Shown: positions 1 through 64,000 of the stretch, piece by piece
How the letters are laid out: every line of letters begins with the position of its first letter
Position numbering within the stretch: the stretch's first letter is position 1
Origin: Sphingomonas baiyangensis
GTDB taxonomy: Bacteria > Pseudomonadota > Alphaproteobacteria > Sphingomonadales > Sphingomonadaceae
Reading direction: 5' to 3'
Assembly: GCF_005144715.1 (NCBI RefSeq)
Contig: NZ_SWKR01000002.1
Location: 868,001 to 932,000 of the forward strand
Length of the DNA stretch: 64,000 nucleotides
Notes under the pieces: model-generated
Databases searched by the model: none
The model's input: only the letters and a program-made list of their open reading frames with translations
Told to the model about the DNA's origin: nothing
Program-made: the position numbers and the translations under genes

Positions 1-319
1 GCCAGCGCTGGTCGATAGTACGCGTGCATACGCGCAACGCCGCACCTTGCGGCAAGGCGACCACCATGGCGGCACCGTCGAACGGCGCATCGAGCATCGG
101 CACGGCGCCTGCACCGGCCTGCGGCCCGTCCACGCGTGCCTGCGACTGGCACGCGGCGAAGCCCGGCCCACCCTCGCCCACGCGCACGCCGCGCGCACTG
201 GGGGCGAGCGCTTCGGGCGTCTCCTGCGCATCGGGCGTCTGGACGTTCGATTCGACGGTCGCGAAGTTGCATCCCGCGAGCAGGAACGTGGCAAGTAGTA
301 TGCTGCGCATGGCGCGCAT
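1..319 (-). CDS. Putative lipoprotein, C-terminal part outside the window
   Basis: The gene reads leftwards and runs off the window start, so only about 106 N-terminal residues are visible. Residues 4-16 form a short hydrophobic stretch that ends in a lipobox (LLAGC), so signal peptidase II cleavage and lipid anchoring are expected. The rest is Ala/Pro-rich. It ends in a segment with PMLDAPFDGAAMVVALPQG followed by a cysteine, which has the rhythm of an SH3-like (bacterial) domain; that domain call is an inference from a fragment. Two in-frame ATGs (319 and 310) are possible starts and neither has a strong ribosome binding site. The gene is divergent from the CHAP protein to its right, across about 160 bases that must hold both promoters. 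Its function is not recognised. Confidence 0.6.
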   Translation of the reverse strand, partial: MRAMRSILLATFLLAGCNFATVESNVQTPDAQETPEALAPSARGVRVGEGGPGFAACQSQARVDGPQAGAGAVPMLDAPFDGAAMVVALPQGAALRVCTRTIDQRW

Positions 320-478
320 CTAGCCACTGTCGCCGATCTTTGCGAGCATCGACGCGCCGCTGCGCAACTCGTCGCTTGCGCCGAACGACTGATCCCGGAG
401 TCGATTGCCGCCCCCTATCGGCCGCGGCGCGGGCATGCTCTGCACCATCGCACGAGTTTCAGGGCCTTGGGGGGTCTC

Positions 479-1018
479 ATGCATTTGGGTCGTTTCGCAG
501 CGCGTTTCGCGCTGGTGGTAAGCTGTTGCCTGCTGACTGCGCAACCCGCCTTCGCGCGCTTCTGGCAATGCGCGCCCTATGCTCGCGAGATTTCGGGCAT
601 CGCGATCTTCGGCAACGCCAATACCTGGTGGAGTCAGGCCGATGGCCGCTATGCTCGCGGCGCGACGCCGCGTGTTGGCGCGGTGCTGGCAATGGCGTCG
701 AGCCGGCGGATGCCGATGGGCCACGTCGCGATGGTATCGAAGGTCGTGAGCGACCGCGAAGTGCTGCTCACCCACGCCAACTGGTCGCGTCGTGGCGGCA
801 TCGAGCGCGACGTGCGCGCGATCGACGTATCGGCGGCGGGCGACTGGAGCTCGGTGCGGGTATGGTACGGCCCGATCGGCGATCTGGGCACCAGTGCCAA
901 CCCAGCGCACGGCTTCATCTACCCCGACGACGCGCCGGCAGCGGCACCGCTTGACGCACCCGTGCTGATCGCCACCACCAGCCCGGCTCCCATCACGGCC
1001 GCCGCGCTTGCCGACTAG
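479..1018 (+). CDS. Secreted CHAP-domain amidase/peptidase
   Basis: This 179-residue protein has an N-terminal signal peptide (hydrophobic residues 10-25, cleavage expected after AFA near residue 26). The mature part is a CHAP (NlpC/P60-like) domain. The likely nucleophile is Cys31 in [12 protein letters not shown] and the partner His is His82 in [14 protein letters not shown] proteins of this type are cell-wall amidases or endopeptidases acting on peptidoglycan in the periplasm. The ATG at 479 is preferred over an upstream in-frame TTG because GGGGGG lies about 4 bases upstream. The stop codon overlaps the stop of the convergent msrB gene. The tail after residue 150 is Ala/Pro-rich and looks disordered. 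The family call is firm; the substrate is inferred. Confidence 0.82.
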
Positions 1019-1512
1019 GTCGCGCTGAACGTCATCGCCGCACCGTTCATGCAATAGCGCTTTCCGGTCGGCGGCGGGCCGTCGTCGAACACATGCCCAA
1101 GATGGCCGCCGCAGCGGCGGCATAGGACTTCGGTCCGGCGCATTCCCAGACTGTTGTCGGCCTCGAGCGCGATCGCCTGCGGGCGCGGCGCGTAGAAGCT
1201 CGGCCAGCCGGTGCCGCTGTCGAACTTGGTGCGCGACAGGAACAGCGGATGATCGCAGCCGGCGCAGCGAAAAACGCCCTCGCGCTTCTCGCGATCGAGC
1301 GGCGAGCTGAACGGGCGCTCGGTTCCGCCTTCGCGCAGGACGCGATACTGCTCGGGCGTGAGCTTGCGCTTCCACGCGGCATCGCTCAGCCGATAGGGAA
1401 AGCGTTGCGCCGCCTCGGTTCGACCTGCGCCGCCAAATGCGAGTGCGACCAGCCCGCCGCCTGCAAGAAACAACAAATGGCGACGATCTGCGCGGGGGTT
1501 CGGCTGCTGCAT
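1015..1512 (-). CDS. msrB: Peptide-methionine (R)-S-oxide reductase MsrB, exported
   Basis: MsrB reduces the R form of methionine sulfoxide in proteins. The 165-residue product has two zinc CxxC pairs (Cys83/Cys86 and Cys131/Cys134), the [16 protein letters not shown] block, and the catalytic cysteine Cys154 in RYCMNG, so it looks active. The first 30 residues carry a twin arginine ([13 protein letters not shown]) followed by a hydrophobic stretch, which suggests Tat-type export and a periplasmic repair role. The start at 1512 is chosen because the longer reading frame upstream has no signal-like or family-like sequence. The gene is convergent with the CHAP gene and the two stop codons overlap. 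Confidence 0.92.
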
Positions 1513-1620
1513 TTCCACGATATAGGGCAACGCCACGCGCCATAAAGGGTCGCGTCGGGCGAGCGGCGGAACATCGTGCCGTTCCAAGCGGTTATGCCGA
1601 ACCATACAGCAGGTGTTCCC

Positions 1621-1872
1621 ATGGCATTCACGCAGCTCGACCCACCCCTGCCCGTTCATGTCATCGATCGCGGCGCGGGGCTTGCCTTTGCCGTCATCGA
1701 CTATGGACCCGAGCACAATCTGATCTGGGTCACCGCGCTCGATGCCAATGGCGAAATCTGGTGCGCGCCCAATCCGAAAGTCAGGATGCAGGGCAACTGG
1801 ACGATGGGGCGCGCAAGGGCGGCGGCAGTATCGAGCGAGCGCGACGCTTGCATGGGCGACAAGGCCGCCTGA
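1621..1872 (+). CDS. Conserved small hypothetical protein
   Basis: This is an 83-residue protein with no signal peptide or membrane segment. It contains the stretches [20 protein letters not shown] and [20 protein letters not shown]. The even spread of Trp, Gly and Pro looks like a small beta-rich domain that I recall as conserved in sphingomonads, without an assigned function. ATG 1621 is preferred over upstream in-frame starts because the conserved part begins right after it. The upstream AGCAGGTG is a modest ribosome binding site. The gene ends 12 bases before the convergent MarR gene. Confidence 0.65.
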
Positions 1873-1884
1873 CACGCGCTCGGG

Positions 1885-2397
1885 TCAGCGCATGCTGCCG
1901 AGCGCCTCGATCCGCGCGCGCTCCGCCACCGGGACGAGCGCCTCGAGCACGGCCCAGAAGCCGCTGACCGCACCCTGCCCAGCCTGCGCATAGGCCGCCG
2001 AGAGTCGCTCGCGCAAACCATCGAACAACTGCGCTTCGAGCGCGGCGCCTTCGGTCGTCAGATGCAGCAGGCGCTGCCGGCGGTCGCGCTGGCCGACCCG
2101 TATCTCGACGAACCCGCGAGAGGTAAGGTCGCCCAGCACCCGGCCGAGCGACTGTTTGGTGATCGCCAGCAACGCCAGCAGATCGGACACGCTGAGTCCG
2201 GGGCTCCGCGCGACGAAGTACAGCGCGCGATGATGCGCGCGGCCGAGGCCATGCGCCGCCAGTTCGCCATCGATCGACCGCGTGAGATGGCTGTAGCCGA
2301 AATACAGCAACTCGATGCCGCGACGGATCTCGGGTTCGCGCAGGAACAGCGCCGAGGCGGTGCGTGGCGCGGAAGTGGTGGGCGTTGGGCCAGCCAT
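1885..2397 (-). CDS. MarR-family transcriptional regulator
   Basis: This is a 170-residue winged-helix regulator. The DNA-binding part is LSVSDLLALLAITKQSLGRV, followed by the wing (GQRDRRQRLLHLTTEG), and the whole fold is of normal MarR length. It resembles the alphaproteobacterial PetP-type MarR proteins often found beside ilvE. It starts 61 bases from the divergent ilvE gene, so the shared intergenic region could be its target. The start at 2397 (MAGPTPTTS) is favoured over longer in-frame starts, which would overlap the ilvE ribosome binding site. The ligand is unknown. Confidence 0.85.
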   Translation of the reverse strand: MAGPTPTTSAPRTASALFLREPEIRRGIELLYFGYSHLTRSIDGELAAHGLGRAHHRALYFVARSPGLSVSDLLALLAITKQSLGRVLGDLTSRGFVEIRVGQRDRRQRLLHLTTEGAALEAQLFDGLRERLSAAYAQAGQGAVSGFWAVLEALVPVAERARIEALGSMR

Positions 2398-2458
2398 GTT
2401 GACCTGTTTTGCAAGCGAACCTACCGTCACGCAACCCCTTCGACCCGCCGGAGCCATG

Positions 2459-3559
2459 ATGACGCACGCCGACCAGCCGCCTGCCTTCCCCCTGACGACG
2501 CGCGCCGACCCGATGCCCGAGGATGCAAGGATGGCGCTGCTCGCCGATCCCGGCTTCGGGCGCGTGTTCAGCGATCACATGGCGATGGCGCGCTGGAGCA
2601 CCGAAAAGGGCTGGCACGACATGGGCGTCGTGGCGCGCCGGCCCATCGAACTCGATCCGGCAACGTCGGTGCTGCATTACGCGCAGGAGATCTTCGAGGG
2701 GCTTAAGGCCTATCGCGCCGGCGATGGCGCGATCACGCTATTCCGCCCCGATGCGAATGCGCGGCGCTTCCGCCAATCGGCGGTGCGCATGGCGATGCCC
2801 GAACTGCCCGATGCGCTTTTCCTCGAATCGGTACGTGCGCTGGTCCGCGCCGATCGCGAGTGGCTGCCCGCGCTCGAGGGCGGGTCGCTGTACCTGCGCC
2901 CCTTCATGTTCGCGAGCGAAGTGTTTCTGGGCGTGAAGCCTTCGGCCGAATATCTCTATCTCGTCATTGCCTCGCCGGCGGGGGGCTATTTCAAGAGCGG
3001 TTCGCCGTCGATCAGTGTTTGGGTGTCCGAGGACTTCACGCGCGCCGCGCCCGGCGGCACCGGTGCCGCGAAGTGCGGCGGAAACTATGCCGCGAGCCTG
3101 CAGGCGCAGGCCGAGGCGATCCGCGAGGGCTGCGACCAGGTGGTGTTCCTCGACGCCGTCGAGCGCCGGCAGATCGAGGAGCTTGGTGGCATGAACCTGT
3201 TCTTCGTGTTCGACGACGGCAGCCTCGCCACGCCACCGCTGACCGGCACCATCCTGCCCGGCATCACGCGCGATTCGATCCTCACGCTCGCGCGCGACGA
3301 GGGCCTCGTGGTGCGCGAGGAGCATTACGCGATCGATGCGTGGGAAGCCGATGCGCGAAGCGGACGCCTGCGCGAGACCTTCGCCTGCGGCACTGCCGCG
3401 GTCGTGACGCCGGTAGGTCGCGTACGCGGCCGCACGCATGATTTCGCCATCGGCAATGGCGGCCCCGGCGAGATAACGAGCCGGCTGCGCGACCGCCTTG
3501 TTGCGATCCAGCGCGGCGAGGCGCCCGATACGCATGATTGGGTGCAACGGATCACCTGA
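2459..3559 (+). CDS. ilvE: Branched-chain amino acid aminotransferase (class II type)
   Basis: This enzyme transfers the amino group between glutamate and the 2-oxo acids of Leu, Ile and Val using PLP. The 366-residue length and the motif GGTGAAKCGGNYAASL, which contains the PLP-binding lysine, are typical of the longer BCAT type. The block QEIFEGLKAYR and the C-terminal GTAAVVTPVG also fit. Two adjacent ATGs exist (2456 and 2459). GGAG at 2450-2453 gives better spacing to 2459. It is divergent from a MarR gene and is followed by tRNA-Gln. Confidence 0.93.
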   Translation: MTHADQPPAFPLTTRADPMPEDARMALLADPGFGRVFSDHMAMARWSTEKGWHDMGVVARRPIELDPATSVLHYAQEIFEGLKAYRAGDGAITLFRPDANARRFRQSAVRMAMPELPDALFLESVRALVRADREWLPALEGGSLYLRPFMFASEVFLGVKPSAEYLYLVIASPAGGYFKSGSPSISVWVSEDFTRAAPGGTGAAKCGGNYAASLQAQAEAIREGCDQVVFLDAVERRQIEELGGMNLFFVFDDGSLATPPLTGTILPGITRDSILTLARDEGLVVREEHYAIDAWEADARSGRLRETFACGTAAVVTPVGRVRGRTHDFAIGNGGPGEITSRLRDRLVAIQRGEAPDTHDWVQRIT

Positions 3560-3617
3560 CCCCTTCCCTCGCGGGCAGTCGCCGCTATAAGCGCGCGTCT
3601 GCCCGCACGGGCAGCGC

Positions 3618-3692
3618 TGGGGCGTCGCCAAGTGGTAAGGCAGCGGCTTTTGGTGCCGCCATTCGCAGGTTCGAATCCTGCCGCCCCAGCCA
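3618..3692 (+). tRNA. tRNA-Gln (anticodon UUG)
   Basis: The cloverleaf can be read directly. The acceptor stem is TGGGGCG/CGCCCCA, the D arm is GCC-AAGTGGTAA-GGC, the anticodon stem is GCGGC/GCCGC with loop TTTTGGT (anticodon TTG at its centre), and the T arm is GCAGG-TTCGAAT-CCTGC. The discriminator base is G and a 3' CCA is encoded. TATAAG about 25 bases upstream is a plausible -10 element. The gene sits between ilvE and the hybrid kinase. Confidence 0.97.
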
Positions 3693-3703
3693 GCTCATTT
3701 CGG

Positions 3704-6700
3704 TCACTCGGTATACGAGCGCGTTTCGAGCATCTGCCGAATGTGGCGTAGTGTCTCGGCGACTTCGTGGCTGAACGCCTCGTGCAGTTCTACCGGGAGG
3801 CCGCCCGCGTCCCCCGCCTGTTCGATCGCGCCCAGCGCCTGCGCCAGACCATGTGCCCCGACGCTCATCGCCGCGCCGCGCAGCGCGTGCGCTTCGCTCG
3901 CCAATGCCGCCGCATCGCGTTCCGCCATTGCGGTAGCGATGCGCGCCGCGCCGGTGGACAGATTCTCGACGAACATGCCAAGCAGCTTCGCGCGCGCGCC
4001 GTCGCCCAGCACCGACAGGGCTTCGAAATCGGAGCACACAGTTGCTCGTGGCGGTCGCTCGATGTTTGGCTGATTCGATCGGCCGCCGCGCAGCAGCCGA
4101 TCGAGCGTCCGCAAGTCGACAGGCTTGGCTAGCACAGCGTCGAAACCGGCATCGGCTGCGCGCGCCATCTTCTCGGAACCCGTGCCGGCGGTCAGCGCAT
4201 ATACCGGCAACCGCCCCACAGGGCCAAGCGCGCGTACGCGGCGACATGCCTCGAATCCGTCCATCACCGGCATTCTGAGGTCGAGCAGCAGGCAGTCGAC
4301 AGGCGTGGCCGTCGCCTCGCCGCGCAGAACCGCGTCGAGCGCCGCGGCGCCATCGGCGACGGTATCGACCCGGTGGCCGAGCGAACGGATCATCTCGGCG
4401 AGCAGGAACCGATTGGTGGGATTGTCCTCCGCCAGCACCACATGCAGCCCGCGGGGCGCGGCCGCGCCGGCTTCGTCCGCCGCAGCGACGGGGCGCAGGG
4501 GTAGCTTGAACCAGAAGCGCGACCCCCGGCCGGTCTCGCTTTCCAGCCCGATCGTGCCGCCCATCGCTTCTACCAGCCGGCGACAGATCGCAAGCCCCAA
4601 GCCCGACCCGCCATAGGTGACCGCGACGCGGGCGTCGGCCTGCGTGAACGGCTCGAAGATCGCCGCGGCGCGATCGGCAGCGATGCCGATGCCGCTGTCC
4701 TCGACGGTGAAGCGCAGCCTGCCTGCTTCAGGCTCGGTCGCGATGCCGATGCTGACCGAACCGCGATCGGTGAACTTGATCGCGTTGCCCACCAGGTTGG
4801 TCAGTACGCGCTCGACGCGGGCCGGGTCGCCGATCTGAAGCGGCATCGGGTGCGCATAGTCGGTGACGAGCGACAAACCGCGCTCGTCGGCAGCCTGCGC
4901 GAACATCGCGGCCACGGCCTCGACCACGGCTGCCGGTTCGAAAGGCCGCTCGTCGAGAACGAGACGGCCCTCGTCGAGCCGCGAGAACAGCAACACGTCG
5001 TCGACGATGTCGGCCAGCAACCGGCCTGCATGCTCGATGGTGGCGATGCCGCGTTCGATCGCCGCCTCGCCACGCGAGCGGCGGAGCAGCGCGACCGCAC
5101 CGAGGATCGAGGTGAGCGGCGTGCGGATCTCGTGGCTGATCGTCGCGGTGAAGTTGGCCTTGGCCTCGAGCGCGCGTTCGGCCGTGCGGCGAGCCTCGCG
5201 CAGTTCGTCCATCGCTGCCACCTGCTCGGTGATGTCGTGCACGACGCCCCAAAGCCCCATGATCTTCCCGTTGGGCGCGCGCTCGGCCCGACCGCGGATC
5301 GACGCCCAGCGACCCGATCCGTCGGCATGGTTAAGGCGGGCTTCGCAGGCGAAAGGCACTCCCTCGGCCAGCGCCCGCTCGACATGCGCGCGCACCATCG
5401 CGCTATCCTCCGCGCGCATACGCGTGCCGAGCGTTTCGAGGCTGGGTTCGTAGGCCGTAGGCAACCCATAGATGCGATAGACCTGCGGGGACCAGAACAA
5501 CTGCTTGCTCGCCGCATCGAGCCGCCAATGCCCCAGCCGCGCCACAGCTTCGGCCATCTCGAGCACCCGCTCGCGCTCGACGATCAACGCGGCCGAACGG
5601 ATTGCCTGCTGCTCGGCGTCGCGCCGCTCGGAGATGTCGCGAATGTCGGCGATGATCTCGGGCGAGCCGTCGTCAGCTACGAACCGCAGGCTGGCCTCGA
5701 CCCAGTAGTAGCGGTTGTCTGACGCCCGGACCCGATAGGCAGCTCCCGCTTCGCCCTGTTCGGCCAGCACCAAGCCGATGAGCGCGTCGACGCGCGGACG
5801 GTCGTCAGGATGCGCAAGCTCGGAGAATGGCAGCCCTTCGAGCGCAGCGGGCGCATGCCCGAGTACGCGCTGCATCGCCGGCGATATGTATCGCTGCGTG
5901 CCGTCGGCGGCGACGCGCACGATGATGTCGGAGGAATGCTCGGCGATCAGCCGGAAACCGCGGCGCGCGGCCTCGACCGCGCGCAGGCCCTCGCGCCATT
6001 GCTCGATCAGCATCGCGGCGGGGAATGCTGTGAGCGACACCACTCCGACGAACAGGTGCAGCGTCAGTATCTGATCGGCGCGTTCGCCCGCTATCGCGCC
6101 GATCGGGCCGCTGTCGTTGAAGGTGGCGATCGTAGCCACCGTCGCGATCGAGAGCGTCGACAGCGCGGCCCCGAGCGTCCGCAGCCGGAACGCCGCGAAC
6201 ACCCCAAGCGGTGTCAGGAGATAAAGCCCGTTCTGACGCTCGGTTGCGAATATGGCGAGCGCGAGCGCGGTCGTCAGCGCGACAATCCCGGCCCCGCGCG
6301 CGGCCACGGGGCGATGCCCCAAACGGGCAATATCGCTGCGCGAGACGGCCAGCAGGCCCGGTAGGATGATGACGGGACTCAGCAAGTCGACTATCAGCCA
6401 TTTGACCGTGGCGCGCGACGTATCGATCGGCACGCCCGCCGCGATGGTCGCGATGGTCGCGAGCGCGGTGCTCGCGACGGCACTCGCCGTGACGCACGCG
6501 ACGATGATCGCAAGCGCCCGCAGATCATGCGGCGGAGCCCCCCAACGCAGCAGCAACGCCGCGGCAATCGCGACCTCCACGCCATTGGCCGCTGCATAGG
6601 CTGCGGGAAGCACCGCCGCCTCGCCCAAAACGGCGAATGCCGCGCCGGCGGCGGCTGCGACGCCCGCGAAAATAGCTCGCGCCGGCGCCGATCCGTTGTG

Positions 6701-6844
6701 CACGAGAATTACGATCAGCAGCGCATTCGCGGGCCAGATCAGCGACAGTTCGCGCGCAGCCGGCGCGACGGCGATCATCGCCAGCGCGTTCAGAAAAGCG
6801 AGCAGCGCGACCAGCGCGCGATGGCCGCGCTCGCTCCGCCTCAT
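3704..6844 (-). CDS. Hybrid sensor histidine kinase (MASE1-like, PAS, PAS, HisKA, HATPase, REC, Hpt)
   Basis: This 1046-residue membrane kinase has about eight hydrophobic segments in residues 5-285 (MASE1-like sensor region). Two PAS domains follow at about 295-405 and 430-540, the second with a DITEQ end. The dimerisation/phosphorylation domain has the H-box TISHEIRTPL (His near 570). The ATPase domain has DSGIGI and GGSGLGLAI. A receiver domain has AEDNPTNR and the acceptor Asp in LLLDLRMPVMDG. The C-terminal Hpt domain has its His in EAHALRGAAMSVGA. All phosphorelay residues are therefore present on one chain. No response regulator is next to it, so the output partner lies elsewhere. The start is uncertain: ATG 6844 is used, and an in-frame ATG at 6886 would add 14 residues. 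The signal is unknown. Confidence 0.9.
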   Translation of the reverse strand: MRRSERGHRALVALLAFLNALAMIAVAPAARELSLIWPANALLIVILVHNGSAPARAIFAGVAAAAGAAFAVLGEAAVLPAAYAAANGVEVAIAAALLLRWGAPPHDLRALAIIVACVTASAVASTALATIATIAAGVPIDTSRATVKWLIVDLLSPVIILPGLLAVSRSDIARLGHRPVAARGAGIVALTTALALAIFATERQNGLYLLTPLGVFAAFRLRTLGAALSTLSIATVATIATFNDSGPIGAIAGERADQILTLHLFVGVVSLTAFPAAMLIEQWREGLRAVEAARRGFRLIAEHSSDIIVRVAADGTQRYISPAMQRVLGHAPAALEGLPFSELAHPDDRPRVDALIGLVLAEQGEAGAAYRVRASDNRYYWVEASLRFVADDGSPEIIADIRDISERRDAEQQAIRSAALIVERERVLEMAEAVARLGHWRLDAASKQLFWSPQVYRIYGLPTAYEPSLETLGTRMRAEDSAMVRAHVERALAEGVPFACEARLNHADGSGRWASIRGRAERAPNGKIMGLWGVVHDITEQVAAMDELREARRTAERALEAKANFTATISHEIRTPLTSILGAVALLRRSRGEAAIERGIATIEHAGRLLADIVDDVLLFSRLDEGRLVLDERPFEPAAVVEAVAAMFAQAADERGLSLVTDYAHPMPLQIGDPARVERVLTNLVGNAIKFTDRGSVSIGIATEPEAGRLRFTVEDSGIGIAADRAAAIFEPFTQADARVAVTYGGSGLGLAICRRLVEAMGGTIGLESETGRGSRFWFKLPLRPVAAADEAGAAAPRGLHVVLAEDNPTNRFLLAEMIRSLGHRVDTVADGAAALDAVLRGEATATPVDCLLLDLRMPVMDGFEACRRVRALGPVGRLPVYALTAGTGSEKMARAADAGFDAVLAKPVDLRTLDRLLRGGRSNQPNIERPPRATVCSDFEALSVLGDGARAKLLGMFVENLSTGAARIATAMAERDAAALASEAHALRGAAMSVGAHGLAQALGAIEQAGDAGGLPVELHEAFSHEVAETLRHIRQMLETRSYTE

Positions 6845-6939
6845 GTTCACGCCCCAGGCCCCGCTCGGCATCGCGTGCTGCCCCACGGGCGCAGAATGCG
6901 CCCTGCCCAGGTCAGGCTATCACAGCAACGAGCGGTCCG

Positions 6940-8763
6940 TCACTCCACCGTCACGCTCTTGGCAAGGTTGCGCGGCTGATCGACATCGGTGCCCTTGGCG
7001 ACCGCTACGTGATAGGCGAGCAGCTGCACCGGTACGGCATAGACGATGGGCGCAATCAGCGGGTGCACGCTCGGCATCTCGATGGTCGCGACGGCGTCTT
7101 CGCCCGCCTGCGCCAGCCCGGCAGCATCAGAGATCAGCACCACCTGCGCGCCGCGTGCCTGCGCTTCGGCCATGTTGCTCACCGTCTTGTCAAACAGCGG
7201 GCCCGACGGTGCGAGTACGATGAGCGGGACCTGATCGTCGATGAGCGCGATCGGCCCGTGCTTCATTTCGCCCGAGGCATAGCCTTCGGCGTGGATGTAG
7301 CTGATTTCCTTGAGCTTCAGCGCGCCTTCGAGCGCCAGCGGATAATCGGGACCGCGCCCGAGATACAGGACGTCGCGTGCGCCAGCGATGGTGCCCGCCA
7401 TCTCGGCGATCTCGTCGTCATGCGCGAGAGCGGCATTGATCGCCGCCGGCACTTCGGTGAGGTGGCCGACGATCTCGCGCTCCTCTTCCGCATCCAGCTT
7501 GCCCTTGGCGCGCGCCAGATTGACCGCGAGGCATCCCATCACCGCTAGCTGGCAGGTGAAAGCCTTGGTCGAAGCGACGCCGATTTCGGGGCCGGCATGG
7601 GTGGAGAGCAGCAGGTCGACCTCGCGCGCCATCGAGCTTGTCGGAACGTTGATGATGCCCGCGGTCGTCACGCCATTGGCCTTCATGTGGCGCAAAGCCG
7701 CCAGCGTATCGGCGGTCTCGCCCGACTGGCTGACGACGACGCCGAGCGTATTGGGCAGCAGCACCGGATCGCGATAGCGGAATTCCGAGGCGACATCGAC
7801 TTCGACCGGCAGCCGCGCGAAGCGTTCGATCCAGTATTTGCCGATCATCCCCACATAGCCGGCGGTGCCGCAGGCCACGATGGTGACGCGCTCGATGCGC
7901 GAAAGGTCGAAGTCCATGTCCGGCAGCGCGACCTGCTGCTCGATCGGGCGAAGATAGCTGCGCAGCGTCTGCGCCACCATCACCGGCTGCTCGTGAATTT
8001 CCTTGAGCATGAAGTGGCGATAATTGCCCTTGTCGATCAGTGCGGGCGACACGCCCGAGGGCACGATCGCACGCTCGACCGGTGCGTTGTCACGATCGAA
8101 GATGCGCACCGCTTCGCGGGTAAGCACCGCCCAGTCGCCTTCCTCGAGATAGGCGATGCGATCCGACAGGCCCGCCAGCGCATGTGCGTCAGAGCCCAGG
8201 TAATTCTCGCCGGTGCCATAGCCGATGGTGAGCGGCGCGCCGAGGCGAGCGGCGATCAGCATGTCGGGCGCACTGGCGAACAGGAAGGCGATCGCGAACG
8301 CGCCGTGCAGCCGCGGCAGCACCGCCTTTACCGCCGACTCGGGGGTGCGCCCGCGCTTCAATTCGCGATCGACCAGATGCGCGACGACTTCGGTATCGGT
8401 CTGGCTGAGGAACGTGCGGCCATCGGCGATCAGCTCGTCGCGCAGCGGCTTGAAATTCTCGATGATGCCGTTGTGGACGATGGTCACGTCGCCCACGATG
8501 TGCGGGTGCGCATTGTCTTCGGTCGGCGCGCCATGCGTCGCCCAGCGGGTATGCGCGATGCCGAGATGGCCCGGCAGCGGCGATTCGGCCAGGCGGGCGG
8601 CCAGATTGGAAAGCTTCCCCTGTGCGCGGCGCCGCTCGATCGCGCCATCGACCAGCGTGGCGATGCCCGCCGAATCATAGCCGCGATATTCGAGCCGCTT
8701 GAGCCCTTCGAACAGCCGCTCGGCGACGGGTGCGGCCCCGACGATGCCTACGATACCACACAT
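6940..8763 (-). CDS. glmS: Glutamine--fructose-6-phosphate aminotransferase (isomerizing)
   Basis: GlmS makes glucosamine-6-phosphate from fructose-6-phosphate and glutamine, the first step of amino-sugar supply for peptidoglycan and LPS. The 607-residue protein starts MCGIVGIVG, so the N-terminal nucleophile cysteine is present. The glutaminase domain covers about residues 2-215 and two SIS sugar-binding domains follow (about 285-420 and 455-595). The end, PRNLAKSVTVE, is canonical. It lies one base after the glmU stop, with AAGGCGACG as ribosome binding site inside the glmU end. The two genes form an operon for UDP-GlcNAc synthesis. No glmS-type ribozyme is seen. Confidence 0.97.
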   Translation of the reverse strand: MCGIVGIVGAAPVAERLFEGLKRLEYRGYDSAGIATLVDGAIERRRAQGKLSNLAARLAESPLPGHLGIAHTRWATHGAPTEDNAHPHIVGDVTIVHNGIIENFKPLRDELIADGRTFLSQTDTEVVAHLVDRELKRGRTPESAVKAVLPRLHGAFAIAFLFASAPDMLIAARLGAPLTIGYGTGENYLGSDAHALAGLSDRIAYLEEGDWAVLTREAVRIFDRDNAPVERAIVPSGVSPALIDKGNYRHFMLKEIHEQPVMVAQTLRSYLRPIEQQVALPDMDFDLSRIERVTIVACGTAGYVGMIGKYWIERFARLPVEVDVASEFRYRDPVLLPNTLGVVVSQSGETADTLAALRHMKANGVTTAGIINVPTSSMAREVDLLLSTHAGPEIGVASTKAFTCQLAVMGCLAVNLARAKGKLDAEEEREIVGHLTEVPAAINAALAHDDEIAEMAGTIAGARDVLYLGRGPDYPLALEGALKLKEISYIHAEGYASGEMKHGPIALIDDQVPLIVLAPSGPLFDKTVSNMAEAQARGAQVVLISDAAGLAQAGEDAVATIEMPSVHPLIAPIVYAVPVQLLAYHVAVAKGTDVDQPRNLAKSVTVE

Positions 8764-8764
8764 G

Positions 8765-10120
8765 CTATTTCGTCGCCTTTCGTGCCTTCATGGTCGCGCG
8801 GAAGCGTGCCGCCCATCGCTCGCGCGTTTGCTGTTCGCCACGCGCCAGCGCAAGCGCATCAGGCGCGACGTCGCGCGTCACAACCGATCCCGCCCCCACG
8901 ATCGCGCCGTCGCCGATCGTCACCGGCGCCACGAGCGCAGTGTTCGACCCGATGAACGCGCCAGCGCCGATATTCGTACGATATTTGAAGAAACCGTCGT
9001 AATTGCAGGTGATCGTGCCTGCGCCGATATTCGCGCCAGCCCCGACCTCGGCATCGCCCAGATAGGTGAGGTGGTTGGCCTTTGCGCCTTCCCCCAGCAC
9101 CGCCTTCTTCATCTCGACGAAGTTGCCGACCTTGGCGCCGCGTTCGAGTACCGCGCCGGGGCGCAGCCGCGCATAGGGGCCTACTTCGCACCCCTCGCCT
9201 ACGCTGGCGCCTTCCAGATGGCTGAACGCGCGGATCGTCGCGCCATTGGCGACGCGAACGCCGGGGCCGAACATCACGCTCGGCTCGATCGTCACGTCGC
9301 GGCCGAGCGCCGTGTCGTGCGCCAGCCAGACAGTTTCGGGCGCCACCATGCTGACGCCGGCGGCCATCGCCGCGGTGCGTGCGGAGACCTGCCAGCGTGC
9401 CTCGGCATAGGCCAGTTCGGCGCGGCTGTTGATGCCGATCACTTCGTCGGCCTCGGTTTCCACAACGATGGCGGTATCGCCGTCGGCCAAGGCCAGCATC
9501 ACGATGTCGGGAAGATAATATTCGCCCGCCGCATTGGCGTTGCCGACGCGATCGAGCAATGGCCAGAGGTCGGTCGCGCGGACAGCGGTAACGCCCGAGT
9601 TGCAAAGGTTTATCGCCCGCTCTTCGTTCGTCGCGTCCTTGAACTCGACCATGCGGGCGATATGGCCATCGGCATCGGCGATGATCCGGCCATAGGTCTT
9701 GGCGTCGTCGGGCCGGAAGCCGAGCATGACGATGCGTGGCGTGTCGGCCGCGACCAGCCGATCGACCATCGCGGCGATCGTACCGGCCTTCAGAAACGGC
9801 GTGTCGCCGAAGCACACGATCGCCACACCGTCGAAGTCTGCGAGCGCCGATCGCGCCTGCAACGCCGCATGCGCCGTGCCGAGCTGCTCGGCCTGCAACG
9901 CCGTGCGAACACCGCGCGGGCGAACGGCGTCTTCCACCTGATCGGCGCCCGCGCCCACCACGACGACCGACTGTGCGGCCCCCGCCGCGTCGAGGCTGTC
10001 GAGGAGGTGGAACAGCATCGGTTGCCCGGCGATCGGGTGAAGCACCTTGTGCAGATCGGATTGCATCCGCGTGCCCTTGCCGGCGGCAAGCACGATGGCG
10101 GCGATCGGTGGCGTGGTCAT
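8765..10120 (-). CDS. glmU: Bifunctional GlmU: GlcN-1-P acetyltransferase / GlcNAc-1-P uridyltransferase
   Basis: GlmU performs the last two steps to UDP-N-acetylglucosamine. The N-terminal uridyltransferase domain has the signature LAAGKGTRMQSDLHKVLHPI. The C-terminal half is a left-handed beta helix of hexapeptide repeats ending in the acetyltransferase part (ANIGAGTITCNYDG, about residues 370-385). The 451-residue length is normal. ATG 10120 is chosen because the uridyltransferase signature follows eight residues later; the longer upstream reading frame is not family-like. It is transcribed with glmS, one base apart. Confidence 0.97.
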   Translation of the reverse strand: MTTPPIAAIVLAAGKGTRMQSDLHKVLHPIAGQPMLFHLLDSLDAAGAAQSVVVVGAGADQVEDAVRPRGVRTALQAEQLGTAHAALQARSALADFDGVAIVCFGDTPFLKAGTIAAMVDRLVAADTPRIVMLGFRPDDAKTYGRIIADADGHIARMVEFKDATNEERAINLCNSGVTAVRATDLWPLLDRVGNANAAGEYYLPDIVMLALADGDTAIVVETEADEVIGINSRAELAYAEARWQVSARTAAMAAGVSMVAPETVWLAHDTALGRDVTIEPSVMFGPGVRVANGATIRAFSHLEGASVGEGCEVGPYARLRPGAVLERGAKVGNFVEMKKAVLGEGAKANHLTYLGDAEVGAGANIGAGTITCNYDGFFKYRTNIGAGAFIGSNTALVAPVTIGDGAIVGAGSVVTRDVAPDALALARGEQQTRERWAARFRATMKARKATK

Positions 10121-10185
10121 GGCTCCCCTTCTTCGCGGCGCTCGTGCCATGAAAGCCTTGCCATTTCCATAGCGGCGCGATGCGC

Positions 10186-11190
10186 TTACCCGATGGGGCG
10201 GTAGCCCTTGCGCCATTTGGTCCACAGGTGCCGCGCCAACATGGGCGGCGGCATCCTGAGCAGGTGGCCACGCAAGTAGAAAGCCTGCTCGCTGGCCTTT
10301 CGGCGCTGCACGCCCCAGCCATCGCGCCCCGTCACGCGGCGTACGAACCATCGGTCGGCAGCGGTCAGCTTCGCGCCGGCGCCGTATAGCGCATCGCTGA
10401 GCCGCATTGCCCGCGCAATCGCTTCGCCAAGGCCGTGATGCCGCGCGCGTGTTGAGACGTGCTCGCGAAAGCCCGGCGCGTCCCATTCGTCGAGCAGGCA
10501 ATGGATGTCCCACAGGTTGCGCAAGCCTCCCGCCAGATCGCCATCGGCAAAGAGGTGCGCGGCGGCATGCACAAGCATGTCCTCGCGGCTCAGCACGGAC
10601 AGGCCATTGCCCAGCGGCATGGCGTCGGCGATCAGCAGCGCGGCGTCGGGCGTGGGGCGGGCAGTTCGCGGAAGGATCGTGTGGTGCACGTCGATCATGC
10701 GATCACGGCTGCGGTGGATGAGCGGCGGCAGCTCGTGCATCCAGCGCCGGTAATAGGCATCGTCATAGGGGTCGGGCTTCACCCATTCCCAGCCGGCGGC
10801 GAGCAGCGCGTGCTCGACGACATCGAGCACTGCGTGCGGTACGAGAATGTCGAGATCGCCAATCGAGCGGCCCGCGCCGGCCGACAGCCCCGCCGCGACG
10901 AACGCCGTGCCCTTGAGTAGCACCACCGGCACCCCCAACGGCGCAAGCGCGCGGCGGGCCATCTCGGCTTCCCACAAGGCGGCGATCCGCCCCTGCCCGG
11001 CAGAGGCGCGCGCATCGGCGAGAATGCGCGCCGCCGCCGCCGGCATCGCGAGGCCTTCGAGCCGATGCGCCAGATTGCCCAGCATCTGTTCGGCGCGCGC
11101 GGCGCCGATCAAGGCCGTCCAGCCCGCTGCGTCGAGCGTCGCGATCTGCGCGGGATTGCGCATCGTTCGTGCCAGCAGCACGCCGCTCAT
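10186..11190 (-). CDS. Nucleotidyltransferase-family protein of the HPr-rel-A cluster
   Basis: This 334-residue protein matches the uncharacterised nucleotidyltransferase family usually found with HprK-related kinases. The core reads VVLLKGTAFVAAG then GRSIGDLDILVP, where GRS..DLD stands for the GS..DxD metal-binding motif of the nucleotidyltransferase fold. A second acidic site may be IDVHHTI. It starts within the end of the HprK-like gene (ATGA overlap), so translation is coupled. The substrate is unknown; the family often sits near polysaccharide or peptide-modifying systems. It ends the cluster, followed by a 65-base gap to glmU. Confidence 0.75.
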   Translation of the reverse strand: MSGVLLARTMRNPAQIATLDAAGWTALIGAARAEQMLGNLAHRLEGLAMPAAAARILADARASAGQGRIAALWEAEMARRALAPLGVPVVLLKGTAFVAAGLSAGAGRSIGDLDILVPHAVLDVVEHALLAAGWEWVKPDPYDDAYYRRWMHELPPLIHRSRDRMIDVHHTILPRTARPTPDAALLIADAMPLGNGLSVLSREDMLVHAAAHLFADGDLAGGLRNLWDIHCLLDEWDAPGFREHVSTRARHHGLGEAIARAMRLSDALYGAGAKLTAADRWFVRRVTGRDGWGVQRRKASEQAFYLRGHLLRMPPPMLARHLWTKWRKGYRPIG

Positions 11191-12041
11191 GCCGCAAATT
11201 CCTCGACCATCGCGCAGGCGGTGGCTGCATCGGGATAGTCGATCGCGGTTGCCGGCACGTCGCGCACCAACCGCGTCAGTGTATCGAAGCCCCGCTCGCC
11301 GAGCGCGACGTAGTTGGTTGAGGCCTGTGTCAGCCGCACGAAGCACTCGCCCGGCGCCACCTCGCGGCGATCGGGTGCATGGCCGTAGGCAGGGAACAGG
11401 ATCGCGGCTGCGCGCGCGGGCTCGGCCATCGCCGCGATCGACGCGCCGTCGGGCACCAGATGGCGGATATCGCCCTTGGGCGTGTCGCGCTGCCACGGCC
11501 CGAACCGCGCGCCGCGCAGCGCTTCGCCCACTACCCCGACACTCTGGTTCTTGAGGCTGACGAGGCGCGGAAAGCTGTAGATAAGCCCCGTCTCGGGTTC
11601 GACGAGCGCGAACTCGTCGCCCATCAGCCGCCAGCCACGCGCCATCATCAATGCCGCAAGCGTCGATTTGCCCGCTCCCGATTCGCCGGTCATCAGGATC
11701 GCGCGCCCATCGCGCTCGATGCACGAGGCGTGGAGCAGCAGATAGCGGCGTTGCGCGAGTGCCATCTGGAGATTCATGCCCATCTCGGCGGCAAGCAGGC
11801 CCAGCGACAGCGGCAGCGGCGCGGCATCGGGAATGGTGTAATCGCCGCCGATCATCACCTGCGGACGCAGTACGCGTCGCCAGGGCCGCCGCGCGAACAG
11901 GCGCACGCTGAAATCGGGAATGCCGTCTTCGGGCGCGGGATAGTCGCGATACAGGTCGGCGAGCGTATCGATCGGCGCGCGCCAGTCGGAGCCGACGCGG
12001 AACCCGACGGGGCCGATGCGTACTGCGAAGACGTGGTTCAC
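11187..12041 (-). CDS. HprK-related kinase A
   Basis: This 284-residue protein has the P-loop GESGAGKST at residues 119-127, followed by GDEFALVEP, as in the C-terminal kinase domain of HPr kinase/phosphorylase. It lacks the N-terminal HprK domain and no HPr gene is nearby, so it is not the classic carbon-control kinase. In the HPr-rel-A system the kinase occurs with a PqqD-like protein and a nucleotidyltransferase, which is the order here. Both junctions are ATGA overlaps, a strong sign of co-expression. The biochemical role of the system is not established. Confidence 0.82.
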   Translation of the reverse strand: MNHVFAVRIGPVGFRVGSDWRAPIDTLADLYRDYPAPEDGIPDFSVRLFARRPWRRVLRPQVMIGGDYTIPDAAPLPLSLGLLAAEMGMNLQMALAQRRYLLLHASCIERDGRAILMTGESGAGKSTLAALMMARGWRLMGDEFALVEPETGLIYSFPRLVSLKNQSVGVVGEALRGARFGPWQRDTPKGDIRHLVPDGASIAAMAEPARAAAILFPAYGHAPDRREVAPGECFVRLTQASTNYVALGERGFDTLTRLVRDVPATAIDYPDAATACAMVEEFAA

Positions 12042-12310
12042 AGCTGTTCGACCAAACCGGTCGCGACGAGTTCTTCCAGCCGCTCGCCAAGCGCCGCAGC
12101 ATCACCCTCGATCGCATAATCGCGCGCGAGACGGTCGAGCAGCGCCACCTCGTCGAGCGGCTCATCGGCCAGTGCCGCAAGGATTTCGGGCACCGGCTCG
12201 GAGACCAGATGCGTCCGGCCCGACGCGCGGTGATACACCGCGCGCATCAGATCGAGCGAGACGATCGAAAGCGTGGCTGCGGGCGCCGCGCGATAGCGGG
12301 TCGCGGGCAT
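12038..12310 (-). CDS. HPr-rel-A system PqqD-like peptide chaperone
   Basis: This is a 90-residue protein with the PqqD-like pattern of a small winged-helix recognition domain. It has an ATRYRAAPAATLSIVSLDLM beta segment, then a helix pair around PEILAALADEPLDEVALLDR, and a C-terminal helix ending in VATGLVEQL. PqqD-like domains bind the leader of a precursor peptide and present it to a modifying enzyme. No radical SAM enzyme is next to it; the neighbour is the HprK-related kinase, with which it shares an ATGA overlap. The precursor peptide, if any, was not identified. Confidence 0.75.
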   Translation of the reverse strand: MPATRYRAAPAATLSIVSLDLMRAVYHRASGRTHLVSEPVPEILAALADEPLDEVALLDRLARDYAIEGDAAALGERLEELVATGLVEQL

Positions 12311-12323
12311 CGCAGGCGGCGGC

Positions 12324-12713
12324 TCAGCCGCGCGGCATCTGGAGCGATGCGAAGCAGGTGAAGCCGCTGGTGCCCTGCTGGAGCCGACGGATATAGTTGG
12401 TGTAGGCGCGGCTCTGCTCGGCCGTGGTCCCCGGCAACCTGCCGCCCGCCATCGCGCGCTTTACGTCCTCGCCGGTAAAGGGTCGTCCAGCCGGCGGCAC
12501 GGCGCCCTGTGTACCGGGCGCGACGAGCGTGCCATCGGCTGCCACATAGCTGCCCGCACGACCGGCATCGGGCACGGGGATCTCGCAGGTCGAGATCGAC
12601 GCGGCGGTCTGCGCCAGCGCCGGGCGGATCGAGACTATCGCCGACGCACCCACGGCGCCGAGCATCAGCGCACGGCGTGAACGATCGGGCTGCGAGGGGG
12701 GCTGATCGGTCAT
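12324..12713 (-). CDS. Tat-secreted hypothetical protein of the HPr-rel-A cluster
   Basis: This 129-residue protein starts with a twin-arginine signal (DRSRRALMLGAVGASAIVS, cleavage after ALA near residue 34). The mature part has two cysteines (CEIPVPDAG and FTCFASLQ) that could form a disulfide. It has a C-terminal segment rich in Arg, Tyr and Gln (QSRAYTNYIRRLQQ). It is the first gene of the cluster, 13 bases ahead of the PqqD-like gene. It may be the exported substrate of the system; that is a guess from position only. Confidence 0.65.
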   Translation of the reverse strand: MTDQPPSQPDRSRRALMLGAVGASAIVSIRPALAQTAASISTCEIPVPDAGRAGSYVAADGTLVAPGTQGAVPPAGRPFTGEDVKRAMAGGRLPGTTAEQSRAYTNYIRRLQQGTSGFTCFASLQMPRG

Positions 12714-12818
12714 GGCGCAGTCATTCTAGCCTTTGCCGCCTTACGCAATGGTAAAAGAGGGTTAAGCGCCTTCCATTGTCGCTTTCGCGCGGTTCCTCGG
12801 CGTCCTACAGCATGCGCG

Positions 12819-14069
12819 ATGCTGCACAATTGGGGGATTCGCGCCACGCTAGCGCTTTCGCTCGCCGCGATCACCGCGATCGCCGGCCTGATGATCGGCG
12901 CCAGCATCGAGGCGGTCGTGGTGGCGCTGGTCGGCGGCGTCGCGGCCGTGCTGATGGCGATCGGGAACGGCGACGCCGAGGGGGAACCCATGCCGTCGGC
13001 ACAGCCCGCCTCGACGCCCGTCGCCTCCGCCACCCTGCTGGGCGAGATCATCGCGGCGATCGCCGAGCCGGTGCTCGTCATCGCCGACCGGCGCGTGCTC
13101 CACGCCAACGCAGCGGCACGTGCGCTGCTCGGCGAGCATATTCCGGGCGGCGACGTGCGTCTCGCGATCCGGCATCCGGCCGCCGCCGAGCGGCTGGTAA
13201 CGCCCGGCGGGGCCGATGGCGCGCAACCTATTCATCTGGTGGGGCTCGGCACGCGCGACCAACGCTGGGAAATGCGCGTGCACGATCTTTCGACCGGCGA
13301 GCGCATCGTCCATCTGCTCGACCGCAGCGGCGCCTATGCTGCCGATCGCATCCGCGTCGATTTCGTCGCCAATGCCAGCCACGAGCTGCGCACGCCGCTC
13401 GCTTCGATTCTAGGCTTCATCGAGACGCTGCGCGACGAGGCGGGCGAGGATCCGCAGATTCGCGATCGCTTCCTGAAGGTGATGTACGATGAGGCGAACC
13501 GCATGCGCCGGCTGGTCGACGACCTCATGTCGCTGTCGCGCATCGAGGCCGAGAAGTTCCGCGAGCCGCACGAATCGGTGGATCTCGCCGCGCTGGTCGA
13601 GGAGGTGCGCGGCGAGATCGCCGCTGCCAGCAACGGGCGCGGAGCCGATCTGTGCACCGTCGTTGGCGATGTGCCGGCGGTACGCGGCGACCGCGCGCAA
13701 CTAAGCCAGGTGCTCCACAACATCGTCGGCAACGCGATGAAGTACGGCCGCCCCGGAACGCCGGTGACGATCGCGTTGCAAGGCGACGGGCGTGCGATGG
13801 TGCGGCTTTCGGTCACCGACGAGGGCGAAGGCATCGCGCCCGAGCATCTGCCGCGATTGACCGAGCGCTTCTACCGCATCGATTCGGGGCGCAGCCGCGC
13901 GATGGGCGGCACGGGGCTCGGCCTGTCGATCGTCAAGCACATCGTCGAGCGTCATCGCGGTCGCCTCGATATCGCCAGCGTGCAGGGCGCGGGAACGACG
14001 GTCAGCGTGCTGCTGCCGACGGGCACCATGTCATCAAACCGCAACACCGCTGCAACAAAGGCTCCGTGA
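12819..14069 (+). CDS. phoR: Phosphate regulon sensor histidine kinase PhoR
   Basis: PhoR senses phosphate limitation through the Pst transporter and PhoU and phosphorylates PhoB. The 416-residue product has one or two N-terminal membrane segments (about 9-47), a PAS domain (about 72-170), the H-box NASHELRTPL with His188, and an ATPase domain with NAMKYG, DEGEGI and GGTGLGLSI. It heads the phosphate locus and is followed by pstS after 16 bases, while its partner phoB is the last gene. No clear ribosome binding site precedes the ATG. Confidence 0.9.
   Translation: MLHNWGIRATLALSLAAITAIAGLMIGASIEAVVVALVGGVAAVLMAIGNGDAEGEPMPSAQPASTPVASATLLGEIIAAIAEPVLVIADRRVLHANAAARALLGEHIPGGDVRLAIRHPAAAERLVTPGGADGAQPIHLVGLGTRDQRWEMRVHDLSTGERIVHLLDRSGAYAADRIRVDFVANASHELRTPLASILGFIETLRDEAGEDPQIRDRFLKVMYDEANRMRRLVDDLMSLSRIEAEKFREPHESVDLAALVEEVRGEIAAASNGRGADLCTVVGDVPAVRGDRAQLSQVLHNIVGNAMKYGRPGTPVTIALQGDGRAMVRLSVTDEGEGIAPEHLPRLTERFYRIDSGRSRAMGGTGLGLSIVKHIVERHRGRLDIASVQGAGTTVSVLLPTGTMSSNRNTAATKAP
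14029..14057 (+). promoter_or_regulatory. Candidate PHO box (11-base repeats) before pstS
   Basis: Three 7-base blocks, TGTCATC, CGCAACA and TGCAACA, lie at exact 11-base steps (starts 14029, 14040, 14051). This is the spacing of PhoB binding sites. The blocks are only loosely like the CTGTCAT consensus, and the site lies inside the 3' end of phoR, 29-57 bases before the pstS start. The spacing is seen directly; PhoB binding is inferred. Confidence 0.35.
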
Positions 14070-14085
14070 ACGGCCGCTAGCGCCG

Positions 14086-15150
14086 ATGACACGCCTTACC
14101 CGTCCCGTTGCGCACCGGATCATCATGCCACGCATTGCCTTTCCGCTCAGCCTGATCGCGCTCGCGCTTTCCGCGTGCAGCGACAGCGGCGCCGCGCGCG
14201 AGGAAATCCGGGTGGTGGGATCGTCGACGGTCTATCCGTTCACCACCGCCGTCGCCGAATCGTTCAACAACAGCCGGCCCGACATGCGCGCGCCGGTTAT
14301 CGAGTCGACGGGCACTGGCGCGGGCATCAACCAGTTCTGCGCTGGCATCGGTCCGCAGCATCCCGATCTGCTCAACGCATCGCGGCGGATGACGATCGGC
14401 GAGTTCGAGCAGTGCGCCGCCAACGGCGTAACCGAGATCATGGAAGTGCAGGTCGGCGCCGACGGTCTTGCGATCGCGCAGGCGGCGCAGGCGCAGCCGC
14501 TGTCGCTGACGCGCGCGCATCTCTACCGCGCGCTTGCCGCCAATCCGATGGGCCGGCCCAACACCGCGCGGACCTGGGCCGATGTCGACCCCGCGCTGCC
14601 CGCCATCCCGATCACGGTGTTCGGTCCGCCCTCGACGAGCGGCACGCGCGATTCGTTCAACGAGCTGATGATGGAGCCCGGCTGCGAAGCGGCTTGGCCC
14701 GCCGCCGCCGAGCTCGAGGGCGACGCCTATGACGAGGCATGCGTGCTCATCCGCTCCGACGGCCCCTATGTCGATGCCGGCGAGAACGACAATCTCATCG
14801 TGCAGAAGCTGGTCGCCGATCCCAGCGCGATCGGCATTTTCGGTTTCAGCTACCTCGAGGAGAACGCCTCGCGCGTGCGCGGCCTGCCGATCGACGGCAC
14901 CACGCCGACCTACGAGACGGTGGCGAGCGGCGCCTATCCCGGCGCCCGCCCGCTCTACATCTACGTCAAGAAGCGCCACATCCGCGCGGTGCCGGGGCTC
15001 GCTGCATTCCTCGAGGATTATGCAGCGGCCTGGGGGCCGGACGGTCCGCTGGTGCGACGCGGCATGATCGCAGCACCCGCGCCCGTTCGCGAGCGGTCGG
15101 CCGCGATCATCGCGCGCGGCATGACGCTCTCGGCGGACGCGCTGCGATGA
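14086..15150 (+). CDS. pstS: Phosphate ABC transporter substrate-binding lipoprotein PstS
   Basis: PstS captures phosphate in the periplasm and delivers it to PstCA. The protein has a lipobox (LALSAC) after a hydrophobic segment, the VVGSSTVYPF start of the mature fold, and phosphate-contacting loops TGTGAGINQF and STSGTRDSFNELM. Length is 354 residues from ATG 14086. A second in-frame ATG at 14125 would give a more normal 18-residue lipoprotein signal and may be the true start. The stop overlaps the pstC start (ATGA). Confidence 0.92.
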   Translation: MTRLTRPVAHRIIMPRIAFPLSLIALALSACSDSGAAREEIRVVGSSTVYPFTTAVAESFNNSRPDMRAPVIESTGTGAGINQFCAGIGPQHPDLLNASRRMTIGEFEQCAANGVTEIMEVQVGADGLAIAQAAQAQPLSLTRAHLYRALAANPMGRPNTARTWADVDPALPAIPITVFGPPSTSGTRDSFNELMMEPGCEAAWPAAAELEGDAYDEACVLIRSDGPYVDAGENDNLIVQKLVADPSAIGIFGFSYLEENASRVRGLPIDGTTPTYETVASGAYPGARPLYIYVKKRHIRAVPGLAAFLEDYAAAWGPDGPLVRRGMIAAPAPVRERSAAIIARGMTLSADALR

Positions 15151-16523
15151 CATTGTTTCCCCTCATCCTGCTCGCATTCGGCTTGGCGCTCATCGGCTGG
15201 CTGGTCGCGCGCGCGCGCGCTGCGCGGCTCCAGTCGAGCGGGCGCGAGCGCCTCCACTCGCTGCCCGGTCAGCATGGCTGGTACGTCGCGATGTGGATCG
15301 CGGCGCCGACGCTGATCTTCATCGCCTTCTGGTCGTGGTTGAGCCCGGCGCTCGTCGTCGATGCGGTGCTTGCGACGCCTGAGGCGGCGCAATTGCCCGC
15401 CGCCGGCTTCGAGCGGCAGGCCATTCTCGGCGAAGCGCGCGCGCTGGCGGGCACCGAAGGGCTTGGCGCGTTCAACCCGCTCGCCGAGACGCTGGCCCCC
15501 GCGTTCGAGGTCTATATCGCACGCTATGCGTGGATCGGCACCGGCATTGCCGTGCTGCTCGCGTTCGCCGGCGGCGCCTATGCGTTCACGCGCATCGCGC
15601 CCGCCTTTCGCGCCCGCACGCAAGTCGAGCGCGGCGTGATGCTGATGCTGCTCGTCGCGTCGCTCATCGCGATCCTGACGACGCTCGGCATCTTCCTGTC
15701 GCTGCTGTTCGAAAGCGCACGCTTCTTCTCGATCGTCTCGATCACCGATTTCCTGTTCGGCACCGTGTGGAGCCCGCAGGTCATCAGCGAGCGCGATCCG
15801 GGTGCGACGCTCGGCGCGGTGCCGCTGTTCTGGGGCACCTTCTTCATCGGCGCGGTGATCGCGATGGCGGTGGCGATCCCGCTGGGGCTGATGAGCGCGA
15901 TCTACCTCACCCAATATGCAGCACCCGCGGTGCGCCGCTGGATGAAGCCGCTGCTCGAGATTCTCGCTGGCGTGCCGACCGTGGTTTATGGCTATTTCGC
16001 CGCGCTTACGGTGGGGCCGGCGCTGCGCGACTTCGCCGCGCTGTTGGGCTTTCCGTACGCCAGTTCGGAAAGCGCGCTCGCGGCGGGGCTGGTGATGGGG
16101 GTGATGATTATACCCTTCGTCTCGTCGATGGCCGACGATTCGATCGCCGCGGTGCCGACATCGATGCGCGACGGCAGTCTGGCGATGGGTGCCACCACTT
16201 CGGAAACGATCGGGCGCGTGCTGCTGCCGGCGGCGCTCCCCGGCGTAGTCGCCGGCATCCTGCTCGCGGTCAGCCGCGCGATCGGCGAGACGATGATCGT
16301 CGTCATGGCCGCATCGGGTGCGGCGAACATCACGCTCAACCCCATGGAGAGCGCCACCACCGTCACCAAGCAGATCGTCGATCTGCTGACCGGCGAGGCC
16401 GAGTTCGACAGTCCCAAGACGCTTGCCGCCTTCGCGCTCGGGCTCACGCTGTTCGTCATCACCTTCCTGCTCAACATCGTCGCGCTGCGCGTGGTGAAGC
16501 GCTATCGCGAGGCCTATGAATGA
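15147..16523 (+). CDS. pstC: Phosphate ABC transporter permease PstC
   Basis: PstC is one of the two membrane subunits of the high-affinity phosphate importer. The 458-residue protein is longer than the E. coli form (about 320). It has two membrane segments around residues 2-18 and 45-65, a periplasmic stretch to about residue 120, then the canonical permease domain. The inner-membrane EAA-type loop reads SMRDGSLAMGATTSETIGRV. It is joined by ATGA overlaps to pstS before and pstA after. The longer N-terminus is common in alphaproteobacterial PstC. Confidence 0.93.
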   Translation: MTLFPLILLAFGLALIGWLVARARAARLQSSGRERLHSLPGQHGWYVAMWIAAPTLIFIAFWSWLSPALVVDAVLATPEAAQLPAAGFERQAILGEARALAGTEGLGAFNPLAETLAPAFEVYIARYAWIGTGIAVLLAFAGGAYAFTRIAPAFRARTQVERGVMLMLLVASLIAILTTLGIFLSLLFESARFFSIVSITDFLFGTVWSPQVISERDPGATLGAVPLFWGTFFIGAVIAMAVAIPLGLMSAIYLTQYAAPAVRRWMKPLLEILAGVPTVVYGYFAALTVGPALRDFAALLGFPYASSESALAAGLVMGVMIIPFVSSMADDSIAAVPTSMRDGSLAMGATTSETIGRVLLPAALPGVVAGILLAVSRAIGETMIVVMAASGAANITLNPMESATTVTKQIVDLLTGEAEFDSPKTLAAFALGLTLFVITFLLNIVALRVVKRYREAYE

Positions 16524-17820
16524 GTAGCACCCTCGTTCCCGAAGTTCCTGTCACCAACGGCCGCGAGCCGGCCGAGCGCGCGCCGACCGACTGGAAGACG
16601 CACGCGATGCAGTCGCGCATCCGCAAGCGCTATGCCGCCGAGCGCCGCTTCCGGCTGCTCGGGCTCGGAGCCGTCGCATTGTCTGCGGCGTTTCTCGTCT
16701 TCCTGCTCGGTACCATGCTCATCAACGGCGCGGGCGGCTTCGTGCGCACCGAGATCGCGCTCCCGCTCGATTTCCCCGCGCTGTCGCTCGATGTCGAGCG
16801 CGAGCAGCTCGCGCAACGCGGCGCCGATCTGGCGCTGGCGGGTGCTGGCCTCCAGAACGCCGTCGGCGTCGCCGCGGTCTCGGCATTCGGCGACGAGGGC
16901 GAGGACTATCTGGCCGACAATGCCTGGCTGACGGTGCGCGAGGCGATCAAGGACGATCCCTCGATCCTCGACCGGCGCGTCACCATCGCGGTGCCGGCGT
17001 CGAGCCGCATCCATCTGGCCGCCACCGACGATGCCGAGCCCGCCATCGAGGCCGCCGCCGCGCGTCTGAATGCGGCGGGTGCGCTGACGCGCGGGTTCAA
17101 CTGGAGTTTTCTCACGGGCTCCGATTCGACCGATCCCACCAGCGCGGGCATCTGGGGCGCGCTCAAGGGTTCGCTGCTGACCATGGCGGTCACGCTAGCG
17201 CTTGCCTTCCCCATCGGCGTGCTATCAGCGATCTATCTCGAGGAATATGCGCCCAAGAACCGCTGGACCGACCTGATCGAGGTATCGATCAACAATCTGG
17301 CGGCAGTGCCCTCGATCATCTTCGGGTTGCTCGGCCTCGCGGTGTTTCTCGGCACGTTCAACATGCCCCGCTCGGCACCGATCGTGGGCGGCCTCACGCT
17401 GGCGCTGATGATCATGCCCGTCATCGTCATCGCCGGGCGCAACGCCATCAAGGCGGTGCCGCCCTCGATCCGCGACGCGGCCCTTGGCGTCGGTGCCAGC
17501 CGCGTGCAGGTGGTGTTCCACCATGTCCTGCCCCTCGCGCTGCCGGGCATCCTTACCGGCACGATCATCGGCATGGCGCGCGCGCTAGGCGAGACGGCAC
17601 CGCTCCTGATGATCGGCATGCGCGCCTTCATCGGCTCGGCGCCCGAGGATCTCGCCAGCCCCGCAACCGTGCTGCCGGTGCAGATCTTCCTGTGGTCCGA
17701 TCAGGTGAGCAGCGGCTTCGTCGAGAAGACCTCGGCCGCGATCATCGTGCTGCTCGTCTTCCTGCTCGCGATGAACGCGCTCGCCATCTATCTTCGCAAC
17801 CGCTTCGAGACCCGCTGGTG

Positions 17821-17821
<1 letters not shown>
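16520..17821 (+). CDS. pstA: Phosphate ABC transporter permease PstA
   Basis: This is the second permease subunit. The 433-residue chain has a cytoplasmic N-terminus, one membrane helix (about 47-70), and a large extra periplasmic segment (about 75-190). The standard five-helix permease core follows, with the coupling loop [20 protein letters not shown]. The insert is absent from the short E. coli type and matches the long form seen in related bacteria. pstB starts one base inside its stop codon (TGATG). Confidence 0.93.
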
Positions 17822-18597
<776 letters not shown>

Positions 18598-18619
18598 CGG
18601 CACCGGTCGGGAACTTCGC

Positions 18620-19309
18620 ATGAACGAACATACCGTAAAGGTCTTCGACGACGAACTGGGGCAGCTGCGCGGTCTGATCGCGCAGATGGGCGGGCTTGCC
18701 GAAGCCGCGATCGAAGGGGCGATTCAGGCCCTGGTGCGCCACGATCTCGAAGCCGCCGCCGAGGTGGTGCAGGGCGACAAGCGCATCGACGCGCTCGAGA
18801 GCGAGGTCGAGCGGCTTGCCGTCCAGCTGATCGCGCTGCGCGCGCCGATGGCCGACGATCTGCGCGAGGTGGTGGCCGGCATGAAGATCGCCAACGTCCT
18901 CGAGCGCGTGGGCGACCATGCCAAGAACATCGCCAAGCGCGTGGTCGAGGTCGAGCAAGCCAATCACATCGAGCCCTTGTCGGTGCTGCCTGCGATGGCG
19001 ACCGTCGCCAGCGACATGCTGCATGACGTGCTCGACGCGTTCGCCGCGCGCGATGCCGAGCTTGCCGCCTCGATCGGCGAGCGCGACCGCGCGGTCGACG
19101 ATTTCTACAACTCGCTGTTCCGCGCGCTCGTTACCTTCATGATGGAAAACCCCAAGAGCATCACGCAGGCGACGCATCTGCTGTTTATCGCCAAGAATCT
19201 CGAGCGGATCGGCGACCAGGCGACCAACCTCGCCGAGATGGTCTATTACGCCGCGACGGGCGAACAGCTGGGCGAGCGCGACAGGATGGATACGATCTCG
19301 GGCAAGTAA
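18620..19309 (+). CDS. phoU: Phosphate transport system regulator PhoU
   Basis: PhoU links Pst transporter state to PhoR and keeps the Pho response off when phosphate is plentiful. The 229-residue all-helical protein has two repeats of the PhoU metal-binding pattern, ALESEVERLAVQL... LERVGDHAKNIAKRVVE and AVDDFYNS... LERIGDQATNLAEMV. Spacing to pstB is 22 bases and to phoB 11 bases, consistent with one transcript. Confidence 0.96.
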   Translation: MNEHTVKVFDDELGQLRGLIAQMGGLAEAAIEGAIQALVRHDLEAAAEVVQGDKRIDALESEVERLAVQLIALRAPMADDLREVVAGMKIANVLERVGDHAKNIAKRVVEVEQANHIEPLSVLPAMATVASDMLHDVLDAFAARDAELAASIGERDRAVDDFYNSLFRALVTFMMENPKSITQATHLLFIAKNLERIGDQATNLAEMVYYAATGEQLGERDRMDTISGK

Positions 19310-19320
19310 GGATCGCTACG

Positions 19321-20013
19321 ATGGCGCGGGTACGCATGTTGCTGGTGGAAGACGATGCGGCGCTCGCCGAATTGCTCACCTGGCATTTCAAGCGCGAGGA
19401 TTTCGAGGTCAAGCACACGCCCGATGGCGAGGAAGCGCTGCTGCTGGCCAAGGAGGCGACGCCCGATATCGTGCTGCTCGACTGGATGGTCGAGGGTCTT
19501 TCGGGAATCGAGGTCTGCCGTCGCCTGCGCCGGATGAGCGAGACGGCGAACGTACCGATCATCATGCTCACCGCGCGCGGCGAGGAGGAAGACCGCGTGC
19601 GCGGGCTCGAGACCGGCGCCGACGATTATGTCACCAAGCCCTTCTCGCCGCGCGAACTCGTCGCGCGCGTGGGCGCGGTACTGCGCCGCGTGCGCCCGGC
19701 GCTCGCGGGCGAACAGCTTACCTATGCCGATATCGAGATGGACACGGTAGGCCATAAGGTGCGGCGCGGCGGCGCCGTCGTACCGCTCGGCCCTACCGAA
19801 TTCCGGCTGCTTAAGCATTTCCTCGAACATCCGGGCTGGGTGTTCTCGCGCGAGCGGCTGCTCGATGCGGTATGGGGCCATGACAGCGATATCGAGAGCC
19901 GCACCGTCGACGTGCATATCCGCCGCTTGCGCAAGGCGATCAATCACGGCGACCGACCCGACATCATCCGCACCGTGCGCTCGGCGGGCTACGCGCTCGA
20001 TTCGGGGGGCTGA
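19321..20013 (+). CDS. phoB: Phosphate regulon response regulator PhoB
   Basis: PhoB activates phosphate-starvation genes when phosphorylated by PhoR. The receiver domain (residues 1-120) has VEDDAALAELL and the acceptor Asp in VLLDWMVEG, with Lys in YVTKPFSPRE. The C-terminal OmpR-type winged helix ends in SRTVDVHIRRLRKAI and IIRTVRSAGYALD. The ribosome binding site AAGGATCG precedes the ATG. It is the last gene of the phoR-pstSCAB-phoU-phoB locus. Confidence 0.95.
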   Translation: MARVRMLLVEDDAALAELLTWHFKREDFEVKHTPDGEEALLLAKEATPDIVLLDWMVEGLSGIEVCRRLRRMSETANVPIIMLTARGEEEDRVRGLETGADDYVTKPFSPRELVARVGAVLRRVRPALAGEQLTYADIEMDTVGHKVRRGGAVVPLGPTEFRLLKHFLEHPGWVFSRERLLDAVWGHDSDIESRTVDVHIRRLRKAINHGDRPDIIRTVRSAGYALDSGG

Positions 20014-20134
20014 GCCGCCAGGTGCGGCGACCGGGTACGGATTCGGAGACGAAACGACGGAAAGAATTGGCAGGACGGGCGTTCCCCTAGCCTCAGCACG
20101 CATCAATGCGTGCAGTTTCGAGGAGCGTTTCACG

Positions 20135-20584
20135 ATGAAGTTCATCGCCATGAGCACCGCCCTGCTGCTGAGCAGCGCGGCCTTCGCCCAGACCATGCCT
20201 GCCCCCACAACGCCGCCCGCCGGCCAGATGCAGGGCGATACCACGATGCAGGAAACGCCGACGCCGATGCAGCCGGTGCAGGACGAGCCGGTCGAGCAGA
20301 CCGCGCCCGATCAGTCGATGCAGAGCCAGCCGATGCAGCAGCCGATGCAGAACTCGACCATGCCGATGGCGGGTCAGTCGGGCATGAGCGGCGGCAACAT
20401 GACCGAAGGTGGCTACATGCCCGCGCAACCGCCCATCAGCGGCACGCCGGCAGCCGGCGCCAACGTCCGCTTCGTCCCCGCGCCGCCGCCGTCGCAGGTC
20501 TATCCCGCGCCGGCACCGCTCGCCGAATATCCGGTGTGCAAGCGCGGCCAGACCGACAAGTGCCGCAATCCCGGCGGCGTCTGA
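20135..20584 (+). CDS. Secreted Met/Gln/Pro-rich low-complexity protein
   Basis: This 149-residue protein has a signal peptide (MSTALLLSSAAFA, cleavage near residue 19). The mature part is mostly Met, Gln, Pro and Thr (for example MQSQPMQQPMQ), with no predicted fold. The C-terminus has a short cysteine-bearing tail (VCKRGQTDKCRNPGG). Methionine-rich periplasmic proteins can bind copper or act as oxidant sinks; nothing else here supports that. AGGAG nine bases before the ATG sets the start. A terminator follows directly. Confidence 0.65.
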   Translation: MKFIAMSTALLLSSAAFAQTMPAPTTPPAGQMQGDTTMQETPTPMQPVQDEPVEQTAPDQSMQSQPMQQPMQNSTMPMAGQSGMSGGNMTEGGYMPAQPPISGTPAAGANVRFVPAPPPSQVYPAPAPLAEYPVCKRGQTDKCRNPGGV

Positions 20585-20605
20585 TCGTCTGACCCCATAA
20601 TGCTG

Positions 20606-20643
20606 AAAAAGGGGCGTGGCAGCGATGCCGCGCCCCTTCTTTC
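20606..20643 (+). terminator. Rho-independent terminator
   Basis: A 10-base-pair stem GGGGCGTGGC / GCCGCGCCCC (one G-T pair) closes the loop AGCGAT at 20621-20626. It is flanked by AAAAA on the left and TTCTTTC on the right. It ends the gene at 20135-20584 and separates it from the downstream dehydrogenase. Confidence 0.8.
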
Positions 20644-20697
20644 GTATCCGAAAGCTTTGCCCTAGGCACCATGCATAGGATGTTTGGGGAGGCCGAA

Positions 20698-21594
20698 TTG
20701 GCGATACGTTTCGATGGAAGGACCGCGATCGTCACCGGCGCGGGCGGCGGGCTGGGCCGGGCCTATGCGCTCGAATTGGCGCGGCGCGGCGCCAATGTGG
20801 TGGTCAATGATCTGGGCGGCGCGCGCGACGGTGCGGGTACGTCGGACACCGCGCAGCGCGTGGTCCACGAGATCGTGGCCGAAGGCGGAAGCGCGATCGC
20901 CAACGGTGGCAGCGTGACCGACGCTGCCGCGATGGAGGCGATGGTCGCCGAGGCGCGCGAACGCTTCGGGCGGGTCGACATCCTCATCAACAATGCTGGC
21001 GTGCTGCGCGACAAGAGCTTCGCCAAGATGAGCCACGAGGATTTCGCGTTCGTGGTGCAGGTGCATCTGATCGGATCGGCGATCTGCACCTCGGCGGTGT
21101 GGGAGGCGATGCGCGACCAGCGATACGGCCGCATCCTGATGACGGCATCGTCGACGGGCCTGTACGGCAATTTCGGCCAGGCGAATTACGGCGCCGCCAA
21201 GCTCGGACTCGCCGGCTTGGCGCGAACGCTGCATCTCGAGGGCGCTAAATATAACGTGCGCGTCAACACCATCGCCCCGACCGCAGGCACGCGCATGACC
21301 GAGGATATCTTCCCCGAGGCCGCCTATGCGCTGTTCACGCCCGAAAGCGTGGCCCCGGCGGCGCTCTATCTCGTCAGCGAGGATGCGCCGAGCAACGTGA
21401 TCGTCGGGGCGGGCGCCGGCGTGTTCCAGGCAACGAACATCACGCTGACCGACGGCGTGCGCCTGACCGGCGACGACCTCAGCCCGGAGGGCGTCGCCGC
21501 GAACTGGGCCGCGATCATCGACCGGGCGGGCGAGATCGTGCCGCAATCGGGCAGCGAACAGGCGCAGGCGATCTTCCGCAAGCTGCAAGGTTGA
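20698..21594 (+). CDS. Short-chain dehydrogenase, MFE-2/3-hydroxyacyl-CoA dehydrogenase-like
   Basis: The fold is a classical SDR: GAGGGLGRAYALEL nucleotide-binding motif, NNAG, and a catalytic Ser-Tyr-Lys set (SSTGLYGNFGQANYGAAK). The segment VVVNDLGGARDGAG is characteristic of the dehydrogenase part of peroxisomal multifunctional enzyme 2, so oxidation of 3-hydroxyacyl-CoA or a steroid-type alcohol is likely. The C-terminal 60 residues extend beyond a minimal SDR. The start is a TTG at 20698 with GGGGAGG five bases upstream. An ATG at 20671 would add nine residues but has no good ribosome binding site. Confidence 0.85.
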   Translation: MAIRFDGRTAIVTGAGGGLGRAYALELARRGANVVVNDLGGARDGAGTSDTAQRVVHEIVAEGGSAIANGGSVTDAAAMEAMVAEARERFGRVDILINNAGVLRDKSFAKMSHEDFAFVVQVHLIGSAICTSAVWEAMRDQRYGRILMTASSTGLYGNFGQANYGAAKLGLAGLARTLHLEGAKYNVRVNTIAPTAGTRMTEDIFPEAAYALFTPESVAPAALYLVSEDAPSNVIVGAGAGVFQATNITLTDGVRLTGDDLSPEGVAANWAAIIDRAGEIVPQSGSEQAQAIFRKLQG

Positions 21595-21605
21595 GCGCCT
21601 AAGCC

Positions 21606-21623
21606 GTATTGCATGAGCAATAC
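21606..21623. promoter_or_regulatory. Palindrome GTATTGC-ATGA-GCAATAC upstream of the DUF2157-like gene
   Basis: Two perfect 7-base arms with a 4-base spacer lie 38-55 bases before the ATG of the membrane-protein gene at 21661. The low GC of the arms stands out in this DNA. It could be a repressor site or, less likely, a weak hairpin ending the upstream dehydrogenase transcript, since no T run follows. Confidence 0.4.
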
Positions 21624-21660
21624 ACTGGTGTCATACTTCCCCAATACAGGGAGGTGACCG

Positions 21661-22686
21661 ATGTATAGCGAAAGCGATCTGAACGGCGCGGTCGAGGCCG
21701 GCATCCTGCCGCGCAAAACCGCCGATGCGTTGCGCAACCATGTCGCGGCGCAGCGCCGCACGCCCGCCGTCGACGAAGAGCATTTTCGCCTTCTCACGGG
21801 CTTCAACGATATTTTCGTGGCAGTCGCGCTGGCGCTGCTGCTGGCCGCGATCAGCCAGATCGGGGCGGCAATCACGCCCGCCGCGGGCGGTCTCGGCGTG
21901 GCAGTGGCGGCGTGGTTTCTCGCTGAATATTCCACGCGGCGCCGGCGCATGGCGCTGCCGAGCATCCTGCTGATGCTCGCTTTTGTCGGCGGCGTCATCG
22001 CAACGCCTGTGGCCGCGCTGGCTGCCGCCAACCCCATGCTGCCCGATCGCATTGACGCGCTCGTCATGGGGGCGATCGCACTGGGCGGGGCTGCCGCTGC
22101 ATGGGCGCATTGGCGGCGCTTCATGGTGCCGATCACCGTTGCCGCAGGCGCGCTGGCGATCGTCGGCACCGCAATTGCGCTGCTGGTAGCCGCATTTCCC
22201 GGAATCGGCGACATGGCGTTTCCGTTCGTACTCCTGGGCGGCCTCGGCGTGTTCGCGCTCGCAATGCGCTGGGACATGAGCGACACCGCGCGGCAGACTC
22301 GGCGCAGCGACGTGGCGTTCTGGCTGCACCTAGCCGCCGCGCCGCTCATCGCGCATCCGATATTCCAGATGCTCGGCGTGCTCGACGGCACGATCGGCGT
22401 GCCGGTAGCAGTGCTTGTACTGGGCCTCTACGTCGCCTTCGGCCTCGTCGCGCTGGCGATCGATCGGCGCGCGCTGCTCGTATCGAGCCTCGCCTATGTC
22501 CTCTATGCACTCTATGCGATGTTCGTCGCCGTCGGCGCGGTCGAGCTCGGCGCGGCGTTCACCGGGCTGCTCATCGGATCGGCGCTGCTTACGGTGTCGG
22601 CCTTCTGGCAACCGATGCGGCAGCGCGTGGTAGCAATGCTTGGCAGCCTCGGGCGGCGCCTGCCGCCGGTCGCCGCTACGGCCTAG
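21661..22686 (+). CDS. DUF2157-like multi-spanning membrane protein
   Basis: This 341-residue protein has a soluble N-terminal segment (residues 1-45, with the helix SDLNGAVEAGILPRKTADAL). About ten hydrophobic helices follow, and the tail is short and basic. This layout is that of DUF2157-type membrane proteins, whose function is unknown. GGGAGGTGA gives a strong ribosome binding site seven bases before the ATG. It is convergent with and overlaps by four bases the DUF2794 gene. Confidence 0.75.
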   Translation: MYSESDLNGAVEAGILPRKTADALRNHVAAQRRTPAVDEEHFRLLTGFNDIFVAVALALLLAAISQIGAAITPAAGGLGVAVAAWFLAEYSTRRRRMALPSILLMLAFVGGVIATPVAALAAANPMLPDRIDALVMGAIALGGAAAAWAHWRRFMVPITVAAGALAIVGTAIALLVAAFPGIGDMAFPFVLLGGLGVFALAMRWDMSDTARQTRRSDVAFWLHLAAAPLIAHPIFQMLGVLDGTIGVPVAVLVLGLYVAFGLVALAIDRRALLVSSLAYVLYALYAMFVAVGAVELGAAFTGLLIGSALLTVSAFWQPMRQRVVAMLGSLGRRLPPVAATA

Positions 22687-23030
22687 TCGGCGATCAACTT
22701 CATCAGCCGGCGCTCGATGGGTGCGAGGACCGGGGGAAGGTCATGGCCGCGGCGCAGCACATGGCCGCCCTCGCCCACCAGCGCCCACATGCCCTGCCGG
22801 TTGCGCAGCGCGGGGCGCTTCTCGATACGATATTCGGGATGCTCGGCGGCGCGACGAAAGGCAGCGAATACCGCCGCGTCGCGCCCCAACTGCATCGCAT
22901 AATCGCGCCAATGCCCTGCGGCGACCATCCGACCGTAGAGGTCAAGAATGCGCATGAGTTCCTCGCGCTCGAACCCTACCTGCGACGGCGCGCCGGTGCC
23001 GCCACGCAACGGAATGACGATACCGCTCAC
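22683..23030 (-). CDS. DUF2794 family protein
   Basis: This is a 115-residue protein of the DUF2794 family, recognised by FEREELMRILDLYGRMVAAG, WRDYAMQLGRDAAVF and the following EYRIEKRP. The family is found in alphaproteobacteria and has no known function. The start is a GTG at 23030 that overlaps the cysE stop (GTGA), so it is translated with cysE. No membrane or signal segment is present. Confidence 0.85.
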   Translation of the reverse strand: MSGIVIPLRGGTGAPSQVGFEREELMRILDLYGRMVAAGHWRDYAMQLGRDAAVFAAFRRAAEHPEYRIEKRPALRNRQGMWALVGEGGHVLRRGHDLPPVLAPIERRLMKLIAD

Positions 23031-23704
23031 GCGCGATCGCGGCGCTCGGCTTCTTCGGCCATCAGCGCATCGAGCCGTCCGCGCAGCGTCTCGAGCTCGC
23101 AGCGCAGCAGCTCGATCTTCTGCGTCGCGGGGTCGAACTGCTGCGCACAGGGCGTGCCATAGGGCACGAACGCGCGCTGATACGTCTCGGCCTCGACGGG
23201 AACGGGCTTGGCGGGAATGCCTACCACCGTCGCCCCTTCGGGCACGTCCTTCGTGACCACGGCATTGGCACCGACACGCGCACGCGCGCCCAGCGTGATT
23301 GGCCCGAGCACCTGCGCGCCCGATCCGACGATGGCCCCATCGGCCAGCGTCGGATGGCGCTTGCCCGCGACGCCGTTGTCGGGGCTGGTGCCGCCCAGCG
23401 TCACGCACTGATAGATCGTCACATCGTCGCCGATCACCGCCGTCTCGCCGATGACGGTGAAACCATGATCGATGAAGAAATTGCGGCCGATCGTGGCGCC
23501 CGGATGGATGTCGATCGCGGTCATCCAGCGCGACCAGTGATTGACCAGCCGCGCGAGGAAGAACAGGCGCCAGCCGAAAAGCCGGTGCGCGATGCGGTGG
23601 TAGAAAAGCGCCCAGACGCCCGGATACAGCAGGATCTCTGCGCGCGAGCGAGGTGCCGGATCGCGCGCGCGAATCGAATCGAGATAGGCCAAAAGACCGT
23701 TCAT
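23027..23704 (-). CDS. cysE: Serine O-acetyltransferase
   Basis: The enzyme makes O-acetylserine from serine and acetyl-CoA, the committed step of cysteine synthesis. The 225-residue chain is of the short (EpsC-like) type. The hexapeptide-repeat helix has HPGATIGRNFFIDHG, TVIGETAVIGDDVTIYQ and VTLGGT, with the catalytic His in the first block. The last 45 residues form a charged tail with helical character. AGGGAG lies before the ATG at 23704. It is divergent from a TauE/SafE exporter, also possibly linked to sulfur. Confidence 0.93.
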   Translation of the reverse strand: MNGLLAYLDSIRARDPAPRSRAEILLYPGVWALFYHRIAHRLFGWRLFFLARLVNHWSRWMTAIDIHPGATIGRNFFIDHGFTVIGETAVIGDDVTIYQCVTLGGTSPDNGVAGKRHPTLADGAIVGSGAQVLGPITLGARARVGANAVVTKDVPEGATVVGIPAKPVPVEAETYQRAFVPYGTPCAQQFDPATQKIELLRCELETLRGRLDALMAEEAERRDRA

Positions 23705-23858
23705 GGTGGCGCTCCCTGGCCGCTGGCAGCAATCTAGGTAGCTGAACAGCCGATTTCCAGCACTGCGCGACCATCGCTTCGCATCGCGAAAGCCGATGTA
23801 TCTTGTAGGATTTGCTACGATCGCGCAGACCGGCGCACCGATCGCCGGAAGGACGAGC

Positions 23859-24623
23859 ATGCTGCCCTTCGAGTTCTCCGACTTGTTGCCCTATATCGCC
23901 GTGGGGCTCGCCGCGCAGATCGTTGACGGCGCGCTGGGCATGGCGTTCGGTGTCATATCGAGCACGCTGCTCGTCAGCGTGCTCGGCGTGCCGCCCGCTA
24001 CGGCATCGGCGGGCGTGCATCTTGTCGAGTGCTTCACCACCGGTGTTTCGGGCATCAGCCATGCGCTGCACCGGAACATCAACTGGCGGCTGTTCTTCCG
24101 GCTGCTGATACCCGGCGTGTTCGGCGGCGTGACGGGTGCCTATCTGCTCACATCGCTCGATGCCGACGTGACGCGCCCGTTCGTGATGACCTATCTGGCC
24201 GCCATCGGCATTTATCTGCTGGTACGCGGCCTGCGCTTTCCGCCCAAACGCGATCGCGAGCCCAAGGTGATCGAGCCCCTGGGGCTTGCCGGCGGCTTTC
24301 TCGATGCCGCAGGCGGCGGCGGCTGGGGGCCGGTGGTGACGTCGAACCTGCTGATCCAGGGCGCGCAGCCGCGCACGACGATCGGCACGGTCAACTCGGT
24401 CGAGTTCTTCCTCACCGTCTCGATATCGATCACCTTCCTGCTGTCGCTCGGCTTTGCCGCCTTTTCCGAGGCGGTGGTCGGCCTGCTGATCGGCGGCGTG
24501 ATCGCCGCACCCTTCGGCGCGCTCGTCGCCAAGCGCGTGCCGACGCGCGCGCTGCTGGTCATGGTCGGTATCGTGCTGACCGCCACCAGCAGCTTCGCGG
24601 TGTATCAGGCGCTGACGCGTTAG
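23859..24623 (+). CDS. TauE/SafE (TSUP) family membrane exporter
   Basis: This is a 254-residue membrane protein with about eight helices and the internal duplication typical of the TSUP family. The two halves carry DGALGMAFGVISSTLL and FLDAAGGGGWGPVVTSNLL. Members move sulfite, sulfonates, thiosulfate or small organic anions. The position opposite cysE suggests a sulfur anion, but this is inference. ATG 23859 is preceded by GGAAGGA; longer in-frame starts are less likely. Confidence 0.85.
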   Translation: MLPFEFSDLLPYIAVGLAAQIVDGALGMAFGVISSTLLVSVLGVPPATASAGVHLVECFTTGVSGISHALHRNINWRLFFRLLIPGVFGGVTGAYLLTSLDADVTRPFVMTYLAAIGIYLLVRGLRFPPKRDREPKVIEPLGLAGGFLDAAGGGGWGPVVTSNLLIQGAQPRTTIGTVNSVEFFLTVSISITFLLSLGFAAFSEAVVGLLIGGVIAAPFGALVAKRVPTRALLVMVGIVLTATSSFAVYQALTR

Positions 24624-24671
24624 CCGTGCGGGCGCTGGAAATCGGTCGCACAACGGCGTAGCAGCGCGTTG

Positions 24672-25580
24672 ATGGCGGTCTATCTTCCTACGCTCAAACA
24701 GCTGCAATATCTGGTTGCACTGCACGAGGCAGGGCATTTCGGCCGTGCCGCCGAAGCGTCACACGTCACCCAATCGACGCTGTCGGCGGGTCTGCGCGAG
24801 CTCGAGACGCTGATCGGCGTCACGCTTGTCGAGCGCACGCGCCGCGTCGTGCGCTTCACCCCGCTCGGCGAACGGATCGTGGCCAAGGCGCGCCGCGTGC
24901 TGCGCGAGGCCGACGAGCTCGGCGATATCGCACGCTCGGCCGGGCGGCCGTTGACGGGCGAACTGCGCATGAGCGTTATCCCCACGATCGCGCCCTTCCT
25001 GCTGCCGCGCGTGCTGCCTGCGTTGCGCAGCGCCTATCCCGACCTCAAGCTCTTCCTGCGCGAGGAACCGAGCGGGCAGGCCTGCGAGGGATTGAACCAC
25101 GGACGGACCGATTGCGTGCTGCTCGCGCTGCCCTGGGCGTGCGGCGACGTCGAGGCCGAGATCCTGTTCGGCGACCGGCTGCTCGTCGCCTTCCCGCGCG
25201 ATCAGGCGCTGCCGGGTCATGGTCCGGTGATGGCCGAGGATATCGACGAGACGCGGCTGCTGCTGCTCGAGGACGGACATTGCCTCAAGGATCACGCGCT
25301 GGCACTCTGCACGCAGCCCGAACTGCGCGGCCACGCGGCGATGCTCGGCACGTCGCTCCACACGATCGTGCAGATGGTCGAGAACGGGCTGGGCGGCACG
25401 ATGCTGCCGCAGATGGCGATCGACGCCGGCATTCTCGAAGGCACGCAGATCGTCGCGCGCCCGGTCGAGGCCGATCGCGCGTACCGCCGCGTGGCGTTGA
25501 TATGGCGGCGCGCAAGTCCCCGCGAGCGCGATTTCCGGTTGCTGGCCGACCTGCTGCGATCGCAGGCGCCCGCCAATTGA
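24672..25580 (+). CDS. oxyR: Hydrogen-peroxide-sensing regulator OxyR
   Basis: This is a LysR-type regulator of 302 residues. The N-terminal HTH is HFGRAAEASHVTQSTLSAGL. The sensor region contains LLEDGHCLKDHALALC with Cys204 and Cys213 nine residues apart, exactly the spacing of the redox cysteine pair Cys199/Cys208 in E. coli OxyR. It should therefore form the regulatory disulfide on peroxide exposure. No catalase or peroxiredoxin gene is next to it, so its targets lie elsewhere. An in-frame TTG three bases upstream is not used. Confidence 0.93.
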   Translation: MAVYLPTLKQLQYLVALHEAGHFGRAAEASHVTQSTLSAGLRELETLIGVTLVERTRRVVRFTPLGERIVAKARRVLREADELGDIARSAGRPLTGELRMSVIPTIAPFLLPRVLPALRSAYPDLKLFLREEPSGQACEGLNHGRTDCVLLALPWACGDVEAEILFGDRLLVAFPRDQALPGHGPVMAEDIDETRLLLLEDGHCLKDHALALCTQPELRGHAAMLGTSLHTIVQMVENGLGGTMLPQMAIDAGILEGTQIVARPVEADRAYRRVALIWRRASPRERDFRLLADLLRSQAPAN

Positions 25581-25732
25581 ACCGCGTTACAAGAGGCGAC
25601 CAAACGGCATCGTCGGCGACGCACTACAGCTTTTAGACCGGGTACGAAACCAATCGCCCTGTTCAGGCGTATGTCAGGCGATGTCGTCTAGATCAGCGCG
25701 ACATTCCCAATTCATTTCGATCGGAGAAACCA

Positions 25733-26371
25733 ATGCTTCGTATCCACGCTATTGCCGCCGCTGCGCTGGCGGCCACGTCGTCCATCGCCATCGCGCAGAC
25801 CACACCCGCAGCTGCCCCGACCGCCATGCCGCAGACCATGGACCACTCGCAGCATAACATGACGGGTGCGACGGCGACGACGCAGACGGCGACCACGACG
25901 CCCGCCACGTCGACCTCGACCAACACGATCGTTGAGACCGCCGTCGCCACTCCCAGCCTCTCGACGCTGGTCACCGCAGTCCAGGCGGCCGACCTTGCCG
26001 ACACGCTCTCGGGCCCGGGTCCCTTCACAGTGTTCGCCCCGGAGAACGAGGCTTTCACGCGGCTCGCGCCGGGCACGCTCGACACGCTGCTGAAGCCCGA
26101 GAACAAGGCGACGCTCGCCAAGGTGCTCACCTACCATGTCGTGCCCGGCAAGGTGACGCTCGAGCAGCTCAAGGCGCAGATCGCCGCCGGTAACGGCACC
26201 GCGACGCTCACCACCGTCGAGGGCAGCCCGCTGACCGTGGCCGAGGAAGGTGCCGCGATCGTGCTGACCGATACGAGCGGCAACAAGAGCTATGTGGCCA
26301 AGCCCGACCTCGAGCAGTCGAACGGCGTCGTGCATGTGGTCAATGGCGTGGTCGTGCCCAAGCTGACCTGA
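25733..26371 (+). CDS. Secreted fasciclin (FAS1) domain protein
   Basis: This 212-residue protein has a signal peptide (cleavage after AIAQ near residue 22) and a Thr/Ala-rich linker to about residue 65. One FAS1 domain follows, with the H1 box GPFTVFAPENEAF, YHVV, and the H2 box NGVVHVVNGVVVP. FAS1 domains mediate adhesion or polymer binding at the cell surface. CGGAG precedes the ATG. It stands alone, with a terminator hairpin after it. Confidence 0.9.
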   Translation: MLRIHAIAAAALAATSSIAIAQTTPAAAPTAMPQTMDHSQHNMTGATATTQTATTTPATSTSTNTIVETAVATPSLSTLVTAVQAADLADTLSGPGPFTVFAPENEAFTRLAPGTLDTLLKPENKATLAKVLTYHVVPGKVTLEQLKAQIAAGNGTATLTTVEGSPLTVAEEGAAIVLTDTSGNKSYVAKPDLEQSNGVVHVVNGVVVPKLT

Positions 26372-26409
26372 ACCGGGTCGAAGTTCGCGTAAGCGTAAGC
26401 GTATCGATG

Positions 26410-26445
26410 GCGCCGTCGGGGCAACCCGGCGGCGCTGTTGCATTA
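26410..26445. terminator. Hairpin between convergent fasciclin and moaE genes
   Basis: GCGCCGTCGGG pairs with CCCGGCGGCGC over 11 positions (one G-T) around the tetraloop GCAA. It is followed by TGTTGCATT, a weak T run on the plus strand. The very stable GNRA-closed stem and its position 38 bases after the fasciclin stop fit a terminator. Confidence 0.6.
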
Positions 26446-26456
26446 GCACCGTGCGA

Positions 26457-26906
26457 TCAGGCTCGGCCGTCGCTCCATTTCGCGGCGGCTGCATCGTCGC
26501 CCGCACGCGCCTCGACCCAGCGGGCACCCGCAGCGTGCTCCTCACGCTTCCAGAACGGCGCCTCGGTCTTGAGCAGATCGATGCACTGCGCCGTCGCCGC
26601 CAGCGCATCGTGGCGATGCGGCGCAGCCGCCGCCACCATTACGATGCGCTCGCCCGGCAGCATGGTGCCGACACGGTGGTGTATGGCGATCGCCGACAGC
26701 CCGAACCGGCGCGTGGCATCGGCAGCGATGTGGTGCAGCGCGGCCTTGGTCATCGCCGGATAATGTTCGAGCGTGAGCGCGCGCACGCCGTCGTCGGTGC
26801 GCACGATGCCGACGAAGGTCGCTACCGCGCCTGCGCCGTTTCCCTCGACCAGCGCGTGGACTGCCGCAACGTCGATTGCTGCAGTATTAACGCTAATGTC
26901 GATCAT
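26457..26906 (-). CDS. moaE: Molybdopterin synthase catalytic subunit MoaE
   Basis: MoaE with MoaD inserts two sulfurs into precursor Z to form molybdopterin. The 149-residue chain has TFVGIVRTDD, LEHYPAM and the C-terminal APFWKREEH block with active-site lysine(s). Its start overlaps the moaD stop (ATGA). The last 25 residues are Ala-rich and vary within the family. Confidence 0.95.
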   Translation of the reverse strand: MIDISVNTAAIDVAAVHALVEGNGAGAVATFVGIVRTDDGVRALTLEHYPAMTKAALHHIAADATRRFGLSAIAIHHRVGTMLPGERIVMVAAAAPHRHDALAATAQCIDLLKTEAPFWKREEHAAGARWVEARAGDDAAAAKWSDGRA

Positions 26907-27160
26907 CCGCCCGTCACCGGCGGGAAGATCGCAACCTCGCTGGCCCCCGATATGGTTGCTTCGAGCGGGCGGAACTGCTGGTCGACCGCCGCGCGCAGCC
27001 GTTCGGGCTCGCCGAACGCGGCGGCATGGCCGGGGCTGCGCTGAGCGAGCCATCCGATGAGCTGCGCGACCGTGCCGATGTCATCTGGCGGCGTCAGTCG
27101 TTCCTCGGCAAGTCCCACGCGCTCGCGTACCCAGGCAAAATAGAGGATCGTCAGCGCCAT
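26903..27160 (-). CDS. moaD: Molybdopterin synthase sulfur carrier subunit MoaD
   Basis: This 85-residue ubiquitin-like protein ends in VTGG; the C-terminal Gly-Gly is the site of thiocarboxylation. It begins MALTILYFAWVRERVG, typical of MoaD. It overlaps pgsA by one base and moaE by four, giving the order pgsA-moaD-moaE in one transcript. Confidence 0.94.
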   Translation of the reverse strand: MALTILYFAWVRERVGLAEERLTPPDDIGTVAQLIGWLAQRSPGHAAAFGEPERLRAAVDQQFRPLEATISGASEVAIFPPVTGG

Positions 27161-27714
27161 CAGCTGTCCATGTGCCGAAAACCGACGCGCAGATAATCCC
27201 AGCCCGTCGCCAGCGTCAGCACCGCCGATCCCCATAGACAAGCGAGCCCTACGATCTGCACGAACGGCCAGCCGGGCGTCGCTCCGGCGAGGATGAGTGC
27301 TCCCAGCGCCACCAGTTGCAGCGCGGTCTTCCACTTCGCCAGCTTGGAGACGGGCACTGATACGCGCAGCCCCCCGAGGAACTCGCGCAAGCCCGATACC
27401 ATGATCTCGCGCAACAGGATGACCAGCGCGGCGATCACGTGCAGCCCGGCAATGTCGCGCGTGGCGACGAGGATCAGGATCACCGCCGCGACCATGATCT
27501 TGTCGGCGATCGGATCGAGGAAAACGCCGAGCCGCGACACCGTCCCCTGCGAGCGCGCGAGATAGCCATCGAGATAGTCGGTGAAGCCGACGATGCAGTA
27601 GAGCACGAAGGCAAGCAGATAGCCGAGCTGCCAGCCAGGCCACCACAGCAGCGCGACGAGCAGCGGCACCGCGAAGATTCGCGACAGCGTCAGGATGTTG
27701 GGAAGCGTCAGCAT
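27160..27714 (-). CDS. pgsA: CDP-diacylglycerol--glycerol-3-phosphate 3-phosphatidyltransferase
   Basis: PgsA makes phosphatidylglycerol phosphate in the inner membrane. The 184-residue protein carries the full CDP-alcohol phosphotransferase motif, DYLDGYLAR then G-x3-D-x3-D in GVFLDPIADK, and about five membrane helices. GGGGGAGGT gives a strong ribosome binding site before ATG 27714. It is divergent from an LplT-like gene, which may also act on phospholipids. Confidence 0.95.
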   Translation of the reverse strand: MLTLPNILTLSRIFAVPLLVALLWWPGWQLGYLLAFVLYCIVGFTDYLDGYLARSQGTVSRLGVFLDPIADKIMVAAVILILVATRDIAGLHVIAALVILLREIMVSGLREFLGGLRVSVPVSKLAKWKTALQLVALGALILAGATPGWPFVQIVGLACLWGSAVLTLATGWDYLRVGFRHMDS

Positions 27715-27892
27715 CGTACCTCCCCCTAACAGCATGGGGCGGCCGGGGGGAAGATTCATCGATTGAGGGCGCGTGCCGCCTCGGCTAAGGCGGGGCGGCG
27801 ATGACGGCGCTGCCACCTCCGCATGTTGCGGCCCTCCGTGGCGCGCGTTCCCACGGTCTCCGACCCAACCATCCCACCAGGCGATTCCCGGT

Positions 27893-29182
27893 ATGATCAA
27901 TGCGCTTGGGCTTTTGAAGGAGCGCCGCTTCCTGCCGTTGTTCGTCACCCAGTTTCTGGGCGCGTTCAACGACAATCTGTTCAAGACCGCGATGGTGCTG
28001 TTCGCCACCTACACGGTGTTCAACGATCCCGCAGTCGAATCGAACTTCAATGCGCTGGCGACGGGGCTGGCGCTCATCCCCTTCTTCCTCCTGTCGGCGC
28101 TCTCGGGCCAGCTGGCAGATACCTATGACAAGGCGCGCATCATCCGGCTGGTGAAGGCCGCCGAGATTGCGATCATGATCTTCGGCGCGAGCGGATTGCT
28201 ACTGGCGCGGCACGGCTATGCGACGATCGGCATCGCGATGATGCTCGCCGCGGTACTGATGCTGGGGACGCACTCGACCTTTTTCGGGCCGATCAAATAC
28301 GCCATCCTGCCGCAGCACCTGCAGGATGACGAGGTGCTGGGCGGCACCGGACTGGTCGAGGCGGGCACGTACCTGTCGATCCTGATGGGCACCGTGCTGG
28401 CAGGCTGGATCAGCGTCGAGGGCGCGGCGGCGACGGTGGTCGTGGTAGCGCTGATAGGGTATCTCAGCGGGCGCCAGGTGCCGCCGGCACCCCGGCTCGG
28501 GCCGCCGCTTGCGATCAACTGGAACCCCGTCACGGCATCGTGGCGGCTCATATCGGCGACGATGCACATCCCGCGCCTTTTCCTAGCGATCTGCGCGATC
28601 AGCTTCTTCTGGACGATCGGCTCGGTGCTGATCGTCATCTTCCCGCCGCTGGTGAAGAACGTGCTCACCGCCGACGAGCGTGTCGCCAGCCTGACGATCG
28701 CGATCTTCTCGGTCGGTGTGGCGATCGGCTCGGTGGTCATCAATTCGATGCTCAAGTCGCGCATCTCGGCGCAATATTCGCCCATCTCGGTGATCCTGAT
28801 GGCGGTGTTCGTCGCTGCCTTTTCGGTCGAGGCGCGGTTGTGGCGGCCGGCTGCGCCGGGGCTGCTCTATGGCATGGTCGATTTCGTCACGATGCCGCAG
28901 GCGCTCGTCGTGCTCGCGACGTTGATGGCCATCGCGATCACCGGCGGCATGTTCGTGGTTCCGCTCTACGCGTTCCTGACAACTACCGTGACCAAGGATC
29001 AGACCGCGCGCACCGTCGCGGCGAACAATGTGGTCAATGCCGGGGCGATGACGGTGGGGGCATTGTCGGTGATCGGGCTTACTGCGCTCGGTGTCAGCCC
29101 CGCCGACATGCTGCTGGTGGTATCGGGCATGTGCCTCGTCGCGGCGTGGATCGCACGCAAGCTGCACCGCGCCTGCGACTGA
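27893..29182 (+). CDS. MFS transporter, LplT/lysophospholipid-transporter-like
   Basis: This 429-residue protein has about twelve membrane helices. The start, FLPLFVTQFLGAFNDNLFK, is the hallmark of the MFS proteins that flip lysophospholipids, as seen in LplT and the MFS part of Aas fusions. No acyltransferase domain is fused here. ATG 27893 is chosen because the family-like sequence begins right there. A longer in-frame reading frame to the left is not conserved-looking. Position next to pgsA supports a phospholipid role. Confidence 0.82.
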   Translation: MINALGLLKERRFLPLFVTQFLGAFNDNLFKTAMVLFATYTVFNDPAVESNFNALATGLALIPFFLLSALSGQLADTYDKARIIRLVKAAEIAIMIFGASGLLLARHGYATIGIAMMLAAVLMLGTHSTFFGPIKYAILPQHLQDDEVLGGTGLVEAGTYLSILMGTVLAGWISVEGAAATVVVVALIGYLSGRQVPPAPRLGPPLAINWNPVTASWRLISATMHIPRLFLAICAISFFWTIGSVLIVIFPPLVKNVLTADERVASLTIAIFSVGVAIGSVVINSMLKSRISAQYSPISVILMAVFVAAFSVEARLWRPAAPGLLYGMVDFVTMPQALVVLATLMAIAITGGMFVVPLYAFLTTTVTKDQTARTVAANNVVNAGAMTVGALSVIGLTALGVSPADMLLVVSGMCLVAAWIARKLHRACD

Positions 29183-29189
29183 AGCGCGC

Positions 29190-29354
29190 TCAGGCGATCA
29201 GCGTATAGAAGCACACGAAGAACGCGGTGAAGCTCAGCACGAACAGCTTCATGTCGCCATCTTCCTCGCGCACGCGCAGCGGTCGTACGCGGCCACGCAG
29301 CACGCTGCGGCGGAACGGATGCCCGGAGGCGGCGGAGTGGCTGCGTTGCATCAT
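29190..29354 (-). CDS. Small tail-anchored membrane protein (54 residues)
   Basis: This is a short gene with a basic N-terminal half (HPFRRSVLRGRVRPLRVRE) and a single C-terminal hydrophobic helix, KLFVLSFTAFFVCFYTLIA, that runs to the end. The layout is a tail-anchored protein with its basic part in the cytoplasm. Two starting ATGs (29354, 29351) are adjacent. It is convergent with the LplT-like gene. I recall similar tails in sphingomonads but no function. Confidence 0.6.
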   Translation of the reverse strand: MMQRSHSAASGHPFRRSVLRGRVRPLRVREEDGDMKLFVLSFTAFFVCFYTLIA

Positions 29355-29401
29355 GCGGATGTTAACGCGCCGTTAGCCATCGGGTCGCGTGCGATGCTTG
29401 G

Positions 29402-30277
29402 TTAACGCCGTCCCGCGTCGGGACGCGTCCTGGCGCCCTTCGCGCCATAGCCCGCGGCGAAGACCGCGTCATAGGCTGCGAACGTGATCGAATTGGCGGC
29501 AAGGTCGATGCGCGGTCCGGGCGGGGCGGCCGGCCTTGGCGAAGCGACGATGGCAGCGACGGCAGCGCCCATCGGAGGGGTTGCGACCTTTGTCGGCACG
29601 GACGGTGCACTCGTCACGGCCGCCGCGGTCACGCGTTCGTCGCGCAGCGTGGCGGCCTTCAGACCTGCATCGGCAACGAGCACCGGCGGCAGCGCCGGCT
29701 TGGGCGCCGGCAGCGTCGCGCCCGGTAATGCGGTGTCGATCACCCGCACCTCGCCACCCATGTCGGTCAGGTCGTAGAGCTTCTTGGCGAAGGCGGCGGG
29801 GAAGCGGATGCAGCCATGTGATGCCGGATAGCCGGGCAGATCGCCCGCATGCATCGCGATACCCGTCCAGGTCAGCCGCTGCATGTACGGCATCGGCGCA
29901 TTCGAATAGAGGTTCGAGCGGTGGAACACCTTCTTCTGGAGGATGGTGAAGCTGCCGACGGGCGTGCGCTTGCCCGCCTTGCCCGTCGATACCGTCGATA
30001 CGCCCAGGAGCTCGCCGCCGCGATAGATATAGGCCATCTGCGCCGGCAGGCTGATGACCACTGCGACGGGACCCGCGCGCGACACGTCGTCGCGCCAGAC
30101 GAATTCGCCGGGCTTGAGCGAGGCGGCGCGAACTTCAACCGACTGCGCATCGCCAGCCTGCGCCGATACGGGCGCGGCGAGTAACAGCGCGGCGGCGACT
30201 GCCCGCGCCCAGCCGTTGCGACGCGGCGACGAAGCGCAACACGATATGATCGGCGTCGTGAATGCGTTGCGCGACAT
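29402..30277 (-). CDS. L,D-transpeptidase (YkuD domain), exported
   Basis: This 291-residue protein has an N-terminal signal segment (AVAAALLLAAPVSAQA, cleavage near residue 41). The YkuD domain (about 55-185) has the catalytic HAGDLPGYPASHGCIRFP with His and Cys in place. Such enzymes make 3-3 cross-links in peptidoglycan or attach proteins to it. The C-terminal third is Pro/Ala-rich and low complexity. It is divergent from a second transpeptidase-like gene, 59 bases away. Confidence 0.9.
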   Translation of the reverse strand: MSRNAFTTPIISCCASSPRRNGWARAVAAALLLAAPVSAQAGDAQSVEVRAASLKPGEFVWRDDVSRAGPVAVVISLPAQMAYIYRGGELLGVSTVSTGKAGKRTPVGSFTILQKKVFHRSNLYSNAPMPYMQRLTWTGIAMHAGDLPGYPASHGCIRFPAAFAKKLYDLTDMGGEVRVIDTALPGATLPAPKPALPPVLVADAGLKAATLRDERVTAAAVTSAPSVPTKVATPPMGAAVAAIVASPRPAAPPGPRIDLAANSITFAAYDAVFAAGYGAKGARTRPDAGRR

Positions 30278-30336
30278 ATGCTATAGCTCCCGCCTGTCGA
30301 CTCCCGTCAGACGAGGTCTAGCGTATAGTGAACCCG

Positions 30337-31038
30337 ATGTTAACCGAAGCGGCATCGCGCCGCCGATTCCTGCGCATCGGCGCGGGGCTGGCGGCGATGG
30401 CGGTCGTCCCGGGCTGCGTGTCGACAAAAGGCGTGCAGACAGCGGGGCGCACGCCGCCGCGTCCCACGCCGCCCGCCGAAGCGACGGTCATGGCCCCGCC
30501 GCCTCCCCGCCCGGTCATCACCCACGCCTCGGGCGTAGCGCAGCCGCTGTTCGAGCGGGCGATGGCGGCCCGCGCAGGCAACAAGGCGATCACGCAGCAG
30601 GACCGTATCGCGATCATCGATTTCGCCCCCGCCTCGTTCCGCTCGCGCCTCTACCTCATCGACGTGACCAGCGGACGCGTGCAGCGGCATCTGGTGAGCC
30701 ACGGCTCGGGCTCGGACCCCGGGCATACCGGCTTTCTCCAGCGCTTCTCGAACGAGGACGGATCAGAGGCTACCTGCGAGGGCGCCTTCGCCACCAGCGA
30801 CTATTATGTCGGCCAGCACGGTCGTTCTCAACGGTTGCTCGGCCTCGATCCCACCAATTCGAACGCCTTCACCCGCGCGATCGTCGTGCATGGCGCCTGG
30901 TATGCCGAAAAGGACATGCTGGTGAAGCACGGCAAGCTCGGCCGCAGCCAAGGCTGCTTCGCGGTCGGCGACAGCGAGTTGCAGCGCGTGTTCGATCATC
31001 TGGGCGAAGGCGCACTGATCTACGCGGGGAAAGCGTGA
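30337..31038 (+). CDS. Murein L,D-transpeptidase catalytic-domain family lipoprotein (YkuD_2)
   Basis: This 233-residue protein has a Tat-like start (SRRRFLRIGAG) that runs into a lipobox (VVPGC), so it is probably exported folded and lipidated. The domain from about residue 75 on is of the YkuD_2 type, with HLVSHGSGSDPGHTGFLQRF and the C-terminal cysteine in HGKLGRSQGCFAVG. It likely modifies peptidoglycan peptides. A GTG at 30328 is an alternative start three codons earlier. It is divergent from the YkuD gene on its left. Confidence 0.85.
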   Translation: MLTEAASRRRFLRIGAGLAAMAVVPGCVSTKGVQTAGRTPPRPTPPAEATVMAPPPPRPVITHASGVAQPLFERAMAARAGNKAITQQDRIAIIDFAPASFRSRLYLIDVTSGRVQRHLVSHGSGSDPGHTGFLQRFSNEDGSEATCEGAFATSDYYVGQHGRSQRLLGLDPTNSNAFTRAIVVHGAWYAEKDMLVKHGKLGRSQGCFAVGDSELQRVFDHLGEGALIYAGKA

Positions 31039-31083
31039 CGCCAAGCGCCTTGGCGAGCCGGTGAAGCGCGCGTAGGAAGCGCC

Positions 31084-31155
31084 ATGCCCGATGCGCTTTC
31101 CGCCGATCCCGTCACATTGATCGACGCTCGCACTTCGATCTGGCGGTTTCGATGA
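31084..31155 (+). CDS. 23-codon leader ORF coupled to nadE
   Basis: A small reading frame, MPDALSADPVTLIDARTSIW then RFR, has a strong ribosome binding site (AGGAAG at 31074-31079, four bases before ATG). Its stop overlaps the nadE start as ATGA. The nadE start itself has no good ribosome binding site, so ribosomes finishing the leader may be what initiate nadE. It is too short for a known family and could be a regulatory leader peptide. Confidence 0.45.
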   Translation: MPDALSADPVTLIDARTSIWRFR

Positions 31156-33197
31156 GCCATCGTTTCTGGTCACACCACGCGCACGGTTTCGTGCGTGTCG
31201 CTGCCGCGACGCCCGCAGCGTTTGTCGGCGATCCGGCGGCTGCGGCGCAGGCCGCGATCGATTGCGCGCATCATGCCGATGCCGAGCGCTGCGATCTCGT
31301 CGTGTTCCCCGAGCTCAACCTGCCGGGCTATGCGATCGACGATCTGCACATGCAGGACGCGCTGCTCGATGCCGCCGAGCAGGCCATCGCCACAGTCACC
31401 GATGCTTCGACCGATTTGCGCCCGGTGCTGCTGGTCGGCGCGCCGGTGCGCCGGAACGGACGCCTCTATAACTGCGCGATCGCCATCGCGCGCGGCCGTA
31501 TTCTCGGCATCGTGCCCAAATGCTTCCTGCCCAATTATCGCGAATATTACGAAAAGCGCTGGTTCGCCTCGGGCCTCGGCCTTGCCGGGCTGACCGCGAC
31601 GGTCGCCGGCGAGCAGGTGCCCTTCGGCGCCGATCTGCTGTTCGCCGCCAGCGACCTGCCCGACTTCGTGTTCCATGCCGAGATTTGCGAGGATTTCTGG
31701 GCCGCCACGCCGCCCTCGACCGCAGGCGCGCTCGCCGGCGCGCTTATCGCCTGCAATCTCTCGGCCTCGAACATCGTCATCGGCAAGGCGCGCGAGCGGG
31801 CGATGCTGTGCGAATCGCAGTCGTCGCGCGCGATCTGCGCCTATGTCTATTCGGCCACTGGCCCTGGCGAATCGACCAACGAGGTCGCTTGGGACGGCCA
31901 GGGGATGATCTGGGAAGCCGGCACGCTGCTCGCCGAATCCGATCGCTTCGATCTCGCTGCCGAGCTTGTGATCGCCGATGTCGATGTCGGACGCTTGCGG
32001 CTCGAACGGATGCGGATGGGCAGCTTCAACGATGCCGGCGCTGCCGCCGGCCATCCCGAGACGCGCTTCCGCCGCGTGACGTTCGAGCATCAGACCGATT
32101 TCGGCGATGCGGGTCTGCGCCGCAGCGTCGCGCGCTTCCCGTTCGTGCCCGACGCGCCCGCGACGCTCGATGCCGATTGCTACGAGGCGTTCAACATCCA
32201 GGTCGAGGGTCTGCGCAAGCGCGTGACCGCGAGCGGCGCCGAACGGCTGGTGATCGGCATCTCGGGTGGGCTCGATTCGACGCACGCGCTGCTCGTAGCG
32301 GCCAAGGCGTTCGATCGCCTTGGGCGACCGCGCACCGACATTCTGGGCTTCACCATGCCCGGCTTCGCCACCGGCGAGCGCACCAAGGCCAGCGCATGGG
32401 CGTTGATGCGGGCGCTGGGCATCACCGGCGCCGAAATCGATATCCGCCCCGCCGCGCGGCAGATGCTGGGCGACATGGGACATCCCTTCGCCGAGGGCGA
32501 GCCGCAGTACGACGTGACGTTCGAGAATGTGCAGGCGGGACTGCGGACCGATTATCTGTTCCGCCTCGCCAACCAGCGCGGCGGACTGGTGGTGGGCACG
32601 GGGGATTTGTCCGAACTGGCGCTCGGCTGGTGCACTTATGGCGTTGGCGACCAGATGAGCCATTATGCCGTCAACGCCGGCGTGCCCAAGACGCTGATTC
32701 AGCATCTGATCCGCTGGACGATCCGCACGCTGCAATATGACGAGGCGACCAACGCGGTGCTGGGCGATATCCTCGCCACCGAAATCTCGCCCGAACTGGT
32801 GCCCGCCGATGCCGAGGGGCGGATGCAGTCGACCGAGGATCGGATCGGCCCCTATGCGCTGCACGACTTCTTCCTCCACCATGTCGTGCGCTTCGGCATG
32901 GACCCCGCCAAGATCGCGTTTCTCGCATGGCACGCCTGGCACGATGCGAGCGCGGGCCGCTGGCCGGCGGGCGTGCCCGACGATGCGCGCGTCGCTTACG
33001 ACCTGCCGACGATCGCGCGCTGGCTCGAGACGTTCCTCGACCGCTTCTTCCGCACCAGCCAGTTCAAGCGCAGCGCGATGCCCAACGGTCCGAAGATTTC
33101 GACCGCCGGCGCATTGTCGCCCCGCGGCGACTGGCGCGCGCCGTCGGACGGCACCGCACGGCCATGGATCGAGGCGCTGAAGGCAGGGCTGCCCTGA
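31152..33197 (+). CDS. nadE: Glutamine-dependent NAD+ synthetase
   Basis: This 681-residue two-domain enzyme makes NAD from nicotinic acid adenine dinucleotide, ATP and glutamine. The N-terminal nitrilase-type glutaminase has its Glu (VVFPELNLPGY), Lys (GIVPKCFLPNYREYYE) and Cys (FHAEICEDFW) in place. The C-terminal synthetase has the PP-loop GISGGLDSTHALL and GTGDLSELALGW. The start at 31152 overlaps the stop of a short leader ORF. Confidence 0.96.
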   Translation: MSHRFWSHHAHGFVRVAAATPAAFVGDPAAAAQAAIDCAHHADAERCDLVVFPELNLPGYAIDDLHMQDALLDAAEQAIATVTDASTDLRPVLLVGAPVRRNGRLYNCAIAIARGRILGIVPKCFLPNYREYYEKRWFASGLGLAGLTATVAGEQVPFGADLLFAASDLPDFVFHAEICEDFWAATPPSTAGALAGALIACNLSASNIVIGKARERAMLCESQSSRAICAYVYSATGPGESTNEVAWDGQGMIWEAGTLLAESDRFDLAAELVIADVDVGRLRLERMRMGSFNDAGAAAGHPETRFRRVTFEHQTDFGDAGLRRSVARFPFVPDAPATLDADCYEAFNIQVEGLRKRVTASGAERLVIGISGGLDSTHALLVAAKAFDRLGRPRTDILGFTMPGFATGERTKASAWALMRALGITGAEIDIRPAARQMLGDMGHPFAEGEPQYDVTFENVQAGLRTDYLFRLANQRGGLVVGTGDLSELALGWCTYGVGDQMSHYAVNAGVPKTLIQHLIRWTIRTLQYDEATNAVLGDILATEISPELVPADAEGRMQSTEDRIGPYALHDFFLHHVVRFGMDPAKIAFLAWHAWHDASAGRWPAGVPDDARVAYDLPTIARWLETFLDRFFRTSQFKRSAMPNGPKISTAGALSPRGDWRAPSDGTARPWIEALKAGLP

Positions 33198-33213
33198 CGG
33201 CCCTCTCCTTCTC

Positions 33214-33310
33214 CGTCACCCCGGACTTGTTCCGGGGTCCACCGTACCGCGAGAGCCATGAGCCGTTGTTTGGCGTGCGCAGTGGACCCCGGAACAAGTC
33301 CGGGGTGACG
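33214..33310. repeat. 29-base perfect inverted repeat (REP-like element)
   Basis: The left arm at 33214-33242 begins CGTCACCCCGGACTTGTTCC. The right arm at 33282-33310 is its exact reverse complement over all 29 bases, with a 39-base loop. Each arm also contains the inner inverted pair CCCCGGA/TCCGGGG. The CCCCGGACTTGTTCCGGGG core is one I recall as dispersed in sphingomonad genomes. It lies 17 bases after the nadE stop and may act as a terminator or mRNA-stabilising hairpin. Confidence 0.9.
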
Positions 33311-33378
33311 AACAGGGTCAGATTGCACGACAGCGCCCCCCCATTGCCAAACCCCGCCCCAGCCCCGATTTCCAGCCC

Positions 33379-34227
33379 ATGCCATCGCTCCCCTCGCTTC
33401 TCGCCCGTCAGGCAAAGTCCCGGCTGGTGCGCGAGGTGCGCGCCACGTTCAACGATATCGATCGTGGAGAAAAGCCGGTGCCGCGCAGCGCCGATGCGCT
33501 GTTTCCCGCCGGTAGCCCGATCGCGCGCGTGCACGGCGACGTAACCTCGATGATGGCCGGCGGCGTCGCGGCGCTGCTGCTCCAGATGCTGCATCCCAAG
33601 GTGCTGGCAGGGGTCTGGGATCACAGCAATTTCCGTACCGACATGCTCGGGCGCCTGCGCCGCACCGCGCGCTTCATTGCCGTCACGACCTATGGCGCGC
33701 GCGCCGATGCCGAGCGGGCGATCGCACGCGTATCGGCCATCCACGCACATGTTGGCGGAACGCTGCCCGACGGCACGCCCTACCGCGCCGACGATCCGCG
33801 GCTGCTCGCCTGGGTACACGTGACCGAAGCGACGATGTTCCTGGCAGCGTGGCAACGGTACGGCCGGACGCCGCTGACCGCTGCGGAGCAGGACGCATAT
33901 TTCGATCAGTTCGCGACGATCGCCGAGCGGCTCGGTGCCGATCCCGTGCCGCGCAGCCGTGCGGAAGCCGATCGTCTTATCGGCGCGATGCGGCCCGAAC
34001 TGATGGTCGACGAGCGCACGCGCGAAGTCGCCGATCTCGTGCTGGGCCAGCGTGCCCGCACGCCGCTGGCAGCGCCCGTGCAGCAGCTGACCTTCGCCGC
34101 CGCCGTCGATCTGCTGCCCGACTGGGCGCGCGCGATGCACCGGCGCCGCACGCCGGCGCTCGCATTGCCGATCGTGCGTGGCGGCACCGCCGGCGTCGCC
34201 CGCACACTGCGCTGGGCCTTCGGCTAA
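33379..34227 (+). CDS. DUF2236 / MpaB-family oxygenase-like protein
   Basis: This 282-residue soluble protein belongs to the DUF2236 family, which includes the rubber oxygenase Lcp and MpaB-type proteins. The visible family blocks are ARVHGDVTSMMAGGVAALLL, MLHPKVLAGVWDHSNFR and RLRRTARFIAVTTYG. The His in LHPKV and the Arg/His around DHSNFR may bind heme, as in relatives. Its substrate is unknown. It is flanked by two different inverted-repeat elements. Confidence 0.8.
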   Translation: MPSLPSLLARQAKSRLVREVRATFNDIDRGEKPVPRSADALFPAGSPIARVHGDVTSMMAGGVAALLLQMLHPKVLAGVWDHSNFRTDMLGRLRRTARFIAVTTYGARADAERAIARVSAIHAHVGGTLPDGTPYRADDPRLLAWVHVTEATMFLAAWQRYGRTPLTAAEQDAYFDQFATIAERLGADPVPRSRAEADRLIGAMRPELMVDERTREVADLVLGQRARTPLAAPVQQLTFAAAVDLLPDWARAMHRRRTPALALPIVRGGTAGVARTLRWAFG

Positions 34228-34251
34228 GCCGCTTTCTCGCGCGCCCCTTCC

Positions 34252-34340
34252 CACCGTTCGCACTGAGCTTGTCGAAGTGCCGTCCTTTCCCGCCGCCACA
34301 GGAAAGCTCAGTGCTTCGACAAGCTCCAGCACGAACGGTG
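34252..34340. repeat. Imperfect inverted repeat (second REP-like family)
   Basis: The left arm, 34252-34280, begins CACCGTTCGCACTGAGCTTG. The right arm, ending at 34340, is a near reverse complement (GCTTCGACAAGCTCCAGCACG...GGTG) with a few mismatches and one extra base. The AGCTTGTCGAAG core is one I recall as widespread in sphingomonads. It sits between two convergent genes and likely ends both transcripts. Confidence 0.75.
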
Positions 34341-34366
34341 AAAGATCAAGCGCACGCCCCCTGCAA

Positions 34367-35818
34367 CTACGCCGCGCTCAGCGCATAATCGTAGCGGCCC
34401 GTCCGCTGCGCCTCGGCGGGCACCCAGCAACCGTGAAAGGTCGAGCGCACGCGCACCGGCAGCTTGATCGTCGCCACCGGCCCCGCCGCGAGATCGAGCG
34501 CATCGAGCACAACGAGATCGCTGCGCCCCTGCGCCACCCGCGCCACCGGCACCAGCAGCCAGCCATCGCCTTCGGCGCTGTCGGGCGTGCGCGGCACGAA
34601 CTGGCATTCCTGCACGCTGTCGCCCGGCCCCGGCGACCAGCTCTCGAACGCGCCGGTCGCGAGGTCGAGATGGCCGGTGCCGCTCGATCCGTCGGCCGAT
34701 CGCGCGGCGATCATGTATCCGTGCCGATAGGGCCGGCCCTGATAGCGATCGTCGGTACGCGGCATCTCGCACGGCACGTTAAGCAACCGTTGCTTGTCGA
34801 ATCCGCCGTCGTTGCGCGTCAGGTCCATCGTCATGCGCGTCAGGAACGGCGGTACGCCCGGCACATGCTCGCCCGTTGGCGTGGGGAAGAAGGGGAAGCA
34901 ATTGCCTTCGTACAGCACGACGTCGAGATGGATCTTGCTGCCGTCACGATGCGCGTTGAGCATGTGCCCGGCACTCGTCGTCGGCCCTTTGAACCAGCGG
35001 ATGTCGGCCGCCGTGCCGTAGCGTGGCACCAGCGCGACATGCGTTTCCTCATCGGGGCACCAGCGATAGAAAGTGCCGCCCGCATTGGCGTGCTCCTCGT
35101 CATGGATGAGCGGGAAGAACGGAAAGACGATCCATTCGTCGGTAATCGCGAAATCATGGACGCACGCCGCATAGGGCATTTCGAACCAGATCTCGTTCTT
35201 CTTTCCGCCATGCTCGTCGAACAGATAGAAGACGATGTCCTTCGATCCGTCGCCACGCGCCTGGTAGGAAAAGGCGAGCAGCTCGTTGGTGATCGGATCG
35301 ACCTTGGGGTGCGCGGTGAAGCTGGTCGAGGTGATCTGGCCGTTCAGATCGGTGCGACCGATTGTCTCGAGCGTGTCGGGATCGACCTCATAGGGGTGGT
35401 CGTCCTCCTTCAACGCATAGAGATGGCCGGCATGGAACATCGCCGTCGTGTTGGCGGTGCCCATATGCGTGTCGCCCGCTTCGGGATCGTTGGTGAAGCG
35501 GTTGCGATAGCGGCCGAACAGCTGGCGTTTGGCCTCCTTCTGCTTCTTGTAGCGCGCCGTCTCCACCCAGCGGCTGCGATAGCTCACCTGCCCGCCCTCG
35601 AAGCGGAACATGTGCATCATCCCCTCGCCGTCGATGAAGATGTCGTCGTTGCGCTTCGAGGGATATTGCCAGTCGGCGCCGTTGCGATAGAGCGTTCCCT
35701 CAAGCCCTTCGGGGATCGCGCCCTGGATGATCTCCAGCCCCTCGATCGCGACCTCGGTGCGCATCGGCTCGCCCCAGCCCTTGAACAGATCGTTTTCCGG
35801 AAAGCGCAGCGGTTCCAT
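34367..35818 (-). CDS. Carotenoid-oxygenase family dioxygenase, lignostilbene-dioxygenase-like
   Basis: These non-heme iron enzymes cleave a C=C double bond, of stilbenes or carotenoids, to two aldehydes. The 483-residue protein has the four iron histidines: His170 (FTAHPK), His221 (CVHDFAIT), His285 (AGHMLNA) and His462 (STFHGCW). The blocks LFGRYRNRFTN and YALKEDDHP place Tyr104 and Lys137 33 residues apart. From memory this matches Tyr101/Lys134, which hold the 4-hydroxyl of lignostilbene in sphingomonad enzymes. A hydroxystilbene substrate is therefore favoured over a carotenoid. It is the last gene of a minus-strand run, 11 bases after the hydrolase. Confidence 0.85.
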   Translation of the reverse strand: MEPLRFPENDLFKGWGEPMRTEVAIEGLEIIQGAIPEGLEGTLYRNGADWQYPSKRNDDIFIDGEGMMHMFRFEGGQVSYRSRWVETARYKKQKEAKRQLFGRYRNRFTNDPEAGDTHMGTANTTAMFHAGHLYALKEDDHPYEVDPDTLETIGRTDLNGQITSTSFTAHPKVDPITNELLAFSYQARGDGSKDIVFYLFDEHGGKKNEIWFEMPYAACVHDFAITDEWIVFPFFPLIHDEEHANAGGTFYRWCPDEETHVALVPRYGTAADIRWFKGPTTSAGHMLNAHRDGSKIHLDVVLYEGNCFPFFPTPTGEHVPGVPPFLTRMTMDLTRNDGGFDKQRLLNVPCEMPRTDDRYQGRPYRHGYMIAARSADGSSGTGHLDLATGAFESWSPGPGDSVQECQFVPRTPDSAEGDGWLLVPVARVAQGRSDLVVLDALDLAAGPVATIKLPVRVRSTFHGCWVPAEAQRTGRYDYALSAA

Positions 35819-35829
35819 CGTCTCTCTCC

Positions 35830-36705
35830 TCAGGCCCCGTGGGCCGCAATGAACTCGAGTATCTCGCGGCCGACACCATCCTCGCTCGATCCCAGCGAGA
35901 GGCCGGGAGACAGATGGTTGTGGCCGGTCAGCCGCAGCATCGGCGGATACGTGCCCTTCGCCGCGCCCCATGCCGCCACCATCGCAGCGGCCTGCTTCTG
36001 GAAGTCGGCGACGTCGTGTTCGGAGACCGTCATCAGCAGCGGCACGTCGGTGGCGATCAGGCCATGGGTGGTCGAACAGGCGGCATAGCTGGCACTGTCC
36101 TCGCCATAATAGGCCTTGTGGAACTGGTTGGCGTGCGCGGTGGCTACATCGTACACGCACGACAGCAGGATCGCCCCGGCGATCCCGCCGCCTGGTTCCG
36201 CATGGAATTGCAGATGCGCCACATAGCTCGCAACATGCACCGCGCCCGCCGATTGCCCCGCCAGATAGATGCGCGTCGGATCGCCGCCATGCTGCGCAGC
36301 ATTTGCGCGCAGCCCGCGCACCACCGCCGCCAGATCCTCGGGTCCCGAAGGCCATTGGTGGCCGGGCGCCAGCCGATAGGTGACGGTGACGCCGAGCATA
36401 CCGTTGCGCGCCGCGAAATCGCCGACATTCTGGTAGAAGGGCAGCCCCACGGGCGACCTTTTGTCACCCTGCACGAACCCGCCGCCGTGCAGATAAACGA
36501 GGATGGGCGCGCCTTCGACGCCGGGCTTGCGAAACAGGTCCATGCGATTGCGCGGATCGTCGCCATAGCGCACGTCCTCAGTCACCTGCACCTCGGGATC
36601 GAACCCCAGATGCCGCTCGGCGAACAGCGCCTGCGTGCCCTGCATCATCGGCAGGCTCAGATCGGTGCCAAGGGCGGCGATCGCGTCTCGAAGGTCGGGG
36701 CTCAT
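35830..36705 (-). CDS. Alpha/beta hydrolase (HSL-type esterase)
   Basis: This 291-residue enzyme has the oxyanion-hole motif YLHGGGFVQGDK and the nucleophile elbow GQSAGA. The acid is in VSEHDVADF and the histidine in GHNHLSPG, so the catalytic set is complete. It should hydrolyse an ester of an aromatic or acyl substrate. Its start overlaps the alcohol dehydrogenase stop (ATGA), tying it to the catabolic run. The substrate is not known. Confidence 0.85.
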   Translation of the reverse strand: MSPDLRDAIAALGTDLSLPMMQGTQALFAERHLGFDPEVQVTEDVRYGDDPRNRMDLFRKPGVEGAPILVYLHGGGFVQGDKRSPVGLPFYQNVGDFAARNGMLGVTVTYRLAPGHQWPSGPEDLAAVVRGLRANAAQHGGDPTRIYLAGQSAGAVHVASYVAHLQFHAEPGGGIAGAILLSCVYDVATAHANQFHKAYYGEDSASYAACSTTHGLIATDVPLLMTVSEHDVADFQKQAAAMVAAWGAAKGTYPPMLRLTGHNHLSPGLSLGSSEDGVGREILEFIAAHGA

Positions 36706-37799
36706 GCGTCGCTCACCATCAATACGGGCTTGATCGTGCGGCCATGCTGGACATCGTCGAAGGCTCGGCCGATCTCGTCGAAGCGATAGGTTTCAATCAT
36801 CCGATCGAAGGGGAAGCGGCCCTGCCGCCAATAGTCGATCAGCTTGGGCAGAAAGGTACGCGGATTGGCGTCGCCGCCCAATATGCCGCGCAGCTGCCGG
36901 CCGCCCGCCAGCATCGGGAACATCGCTGGTGCCCACTGCCCCATCGGCGCCGCGACGAAGGCCGCAGTGCCGTTCATCGCCAGACATTCGAGCGCCTGCG
37001 TATGGACCGCGGGCGCATTGGTGGTGTTGAGCGTGTAGCGCACGCCGCGCCCGGTGAGCGCGCGAATCTGCGCCACCACGTCGTCGCCCGCCAGCAGCGT
37101 GTCGGTGGCCCCCAGTTCGCGCGCCAGATCGAGCCGCGAGGCCTCGCGATCCACCGCGACGATGCGCGCGGCGCCCACCAGCCGCGCCGCCATCACCGCC
37201 GACAGCCCGACGCCACCGACGCCGAAGAACGCGATGGTATCGCCGAACCCTACCTTCAGCGCCTCGATCACCGATCCCGCGCCCGTCACCACACCGCAGG
37301 CCAGCGGCCCAAGCAGGTGCAACGGCACATCCTTGTCTACCTTCACCGCAGTGCGCTCGGGCACGATCGCATGGCTCGCGAACGAGGACTGGCCGAAGAA
37401 ATGCGAATGCAGCGGCTCGCCCGCAGCGTCGGCAAGCGCGGTCGATCCGTCCAGCCGCTTGCCGCCGAAGGTCATCGGCATCGCCAGGTCGCAATAGGTC
37501 GGGCGATTGTCGAGGCAGGCGGGGCACTGGCCGCACGACGTGCCGCTCATCACCACATGATCGCCCACCGCGAAGCCGCGCACGCCCTCGCCCAGTGCCT
37601 CGACCACGCCGGCGCCTTCATGCCCCAGCACGATAGGCTGCGGCGAATGGCGGCCGGGATGTTCGTGCACGTCGGTATGGCATACGCCCACCGCGACGAT
37701 CCGCACGCGCATCTCGCCGGCGCGCGGCTCAGCCAGCTCGACCTCCTCGATCGCGGGCGCGGGTGCGCCGGGGCGGCTAACCGCGGCGGAAATTCTCAC
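36702..37799 (-). CDS. Zinc-dependent alcohol dehydrogenase (aryl-alcohol type)
   Basis: This 365-residue MDR-family enzyme has the catalytic zinc ligands in VGVCHTDVHEHPG and GHEGAGVVE. The structural-zinc cysteines are in CGQCPACLDNRPTYC. The Rossmann motif is FFGVGGVGLSAV, followed by Asp in IVAVDREASR, which favours NAD. It resembles benzyl-alcohol/aryl-alcohol dehydrogenases. The start is a GTG at 37799 that overlaps the upstream gene's stop (GTGA). It may interconvert aldehydes and alcohols of the pathway. Confidence 0.87.
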   Translation of the reverse strand: MRISAAVSRPGAPAPAIEEVELAEPRAGEMRVRIVAVGVCHTDVHEHPGRHSPQPIVLGHEGAGVVEALGEGVRGFAVGDHVVMSGTSCGQCPACLDNRPTYCDLAMPMTFGGKRLDGSTALADAAGEPLHSHFFGQSSFASHAIVPERTAVKVDKDVPLHLLGPLACGVVTGAGSVIEALKVGFGDTIAFFGVGGVGLSAVMAARLVGAARIVAVDREASRLDLARELGATDTLLAGDDVVAQIRALTGRGVRYTLNTTNAPAVHTQALECLAMNGTAAFVAAPMGQWAPAMFPMLAGGRQLRGILGGDANPRTFLPKLIDYWRQGRFPFDRMIETYRFDEIGRAFDDVQHGRTIKPVLMVSDA

Positions 37800-38305
37800 T
37801 TCAATACCTCGGCGACGGGCGGCGGATTGTTCCGCGGCTTGGGCTTCATCACCATCTGGCCCTTCCACGGCACCTGGTCGGCCGCGGTCCAAGCGTTGAC
37901 CCACAAGGACTGGAAGCGCCAGACGCCCTCTTTCTTGGTCAGGTGATCGCGGCGCGTGCCGATGCCGAAGACGAAGTTGTTGTTATAGTCGACATTATAC
38001 TGGATGATCTGGAAGAAGCAGCGGCTGTCGACTTCGCCCTCCTCCTCGCGCGGCTCCATGATGATCGTGTTCATCAGGTGCTGGCGGCCGTACCACCAGT
38101 GCTGGCGGTCGTTCCACAGCGAGCGCAGGTTTTCGAGGATCGCCTCATGCCCCTGCACGCGGCCCTGCCACAGATGATCGAACCAGCCGTCCTCGACGAA
38201 GGCCGAGCGCACCATCTCCTCGTCGGCAAGGTCGATGCCCCACGCATAGCGCGAATAGGCTTCCTGTATCTCGAGCCGGTCGAGGGCGGAAAGTTGCCAG
38301 GCCAT
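37796..38305 (-). CDS. SnoaL/NTF2-like protein
   Basis: This 169-residue protein has an NTF2-like cone fold pattern: N-terminal helix LDRLEIQEAYSRYAWGID, then FVEDGWFDHLWQGRVQG. It is rich in aromatic residues (QHWWYGRQHLMN, YNVDYNNNFVFG). Enzymes of this fold in sphingomonads perform cofactor-free deformylation or isomerisation of lignin dimers. Others are Rieske beta subunits, but no matching alpha subunit is adjacent. The stop overlaps the alcohol dehydrogenase start. AGGGAGAG precedes the ATG. Confidence 0.78.
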   Translation of the reverse strand: MAWQLSALDRLEIQEAYSRYAWGIDLADEEMVRSAFVEDGWFDHLWQGRVQGHEAILENLRSLWNDRQHWWYGRQHLMNTIIMEPREEEGEVDSRCFFQIIQYNVDYNNNFVFGIGTRRDHLTKKEGVWRFQSLWVNAWTAADQVPWKGQMVMKPKPRNNPPPVAEVLK

Positions 38306-38333
38306 GTTGCTCTCCCTTGCAGGCCGCCGACGC

Positions 38334-39794
38334 TCAATGCGCGCCGGGCTTGCCTAGATGATGATCGTTCAGGATGTCGGCGGGTTCGCCATGCTGCACC
38401 AGCAGCGCCTTGCGCCGGACGAAACGCAGGATCGATTCAGGTCCAGTCCGCGAACCGCCCAAGCCGGAAAACCCGAAGCTGTTGGTGCCGACGGTGCGGT
38501 TCTTGGCGAAGGTCAGGAACGTATCCTGCACGAACACCGATCCGGCGTTCACGCGCTCGGCGATCGCCAGCGCCTCTTCGGCGTCGCCGGCGATCACCGA
38601 TGCGGTAAGCCCGAAATCGGTATCGTTGGCCAGTGCCACCGCCTCGTCGATCGAGACGAAGGACATGACGGGCGCGATCGGGCCAAAGGTTTCCTCGCGC
38701 ATGATCGCCATGTCGTGCGTCACGCCCGTCAGCACGGTGGGGCGCATGTAGAGCCCGCCGTCGATCGTTTCGACGGTGCCGCCGGTAAGCACGTTTGCGC
38801 CTTTCGCCACGGCATCGGCGATATGCGCTTCGACGATCGCCGCCTGCGGCGCGAAGGTGAAGGGATGCAGGTGCCCGGCGCGCGGATCGTCGCTGTTGAC
38901 CCGCACCTCGGCGGCCTTTTCCACCAGCCGCGCGACGAAGGCGTCGTGAATGCTTTCATGGACATAAACGCGCTCGATCGAGAAGCAGACCTGCCCGGTA
39001 GCGTGCACCGCTCCGCGCAGCACCGCGGTTGCCGCGCGCTCGATATCGGCGCTTGCCGTCACGATCGCCGGGTCCTTGCCGCCGAGTTCGAGGAACACCG
39101 GGATCAGTCGCTCGGCGCAGGCGATGGCGATCTTGCGTCCTGTGGGTACGCTTCCGGTGAAGCAGATGAGGTCGGCCTCAGCGATCACCGCCTGCCCCGT
39201 CTCGCCGTCGCCCATCGCATGGTCGAATACTGCCGCCAGCTCGGGCACCGCGCGCACACTTTCGAACAGCGGCGCGATGAAGCGCGGGGTGATCTCCGAC
39301 GGCTTGAGCAGCACCGCCGATCCCGCGAACAGCGCCGGCACCGCATCGAGCAGCGCCAGCATCATCGGCGCGTTCCAAGGGCTGATGACGCCCACCAGCG
39401 GATAGGCGACGAGCTGCGTGCGCACATCGACCGAAGGCATCGCCTTCGAAGGCCCAGCGAACTGCGCCCTGTCGAGCGCGGCGGCGGCGTCCTCGATCCA
39501 GCCGCCGATATTGCCCATCGTGATGAAGCCCTGGAGATACGATGTATGGCACCCGCCGGTGTCGACCGCATCGGCCTCGGCGATCGCGTTTGCGCGCTTC
39601 GCGACTTCGCCGAGCCAGCGCCGCATTACGGCGATGCGTCCTTCGAGCCCCAGCGCTTCCCATGCCGGCTGCGCCGCGCGCAACGCTGCCGCCTTGGCGG
39701 CCACCGCCGCAGCGGGCTCGACCGCCAGCGAGAAATCGGTCGCGCCGGTACGCGGATTGCGTACCGGCAGCAGGCGCGTATCGGCGTCGGCCAT
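38334..39794 (-). CDS. NAD(P)-dependent aldehyde dehydrogenase
   Basis: This 486-residue enzyme has the catalytic set of the family: Asn in VGVISPWNAPMM, Glu in LELGGKDP, and Cys in ATGQVCFSIERV. It should oxidise an aromatic aldehyde such as one released by the stilbene-cleaving enzyme further down the run. ATG 39794 has GGGGAGAG upstream and is preferred over an in-frame ATG 21 bases earlier. It is the first gene of the run that ends with the carotenoid-oxygenase-family gene. Confidence 0.92.
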   Translation of the reverse strand: MADADTRLLPVRNPRTGATDFSLAVEPAAAVAAKAAALRAAQPAWEALGLEGRIAVMRRWLGEVAKRANAIAEADAVDTGGCHTSYLQGFITMGNIGGWIEDAAAALDRAQFAGPSKAMPSVDVRTQLVAYPLVGVISPWNAPMMLALLDAVPALFAGSAVLLKPSEITPRFIAPLFESVRAVPELAAVFDHAMGDGETGQAVIAEADLICFTGSVPTGRKIAIACAERLIPVFLELGGKDPAIVTASADIERAATAVLRGAVHATGQVCFSIERVYVHESIHDAFVARLVEKAAEVRVNSDDPRAGHLHPFTFAPQAAIVEAHIADAVAKGANVLTGGTVETIDGGLYMRPTVLTGVTHDMAIMREETFGPIAPVMSFVSIDEAVALANDTDFGLTASVIAGDAEEALAIAERVNAGSVFVQDTFLTFAKNRTVGTNSFGFSGLGGSRTGPESILRFVRRKALLVQHGEPADILNDHHLGKPGAH

Positions 39795-39840
39795 CGCTCT
39801 CTCCCCGGCGCTCATACCGCGCCTCTATTCGTCCGACGTC

Positions 39841-39868
39841 GTTGTATATTGTGGTAGTGCGAAGTCAA
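39841..39868 (-). promoter_or_regulatory. Candidate sigma-70 promoter of the aldehyde dehydrogenase run
   Basis: On the minus strand TTGACT (39868-39863) and TACAAC (39846-39841) stand 16 bases apart, 47 bases before the aldehyde dehydrogenase ATG. The segment is markedly AT-richer than its surroundings. It lies after the tandem MarR gene, so the downstream run may be transcribed separately. Confidence 0.4.
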
Positions 39869-39889
39869 GCGACCCTTTGGCCGGTATCC

Positions 39890-40861
39890 CTAGGCGAGAC
39901 TGGCCGGTAGAAATCCCGGAAAACGCAGCCGGTGGCTGTGCACGCCGACGATGCGACGTAGCTGCTCGACCAGCCAGCGGATATCGCCGTTCGTTTCGCC
40001 GCGCATCGCGGCGCGCTCGGAACGCTCGGCCTGCGCCTGCAACGCGCCCAACGCGATGCGGCCGGCCTCGGTCAGCCGGTGTATCCGCTCGCGCCCGTCG
40101 TCGGGCGATACCGATGCTGCAAGCAGCCCGCGTTTGGTCAGCGCGCGGACGATGACGCCGCAGGTCGACGGGTCGAGGCCGTAGAGCCGGGCAAACGCCA
40201 TCTGCGTGATCGACTCGCGGCGGCTCAGGATGAACAGCAGCGAGAATTGGCGCAGCGTCGTCCGCGACCCGCGGCTCGCCTCGGCAAAGCTCGCCTGAAG
40301 GTGCTGCAACGCCCGCCGCGCGAGGAAGCTCGGCGCGGTGTCGAGCACGCCGGCCTCGGGCGCGCAGGCAGGGCGCCAGGGTGGCGCCGGGCTCAGTGCA
40401 TTCGATCCCAGCCGATGCAGCATGGCGATGAGCCGTGTGCGATCTTCGGGCGCGAGCGGCGCGACAAGCTCGTCCTGCAAAGCGGCGAAGCTGGTCGCGA
40501 CATCCTCGATCGCCGCGTTCCCCGCTTCGGTCAGCGAGACCTGTGCACGCCGCCGGTCGCTTTCGCACGCCCCTCGCTCGATCCAGCTACGTGCCTGGAG
40601 GTTGTCGAGCACCAGTCCGGTGGTCGACTTGTCGACCCCCGCCGCCCGCGCCAGCGCGATCTGCGGCATCGCGCCGAGCCGGTCCAGCACCAGCAGGAAC
40701 TCGGCCTGCGCAAGCGTCGTCGCCGGTGAGCGTGCGGCATGCAGCGCGGTGGTGATCTGGTCTACCCGCGCCAGCAGGAAGCCGGGCTTGCGGAACAGCA
40801 CCGCCATGATCGCCGCGTCGGGATCGGCAGACGTCGTGGCGGTTGGCGAAGGCGCGTGCAT
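39890..40861 (-). CDS. Double-domain MarR-family regulator (two MarR domains in one chain)
   Basis: A normal MarR protein is about 140-180 residues and dimerises. This one has 323 residues and two complete MarR domains, about 27-152 and 178-300. The helix-turn-helix segments are IALARAAGVDKSTTGLVLDN and MAFARLYGLDPSTCGVIVRA. The wings are ESDRRRAQVSLTEAG and PDDGRERIHRLTEAG. It probably works as a single-chain pseudo-dimer that can carry two different half-site or ligand preferences. It lies between two catabolic gene runs on the same strand and is the obvious local regulator. An internal ATG at residue 19 is a possible alternative start. Confidence 0.88.
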   Translation of the reverse strand: MHAPSPTATTSADPDAAIMAVLFRKPGFLLARVDQITTALHAARSPATTLAQAEFLLVLDRLGAMPQIALARAAGVDKSTTGLVLDNLQARSWIERGACESDRRRAQVSLTEAGNAAIEDVATSFAALQDELVAPLAPEDRTRLIAMLHRLGSNALSPAPPWRPACAPEAGVLDTAPSFLARRALQHLQASFAEASRGSRTTLRQFSLLFILSRRESITQMAFARLYGLDPSTCGVIVRALTKRGLLAASVSPDDGRERIHRLTEAGRIALGALQAQAERSERAAMRGETNGDIRWLVEQLRRIVGVHSHRLRFPGFLPASLA

Positions 40862-40886
40862 GGCGCAGGTGTAGCGCCATGCACGC
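40854..40886. promoter_or_regulatory. 13-base perfect inverted repeat over the tandem-MarR start codon
   Basis: GCGTGCATGGCGC (40854-40866) and GCGCCATGCACGC (40874-40886) are exact reverse complements with a 7-base spacer. The start codon of the double MarR gene lies inside one arm. As DNA it could be an operator for autoregulation. As RNA it could hide the start codon. It also follows the stop of the upstream aldehyde dehydrogenase by 21 bases, but no T run follows, so a terminator is less likely. Confidence 0.55.
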
Positions 40887-40906
40887 CGATGCCAACCCCG
40901 CCGGCG

Positions 40907-42400
40907 TTACAGCCCGATCGTCACGGCCTTCAGTTCGGTATAGGCCTCGACACCGGCGCGGCCGTTTTCGCGCCCCCAGCCCGATTGCTTGTAGCCACCC
41001 AGCGGCATCGCCGGATCGACGCCGCCGCCGCCGTTGATCCGCACCGTCCCCGCACGCACGCGCTTGGCGAGCTTGAGCGCGGTCGACAGATCGCGCGTCC
41101 AGATCGCCGAGGACAGGCCGTACTCGCTGGCATTGGCCGAAGCAGCGATCCCTTCCAGATCGTCGTCGCCGAACCGCATCGCGCAAAGCACCGGGCCGAA
41201 AATCTCTTCCTCGACCACCTTCATGCCGCTGGCGGTGCCCGTCAGCACCGTCGGCTGGACGAAATACCCCTCGCCTTCGATGCGACTGCCGCCCACGCCC
41301 ACCGCAGCACCCTCGTCCATGCCGCTCGCAACATAGCCCAGCACGCGATCGAGCTGTTCCTGGCTCACCAGCGGCCCCATCTCGGTGCCCGGCACCAGCC
41401 CCGCGCCGACGCGCAGCGTGCGCGCACGCTCGCTGATGCCCTCGATAACCTCATCATACACGCGCTCGTGGACGAACAGGCGCGATCCTGCCGCGCATAC
41501 CTGCCCCGCATTGCCGAAGATGCCCATCGCAGCGGCGGGGATCGCCTTGGCGAGATCGGCATCGGCGAAGATCATCGTCGGCGACTTGCCGCCCAGTTCC
41601 AGCGTCACGCGCTTGAGGTTGCCGGTGGAGGCGCGGACGATTGCCTTGCCAACGCTCGTCGATCCAGTGAAGCTCACCTTGTCGACGTGCGGGTGATCCA
41701 CCAGCGCCGCGCCCGCGGTCTCGCCGAAGCCGGTGACGATGTTGACGCTGCCAGCGGGGAACCCTGCCTCTGCCACCAGTTCGGCCAGCAGCGCGGCGCT
41801 GAGCGGCGTCTGTTCGGCGGGCTTGAGAATCACCGTGCAGCCCGCCGCCAGCGCGGGGGCGATCTTGGCGACCGCCATCACGAAGGGGAAGTTCCACGGC
41901 ACGACCGCGCCCACCACGCCCACCGGCTCGCGCAGGCTCATCGCCTGCCATTCGCCCGGCCACGACACCTGCATCGTCTCGCCGGTGATCTTGGTCGCCC
42001 AGCCGGCATTGTAGCGCAGCGCATCGGCGGCGCCCATCACGGCGGCGAACTTCGCCATCATGAAGGGCATGCCGTTGTCGAGCGTCTCGGTCAGCGCGAT
42101 GCGCTCGCCTTCGCGCTCGATCAGGTCGGCGAGGCGCAGCAACAGGCGCGCGCGCTGCGACGGCGGCGTCGCGGCCCAGCCGTCGAACGCGCCGCGCGCG
42201 GCCTTCACCGCGCGATCGATATCCTCGCGACCGCCCGAGGCGGCGCTGGCGAACACCTTGCCCGTCGCCGGATCGACCACCTCGAACGTCTCGCCGCTTG
42301 CAGCGTCAACGAACTCGCCGCCGATGAACAACTGCCGCGACTTGGCAGCGAGGTCGGCGCGCAGCGCATCGAGGCTGGCGGGAGCGAAAGGTGCATTCAT
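40907..42400 (-). CDS. Aldehyde dehydrogenase (betaine/phenylacetaldehyde type)
   Basis: This 497-residue enzyme has the full active site: Asn in VVPWNFPFVM, Glu in LELGGKSP, and Cys in GNAGQVCAAGSRLF. It is closer to the classical class 1/2 group than the other aldehyde dehydrogenase in this region, so the two likely act on different aldehydes. ATG 42400 is used; an in-frame TTG nine bases upstream is less likely. It is the last gene of the run that begins at 49503, five bases after the NTF2-like gene. Confidence 0.92.
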   Translation of the reverse strand: MNAPFAPASLDALRADLAAKSRQLFIGGEFVDAASGETFEVVDPATGKVFASAASGGREDIDRAVKAARGAFDGWAATPPSQRARLLLRLADLIEREGERIALTETLDNGMPFMMAKFAAVMGAADALRYNAGWATKITGETMQVSWPGEWQAMSLREPVGVVGAVVPWNFPFVMAVAKIAPALAAGCTVILKPAEQTPLSAALLAELVAEAGFPAGSVNIVTGFGETAGAALVDHPHVDKVSFTGSTSVGKAIVRASTGNLKRVTLELGGKSPTMIFADADLAKAIPAAAMGIFGNAGQVCAAGSRLFVHERVYDEVIEGISERARTLRVGAGLVPGTEMGPLVSQEQLDRVLGYVASGMDEGAAVGVGGSRIEGEGYFVQPTVLTGTASGMKVVEEEIFGPVLCAMRFGDDDLEGIAASANASEYGLSSAIWTRDLSTALKLAKRVRAGTVRINGGGGVDPAMPLGGYKQSGWGRENGRAGVEAYTELKAVTIGL

Positions 42401-42405
42401 GGCGA

Positions 42406-42789
42406 TCAACCCTTGGAACGTGCGCTGCGGATGCGCGTGAACTTGCCGTCGGGACCGATATCGTAGATCACGATGCTCTCGATGAAGAGTGACTGGCCCT
42501 TGGTCATGGGGCCGGCAATGAAATCGGGCCAGTCCTCGAGCGCATGGAACTCGGTGCTGATGATGCCCGCCAGCCCCTCGTCGTCGAGCACGACCTTCTC
42601 GACGGTCAGCGTCTCGCGCACGCGCGCGAACACGCCGGTATAGAAATCGCGGATCGCCTGCTTGCCGTGCAGCGTCTTCTTCTGGCCGAGCTGGAGCACG
42701 ACGTCGTCGGCGTAGAAAGCGGTGAACGTATCGAAGTCGCCGCGGTTGAAGGCGCCTATATAATTGTCGATCCAGTCGTCCTTGGTCAT
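42406..42789 (-). CDS. NTF2-like (SnoaL) protein
   Basis: This 127-residue single-domain protein has the usual N-terminal helix WIDNYIGAFNRGDFDTFTAF, then YADDVVLQLG, HGKQAIRDFYTGVF, and a C-terminal beta strand IVIYDIGPDGKFTRIRSA. It is clearly related to the second half of the double NTF2-like protein at 58823-59656 (shared YADDVVLELG/HGK..I..FY pattern). A role as a small lyase or isomerase in the pathway is inferred. Its start overlaps the stop of the next gene's neighbour (ATGA with the GMC gene). Confidence 0.8.
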   Translation of the reverse strand: MTKDDWIDNYIGAFNRGDFDTFTAFYADDVVLQLGQKKTLHGKQAIRDFYTGVFARVRETLTVEKVVLDDEGLAGIISTEFHALEDWPDFIAGPMTKGQSLFIESIVIYDIGPDGKFTRIRSARSKG

Positions 42790-44426
42790 GCGGCGTTCCT
42801 CTGGCGGGGATCTTCGGCGGGCAAGGCAGGCAGGCCGAGGATCATGTCACTGGCCTTTTCGGCGACCATGATCGTGGGGGCATTGGTGTTGCCGCCGGGA
42901 ACGGTGGGCATCACCGAGGCGTCGACCACGCGCAGTCCCTCGATCCCGTGGACGCGCAACTCTGGGTCGACCACGCTCATGCTGCCCGTTCCCATCGAAC
43001 AGGTACCAACGGGATGCTGTGTAACCTGCGCCGTCGCGCGGATATGCGAGTCGAGCTCGTCGTCGGATTGCAGCGCGGCACCCGGCAGCAGCTCGTCGCC
43101 GGTAATCTCGCCCTGCGGGCCTGCGGCATAGATGTGCCGCGCGAGCCGGATGCCGTCGCGCGCGGTGCGCAGATCGGCGGGATCGGCGAAATTGTTGAGC
43201 AGGATCGCAGGATGCGCGCGCGGATCGGCCGAGCGCAGCGTCACGCGGCCGCGGCTGTTGGGGTGCAGCAGGATGACGTCGGCGGTGATCCGGTCGTCCT
43301 GGCGCGGTTTGATGCCGGGAAACCATATCTGCGCGTCCATGCGCACGGGGTTCGCCCAGAGCTGGATGTCGGGCTGCGCCAGTTCGGGGCGCGTGCGCAG
43401 GATGATGTTGCAGCTGTTGACCTGGCTGGCGAACGCGCCCTTCCCCGTCAGCGCCCATCGCACGACCGAACGCGCGACGCGATCGGCACGCAGCTCGTTC
43501 AGGAAGCTGATCCTGTCCTTCAGCTTGAAGTGGACCGGCACGCGCGGATGTTCGGAAAGATTCGCGCCTACGCCGGGCAGCACCTGCACCGGCGCGATGC
43601 CGTGCCGCGCCAGCTCGTCGGCGGGGCCGACGCCCGACAGCATCAGCAGCTGCGGCGAGGCGTAGGACCCGCTCGACAGGATGACTTCGCGATCGGCACG
43701 TGCCACCTGCACCGCGCCGTCGCGGACATATTCGACGCCGACGGCGCGCTTGCCCTCGAACAGCACGCGATTGGTCTCGGCGCCCGTCAGCACCGTGAGA
43801 TTGGGCCGGTCGATCGCCGGTTCGAGATAGGCGCGCGCGGTGCTGGCGCGGCGGCCCTTGGCGTCGATCGTCAGCTCGCCGCGCGCGAAGCCTTCCTCCT
43901 GCTCGGCATGCAGATCCTGCGTGATCGGCAGGCCGAGCTCGGCGGCGGTTTCCATCAGCTGATAGTGCAGCCGCGAGCGCGTGTCGTTCGCTACCACCGA
44001 CAGCGGCCCCTCGGTGCCGTGCCACGGTCCGGCGCCCTGCCAGCTATTCTCCATGCGCTTGAAATAGGGCAGCACGTCGGCAAAGCCCCAGCCGGTGCAG
44101 CCCATCTGGCGCCATGTATCGAAATCGAGGCTGTGGCCGCGCATGAAGAACAGCCCGTTGATCGACGACGATCCACCCAGCACGCGCCCGCGCGGCAGGA
44201 AGATGCGGCGATCGTTCAGATGCGGCTCAGGCTCCGACCAGTAGCTCCATCGATAGCGTTCCTTGGTCAGCGCGCGCAGGAAGCCGAGCGGCATCGTCAG
44301 GAGGAACTTGCGGTGCGTGCCGCCTGCTTCGAGCAGCAGCACCCGGTTTGACGGGTTAGCGCTCAGCCGGTTGGCGAGCACGCAGCCCGCCGATCCGGCC
44401 CCGACGATGACGTAATCCCAGCTCAT
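42786..44426 (-). CDS. GMC-family FAD-dependent alcohol oxidoreductase
   Basis: This 546-residue flavoenzyme has the ADP-binding motif VIVGAGSAGCVLANRL, the GMC signature GRVLGGSSSINGLFFMRG, and the catalytic His region TQHPVGTCSMG. It ends in GGNTNAPTIMVAEKASDMI. GMC enzymes oxidise primary alcohols. It is paired with a second GMC gene (ATGA overlap). In Sphingobium SYK-6 a pair of membrane-associated GMC enzymes (PhcC, PhcD, from memory) oxidises dehydrodiconiferyl alcohol; the same role here is a hypothesis. Confidence 0.9.
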   Translation of the reverse strand: MSWDYVIVGAGSAGCVLANRLSANPSNRVLLLEAGGTHRKFLLTMPLGFLRALTKERYRWSYWSEPEPHLNDRRIFLPRGRVLGGSSSINGLFFMRGHSLDFDTWRQMGCTGWGFADVLPYFKRMENSWQGAGPWHGTEGPLSVVANDTRSRLHYQLMETAAELGLPITQDLHAEQEEGFARGELTIDAKGRRASTARAYLEPAIDRPNLTVLTGAETNRVLFEGKRAVGVEYVRDGAVQVARADREVILSSGSYASPQLLMLSGVGPADELARHGIAPVQVLPGVGANLSEHPRVPVHFKLKDRISFLNELRADRVARSVVRWALTGKGAFASQVNSCNIILRTRPELAQPDIQLWANPVRMDAQIWFPGIKPRQDDRITADVILLHPNSRGRVTLRSADPRAHPAILLNNFADPADLRTARDGIRLARHIYAAGPQGEITGDELLPGAALQSDDELDSHIRATAQVTQHPVGTCSMGTGSMSVVDPELRVHGIEGLRVVDASVMPTVPGGNTNAPTIMVAEKASDMILGLPALPAEDPRQRNAA

Positions 44427-46027
44427 GCCGCGCGCGCGAGCGGCCCGCGGCCAAGGATCATGTCGGCGGCCTTTTCGGCGATCATTATGGCGGGCGCATT
44501 GGTGTTGCCGCCAACGATCGCCGGCATCACCGAGCAATCGACGACACGCAGCCCCGCGATCCCGTGAACGCGCAGCTCGGGATCGACGACGGGGCCGATC
44601 GAGCAGGTGCTGGTGGGATGCATCGCGGTGCCGATGATGCTGCGCACGAAGGCGTCGATCTCGGCATCGGACTGCACGTCGCTACCGGGCTGCAATTCCT
44701 GCCGCACCAGTGCGGCGGCCTCGGGCTGCGCGAACAGCTCGCGCGTGAAGCGCACGATGCGGCGGAACGTGGCACGATCGCCTTCGGTCGCAAGCAGGTT
44801 GAAGCGGATCGCGGGCTTCTCGGCAGGATCGGGTGACTTGATGAGCACGGTGCCGGTGCTTTCGGGATGCAGCAGCACGCTCGCCACCGCCAAATAGTCG
44901 CCGCGGCGCTTGCGGATGCCGGGGAACCACACCTTGGCATCCATCGCCACCGAACTGACCAGCAGTTGCAGATCGGGCCGGTCGAGCCCCTCACGCGTCC
45001 GCACGAAGCCCTGCGCGCCGATCGGCATCTGCGTGAGCGGTCCGGTGCCGGTCAGCTGCCACCGCACCGCCGCCAGCGCCATCCGGTCGAAGCGCAGTTG
45101 CTGGTCGAAGGTGAACGGCCCCGAAGCCTCGTACAGCCCGCGGATCGAAGCATGGTCCTGGAGATTATGGCCCACCGGCAGTTCGGCGACGACGTCGATG
45201 CCAAGCTCGCGCAGATGATCGGCGGGGCCGATGCCCGACAATTGCAGCAGATGCGGCGAGTTGAACGTGCCCGCCGACACGATCACCTCGCCGGCGTGGA
45301 CGCGCACCGTCTCGCTATCGCGTACATAATCGATGCCCGTCGCGCGCCCGCGCTCGATCACGATGCGCGTCGTCAGCGCCCGGTCCACCACCGTCAGGTT
45401 CGGCCGCGTCATTGCCGGACGCAGGAAACGCGCCGCGCTGCTGCCACGCCGCCCGCCATGCGTGGTGATGTCGACCGCGCTGAACCCTTCCTGTTCGCGC
45501 CCATGAAAATCGTCGAGATGCGCAAAGCCCATCCGCCCCGCCGCCGCGACGATCGCAGGGTAGATGGTCGGATGCGGATCGTTGCGGCTGACGGTGAGCG
45601 GGCCCGAGCCGCCATGATGCTCGCTCTCGCCGCGCCAGTTCGCCTCGGATTTGCGGAAATAGGGGAGAACCTCGCTCCAGCTCCAGCCGCGCGCGCCCAT
45701 CTGCGCCCATTGATCGTAATCGGCGGGGCTGCCGCGCGAATACATCATGCCGTTGATCGAGCCCGAGCCGCCGATCACCTTGCCGCGCGGCGCCGGGATG
45801 CGGCGGTCGTCGGCATGGGGTTCGGGTTCGGACAGATAGCCCCAGCCGATCTGCTGCGCCATCATCGCGCGGAACCATGCAAGCGGCATCTCGGTCAGAT
45901 GCCCCTTTTCCGACCCGCCTGCCTCGACCAGCAGCACGCGATTGGCGGGATCGGCCGAAAGCCGATCGGCAAGCACGCAGCCCGACGATCCGGCGCCGAT
46001 AATGACGTAATCGAAGTTCCGGGCCAT
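44423..46027 (-). CDS. GMC-family FAD-dependent alcohol oxidoreductase (second copy)
   Basis: This 534-residue paralog of the neighbouring GMC gene has VIIGAGSSGCVLADRL, GKVIGGSGSINGMMYSRG, the catalytic region GTAMHPTSTCSIG and GGNTNAPAIMIAEKAADMI. The two enzymes share overall layout but differ in the loop near GGS..INGL/MM, so they may treat different enantiomers or substrates. It overlaps the hydrolase stop by one base (TGATG) on one side and the other GMC start on the other. Confidence 0.9.
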   Translation of the reverse strand: MARNFDYVIIGAGSSGCVLADRLSADPANRVLLVEAGGSEKGHLTEMPLAWFRAMMAQQIGWGYLSEPEPHADDRRIPAPRGKVIGGSGSINGMMYSRGSPADYDQWAQMGARGWSWSEVLPYFRKSEANWRGESEHHGGSGPLTVSRNDPHPTIYPAIVAAAGRMGFAHLDDFHGREQEGFSAVDITTHGGRRGSSAARFLRPAMTRPNLTVVDRALTTRIVIERGRATGIDYVRDSETVRVHAGEVIVSAGTFNSPHLLQLSGIGPADHLRELGIDVVAELPVGHNLQDHASIRGLYEASGPFTFDQQLRFDRMALAAVRWQLTGTGPLTQMPIGAQGFVRTREGLDRPDLQLLVSSVAMDAKVWFPGIRKRRGDYLAVASVLLHPESTGTVLIKSPDPAEKPAIRFNLLATEGDRATFRRIVRFTRELFAQPEAAALVRQELQPGSDVQSDAEIDAFVRSIIGTAMHPTSTCSIGPVVDPELRVHGIAGLRVVDCSVMPAIVGGNTNAPAIMIAEKAADMILGRGPLARAA

Positions 46028-47697
46028 CACGCGTCTTTCGGGATCACCGGCACCAGCAGATGCGAGTCGTACCGCCCGCCGGTGCGCAGCACATGGATGC
46101 CACGATTGCGCGTGTCCTCGTGCCGCATCATCGAGGGGCCGGGCTGCGGAATTTCGGTATAGATATCCTCGCCCTGCACCAGCACGCGCAGCCCCTCGCC
46201 CGCGCGGAACAGCGTGCTCGACGGCCAGATCTCGATCTCGAGCGGCACCGCCACGCCGGGTTCGAGCGGCTCCTCGTGCGTGTGCGGATGCACCGGCTGC
46301 CACGGCGTCGACTTTTCCGCGTCGAGCGCGCGGTGGCTGGCGCGCAACCAGCCGAGCGCGACCGGCCCCTCCTCGCTGGTGGCGTAGAAGGTAAAGGGCA
46401 CGATATTGCCTTGGCCATCCAGCTTCTGCAGCGCGACGAAGATATCCATGTCGTCATGCTCGGGCGTCTCGACCCACAGGCGCAGCTTTGCATGGCCCGT
46501 CAGCTCGGTATCTTCGTCGAACCGGATGTCGAAATGCGCCGACCCGCCAGCCTCGCTGTCGTAGCGGGCTTCGCTCTCGTCGGGCACCGGCTCGCGCGAC
46601 AGCGAATGGCTGGCGGCGTCGAGATGGAGCGGCATATATTCGGTGCGCGCCAGCGGCCATTCCTGCTCGTCGCGCCACGTCCCCACGCCGCTGCGCTCGC
46701 GCACCTCGATGCGTACCGGCGGCCAGTCCAGCTTGCCCTCGCCACGCAGATTCGTGTCGAAGAATGCGCGCAGCAATTCGACATTGGCAGGGTCGTAATA
46801 ATGCGCCCATTTCTTCTGGCCATGCACCAGCAGATATTTGTGCGGCGACGATGCCGCCTTGTACGCCTCTAGCGTCCCGCGCGTGTGGAACCCCTGGTCG
46901 GACCAGCTGGCGACGAAGAAGGCGGGACATTCGGTGCCCGCCAGATCGACGTCCTTGCTGCGCCAATATTCGTCGATCAGCGGATGCGCGAGCATGTTCG
47001 CCATCGTGTCCTCGGTGCGCGTCGTCGACCAGCGCAGCCCCATCGTCGCCTTGGGCACGAAGCCGGTGTCGCGGATGCCGCCATGATAGCCGAATTCGCG
47101 ATACCAGTCCGAAAAGGCTTCCCACGGGTTGATCGCGGCGAGATGCGGCGGCTTGAGCGGCGCGACCTGATATTGCGAGGCAGCGAGATAGGAGACACCG
47201 CTCATCCCCACGCGGCCATTGCACCATGGCTGCTCGGCGCACCATTCGATCAGGTCGTAGGTATCCTCGGCCTCCTGCGGGCCGCCATGGTTCATCTCGC
47301 CCTGGGAATACCAGCTGCCGCGCGGATCGGGATAGACGACGGCATAGCCATGCGCGCACCAATAGGCAGGATCGGGCGCCTCGAACGCGGTATGTTTCGA
47401 GATCCAGCCCGGCTCGATGCCTGCCGACGGCCAGAGATTGTCGGCCAGATTGTGTTTGCCATAGGGCGACCAGCCGATGATCGCCGGCACCGTCGCGCCT
47501 TCGGGAAGGTCGGCGGGCAGATACATATCGACCAGCATCTCCACGCCGTCGCGCAGGCGCACGGGAATGTCGCGCTCGAAGCGAAGGCCATCCTCGACGC
47601 GGACGATGCGCCCGACGCCGGGATGCGGCTGCGCCTTGAACACCGCTTGCGCGGGGTCGGCGCCCTCGCGCATGATCGGCTGGAACCGCTCGGTCAT
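46027..47697 (-). CDS. CocE/NonD family serine hydrolase
   Basis: This 556-residue enzyme is of the X-Pro dipeptidyl-peptidase (S15) / cocaine-esterase type. The nucleophile is in GVSYLAASQ after GRVGM, the acid in ASWSDQGFH, and the histidine probably in KKWAHYYDP. A C-terminal jelly-roll domain covers about residues 330-550. Such enzymes hydrolyse aromatic esters or amides. It is embedded in the coupled run, so it likely opens an ester of the pathway substrate. ATG 47697 overlaps the MFS stop (ATGA). Confidence 0.88.
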   Translation of the reverse strand: MTERFQPIMREGADPAQAVFKAQPHPGVGRIVRVEDGLRFERDIPVRLRDGVEMLVDMYLPADLPEGATVPAIIGWSPYGKHNLADNLWPSAGIEPGWISKHTAFEAPDPAYWCAHGYAVVYPDPRGSWYSQGEMNHGGPQEAEDTYDLIEWCAEQPWCNGRVGMSGVSYLAASQYQVAPLKPPHLAAINPWEAFSDWYREFGYHGGIRDTGFVPKATMGLRWSTTRTEDTMANMLAHPLIDEYWRSKDVDLAGTECPAFFVASWSDQGFHTRGTLEAYKAASSPHKYLLVHGQKKWAHYYDPANVELLRAFFDTNLRGEGKLDWPPVRIEVRERSGVGTWRDEQEWPLARTEYMPLHLDAASHSLSREPVPDESEARYDSEAGGSAHFDIRFDEDTELTGHAKLRLWVETPEHDDMDIFVALQKLDGQGNIVPFTFYATSEEGPVALGWLRASHRALDAEKSTPWQPVHPHTHEEPLEPGVAVPLEIEIWPSSTLFRAGEGLRVLVQGEDIYTEIPQPGPSMMRHEDTRNRGIHVLRTGGRYDSHLLVPVIPKDA

Positions 47698-49019
47698 CGA
47701 ACCTCCGGTGCTTGGTACAGATCGCCGCGCAGTGTGCGCGCCGCGATCAGATAGTGGATCGCCGACCACAGGAACGCGAGCGTCACGCTGGCCAGCGCAT
47801 AGCGGATACCCGTGGCCGAAGCCTCGGCACCGCCGACGCTCGCGGCGATACGATCGCTGGCGAAGCCCAGCCATGTCGGCCCCAGCCCCGACCCCACGAG
47901 CCCGCAGCACATCGCGATGATCGCCACCGCGGTCGCGCGCATCCGCGGGCCGACGAGGTTCTGCGCGGTGGCATAGGTCGGCGTGTAGAACAGGAACAGC
48001 AGCATCCCGCCCAACAGCAGCGCGCCGATAGACACCGGCAGCGAGGTGGCGAGGAAGCCCACACTATAGGCGATCGCCGCGCCCGTTACGCCGATCGCCG
48101 GCATCCACAGGCTCCAGCGCTTGTCGCGCTTCGCCGCCCAGTCCGATCCGAAGCCGCCGATCAGCGTGCCGAGGCTCAGCGCCACGAACACCGAAGCTCC
48201 TTGGATCAGCCCCGCATCGGTGAGGCTGAGCGCATAGGCGCGGACGAAAAAGACCATCTGGAACTGGCCGATCGCCACCAAGCCAAACGTTGCTAGCGTC
48301 GCACCGGCAAGCGCGTGGATATAGGTCCGCTTGGCGAACACCGTCCGCAGCACCGTGCCGAAGCTCTCGGCCGGGCGGCGCTCGGGCGGGGCGCCCTCGG
48401 CCAGCCCGCGCGGCGGCTCGCGCAGCAGAATGAGCAGCAGCGCCGCCACGACGATGCCCGGCGCGCCCATCGCGTAGAAGGCGACGCGCCAGCCCCATTC
48501 GTCGGCGATCCAGCCGCCCGCGATCGCACCGATCGCGTTGCCGATCGGCGACCCCAGCATGATGACCGACAGCGCCGAGGCGCGCTGGCTGGCGGGATAG
48601 TGATCGCCGACGAGCGAGGATGTCGGCGACATGAACCCCGCCTCGCCCACGCCCACCGTCATGCGCAGCAGGAACAGCTGGAGGAAGCCCGTCGCCAGGC
48701 CGCACAGCAACGTCGCCACCGAAAACACGGTGATCGAGATCGCGAGGATCCACAGGCGCGAATGACGTTCGGCAAGCCGGCCGATCGGCACGCCCATCGT
48801 TGCATAGAGCAGCGCGAAGCTGAGCCCCTGCAACAATCCGAGCTGGAAGTCCGAGAAACCCAGATCGAGCTTGAGCGGCTGTGCCACAGCGGAGAGCACC
48901 GCGCGATCCATGAAGGTAAGCGTGCATACCGCCAGCAGCAGCGCGAGGAAACGCGCGCGATAGCGCCGGCTCAGCAGCCGCTCGGCGGCGTCGCGATGAT
49001 CGGCGGCCAGGCTCGCCAC
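47694..49019 (-). CDS. MFS transporter, spinster-like
   Basis: This protein has about twelve membrane helices with the MFS loop GVPIGRLAERHSR after helix 2 and LTFMDRAVLSAVAQPLKLDL in the first helix. These are typical of the spinster-type MFS proteins common in sphingomonads. The start is probably the GTG at 49019, four bases after the DUF3237 stop, giving 441 residues. The longer in-frame reading lies inside DUF3237. It may import or export an intermediate of the pathway. Confidence 0.82.
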   Translation of the reverse strand: MASLAADHRDAAERLLSRRYRARFLALLLAVCTLTFMDRAVLSAVAQPLKLDLGFSDFQLGLLQGLSFALLYATMGVPIGRLAERHSRLWILAISITVFSVATLLCGLATGFLQLFLLRMTVGVGEAGFMSPTSSLVGDHYPASQRASALSVIMLGSPIGNAIGAIAGGWIADEWGWRVAFYAMGAPGIVVAALLLILLREPPRGLAEGAPPERRPAESFGTVLRTVFAKRTYIHALAGATLATFGLVAIGQFQMVFFVRAYALSLTDAGLIQGASVFVALSLGTLIGGFGSDWAAKRDKRWSLWMPAIGVTGAAIAYSVGFLATSLPVSIGALLLGGMLLFLFYTPTYATAQNLVGPRMRATAVAIIAMCCGLVGSGLGPTWLGFASDRIAASVGGAEASATGIRYALASVTLAFLWSAIHYLIAARTLRGDLYQAPEVR

Positions 49020-49023
49020 GGCT

Positions 49024-49503
49024 TCAGAGCACCTGGAAATAATGGATGCGGTTGGCGCCGGGTATCTTCTCGGCGACGCCGACGAACACGTGGCGGTTGA
49101 GCCACTCGTGCGGCCCCGCCGGCGCATCGAAGCGCGGCGATGCGCGCATGTAATATTCGTCGGGGCCCACTTCCTCGTTGCGGCGCTGGCGCTCCATCAC
49201 TTCGGGCGAGGCCCAGCGGTAGCCGCGATTGTGGATCATGATGTGCGCGCCATCGTCGAGGCGAAGCAGATATTTGGCGTCGAAATCGAGCACGCCATCG
49301 GCGCGTACCAGCGGAAAGTCGCCGCCGCTCATCGGCACGACGATGCCGTTGATACGGCCCTCGACGGTGCCGCTCGCGGCATAGACCGCCGCGCGCGTCT
49401 GGCCGATGCCCGATGGCTCGATATAGGTCGCCTTGGTCAGCTCGATCGCGATCGTGAAGGCGTATTCCATCTTGGGGAAGAAGGGATGGGGCGCATCGGC
49501 CAA
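49024..49503 (-). CDS. DUF3237 domain protein
   Basis: This 159-residue protein covers a single DUF3237 domain, seen in SGGDFPLVRADGVLDFDAKYLL, then HIMIHNRGYRW and the C-terminal HEWLNRHVFVGVAEKIPG. It is a paralog of the gene at 56309-56809. I recall, without being able to check, that the SYK-6 decarboxylases of the phenylcoumaran pathway (PhcF/PhcG) carry this domain. It is the first gene of the long minus-strand run and directly follows a terminator. Confidence 0.85.
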   Translation of the reverse strand: MADAPHPFFPKMEYAFTIAIELTKATYIEPSGIGQTRAAVYAASGTVEGRINGIVVPMSGGDFPLVRADGVLDFDAKYLLRLDDGAHIMIHNRGYRWASPEVMERQRRNEEVGPDEYYMRASPRFDAPAGPHEWLNRHVFVGVAEKIPGANRIHYFQVL

Positions 49504-49518
49504 GGGTCGTCTCCCGCG

Positions 49519-49557
49519 AAAACAGGTGCGGCGACGCTCCCCGGGGAACGCCGCCGC
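49519..49557 (-). terminator. Terminator of the TonB-dependent receptor gene
   Basis: Read on the minus strand, GCGGCGGCGTTCCCC pairs with GGGGAGCGTCGCCGC (two mismatches). It is followed by ACCTGTTTTCGC, which contains a short T run. It starts 12 bases after the receptor stop and sits just before the DUF3237 gene, whose promoter must lie in the same 65-base gap. Confidence 0.6.
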
Positions 49558-49568
49558 AAGGTGGAGGC

Positions 49569-52517
49569 TCAGAAGGTCAGGCGGACGCCCGCACGATAGG
49601 AACGGCCGAGCACGTCGTAGAGCACGGGGTTGGTCGGCCCGAAGCTCGACGGCAGGTTGTTCGGCGGATCCCTGTCGAACAGGTTGTTGACGACGCCGAA
49701 GAACTCGAACTGGTCGTTGGCGCGGATCTGGAAGTTGAGGTTCACATAGGTGACGGCTTCGACGCTATTGTCGTTGATCGAGTTGGGCAGCGCCGGGCTG
49801 TAGCCGTCCTCGTCGGGACCGATGTTGGTCACCTGGTAACGGCCCGCCGAGATGTGGCGCAGCTGCACCTGCGCGCCGAACGCCGGGCTCTGATAGGTGA
49901 TGAAGCCGTTGATCGTATAGTCGGGCAGACCCGAGGGCTGCGACACGCCCGACCCGTTCTGCCCCGCACGATCGATCGCCACGCCGGCGGTATCGACGGT
50001 GATGAGATCCTTCACGAACGTGCCGAGTGCGCGGAAGCCGATCGACTGGCCGTCACCCAGCGGCAGATTATAGTCCACCTCGGCATCCCAGCCGCGCGTG
50101 ATGAGCGTGTTGAGGTTGAGGTTGGGGTTGATGATCTGCGTGAGGATGCCGTTGGCGTCGCGCGTGACGAAACCGCACAGCTCGGTCACGCCGCTCTGGC
50201 AGCGCGAGACGATCACCTGCGCGCCGAGCTGGCTGATCGCGCCGTCGAGCGAGATGTCGAACCAGTCGAGCGAGGCACGCAGCGTGCCCGCGCTGCCGAA
50301 GCGACCCGTAAACACGGCGCCGGCGGTGTAGGTATCGGCGACCTCGGGCGTGAGGTTGACGTTGCCCTGCAACAGCGTCGGCACCAGGTTGCGCGCACCG
50401 CCGTTGGCCGGATCATCGACCGTCTGGAACGAGGCGATCGGCGCGTTGTACAGCTCGAACAGGTTCGGCGCGCGAATGTCGCGCGAGCGCGTGCCGCGCA
50501 CGCGCAGGAACTCGAACGGCTGCCAGTCGAGCCCGACCTTCCACGTCTCCACCTGCCCGCTGAAGCTGTAATCGGTCACGCGCGCCGCAGCGTTCAGGTC
50601 GAGGCTGCGCAGCAACGTCATGTCGCGTGCAAGCGGCAGCGCAACTTCGACGAAGCCTTCCTTCACGTTCAGGCTCTGGTCGTTGCCGATGATGCCGCCA
50701 CCCGGGCTGGTGAAGAAATCATTGGCGGCGGAAATGGCGTCGATCACCGTCGAGATCTTGTCCTCGCGATACTCGCCGCCCACCGCGAAGCTCAGCGGCC
50801 CCGCCCAAAGTTCGATGAGATCGCCGCGCAGCGTAACTGCCGCGACATGCTGTTCGAGCACGGTATCCTGCGTGGCGGTGCCGGTGACATAATCGATCGC
50901 CGAAGCCGAAGGCGCGCCCTGGCCAAACGGGTTGATCGGAACGCAGCCCGCGGCGGCAGGGCTGAACCCCGCGCCCGGCAGCGTTGCGCGACACACGATC
51001 TGACCCGTCGTCGGGTCGCGCACCGCGTCGACCGCAAAGCGCATGCGGCTGTTGATCGTCGTGTTCTCGCCGCGCTGCTGATAATCGGTGCGGCCGTACT
51101 GGTAATAGGCGTCGAGCTTGAGCGCGCTGGTGACGTCATATTCGAAGCCGCCGACCACGCGGAACGTCTCGCGCACCACGTTGCCGCGCTGCGGGCCGAT
51201 ATCGTTCCAGATGCGGCCGAACGGCAGCGTCTGGACATTCGCCGCGACCATCCGGGCTACGACATCGGCGGGAAGGAAGGGGTTGTCGCGGCGGATCTGA
51301 TAAGCGCCAGCGGGCGAGATGTCGCGGCGCGCCGAGCCGAGGACCGATCCCTCAACACGACCATAGGAGCCCTGAACGAACAGCCGCAGCCCGTCGTTGA
51401 CCTCGAAATCGAGATTGCTGAACAGGTTGATGCGCTCGGCGGGAGCCGCGATCGGGAAGAACTGGTAGAACGCGTTCTGATTATCGGGACCGCCACCGCT
51501 CTGGAACAGGCCGGCGCCACCATAGACGCCGAAATCATGCTGGAACGTGCCGCCACCCGGCAGGAACGACGTGCCGCGCAGCGGGCCGTTGATGACAAGG
51601 CCGTTGAAGGACGCCGTCGAGGTACGCGTGTTCGGCAGGATGATCGTGGCCGGTTGCCCCGCAATCACGCGCTCGGTCGTGCTGCCGGGGCGGAAGGGGT
51701 TGCTGACGGTGTTGAAGCTCTCCGCGCACCACTCGCGCGTGTAGCAGTCGCCGGTGCCCTGATTGTCGACATATTCGGCGCCGATCACGAAGCGAGCGCG
51801 CCCGTCGGCGAAGCGCGTGCCGAACGCGAGCGAGCCGAGGAACTCCTGCGCGTCGCCACGCTCGGTAATGCCGTACTGCGCCGTCGCGCGCAGGCCTTGC
51901 AGATCGCGGTTGATGATGAGGTTGGTCACGCCGGCGACGGCGTCCGAACCATAGGCCGCCGAGGCGCCGCCGGTCACGACTTCGACGCGCTGGAGCAGCG
52001 AGGCGGGCACGAGGTTGAGGTCGACCATGTTGGCGGGCGTGAACGAACTGCCCGCGACCGTCGACGCGACGACGCGGCGCCCGTCGATCAGCACCAGCGT
52101 GCGGTTGCCGCCAAGGCCACGCAGATCGGCGGTGGCGGCACCCAGGTTCGACACGAAGATCGCGCTGGTGGTGGGCGAGCTTTGCGCGCGGAATGCCGGG
52201 ATTTCGGCGAGCACCTGCGCGACGTTCGCCACGCCCTGCCGCTCGAGCTGCTCGCTGCCGAGCACCGTCACCGGCGTCGGCGTGTTGAAGCCCGAGCGTG
52301 CGATGCGCGAGCCCGTTACGATGATCTCGCCCGGCTGCTCGTCGGCAACGGGCGTCTCGGCCTGCGGCTGCGTCTCGGTCGTGCCCGGCGCTTCCTGCGA
52401 GGGCGAGGCTTCCTGCGCGGCAGCGTAGGAAAGCGGCAGCATCGTCAGCGACAGCGCCGCGAGGCTTGAGCCGATGCGCAAACGGCGGGCGGTAACGATG
52501 CGCGTGGAATGAGCCAT
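49569..52517 (-). CDS. TonB-dependent outer-membrane receptor
   Basis: This 982-residue receptor has a signal peptide (cleavage near residue 34, SYAAAQ), an acidic linker, and a TonB-contact-like GEIIVTGSRI. The plug domain (about 65-180) has GLGGNRTLVLIDGRR and TGGASAAYGSDAVAGVTNLI, and a long beta barrel ends in SYRAGVRLTF. It belongs to the sphingomonad receptor group with plug motif NLGAATADLRGLGG. Given the neighbours it probably takes up a bulky aromatic. AGGCAGGA precedes the ATG. Two MarR-type operators lie about 45-75 bases upstream. Confidence 0.93.
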   Translation of the reverse strand: MAHSTRIVTARRLRIGSSLAALSLTMLPLSYAAAQEASPSQEAPGTTETQPQAETPVADEQPGEIIVTGSRIARSGFNTPTPVTVLGSEQLERQGVANVAQVLAEIPAFRAQSSPTTSAIFVSNLGAATADLRGLGGNRTLVLIDGRRVVASTVAGSSFTPANMVDLNLVPASLLQRVEVVTGGASAAYGSDAVAGVTNLIINRDLQGLRATAQYGITERGDAQEFLGSLAFGTRFADGRARFVIGAEYVDNQGTGDCYTREWCAESFNTVSNPFRPGSTTERVIAGQPATIILPNTRTSTASFNGLVINGPLRGTSFLPGGGTFQHDFGVYGGAGLFQSGGGPDNQNAFYQFFPIAAPAERINLFSNLDFEVNDGLRLFVQGSYGRVEGSVLGSARRDISPAGAYQIRRDNPFLPADVVARMVAANVQTLPFGRIWNDIGPQRGNVVRETFRVVGGFEYDVTSALKLDAYYQYGRTDYQQRGENTTINSRMRFAVDAVRDPTTGQIVCRATLPGAGFSPAAAGCVPINPFGQGAPSASAIDYVTGTATQDTVLEQHVAAVTLRGDLIELWAGPLSFAVGGEYREDKISTVIDAISAANDFFTSPGGGIIGNDQSLNVKEGFVEVALPLARDMTLLRSLDLNAAARVTDYSFSGQVETWKVGLDWQPFEFLRVRGTRSRDIRAPNLFELYNAPIASFQTVDDPANGGARNLVPTLLQGNVNLTPEVADTYTAGAVFTGRFGSAGTLRASLDWFDISLDGAISQLGAQVIVSRCQSGVTELCGFVTRDANGILTQIINPNLNLNTLITRGWDAEVDYNLPLGDGQSIGFRALGTFVKDLITVDTAGVAIDRAGQNGSGVSQPSGLPDYTINGFITYQSPAFGAQVQLRHISAGRYQVTNIGPDEDGYSPALPNSINDNSVEAVTYVNLNFQIRANDQFEFFGVVNNLFDRDPPNNLPSSFGPTNPVLYDVLGRSYRAGVRLTF

Positions 52518-52561
52518 GATTCCTGCCTCTCCTGGTTTGACACCCGTGGTCCGGGTTTTCA

Positions 52562-52593
52562 TTGATTGTTCAACCAGTCGTTGATTACTCAAC
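52562..52593. promoter_or_regulatory. Two GTTGA-N4-TCAAC-type operators between the receptor and the MarR gene
   Basis: A perfect site, GTTGATTACTCAAC (52580-52593), and a slightly weaker one, TTGATTGTTCAA (52562-52573), have centres 19 bases apart. They stand in the 141-base gap between the divergent TonB-receptor and MarR genes. The same 14-base pattern occurs at 54855 and 58781 before two symporter genes. A MarR dimer binding here would control both directions. Confidence 0.6.
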
Positions 52594-52658
52594 AGAAACC
52601 CTGCTGCCAAGAGCAAATCGTCGTGGCATAGCTGGAACGATAAGAAACGGGGGACGGG

Positions 52659-53237
52659 ATGGAGACGGAGGAAGGCCCGGTAAGCGACCGGATGCGCAGG
52701 CTTTGGGAAAGCTATGGCATGCTGCACCTGCCCTACCGAATGATGATGGTGACAAAGATGCTCGATCGTGTCACCTCGGCAGCGATCCAGCGCGAAGCCT
52801 CGCTCTCGCTGGCGCAGTGGCGCGTGATCGCCAACCTTGCGCGACTCGGCCATTCGACCGTCAACGCGCTCGCCGAACATGCGCATGTCGATCGCGCCGA
52901 AGTCAGCCGATCGGTAGGCGCACTCGAGGCGCTGGGCTTGATCCAGCGCGACGCGCATCCGGCGAGTCGCGTTAAGAAGCAGCTGTCGCTCACCCCCGCC
53001 GGCGTGGCGATGGCCAAGCAGATCGGCCGCGATCGCCGGCGATTCTACGAATATCTGCTCGCCAATTTCGACGCCGACGAGCAGCGCGTGTTCGACCGGC
53101 TGTTGCTGCGCCTAGCGCAGCGGATCGAGGCCTATGAGCCGCCCGGCGAGGCCGGCGAACCTAATGTGCCGCGCGCTGTCGGGCCGGCAACGCGGGCGAA
53201 CTCTCGGCGCGCACGAGTCGATCGACCAGCCGGCTGA
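52659..53237 (+). CDS. MarR-family regulator of the receptor region
   Basis: This is a 192-residue winged-helix regulator. The HTH is VNALAEHAHVDRAEVSRSVGALEALG, and the wing region AHPASRVKKQLSLTPAG is well formed. It shares VDRAEVSR and overall layout with the MarR protein at 56826-57356. It faces the TonB receptor across the paired operators, so autoregulation plus receptor control is likely. The last 77 bases overlap the convergent Rieske gene. Its C-terminal 40 residues are basic, Pro-rich and not part of the fold. Confidence 0.87.
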   Translation: METEEGPVSDRMRRLWESYGMLHLPYRMMMVTKMLDRVTSAAIQREASLSLAQWRVIANLARLGHSTVNALAEHAHVDRAEVSRSVGALEALGLIQRDAHPASRVKKQLSLTPAGVAMAKQIGRDRRRFYEYLLANFDADEQRVFDRLLLRLAQRIEAYEPPGEAGEPNVPRAVGPATRANSRRARVDRPAG

Positions 53238-54216
53238 ACAAGGTCACCGCCTTGTCGGCAGTGGTCGGCATGATCCGGGGATCGGGAGTCCGGTCGATCA
53301 CGCGCTGCTGCGCCTCGATGATGGCCTTGTCCTCGGCAAAGGCCTTGGCCGCGATGCCCATCAGCTTTTCGGCGAGTGCCGCGTCGCCCATGTCGGTGCG
53401 TGGCCCCCACGAGAAGAAATAGCGCGCCTGCCCCGGCCGCGTCGGCGTCACTGCCTGACTGGTGAAGGTCACGCCCGACAGCGCATCTTCCAGATCGGGC
53501 GGCGCATGACCCAGCCGCGCGGCAGTGCCGACGGGATAGTTGCCGCCCGTCATCAACAGCACGCCGGGGAGGAGGAAGTCGTAGGTCGACCAGCGATCAT
53601 TGGGCTCGGGCGAGTGCATGCCCTGCTCGTTTTCGATCCACCGTTCGATCCGCACGCCGCGCTCGAGCGTGCTGATCTTCGGGCGGCTGCGCGCCCAGGT
53701 CTCACTGGCGCCGAAGCTTGCCGTGTGCACATAGCTCAGATGGCTGAAATCGAGCAGATTGTCGTTGATGAGCCGCGCCTCGGCGGCATAGTCGAGCTGG
53801 CCGCGTCCCAGAATATAGCGCGGATTGTCGAAGCCTACCGCGGGCGGCACCAAGTCGGCGTCGGCGAGCGCGGGGTCGCCCATCCACACCCACAGCCAGC
53901 TATGGCGAACGATGACGGGGTAGCGCCGCACGCGCGCATCACGCGGAATGAGGTCCTGCCCCGGTATTTCGACGACCTGTCCTTCGGCGTCGAACAGCAA
54001 CCCGTGATACATGCAGCGCAGCCGATCGCCCTCGCACCGCCCGAGCGACAGCGGCGCCAGACGGTGCACGCAGCGATCCTCGAGCGCCGTCACCGTGCCG
54101 TCGGCAGTGCGCCAGATGACGATCAGCTCGTCGAGAATCGAGATCGGGGTCGGTGTGGCGGCAGGCAGATCCTGTTCCCAGCCGGCGACGTACCAGGCAT
54201 TGCGGACATAGTGCAT
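53161..54216 (-). CDS. Rieske non-heme iron oxygenase alpha subunit (VanA/phthalate-dioxygenase type)
   Basis: This 351-residue oxygenase has the 2Fe-2S ligands Cys49, His51, Cys68 and His71 (CVHRLAPLSLGRC...CMYHG). The mononuclear iron site is Asp156, His159, His164 (NDNLLDFSHLSYVH). Such single-subunit enzymes demethylate or hydroxylate methoxylated aromatic acids and need a reductase, for example VanB; none is in the window. It is divergent from a TetR gene, 71 bases apart with a palindrome between them. Its 3' end overlaps the convergent MarR gene by 77 bases. Confidence 0.9.
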   Translation of the reverse strand: MHYVRNAWYVAGWEQDLPAATPTPISILDELIVIWRTADGTVTALEDRCVHRLAPLSLGRCEGDRLRCMYHGLLFDAEGQVVEIPGQDLIPRDARVRRYPVIVRHSWLWVWMGDPALADADLVPPAVGFDNPRYILGRGQLDYAAEARLINDNLLDFSHLSYVHTASFGASETWARSRPKISTLERGVRIERWIENEQGMHSPEPNDRWSTYDFLLPGVLLMTGGNYPVGTAARLGHAPPDLEDALSGVTFTSQAVTPTRPGQARYFFSWGPRTDMGDAALAEKLMGIAAKAFAEDKAIIEAQQRVIDRTPDPRIMPTTADKAVTLFSRLVDRLVRAESSPALPARQRAAH

Positions 54217-54257
54217 GTTGGCGTCCCTGTCGGCTGCTCTCCGCCATTGATCTTGAT

Positions 54258-54270
54258 TTAACACCGTTAA
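54258..54270. promoter_or_regulatory. Palindrome TTAAC-ACC-GTTAA between Rieske and TetR genes
   Basis: A perfect 5-base inverted repeat with a 3-base spacer lies 17 bases before the TetR start and 41 bases before the divergent Rieske start. The position is ideal for TetR control of both genes. TetR operators are usually a little longer. Confidence 0.5.
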
Positions 54271-54287
54271 GGAGTCAAGCGCCCGCC

Positions 54288-54845
54288 ATGGCCACCCGCC
54301 CCGCCCCCGCACTTGATCGCGAGCGCCTCACGACCGCGGCGTTTGCCGAACTTGCCGAAGCCGGCATCGACAAGCTCAGCATGCGGCGCGTGGCGGCGCG
54401 GCTCGATGTGCAGGCACCCGCGCTCTACTGGCACGTCGCGGGCAAGGACGAACTGCTCGGCCTGATGGCCGCCGAGATCTATTCGTCCGCCGAAGCCGTT
54501 GCGGCGGCCGACTGGCAGGGCTGGCTAACCGGTTTCGGACGCGGGCTGCGTGCCAGCCTTGCCGGGCATCGCGACGGCGCGCGTCTTTGCGCAGCTGCCC
54601 GCCCGAAAGCCGGCGCCGATGCGGCCCGCAATGCCGAGCGGATCGCCGCCCCGCTGGTGGCGCTCGGCCTCGATCGTGACACCGCGCTTTCGCGGCGCGC
54701 ATCGGTCACGTCGTTCACGCTCGGCTGGGCGATCTTCGAGGCCAATGGCCCGATGCACGATTTCCTCGGCCAGATGCTCGATTTCGATGCGAGTTTCGAA
54801 GCCGGCCTCGCCGCGCTCGTGCAAGGCTTCGCGGTGCCGCGTTGA
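54288..54845 (+). CDS. TetR-family regulator (TetR_C type)
   Basis: This is a 185-residue regulator. The N-terminal HTH (about 12-58) is LTTAAFAELAEAGIDKLSMRRVAARLDVQAPALYWH split over the usual three helices, with the recognition helix in DVQAPALYWHVAGK. The C-terminal part resembles the tetracycline-repressor ligand domain (FTLGWAIFEANG). It faces the Rieske gene across a palindrome and ends ten bases before the operator of the symporter gene. The ligand is presumably an aromatic acid, by context. Confidence 0.87.
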   Translation: MATRPAPALDRERLTTAAFAELAEAGIDKLSMRRVAARLDVQAPALYWHVAGKDELLGLMAAEIYSSAEAVAAADWQGWLTGFGRGLRASLAGHRDGARLCAAARPKAGADAARNAERIAAPLVALGLDRDTALSRRASVTSFTLGWAIFEANGPMHDFLGQMLDFDASFEAGLAALVQGFAVPR

Positions 54846-54854
54846 CTTTGGTTT

Positions 54855-54868
54855 GTTGATTCGTCAAC
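54855..54868. promoter_or_regulatory. Operator GTTGATTCGTCAAC before the first aromatic-acid symporter
   Basis: A perfect 5-base inverted repeat with a 4-base spacer lies about 71 bases before the symporter start. It has the same arms and spacing as the sites at 52580 and 58781. A further half-site GTTGA lies at 54841. This suggests control by one of the related MarR proteins. Confidence 0.6.
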
Positions 54869-54932
54869 GTTATAGCCGTCACGTCGCGGTCGCGTATCCG
54901 CCGGCGGGCGGCGGCGAGAGGACGGCCAAGGC

Positions 54933-56285
54933 ATGACGACGTTCCGCATTCAGGACTTCATCGACGCGCAGCGCACGCGGCCGATCCACTACCGCGTACT
55001 CGCGATCTGCACCTTCGTGATGTTCGTCGACGGGTTCGACATCTTCCTCGTCGGCAAGATCGCCCCCGCGATCGCACGCGGCCTGGGCGAGGAGCCGGCG
55101 GCGATGACGCTGGTGTTCCTGCTCCAGCAGATCGGCCTCGCAATCGGCGCGTTCGTGGCGCCGCCGCTTGCCGATCGCTTTGGGCGCAAGCGCATGCTCG
55201 TCTGGTGCTCGATCATCTTCGGGCTGCTGACGCTCGCCACCAGCCTCGCCACCTCGATCACGCAGTTCGCGGTGATGCGCGGCATCGCCGGCGTGTTCCT
55301 GTCGGGTGGCCTGCCAATGGCGGTTTCGCTGCTTGCCGAGCACAGCCCGCGCGCGCGGCGCGGTACGTTCATCTCGATCGCCTTTGCCGGCTACAGCGCA
55401 GGCGGCGCCGCCGGCGGCGCGGTGGCGGCATGGATGATCGACGACTTCGGCTGGCAGAGCGGCTTCTGGCTGGGTGGCCTCATGCCGCTTGCCGGCGCGT
55501 TCCTGATGCTCGCCTTCCTGCCCGAATCGCTTCAGTTCATCACCAGCCGCAACCCCGCCGACCGCCGCATCGCGCCGATCCTGCGCCGACTCGACCCCGA
55601 TCTCGAGCTGACCGGGCAGGAAGCGTTCGTCGCCGCCGACGGTTCGCAAAGCGCCGAGAAGGCGAGCCTGTTCGACATCTTCCGCGGCGGGCGCGGGCGG
55701 GCGACGACGATCCTTTGGATGGCGTGCGTGCTCTCGATGGGCACCATCGCGCTGATGGCGGCGTGGCTCCCGACCTTCTTCCAGGAGATGGCCGGCATTC
55801 CCATCCAGCGCTTCGCGGTGCTGGCGATGCTGGGTTTCTTCGGCGGGCTGTGCGGTACGCTCACCATGGGCTGGCTGTTCGACCGGGTGCGCGCCTCGCG
55901 GCTGATCCCGAGCTATTACCTCGGCCTGTCGGCGATGATCTTCATGCTCGCGCTGGTACCCTTCGAGGCGCCGTTCTTCCTCGGCGTGCTGCTGGCCTAC
56001 AATTTCTTCCAGACCGGCGGGCAGACGGGCCTCAACACGATGATGACGCGCATCTATCCCGCGAGCATGCGCTCGACGGGCATCGGCTGGGCGGGCGGCA
56101 TGGGGCGCATCGGCGGCATCATCCTGCCCTTGTTCGGCGGGTTGGCGCTGGCGTCCGAATTCTCGCTGCAGCTCACGCTCGCGATGATCGCAACCATGCC
56201 GCTGGCGGTCGCGATCCTCGTGCTGCTCATCCCCGACCTCACGCGCGAGGCGCCGCAACCCGTCGGCCGCCCCGCCACCGCCTGA
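54933..56285 (+). CDS. Aromatic acid:H+ symporter family MFS transporter
   Basis: This 450-residue protein has twelve membrane helices. The first helix has FVMFVDGFDIFLVGKIAPAI, the DGFD feature of the AAHS family (PcaK, BenK), and the loop DRFGRKRMLVW follows helix 2. It should import a benzoate-like or hydroxycinnamate-like acid with protons. The upstream MarR-type operator suggests induction by substrate. It is followed after 23 bases by a DUF3237 gene and probably shares a transcript with it. Confidence 0.88.
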   Translation: MTTFRIQDFIDAQRTRPIHYRVLAICTFVMFVDGFDIFLVGKIAPAIARGLGEEPAAMTLVFLLQQIGLAIGAFVAPPLADRFGRKRMLVWCSIIFGLLTLATSLATSITQFAVMRGIAGVFLSGGLPMAVSLLAEHSPRARRGTFISIAFAGYSAGGAAGGAVAAWMIDDFGWQSGFWLGGLMPLAGAFLMLAFLPESLQFITSRNPADRRIAPILRRLDPDLELTGQEAFVAADGSQSAEKASLFDIFRGGRGRATTILWMACVLSMGTIALMAAWLPTFFQEMAGIPIQRFAVLAMLGFFGGLCGTLTMGWLFDRVRASRLIPSYYLGLSAMIFMLALVPFEAPFFLGVLLAYNFFQTGGQTGLNTMMTRIYPASMRSTGIGWAGGMGRIGGIILPLFGGLALASEFSLQLTLAMIATMPLAVAILVLLIPDLTREAPQPVGRPATA

Positions 56286-56308
56286 ACCATTCCAAGGAGC
56301 ATTCGCGC

Positions 56309-56809
56309 ATGACCGACGACGGACTGACGCTGAACTACGAACATGCCTTCGACGTGCGCATGAACTTCGACAAGCGCTGGACGACGGGGGCGATCCATCG
56401 CGGCGGCCCGAACCACGGCTATACCTCGCTCGCCGCCGGATCGACGGTGTCGGGGCCGCTGCTCAACGGCATGCTCGTCGATTACAGCGGCGCCGACTGG
56501 CCGGTGATCCGCACCGACGGCGTGGTCGAACTCAATGCGCATTACATGATCCAGGCCGATGACGGCGCGCTCATCTACATTCGCAACATGGGCTATGTGC
56601 ACGGTCCGCTGCGCACGCCGGATCAGGGGCCCGACGAGGAACCCGCGATTGGCCGCTACTTTCGCTGCACGCCCTATTTCCGCGCGCCCGAAGGCAAGCA
56701 TGACTGGATCAACCGCACCGTGATCGTCGGCATTGGCAAGCGCGTCCCCAAGCTGACGCCCGAGGACGAGCCCGATCATTCGATCGTGCGCTACTACGCC
56801 ATCCGCTGA
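56309..56809 (+). CDS. DUF3237 domain protein (second copy)
   Basis: This is a 166-residue single-domain protein. The blocks GPLLNGMLVDYSGADWPVIR, GALIYIRNMGYVHG and KHDWINRTVIVGIGKRVP match the DUF3237 protein at 49024-49503 position by position, so they are paralogs. AAGGAG precedes the ATG. The gene is paired with an aromatic-acid symporter, while the other copy heads the GMC run. That separation suggests different substrates or stereochemistry. Confidence 0.85.
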   Translation: MTDDGLTLNYEHAFDVRMNFDKRWTTGAIHRGGPNHGYTSLAAGSTVSGPLLNGMLVDYSGADWPVIRTDGVVELNAHYMIQADDGALIYIRNMGYVHGPLRTPDQGPDEEPAIGRYFRCTPYFRAPEGKHDWINRTVIVGIGKRVPKLTPEDEPDHSIVRYYAIR

Positions 56810-56825
56810 ACGTCAGGCTGGCAGG

Positions 56826-57356
56826 CTAGTCGTCGACCAGCTTGCCGAGCTTGCGCGCAATCTGGCCGAGGAGCTGGTCGAGCATATCGCGCTCGGCCTC
56901 GCTCATATCCTCGGTCAGGCCGCCGTGAAACTTCGCGCGGATCGGTAGCAGCCGCTCATATTCGGCATTGCCCGCGGGCGTCACGAACAGGATGGGCGCG
57001 CGCCGGTCGCCGGGATTGTCGCGCCGCCCGACCAATCCGCGCGTCTCTAGTGCAGACGCCGCGCGGCTGACCTCGGCCCGATCGACCCAGGCCATCTGCG
57101 CCACCTGCCGCACCGTCGCCCCATCGATCGGTGCGAGGCGGCTCAAGACACGCCATTCGGCAATCGTCAGATCGCAATGCTCGTCGAGCATGCGCAGCGT
57201 CAGCCGGTCGATTGCCTTTGCGAGAAGGACCAGTCGGAACGTCGGATAGTCGAGGCCGGTATAGGTCCAGCCGCGAATGGCCTCGTCGTTTTCGCCTGGT
57301 CTCTGGTCCGCAGACGTCGTCGCGTCGCGTTCTGTCTGCACTGCTACACTTGCCAT
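56826..57356 (-). CDS. MarR-family regulator beside the second symporter
   Basis: This 176-residue MarR protein has the HTH VRQVAQMAWVDRAEVSRAASA and wing NPGDRRAPILFVTPAG. Its relation to the MarR protein at 52659 (both VDRAEVSR) suggests a shared DNA site, and the GTTGA-N4-TCAAC sequences are the candidates. It lies 62 bases after the second symporter in the same direction and is probably co-transcribed with it. A long convergent gap of 16 bases separates it from DUF3237. Confidence 0.87.
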   Translation of the reverse strand: MASVAVQTERDATTSADQRPGENDEAIRGWTYTGLDYPTFRLVLLAKAIDRLTLRMLDEHCDLTIAEWRVLSRLAPIDGATVRQVAQMAWVDRAEVSRAASALETRGLVGRRDNPGDRRAPILFVTPAGNAEYERLLPIRAKFHGGLTEDMSEAERDMLDQLLGQIARKLGKLVDD

Positions 57357-57418
57357 TGCATGAGGCGTATCGCCTTTCACTGCGACTCGCCAGCCTCTGT
57401 TTCGCCACAATCGAGCAG

Positions 57419-58750
57419 CTACCGCGCGCTGGGTGCCGTGCGCAGCCGCACCAGCGCCACCGCGATCCCTGCGATGGCAAGCGGCACGGCATAAACGAGC
57501 GCGATCGGCGTCTGGCCATAACCCTCGGCCAGCATGAACCCGCCCACCGCCGGCCCCATGATCGACAGCAGCCGGCCGATGCCCGAGGTCCAGCCGAGCG
57601 CCGTCGCGCGTATCTGCGTGGGATAGGCCGCGGCGATCAGCGCATAGAGGCCGCTGATCGCACCAACGACGAACGCGCCATAGGATACCGAGAGGAACAC
57701 CGCCCAGGCCGGCGTGAATGGCGTGACCATGAAACTGAGCATCGCGGCGAAGCCAAGCGCGTAGCACAGCACCACCGCGTTTTTGAGGCCGATGCGCTCG
57801 ATCAGCACGATCATCACGAATGGCCACGCGATCGCGCCGATCGACGAGGTGGCGAACAGCGCCGCCCCCTGCTGCATCGAATAGCCCGCCAGCGCATTGA
57901 GGTAGGTGGGCGTCCACGAAGCGACCAGATTGCCCACTAGCATCATCATTCCGCCCGCCAGCGTCAGCAGGAGCGTGTTGGCGAAGCGCCCTTCGGCGAA
58001 CAACGCCGCCACGGGCACCTTTTCCGATCGCGGCTCGATCGTGGTGAATTGCTCGATCCCCGCCGCCTCGGGCACGATGCGCACCAGCGATCGGCGGACG
58101 CGCTCGGGCGAGCTGCCCTTCACGATCAGGAAGCGCGGCGATTCGGGCAGGAACGCGTAGAGGATGGGCAGCAGCACCAGCGGCGCGATGCCGCCGGCCC
58201 AGAACGCCCCCTGCCAGCCGAAGCCGTTGACGAGCAGGGGTGCAAGCGCACTGCCCGATGCCGCGCCGAAGGCGAGAAAGGCACTGAGCAGCACCACCAT
58301 CCGCTCGCGCAGCCGCAGCGCCGCAAGCTCGGCGACGAGCGAAATCGTATTGGGCACCACGCCGCCGAAGAAGATGAACGCGACGAGGCGCAGGATCATC
58401 AGATGCGTCAGCGTCGTCGCCAGCACCGTGGCGAGCGTCACCAGCCCGAAACCCGCGACGCAAAGCAGGATCACCGGGCGCCGGCCATAGCGATCGGCAA
58501 AAGGTGACAAAGCGGTATAGCCGATCGCGAGCCCGATGCCCTGCGCCACGAACACCCCGGCGATCGCCGCAGGGCTCACGCCGACACCGGCGGCGAGCGC
58601 CGGCACGATCGCGCCGAGCATGTACATGTCGAAGCCTTCGACCGCCATGATCGCACCGCACATGAGGAACACGGCCAGCCGCCAGCCGCCGAACGGACGA
58701 TCGAGCAGGCTCTCGATATCGGCGCTACGCCCGGTCGTCGCTTCGTTCAC
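57419..58750 (-). CDS. Aromatic acid:H+ symporter family MFS transporter (second copy)
   Basis: This 443-residue transporter has twelve helices, helix 1 with AIMAVEGFDMYMLGAIVPAL, and the loop DRYGRRPVILL. It differs enough from the first symporter to suggest another substrate. A 14-base operator GTTGACCTATCAAC lies 31-44 bases upstream of the start. It is followed by a MarR gene on the same strand and preceded by the double NTF2-like gene. Confidence 0.87.
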   Translation of the reverse strand: MNEATTGRSADIESLLDRPFGGWRLAVFLMCGAIMAVEGFDMYMLGAIVPALAAGVGVSPAAIAGVFVAQGIGLAIGYTALSPFADRYGRRPVILLCVAGFGLVTLATVLATTLTHLMILRLVAFIFFGGVVPNTISLVAELAALRLRERMVVLLSAFLAFGAASGSALAPLLVNGFGWQGAFWAGGIAPLVLLPILYAFLPESPRFLIVKGSSPERVRRSLVRIVPEAAGIEQFTTIEPRSEKVPVAALFAEGRFANTLLLTLAGGMMMLVGNLVASWTPTYLNALAGYSMQQGAALFATSSIGAIAWPFVMIVLIERIGLKNAVVLCYALGFAAMLSFMVTPFTPAWAVFLSVSYGAFVVGAISGLYALIAAAYPTQIRATALGWTSGIGRLLSIMGPAVGGFMLAEGYGQTPIALVYAVPLAIAGIAVALVRLRTAPSAR

Positions 58751-58780
58751 GCGCTACGCTCCCCAACCCTCGTATCAGTC

Positions 58781-58794
58781 GTTGACCTATCAAC
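58781..58794. promoter_or_regulatory. Operator GTTGACCTATCAAC before the second symporter
   Basis: This is the third copy of the perfect GTTGA-N4-TCAAC inverted repeat in this region. It is centred 37 bases upstream of the symporter start codon, in the 72-base gap after the double NTF2-like gene. Confidence 0.6.
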
Positions 58795-58822
58795 AACCTT
58801 TGGGGGTGGCCAGCCGTAAAGC

Positions 58823-59656
58823 CTAGGCCTTGCGCGTGCCGTCAGCGTGGAAGAAGCGCGGCGCGCCTTCGGATCCAGCCCGGCCGACGCGGATGTGGCG
58901 CACCAGCCCGCCTTCCAGTTCGTAATGCACGAACACGCGCACCTCGATATATTCGCCCGCCGCGATCGGCCCCACGACGAAGTCGGGCGCATCGGTCTGC
59001 GCGGTGAAGCGCGCCGTCGCGTCGAGCGCGATGCTGCGGTCGTCGGCGAGCACCGAATGCACGGTGATGTTCTCGCGCACCACCGCGAACATCTTGCGAT
59101 AGAAGCCGGTGATACCGTCCTTGCCGTGGATCGGCGGCACCGATCCGAGTTCGAGCACGACGTCATCGGTGTAGAAGCTTGAGAACCGATCATAATCGGC
59201 ATTGCTGAACGCGGCGCAATAGGCGTGGAAAGCCGCGATCTGGCTGGGATGGCCGCCCAACTTGGGCAATTTGGTCACGCCCTTTTCGGGTGGCCACGTC
59301 ATCGATTTCAGCTCGACTATCTTGTCGTTCGCGATGCGATAGCTGACGAGGAACTTCACCGTCACGCTGTCGCCGGGATCGAGATCGCCGAACGGAAAAT
59401 CGCGGCGCTGCTGGGTGGCGTGGAAATCCATGTCGATCTCAGCGAGGATCAGCTCCTCGCTTTGCAGGAAGCTCTGCACGCGCGGCACTTCACGCACGCC
59501 GCCATGCGCCCATTTAAGAAACGACCGCAGGCCTTCCTTTCCGTGATGCTGGCGCGTGCCGCCAGTGAACGTCACATCGTCGGCGAAATAGGTATCGACC
59601 AGCCGGTCGTCCTCGCCGGTGCAGAAGGTGGCGATGTATTGGGCGTAGTCGAGCAT
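58823..59656 (-). CDS. Double NTF2-like (SnoaL) protein
   Basis: This 277-residue protein has two NTF2-like domains, about 1-128 and 137-268. Domain 1 has YFADDVTFTGG and HGKEGLRSFLKW. Domain 2 has YTDDVVLELG, HGKDGITGFYRKMF and VRHIRVGRAG. Domain 2 is similar to the single-domain protein at 42406-42789, so the protein looks like a fusion of two such units. A cofactor-free lyase, isomerase or binding role is possible. A palindrome lies about 30-42 bases upstream of the start. Confidence 0.8.
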   Translation of the reverse strand: MLDYAQYIATFCTGEDDRLVDTYFADDVTFTGGTRQHHGKEGLRSFLKWAHGGVREVPRVQSFLQSEELILAEIDMDFHATQQRRDFPFGDLDPGDSVTVKFLVSYRIANDKIVELKSMTWPPEKGVTKLPKLGGHPSQIAAFHAYCAAFSNADYDRFSSFYTDDVVLELGSVPPIHGKDGITGFYRKMFAVVRENITVHSVLADDRSIALDATARFTAQTDAPDFVVGPIAAGEYIEVRVFVHYELEGGLVRHIRVGRAGSEGAPRFFHADGTRKA

Positions 59657-59685
59657 GTAGCATCCCCTCGCGTATATCGCGTATG

Positions 59686-59698
59686 TAAGGCTACCTTA
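59686..59698. promoter_or_regulatory. Palindrome TAAGG-CTA-CCTTA before the double NTF2-like gene
   Basis: A perfect 5-base inverted repeat with a 3-base spacer lies in the AT-rich 63-base gap between a MarR gene and the double NTF2-like gene. On the minus strand the outer bases form TATAAGG, which also looks like a -10 element, so a regulator bound here would block transcription. Confidence 0.45.
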
Positions 59699-59719
59699 TA
59701 TTCCGTCGTGGTGCGTCGT

Positions 59720-60163
59720 CTAGATCAGGCTCGTCGCGACGCGCATCAGCAGCGCATGCAATTGCACGCGCTCGGCGGGCGACAATGCTGCCAGCAACGA
59801 TTCCTCGACCTCGGTGGTCGAACGGCGGATGTCGGCCAGCAATGCGCGGCCTTCATTCGCAAGCCGCAGCAGCACGCGGCGGCGATGCGTCGGATCGGGC
59901 GTGCGTGCGATCAGACCGCGTTCGGCGAGCGGCTTGAGCAGGGTGGTCATCGCCTGTGGGGTCAACTGCATCGTGCGCGCAAGCTGTGCCGAGGTCGCCT
60001 CGCCCAGTTCTTCGAGCATCACCAGCAGCAGCAACTGCACCGTCGAGACCGGATGCGGCCGGATTGCGCGATCGACGCGCGCGCGCACCGCCATCTCCAC
60101 CCATTTCACCAGATGCGGGAATGCCGGCGGCCGCTCGGCCCAGCGCGGCGCGGGGCCGCTCAT
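59720..60163 (-). CDS. MarR-family regulator coupled to TetR
   Basis: This is a 147-residue winged-helix regulator with HTH ATSAQLARTMQLTPQAMTTL and wing DPTHRRRVLLRLANEG. It overlaps the TetR stop by four bases (ATGA), so two regulators of different families are co-translated, which is unusual. It lacks the VDRAEVSR motif of the other local MarR proteins and so probably binds a different site, such as the TAAGG palindrome next to it. Confidence 0.85.
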   Translation of the reverse strand: MSGPAPRWAERPPAFPHLVKWVEMAVRARVDRAIRPHPVSTVQLLLLVMLEELGEATSAQLARTMQLTPQAMTTLLKPLAERGLIARTPDPTHRRRVLLRLANEGRALLADIRRSTTEVEESLLAALSPAERVQLHALLMRVATSLI

Positions 60164-60702
60164 GCCCCGCCCGCCCGCGCCGCCCATCCCGCGACAAGCA
60201 CATCGAGCGCGGCGAACAGCGGCGCGTCGCCGCCGCCCTCGCCCGCCGGCAGCCGGCGCAGCGTGCTCCAGCCGGTGACGAGCGCCTGTACCGATCGCTG
60301 CGCCACCAGTGCCGTTGCCGCATCGAGCCCGCGCGACACCAGCGCCCGCGTCACCTCATCGCGCAATTCGCGCCATACCGCATCGTCCTGCGCCCGTACG
60401 CGGATCAGGTCGAGCACGCCGGGCGTGCCGCTCTGCCCGGCCCATAGCGCGTGGCCGAAGCCACGCAGCCACGCCGCCCAGTCGCCGCCTTCGGGCACCG
60501 CGGCCAGACAATCGCGAAAGATGCGCTCGGACATCAGCGCGTGCAGCGCTTCCTTGTCGGCGATGTGGCGATAGAGCGAGGGCGCGCGCGCATCGAGCCG
60601 GGCCGCGACAGTGCGCAGCGTCACCGCCTCCAGCCCCTCGGCACGCATCAGCGTCAGCGCCTCGTCGACGATTTGCGGGCGGCTCAGCTTGGCGAAGGGC
60701 AT
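60160..60702 (-). CDS. TetR-family regulator
   Basis: This is a 180-residue regulator with the HTH PQIVDEALTLMRAEGLEAVT and recognition helix in LDARAPSLYRHIADKEAL. The C-terminal domain is helical, without a recognised subfamily. It lies 31 bases after the Rieske gene on the same strand. The large inverted repeat at 61783-61825 before that Rieske gene is a candidate operator for it, though longer than typical TetR sites. Confidence 0.85.
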   Translation of the reverse strand: MPFAKLSRPQIVDEALTLMRAEGLEAVTLRTVAARLDARAPSLYRHIADKEALHALMSERIFRDCLAAVPEGGDWAAWLRGFGHALWAGQSGTPGVLDLIRVRAQDDAVWRELRDEVTRALVSRGLDAATALVAQRSVQALVTGWSTLRRLPAGEGGGDAPLFAALDVLVAGWAARAGGA

Positions 60703-60733
60703 CGCACCGATGTGCCGGGCTGCGTCGCGCGGA

Positions 60734-61780
60734 TCAAGCCGTGGCCGCCTCCCGCGCTTCGGCGTCCATCATCGCCTGTAACATGCGGCGTCCCAGTACC
60801 GCATTGTGATCGCTCTTTATCATCAGCTCGGGCGGATTGCCGCCCACCAGCGCGATCATCTTCTCAATCTCGACCGAAGCGAAGATATCCTCGTCGATCA
60901 CCGGCGCCAGAAACTTGGCCGATCGCTCGGCATGGTCGGGGTCCATGGTGGCGATGCCGAAGAAATAATAGGTGCTCGTGGGTGTCGACGGCGTGATCGC
61001 GTGGAACGGGCGCGATCGTGCCAGCGGCTCGCCCCAGCTTTCGGCATCGCCGGTGGCGACAAAATGATCGCCGATGCCGGCGTGCAATCCCGGCAGGTGG
61101 AAATCCATGCCCACCACCTGATCGACCAGGCCCGTCACCCCCCGCCGCGCCATCGCCGGCGTCGGTTCGCAATCGCGGATATAGCGCCGGCTGCGCAGCA
61201 CGCGCGGTTCCTGCGTGACCGTTTCGGGGGTGCGCGCATTCTCGATCGTGCCGATGCTCGAACTGTGCAGGAAGGCGAGGTGCGACAGGTCGAGCAGATT
61301 GTCGTTGAGCAGCTGGTAGCGGCACGCGACCTCGTGCGTGAACAGCGGCTCGGGATAGAGGCCGGGCGTGGTAAAGCCGATATCGTCGAGATCGGGCAGC
61401 AGCGCGGGATTGGCAGCCGCGTCGCCCATCCAGATCCACAGCCACATGCCATGCTCGACCAGCGGATAGGTGGGAATGCGGTAGCTGCGCGGCACGTGCG
61501 CTTGCGCGGGAATGTCGACGCACGCCCCGTCGGCGCCGAACGCGATGCCGTGATAGCCGCAGACGATGGTATCGCCTCTCAGGCATGAGGCGCCGAGCGG
61601 AAAATGGCGGTGGGGGCAACGCCCGCCCACTGCCACCGCAACCCCGTCCTCCTTGCGATACAGCACCACCGGCTGGTTGAGGATGATGCGCGACACCAGC
61701 GCCCGCCCCACGTCACGCGCGAACGCCGCGACATACCAGGCATTGCGCACGGCGAACGAGCCTTCGCGGAACGGATACAT
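60734..61780 (-). CDS. Rieske non-heme iron oxygenase alpha subunit (second copy)
   Basis: This 348-residue oxygenase has Rieske ligands Cys55, His57, Cys74 and His77 (CPHRHFPLGASC...CGYHG) and the iron site Asp164, His167, His172 (NDNLLDLSHLAFLH). It is a phthalate/vanillate-type single subunit and a paralog of the enzyme at 53161-54216. No reductase or ferredoxin gene is in the window. The ribosome binding site GGGAGAG sits inside one arm of a 16-base inverted repeat that ends two bases before the ATG. Confidence 0.9.
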   Translation of the reverse strand: MYPFREGSFAVRNAWYVAAFARDVGRALVSRIILNQPVVLYRKEDGVAVAVGGRCPHRHFPLGASCLRGDTIVCGYHGIAFGADGACVDIPAQAHVPRSYRIPTYPLVEHGMWLWIWMGDAAANPALLPDLDDIGFTTPGLYPEPLFTHEVACRYQLLNDNLLDLSHLAFLHSSSIGTIENARTPETVTQEPRVLRSRRYIRDCEPTPAMARRGVTGLVDQVVGMDFHLPGLHAGIGDHFVATGDAESWGEPLARSRPFHAITPSTPTSTYYFFGIATMDPDHAERSAKFLAPVIDEDIFASVEIEKMIALVGGNPPELMIKSDHNAVLGRRMLQAMMDAEAREAATA

Positions 61781-61782
61781 CG

Positions 61783-61825
61783 CGCTCTCCCACAAAGCGA
61801 ACTATGTTAGCTTTGTGGGAGAGCG
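61783..61825. promoter_or_regulatory. 16-base perfect inverted repeat over the Rieske promoter/RBS
   Basis: CGCTCTCCCACAAAGC (61783-61798) and GCTTTGTGGGAGAGCG (61810-61825) are exact reverse complements with an 11-base spacer. Nearly the whole 56-base gap between the ketopantoate-reductase-family stop and the Rieske start is this element. On the minus strand a TTGACA (61840-61835) lies just upstream and a poor -10 (CACAAA) falls in the first arm, so a bound protein would block transcription. In RNA the hairpin would hide the ribosome binding site. Confidence 0.6.
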
Positions 61826-61836
61826 GCTTATGGTTG

Positions 61837-62769
61837 TCAATCGCCGATCGCCGCCGGTGCTTCGACAAGCCGCACCAGATCGGCGAGCGTGGCAGTGACC
61901 GGTACGTCGCGGCCCTGTGCGCGCGCGATGCGCTCGATCGCGCCGTTAATCGATTCGATCTCGGTGCGGCGACCCGCTTCGCGATCCTGAAGCATCGACG
62001 CCTTGTGATGCAGATGGTGCGCCAGCGCATGATCGATCCGCGCCTCGATCGCCGCGGGATCGACGGCGACGCCCTCGCCCGCCGCGGTCTCCACCGCTTC
62101 GCGCACCACGGCGCTGGCGATGCGCCGTGTCGCCGCGACGTTCATCTGCCCTACGCGCAGCCCGGTCAGTGCCGCCAGCGTGTTGAGCGCGGCGTTGAAC
62201 GCCACCTTCTCCCAGATCGCGGTGCGCACCGTCGGATCGACGCTGGCGGCCAGGCCTGCGGCAGCGAGCAGGTCGGCAACGGCCCGAAGTGCAGCGTCGG
62301 GCGCGTCGGCGAACGCGCCGAGCTTGATCGTGCCCGCGCCGTGCGTCGAAACGCTTGTCGGCCCTGTCAGGTCGGCGGGCCAGTCGGTCGCGCCGATCAG
62401 GATGCGGTCGGCTGCGAACACGCCGGCAATCGCTTCGGCATTGCCCAGCCCGTTCTGCAATGTCAGCGCCAACGTGTCGCCCGCCGCCAGATGCGCAACC
62501 GAGCGGATCGCCGCCTCGCTGTGCATCCCCTTGGTGAACAGGATCACCAGGTCGGTAGGCGGCGCATCGCCGGCCAGGCATGCCGAAACGCGCGCATGAT
62601 GCTCGCCTTGCTCGTCACGCACGGTCACGCCGTCGCGCGCGAGCGCCGCGACGCGCGCGGTATCGCTATCCACCAGCATTACCTGCCGGCCTGCGGTGGC
62701 GATGCGTGCCGCGAACAGGCAGCCCATTGCCCCCGCACCGACGATCGTGACATGCGCAAGGCGGGTCAT
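61837..62769 (-). CDS. Ketopantoate reductase / D-mandelate dehydrogenase family protein
   Basis: This 310-residue enzyme has the nucleotide motif VTIVGAGAMGCLFAARI, Lys188 (WEKVAFNAALNTLAAL) and Glu270 (GRRTEIESING), the standard active-site pattern of the ketopantoate reductase family. The family also contains D-mandelate dehydrogenases. Because it is coupled to a LysR gene beside benzoylformate decarboxylase, reduction or oxidation of an aromatic 2-oxo/2-hydroxy acid is at least as likely as pantothenate synthesis. CAGGAGAG precedes the ATG. Confidence 0.82.
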   Translation of the reverse strand: MTRLAHVTIVGAGAMGCLFAARIATAGRQVMLVDSDTARVAALARDGVTVRDEQGEHHARVSACLAGDAPPTDLVILFTKGMHSEAAIRSVAHLAAGDTLALTLQNGLGNAEAIAGVFAADRILIGATDWPADLTGPTSVSTHGAGTIKLGAFADAPDAALRAVADLLAAAGLAASVDPTVRTAIWEKVAFNAALNTLAALTGLRVGQMNVAATRRIASAVVREAVETAAGEGVAVDPAAIEARIDHALAHHLHHKASMLQDREAGRRTEIESINGAIERIARAQGRDVPVTATLADLVRLVEAPAAIGD

Positions 62770-63668
62770 TCGGTCTCTCCTGAAATCAGCGGTAGCAAGT
62801 CGATAAAGGCCCGCGCCGCCGGCGGCAGCGAGCCGCGTGCGCGCTGGAGCAGGAAGAAGCGGCGCGACACATGCAGTTCGGGCACCGCGATCACGCGTAC
62901 CTGCCCCGCTGCCAGCGCGTCGGCGATCAGCGACTGCGGCAGCCAGCCGAGCAGTCGCGTCTCGGCGACGAAGCGCAGCATCGCATCGTGCGATGTCGTC
63001 TCGAGCGCGATGCGCGGCGTGACCCCCGCACCCGTCGCCGCGACGGTCTCCAGAAACATCCGCCGCGGCGCCATGGCTTCCAGCGGCATCACCCAGTCGC
63101 ATGCCAGTACCGCTGCCAGACTGGTGTCCGACAAGGGGTGATCGGCCGCGGCAAACACCGTGAAGCGATCATCATGGCGGCACTCGCCGATCGTCGCCAG
63201 CTCGCCGTCGTCCACCGCCGCCGAACCGATCACGAGGTCGATCTCGCGCGCGCAGAGTTGCGCCTGCAACTGTTCGTCGGGCGCCTCGATGATGCTGCAC
63301 GAAAGCCCCGGCGCGTTGGCCAGCAGCGTCCGCACGACGCCGGGCAGCAGCCCGCGCACGATCGTGCCCACCGCCCCCACGCGCACCACGCCGCGCTCGA
63401 GCCCGTCGAGCGCATCGAGCGCGCGACGCGCCTGCTCAGCCTCGAAGATCATCAGTCGGGCATAGGGCAGCAGCGTCTCGCCCGCCGCTGTCGGCGCCAT
63501 GCCGCGGGCGTGGCGCTCGAACAAGCGATGCCCCAGCCGTCGCTCCATCTCGGCGAGCGTGCGGCTGATCGCCGGCTGCGTCAGATGCACGCGCTCGGCG
63601 GCGCGGCCGATGCTGCCCGTCTCGGCAATCGCCAGGAAGGCGCGAAGCTGGCGAATCTCGATAGCCAT
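62766..63668 (-). CDS. LysR-family regulator
   Basis: This 300-residue protein has the LysR HTH in the first 60 residues (GSIGRAAERVHLTQPAISRT) and a substrate-binding domain from about 90 to 290. It is divergent from the benzoylformate decarboxylase gene, 86 bases apart. It overlaps the ketopantoate-reductase-family start by four bases. It probably activates the decarboxylase gene in response to an aromatic acid. Confidence 0.9.
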   Translation of the reverse strand: MAIEIRQLRAFLAIAETGSIGRAAERVHLTQPAISRTLAEMERRLGHRLFERHARGMAPTAAGETLLPYARLMIFEAEQARRALDALDGLERGVVRVGAVGTIVRGLLPGVVRTLLANAPGLSCSIIEAPDEQLQAQLCAREIDLVIGSAAVDDGELATIGECRHDDRFTVFAAADHPLSDTSLAAVLACDWVMPLEAMAPRRMFLETVAATGAGVTPRIALETTSHDAMLRFVAETRLLGWLPQSLIADALAAGQVRVIAVPELHVSRRFFLLQRARGSLPPAARAFIDLLPLISGETE

Positions 63669-63754
63669 GCAACCTTCGTATGGCTTTTGCGGAAATAGGC
63701 AATGGACGGCATGGCCGCCATCGGCGATAATCCGCCGCGAAAAGAGGAGAGAGG

Positions 63755-64000
63755 ATGACCACCGTCCGCGACGCCACCATTGCCTTGATGCGTGCCCATG
63801 GCATGACGCGCATCTTCGGCAATCCCGGCTCCACCGAGCTACCGATGTTCCGCGATTTCCCCGCCGATTTCGACTATGTGCTGGGGCTTCAGGAATCGGT
63901 CGTGATCGGCATGGCCGATGGCTATGCGCAGGCGACGCGCAACGCCGCGCTGGTTAATCTCCATTCGTCGGCAGGCACTGGCCATGCGCTCGGCAACCTG
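63755..64000 (+). CDS. mdlC: Benzoylformate decarboxylase (N-terminal part)
   Basis: The gene runs off the window end; 82 residues are visible. They match the ThDP-binding alpha domain of benzoylformate decarboxylase. The catalytic residues of the Pseudomonas putida enzyme fall at identical positions: Ser26 (NPGSTELP), Glu47 (GLQESVV) and His70 (NLHSSAGTG). The enzyme turns benzoylformate-type 2-oxo acids into aldehydes. A strong ribosome binding site (AAGAGGAGAG) precedes the ATG. It is divergent from the LysR gene. Confidence 0.88.
   Translation, partial: MTTVRDATIALMRAHGMTRIFGNPGSTELPMFRDFPADFDYVLGLQESVVIGMADGYAQATRNAALVNLHSSAGTGHALGNL

Follow-up and report, generated by a model that had tools for sequence, protein, structure and literature searches.

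The locus raises the question of which compound is degraded by two neighbouring runs of catabolic genes in a 64,000-nucleotide stretch of the Sphingomonas baiyangensis genome, called the window here. The original prediction had seen in them a lignin-dimer pathway of the type known from Sphingobium sp. SYK-6, and all gene families that it named were found again, all on the minus strand.

Gene content of the locus

The first run (49470-40907) begins with a DUF3237 gene (DUF3237a; 49024..49470, minus strand; PF11578, E 2.6e-35), whose product is 63% identical to SYK-6 PhcG; the ATG at 49470 is its most likely start, not the TTG at 49503 that had been assumed. It is followed on the same strand by genes encoding a spinster-type MFS transporter (47694..49019; PF07690; GTG start, four bases after the DUF3237 stop), a CocE/NonD serine hydrolase (46027..47697; ATG start, overlap of 4; TIGR00976 above cut-off; 64% to SYK-6), the two GMC enzymes GMC1 (44423..46030; GTG at 46030 or ATG at 46027) and GMC2 (42786..44426; ATG start, overlap of 4), a SnoaL_2/NTF2-like protein (42406..42789; overlap of 4; three homologues in the SYK-6 cluster at 48–49%) and the aldehyde dehydrogenase ALDH1 (40907..42400; PF00171; ATG at 42400 with a gap of 5, or TTG at 42409). 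Linkage by overlaps or gaps of at most five bases thus holds throughout this run. Between the DUF3237 gene and the TonB receptor gene upstream of it lies a terminator-like stem of 14 pairs (49527..49558, minus strand), the longest in the region, where the number of such sites is not above chance.

Between the two runs, 45 bases past the first, lies a regulator gene containing two MarR stretches (39890..40861, minus strand), which is 40% identical to the SYK-6 gene at the same place. The second run (39815-34367), likewise on the minus strand, consists of the genes encoding ALDH2 (38334..39815; 71% to SYK-6), a SnoaL_4 protein (37796..38305; 84%, the most conserved member), a zinc alcohol dehydrogenase (Zn-ADH; 36702..37799; 75%), an Abhydrolase_3 esterase (AB3; 35830..36705) and a member of the RPE65/lignostilbene dioxygenase family (34367..35818; 67%), an orthologue of LSD7/LsdB. 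The spacings from the MarR gene to the dioxygenase gene are 74, 28, -4, -4 and 11 bases. The runs are not a chance arrangement, since SYK-6 and a number of further genomes have the same order ALDH2-SnoaL_4-Zn-ADH-AB3-dioxygenase, at 48–84% identity.

The gene set originally proposed is real, but four members just outside the runs had been missed: a TonB-dependent receptor (49569..52562, minus strand; ATG at 52562 or 52517; 54% to a SYK-6 cluster gene), an MFS transporter on the plus strand (54933..56285; 52% to SYK-6) which matched the profile MFS_1 and which we label AAHS-type, a second DUF3237 protein (DUF3237b; 56309..56809, plus strand) and a further SnoaL protein (58823..59656, minus strand; 48% to its SYK-6 counterpart). 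The AAHS-type transporter is predicted to import an aromatic acid. An island-like composition was ruled out: G+C content is flat across the region (65–69%) and the sole tRNA gene is distant.

Comparison with the phc cluster of Sphingobium sp. SYK-6

The NCBIfam equivalogs gave no specific enzyme name, since the ten window enzymes scanned all scored under the cut-offs except for CocE_NonD, which is a subfamily-level match, and a PDB search with the SnoaL and DUF3237 proteins returned only uncharacterised or distant entries. Comparison with the SYK-6 chromosome gave a gene-by-gene match to approximately 991–1015 kb of NC_015976.1, and the gene order there agrees with the published locus tags of the phc cluster (phcF SLG_09360, phcG 09370, lsdB 09440, phcC 09480, phcD 09500; PMC12997858), which is known for catabolism of phenylcoumaran (β-5) dimers such as dehydrodiconiferyl alcohol (DCA). 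The segment 34367-49470, and really that from 34367 to about 59656, is therefore strongly supported as a rearranged, orthologous version of the SYK-6 phc cluster. Counterparts of the paired GMC enzymes, aldehyde dehydrogenases, DUF3237 proteins and lignostilbene-type dioxygenase, whose SYK-6-type phenylcoumaran logic had been proposed beforehand, are indeed found on the SYK-6 chromosome itself.

In phylogenetic trees, DUF3237a was placed inside the PhcG clade (SH-aLRT 96) and GMC2, which is 64% identical to PhcD, inside the PhcD clade (support 97/99). DUF3237b grouped with SYK-6 PhcF (SH-aLRT 94), though at 39% identity, a weaker case than that of PhcG; genes next to CocE-PhcG in further genomes are 70–76% identical to it. 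GMC1 belongs to the PhcC/PhcD subfamily, being 51% identical to PhcC and 49% to PhcD, and branched beside PhcC without firm placement, so strict orthology to PhcC is not claimed. It is 69% identical to a gene of an operon in Sphingosinicella (L058), in which PhcG, CocE, LsdD, FerD, LigW, GMC1, GMC2, SnoaL2 and ALDH1 are encoded together. ALDH1, a candidate for the dehydrogenase converting DCA-CL to DCA-CC, is 82% identical to its counterpart in that operon; the SYK-6 gene adjacent to phcD matches it at 63%. The reactions of PhcC/D, PhcF/G, LsdD, FerD and LigW are known from work on SYK-6, and the orthologues in S. baiyangensis would catalyse the same ones; DUF3237a is predicted to be the ring-opening decarboxylase of DCA-CC.

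A generic oxidation or detoxification cluster unrelated to aromatic dimers, acting for example in polyol, terpenoid or steroid side-chain oxidation, could also be built from GMC, ALDH, SnoaL and CocE proteins, which are broad families. This is very improbable in view of the orthology to experimentally studied phc genes, of the phenol-binding pair Tyr101/Lys134 in the dioxygenase and of those other genomes where FerD, LigW and LsdD are linked to such genes. We put the probability that the locus encodes catabolism of β-5 (phenylcoumaran) aromatic dimers at about 85%; at the level of sequence, orthology, gene order, co-occurrence and the presence of downstream genes are established.

A diarylpropane branch with an LdpA-type NTF2-fold lyase, as had also been suggested, was not supported. 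The SnoaL/NTF2 proteins of the window gave no BLAST match in the SYK-6 segment 1370–1410 kb, which holds the presumed ldpA, the SnoaL_4 protein reached an E value of only 0.12, and a search of the S. baiyangensis genome, run without a positive control, found no LdpA homologue. An LdpA/PcfL-type formaldehyde lyase role was rejected for these proteins, as sequence support for it was absent.

The dioxygenase, the second run and the downstream steps

A lignostilbene-type dioxygenase had been expected and is present, but it is of the LSD7/LsdB type, while the LsdD type is encoded elsewhere in the genome. The window enzyme keeps the four iron-binding histidines, Tyr101 and Lys134, whereas Phe59 is replaced by Ile and Ser283 by Gly; residue 59 is Ile in SYK-6 LSD7, too. 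The SYK-6 enzyme of this type favours lignostilbene as substrate and acts poorly on DCA-S (PMC8191317). Given its type, the changed residues and the LsdD-type enzyme elsewhere, the window dioxygenase was ruled out as the main DCA-S enzyme. A search of the S. baiyangensis genome revealed an LsdD-type dioxygenase (75%, C2:596 kb), FerD (81%) adjacent to LigW (73%, both at C2:23-25 kb) and LigB (69%, C1:279 kb); the main downstream steps are therefore present.

The properties of this dioxygenase also bear on whether the second run merely travels with the phc genes and encodes a pathway of its own, acting on a different stilbene-forming dimer or a phenolic ester. The run has its own MarR gene in front, shows generally higher conservation than the first (51–84% to SYK-6), is also found without GMC genes nearby and ends in an enzyme of the lignostilbene-preferring LSD7 type with residues 59 and 283 altered. 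It lies, however, on the same strand with short gaps and is consistently close to phcG in about 11 of the 80 loci, and according to Kamimura et al., as cited in PMC8191317, DCA induces lsd7 in SYK-6. We regard a separate second pathway as a serious possibility, somewhat below even odds. Within the β-5 dimer pathway, Zn-ADH would be a candidate for oxidation of the allylic alcohol side chain.

Esterases and the natural substrate

The hydrolases had been thought to add esterase steps to the SYK-6 scheme. This is not so, because CocE and AB3 are also encoded in the SYK-6 cluster and in a census of 80 PhcG loci, CocE came out as the gene most regularly found next to PhcG: it lay within 1 kb in 53 loci, whereas any GMC gene lay within 10 kb in only 10. 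A transporter similar to the spinster-type MFS occurred in 31 of the 80 loci, and the AAHS-type MFS at 50% identity or more in 21. Other neighbour families were IclR, TauD-type and Amidohydro_2 (LigW-like) and, in 8 loci, a further carboxylesterase; no glycoside hydrolase was seen near PhcG in ten representatives scanned. PhcC/D-level GMC enzymes were absent genome-wide from 6 of 33 genomes with CocE-PhcG, all six of which have LsdD and LigW homologues; isolates lacking PhcC/D include Sphingomonas caeni LB-2 and Niveispirillum irakense. The absence of GMC genes from the locus overstates the point, since 11 of the 33 genomes encode a PhcD-level GMC enzyme somewhere, and another oxidase could take the place of PhcC/D in the remaining ones.

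Tyr80, Ser170, Asp268 and His293 of CocE (residue 1 = base 47700) are invariant in 58 orthologues; the nearest solved relative yields a family name only, and cleavage of a dimer ester is predicted. AB3 is 57% identical over 286 amino acids to EstF27 (PDB 4ZRS), a characterised feruloyl esterase (PMC5171882, PMC10332459). Furthermore, DCA-CC (PMC8191317) and the benzofuran form of 8-5'-diferulic acid (PMC3645672) bear the same systematic name. The CocE-PhcG linkage against the rarity of GMC genes, this identity of names and the kinship of AB3 suggest that a main natural substrate may be esters of 8-5'-diferulate, a cross-linked form of ferulate, instead of lignin alcohols. The phc decarboxylases would then belong primarily to a pathway for esters of the diferulates that cross-link the cell walls of plants, notably grasses. 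In it, 8-5'-diferulic acid would be released by a hydrolase of the CocE type and converted directly by PhcF/PhcG, through decarboxylation, to the stilbene (poacic acid/DCA-S); PhcC/PhcD would be a later add-on admitting lignin-type alcohols at the same intermediate. We hold this proposal tentatively, at slightly less than an even chance, and judge entry of esters into the pathway to be just as finely balanced. No report tying phc genes to diferulate substrates was found in the openly accessible literature searched.

Alternatively, the pathway could serve only free lignin-type alcohols (DCA), as reported for SYK-6, with CocE and AB3 stripping acyl groups (acetate, p-coumarate) from the γ-alcohol or being incidental. 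The SYK-6 phc genes were discovered via DCA (PMC8191317, PMC12997858), and the GMC pair, ALDH1, Zn-ADH and ALDH2 suit a pathway in which both side-chain alcohols of DCA are oxidised. Yet CocE still lies beside PhcG in genomes without PhcC/D-level GMC enzymes, where a freed γ-alcohol would lack its known oxidase, and AB3 resembles a feruloyl esterase; we hold restriction to DCA to be less likely than not.

Discussion

In the route that we propose, dimers would be taken up by the TonB receptor together with an MFS transporter, and esters may be removed by CocE and/or AB3. For alcohol-type dimers (DCA-C), the GMC pair and, presumably, ALDH1 would oxidise the ring-bound CH2OH group to give the acid DCA-CC, which is chemically the same as the benzofuran form of 8-5'-diferulic acid. 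This acid would be decarboxylated by the DUF3237 proteins (PhcG type in the run and, at 56309, PhcF type), with opening of its furan ring, to yield DCA-S, a stilbene. DCA-S would be cleaved to vanillin and 5-formylferulate by a lignostilbene dioxygenase, for which the LsdD-type enzyme at C2:596 kb is the likeliest candidate; the substrate of the LSD7-type enzyme in the window may be a related stilbene. Ferulate would then be formed by FerD and LigW, with protocatechuate 4,5-cleavage (LigB) as last step. Zn-ADH and ALDH2 would act on the allylic side chain.

The locus adds a further genome to those with a known lignin-dimer pathway and provides candidate genes for SYK-6 steps without an assigned gene: ALDH1 for DCA-CL to DCA-CC, and for the allylic side chain Zn-ADH and ALDH2. 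If diferulate is the substrate, bacteria would have a route for one of the main cross-links that ferulate forms in the cell walls of grasses; no such route was found in the literature searched. This would be relevant to engineering microbes that funnel grass biomass. It would also explain the hydrolase as the steadiest immediate neighbour of PhcG, the acid-suited transporters in the cluster and the genomes that keep PhcF/PhcG without PhcC/PhcD.

Several known systems can be compared. EstF27 comes from a soil library, and no link of it to dimer catabolism was found in the literature consulted. PinX, the lariciresinoate decarboxylase of Novosphingobium rhizosphaerae LY, is of the same DUF3237 family and couples loss of CO2 to furan ring opening (PMC12607616, PMC12997858), but the SYK-6 gene at the position of the PinX homologue falls outside the PhcG and PhcF clades in our tree. 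The PcfL route for DCA in Novosphingobium aromaticivorans shares the end steps LsdD, FerD and LigW, whose genes are present in S. baiyangensis; in N. aromaticivorans, however, an NTF2-fold γ-formaldehyde lyase replaces the GMC and DUF3237 enzymes, and no LdpA-like protein was found in the genome studied here. The ddv cluster of SYK-6 for DDVA uptake, with the TonB receptor DdvT, the MFS transporter DdvK and the MarR regulator DdvR, has the same layout around aromatic-dimer enzymes (PMC6874591), but different enzymes and a different dimer; the uptake role in the window is putative. Compared with the phc cluster of SYK-6, the window has PhcG, CocE, GMC1, GMC2, SnoaL2 and ALDH1 in one overlapping run, its spinster-type transporter is without a close counterpart in the SYK-6 cluster, and its PhcF-type gene stands apart from phcG beside the AAHS-type transporter. 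Nevertheless, nearly every gene from the TonB receptor to the SnoaL gene at 58823-59656 has a counterpart in SYK-6 with 38–84% identity, and the order and strand of the second run are kept.

Layout of the gene cluster

Both originally noted catabolic gene runs are present, on the minus strand. The first run (49470 to 40907), whose genes overlap by 4 bases or lie no more than 5 bases apart, encodes a DUF3237 protein (DUF3237a, 49024-49470, most likely starting at the ATG at 49470), a spinster-type MFS transporter, a CocE hydrolase, the GMC enzymes GMC1 and GMC2, a SnoaL protein (SnoaL2) and the aldehyde dehydrogenase ALDH1. The second run (39815 to 34367) comes after a tandem-MarR regulator gene and encodes ALDH2, SnoaL4 (37796-38305), an alcohol dehydrogenase (ADH), an Abhydrolase_3 esterase (AB3) and a lignostilbene dioxygenase (LSD) family protein (34367-35818). 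A terminator-like stem of 14 pairs (49558-49527) separates the first run from the upstream TonB receptor gene (49569-52562). This receptor, an AAHS-type MFS transporter (54933-56285), a second DUF3237 protein (DUF3237b, 56309-56809) and a further SnoaL protein (SnoaL58, 58823-59656) are additional cluster members just beyond the stretch noted originally. The cluster is flanked by genes for two Rieske oxygenases that contain a VanA_C domain (53161-54312 and 60734-61795, both minus strand), for which demethylation of methoxylated ring products is a possible role. The former has dicamba O-demethylase as its nearest solved relative and had no counterpart of at least 40% identity among the 80 PhcG loci compared below.

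Comparison with the phc cluster of Sphingobium sp. SYK-6

A search of DUF3237a against 250 genomes of the same family revealed a clade at 60–70% identity, one member of which, adjoining a second DUF3237 protein, is encoded at 997 kb on the SYK-6 chromosome (NC_015976.1, 4,199,332 bases). Counterparts of almost every window gene were found at this locus, with identities of 64% (CocE), 63% (DUF3237a), 51% (GMC1), 64% (GMC2) and 63% (ALDH1) for the first run and three copies of SnoaL2 (48–49%). The MarR regulator shared 40%, and the second run 71% (ALDH2), 84% (SnoaL4), 75% (ADH), 51% (AB3) and 67% (LSD); the outlying genes shared 54% (TonB receptor), 52% (AAHS-type MFS), 39% (DUF3237b) and 48% (SnoaL58). 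SnoaL4 is conserved above all surrounding enzymes and has no close solved or characterised relative. Tags were placed on the SYK-6 coordinates by agreeing gene order, not from an annotation file, and this order is consistent with the published phcF (SLG_09360), phcG (SLG_09370), lsdB (SLG_09440), phcC (SLG_09480) and phcD (SLG_09500) (PMC12997858). No gene here could be paired with PhcH, the third gene implicated in decarboxylation in SYK-6 (PMC8191317). This near gene-for-gene correspondence bears out the main interpretation, a lignin-dimer pathway of SYK-6 type.

A phylogeny of 161 DUF3237 proteins united DUF3237a and PhcG in one clade excluding PhcF and PinX (SH-aLRT 96) and grouped DUF3237b with PhcF (94). 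The PhcD clade of the GMC tree contained GMC2 (97/99); GMC1 was placed inside the PhcC/PhcD subfamily, separate from the HpvZ- and PinY-position enzymes and tentatively beside PhcC.

Dioxygenases and downstream steps

The window LSD shared 67% identity with SYK-6 LSD7 (SLG_09440); no other SYK-6 LSD exceeded 41% in a comparison that left out LsdA/LSD6, one of the eight, for which a separate comparison gave 36%. The window protein retains all four histidines that bind iron as well as Tyr101 and Lys134, and carries Ile for Phe59 and Gly for Ser283, as does LSD7. LSD7 prefers lignostilbene and uses DCA-S, the stilbene product of dehydrodiconiferyl alcohol (DCA), poorly, yet its gene is DCA-induced (PMC8191317). 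ADH and ALDH2 may be the enzymes that act on the allylic side chain; alternatively, the second run, to which the most conserved protein belongs, may serve a related dimer.

For the DCA (beta-5) route, further genes were found elsewhere in the genome: an LsdD-type LSD (75% to LsdD) adjoining a third DUF3237 gene (contig C2, 596–598 kb), adjacent FerD (81%) and LigW (73%) genes (C2, 22.8–25.3 kb) and LigB (69%; contig C1, 279 kb). On paper, its main steps down to protocatechuate 4,5-cleavage are thus encoded. In contrast, the diarylpropane route also proposed originally is not indicated, since no LdpA homologue was found in this genome. The LsdD-type gene is directly followed by the third DUF3237 gene (C2:596064-597985; loci L143 and L001), SYK-6 LsdD is likewise adjoined by a DUF3237 protein, and the two DUF3237 proteins sit closest to each other in the tree; the LSD–DUF3237 pair is therefore conserved.

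PhcG loci in relatives

Eighty PhcG-clade loci with flanks of up to 10 kb were compared; since they were picked for their resemblance to the window protein and do not represent independently sampled species, the counts are descriptive only. CocE orthologues, defined by at least 45% identity, were present at 56 loci, in 53 within 1 kb of PhcG, and CocE is the most constant immediate neighbour of PhcG. A PhcF-type partner was found at 57–64 of the 80, depending on hit counting, and a GMC gene, counting every type tested, at 10. In Sphingosinicella sp. (L058), PhcG, CocE, LsdD, FerD, LigW, GMC1, GMC2, SnoaL2 and ALDH1 form a single run (GMC1 69%, GMC2 69% and ALDH1 82% identical to the window proteins). 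At L084, L095, L114 and L121, PhcG-CocE-PhcF is adjoined by FerD, LigW and LsdD, with no GMC gene within the flanks. When 33 of these genomes were searched in full, 11 had a PhcD-level GMC enzyme (at least 60%) and 16 an intermediate one (45–57%); in the other six, including Niveispirillum, Azospirillum and two Sphingomonas, no GMC enzyme exceeded 41%. Homologues of LsdD (59–77%) and LigW (48–72%) were present in all ten genomes checked, among them these six. This comparative evidence points to the hydrolase and the DUF3237 decarboxylase, rather than the GMC pair, as the conserved core.

DUF3237a had no match in any of four same-genus genomes searched, so the cluster is patchy in the genus, though its G+C is ordinary. 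PhcG-clade proteins at 65–68% identity were also found in Pseudomonas (L088, L106) and in gammaproteobacterial bins (L061, L071, L090), with CocE absent nearby, which suggests between-class transfer and a different decarboxylase context.

A possible natural substrate of the pathway

The substrate of PhcF and PhcG, DCA-CC, is 5-(2-carboxyvinyl)-2-(4-hydroxy-3-methoxyphenyl)-7-methoxy-2,3-dihydrobenzofuran-3-carboxylate (PMC8191317), and the benzofuran form of 8-5'-diferulic acid is trans-5-((E)-2-carboxyvinyl)-2-(4-hydroxy-3-methoxyphenyl)-7-methoxy-2,3-dihydrobenzofuran-3-carboxylic acid (PMC3645672). By systematic name the two are one compound, which is a cross-link in grass cell walls. DCA has been prepared from 8-5-coupled diferulate, and alkali treatment of it gave DC-S-C (PMC11323797). 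The PhcG-adjacent hydrolase, AB3 (57% identical to the feruloyl esterase EstF27), the TonB receptor and the aromatic-acid-type MFS transporter would each suit a substrate that is an ester or an acid; according to a review, transporters have been implicated for the diacid DDVA, not for the remaining dimers, which are uncharged (PMC12997858). From this identity, the hydrolases and the transporters, we infer 8-5'-diferulate esters as a natural substrate, with CocE predicted to act on an ester of the dimer. The GMC pair would let alcohols join the pathway at the same acid.

With this hydrolase–DUF3237 core, the natural substrate of the phc pathway can be tested directly. The cluster is another member of the already known phc type, whose SYK-6 enzymes are described with DCA only in the literature found.
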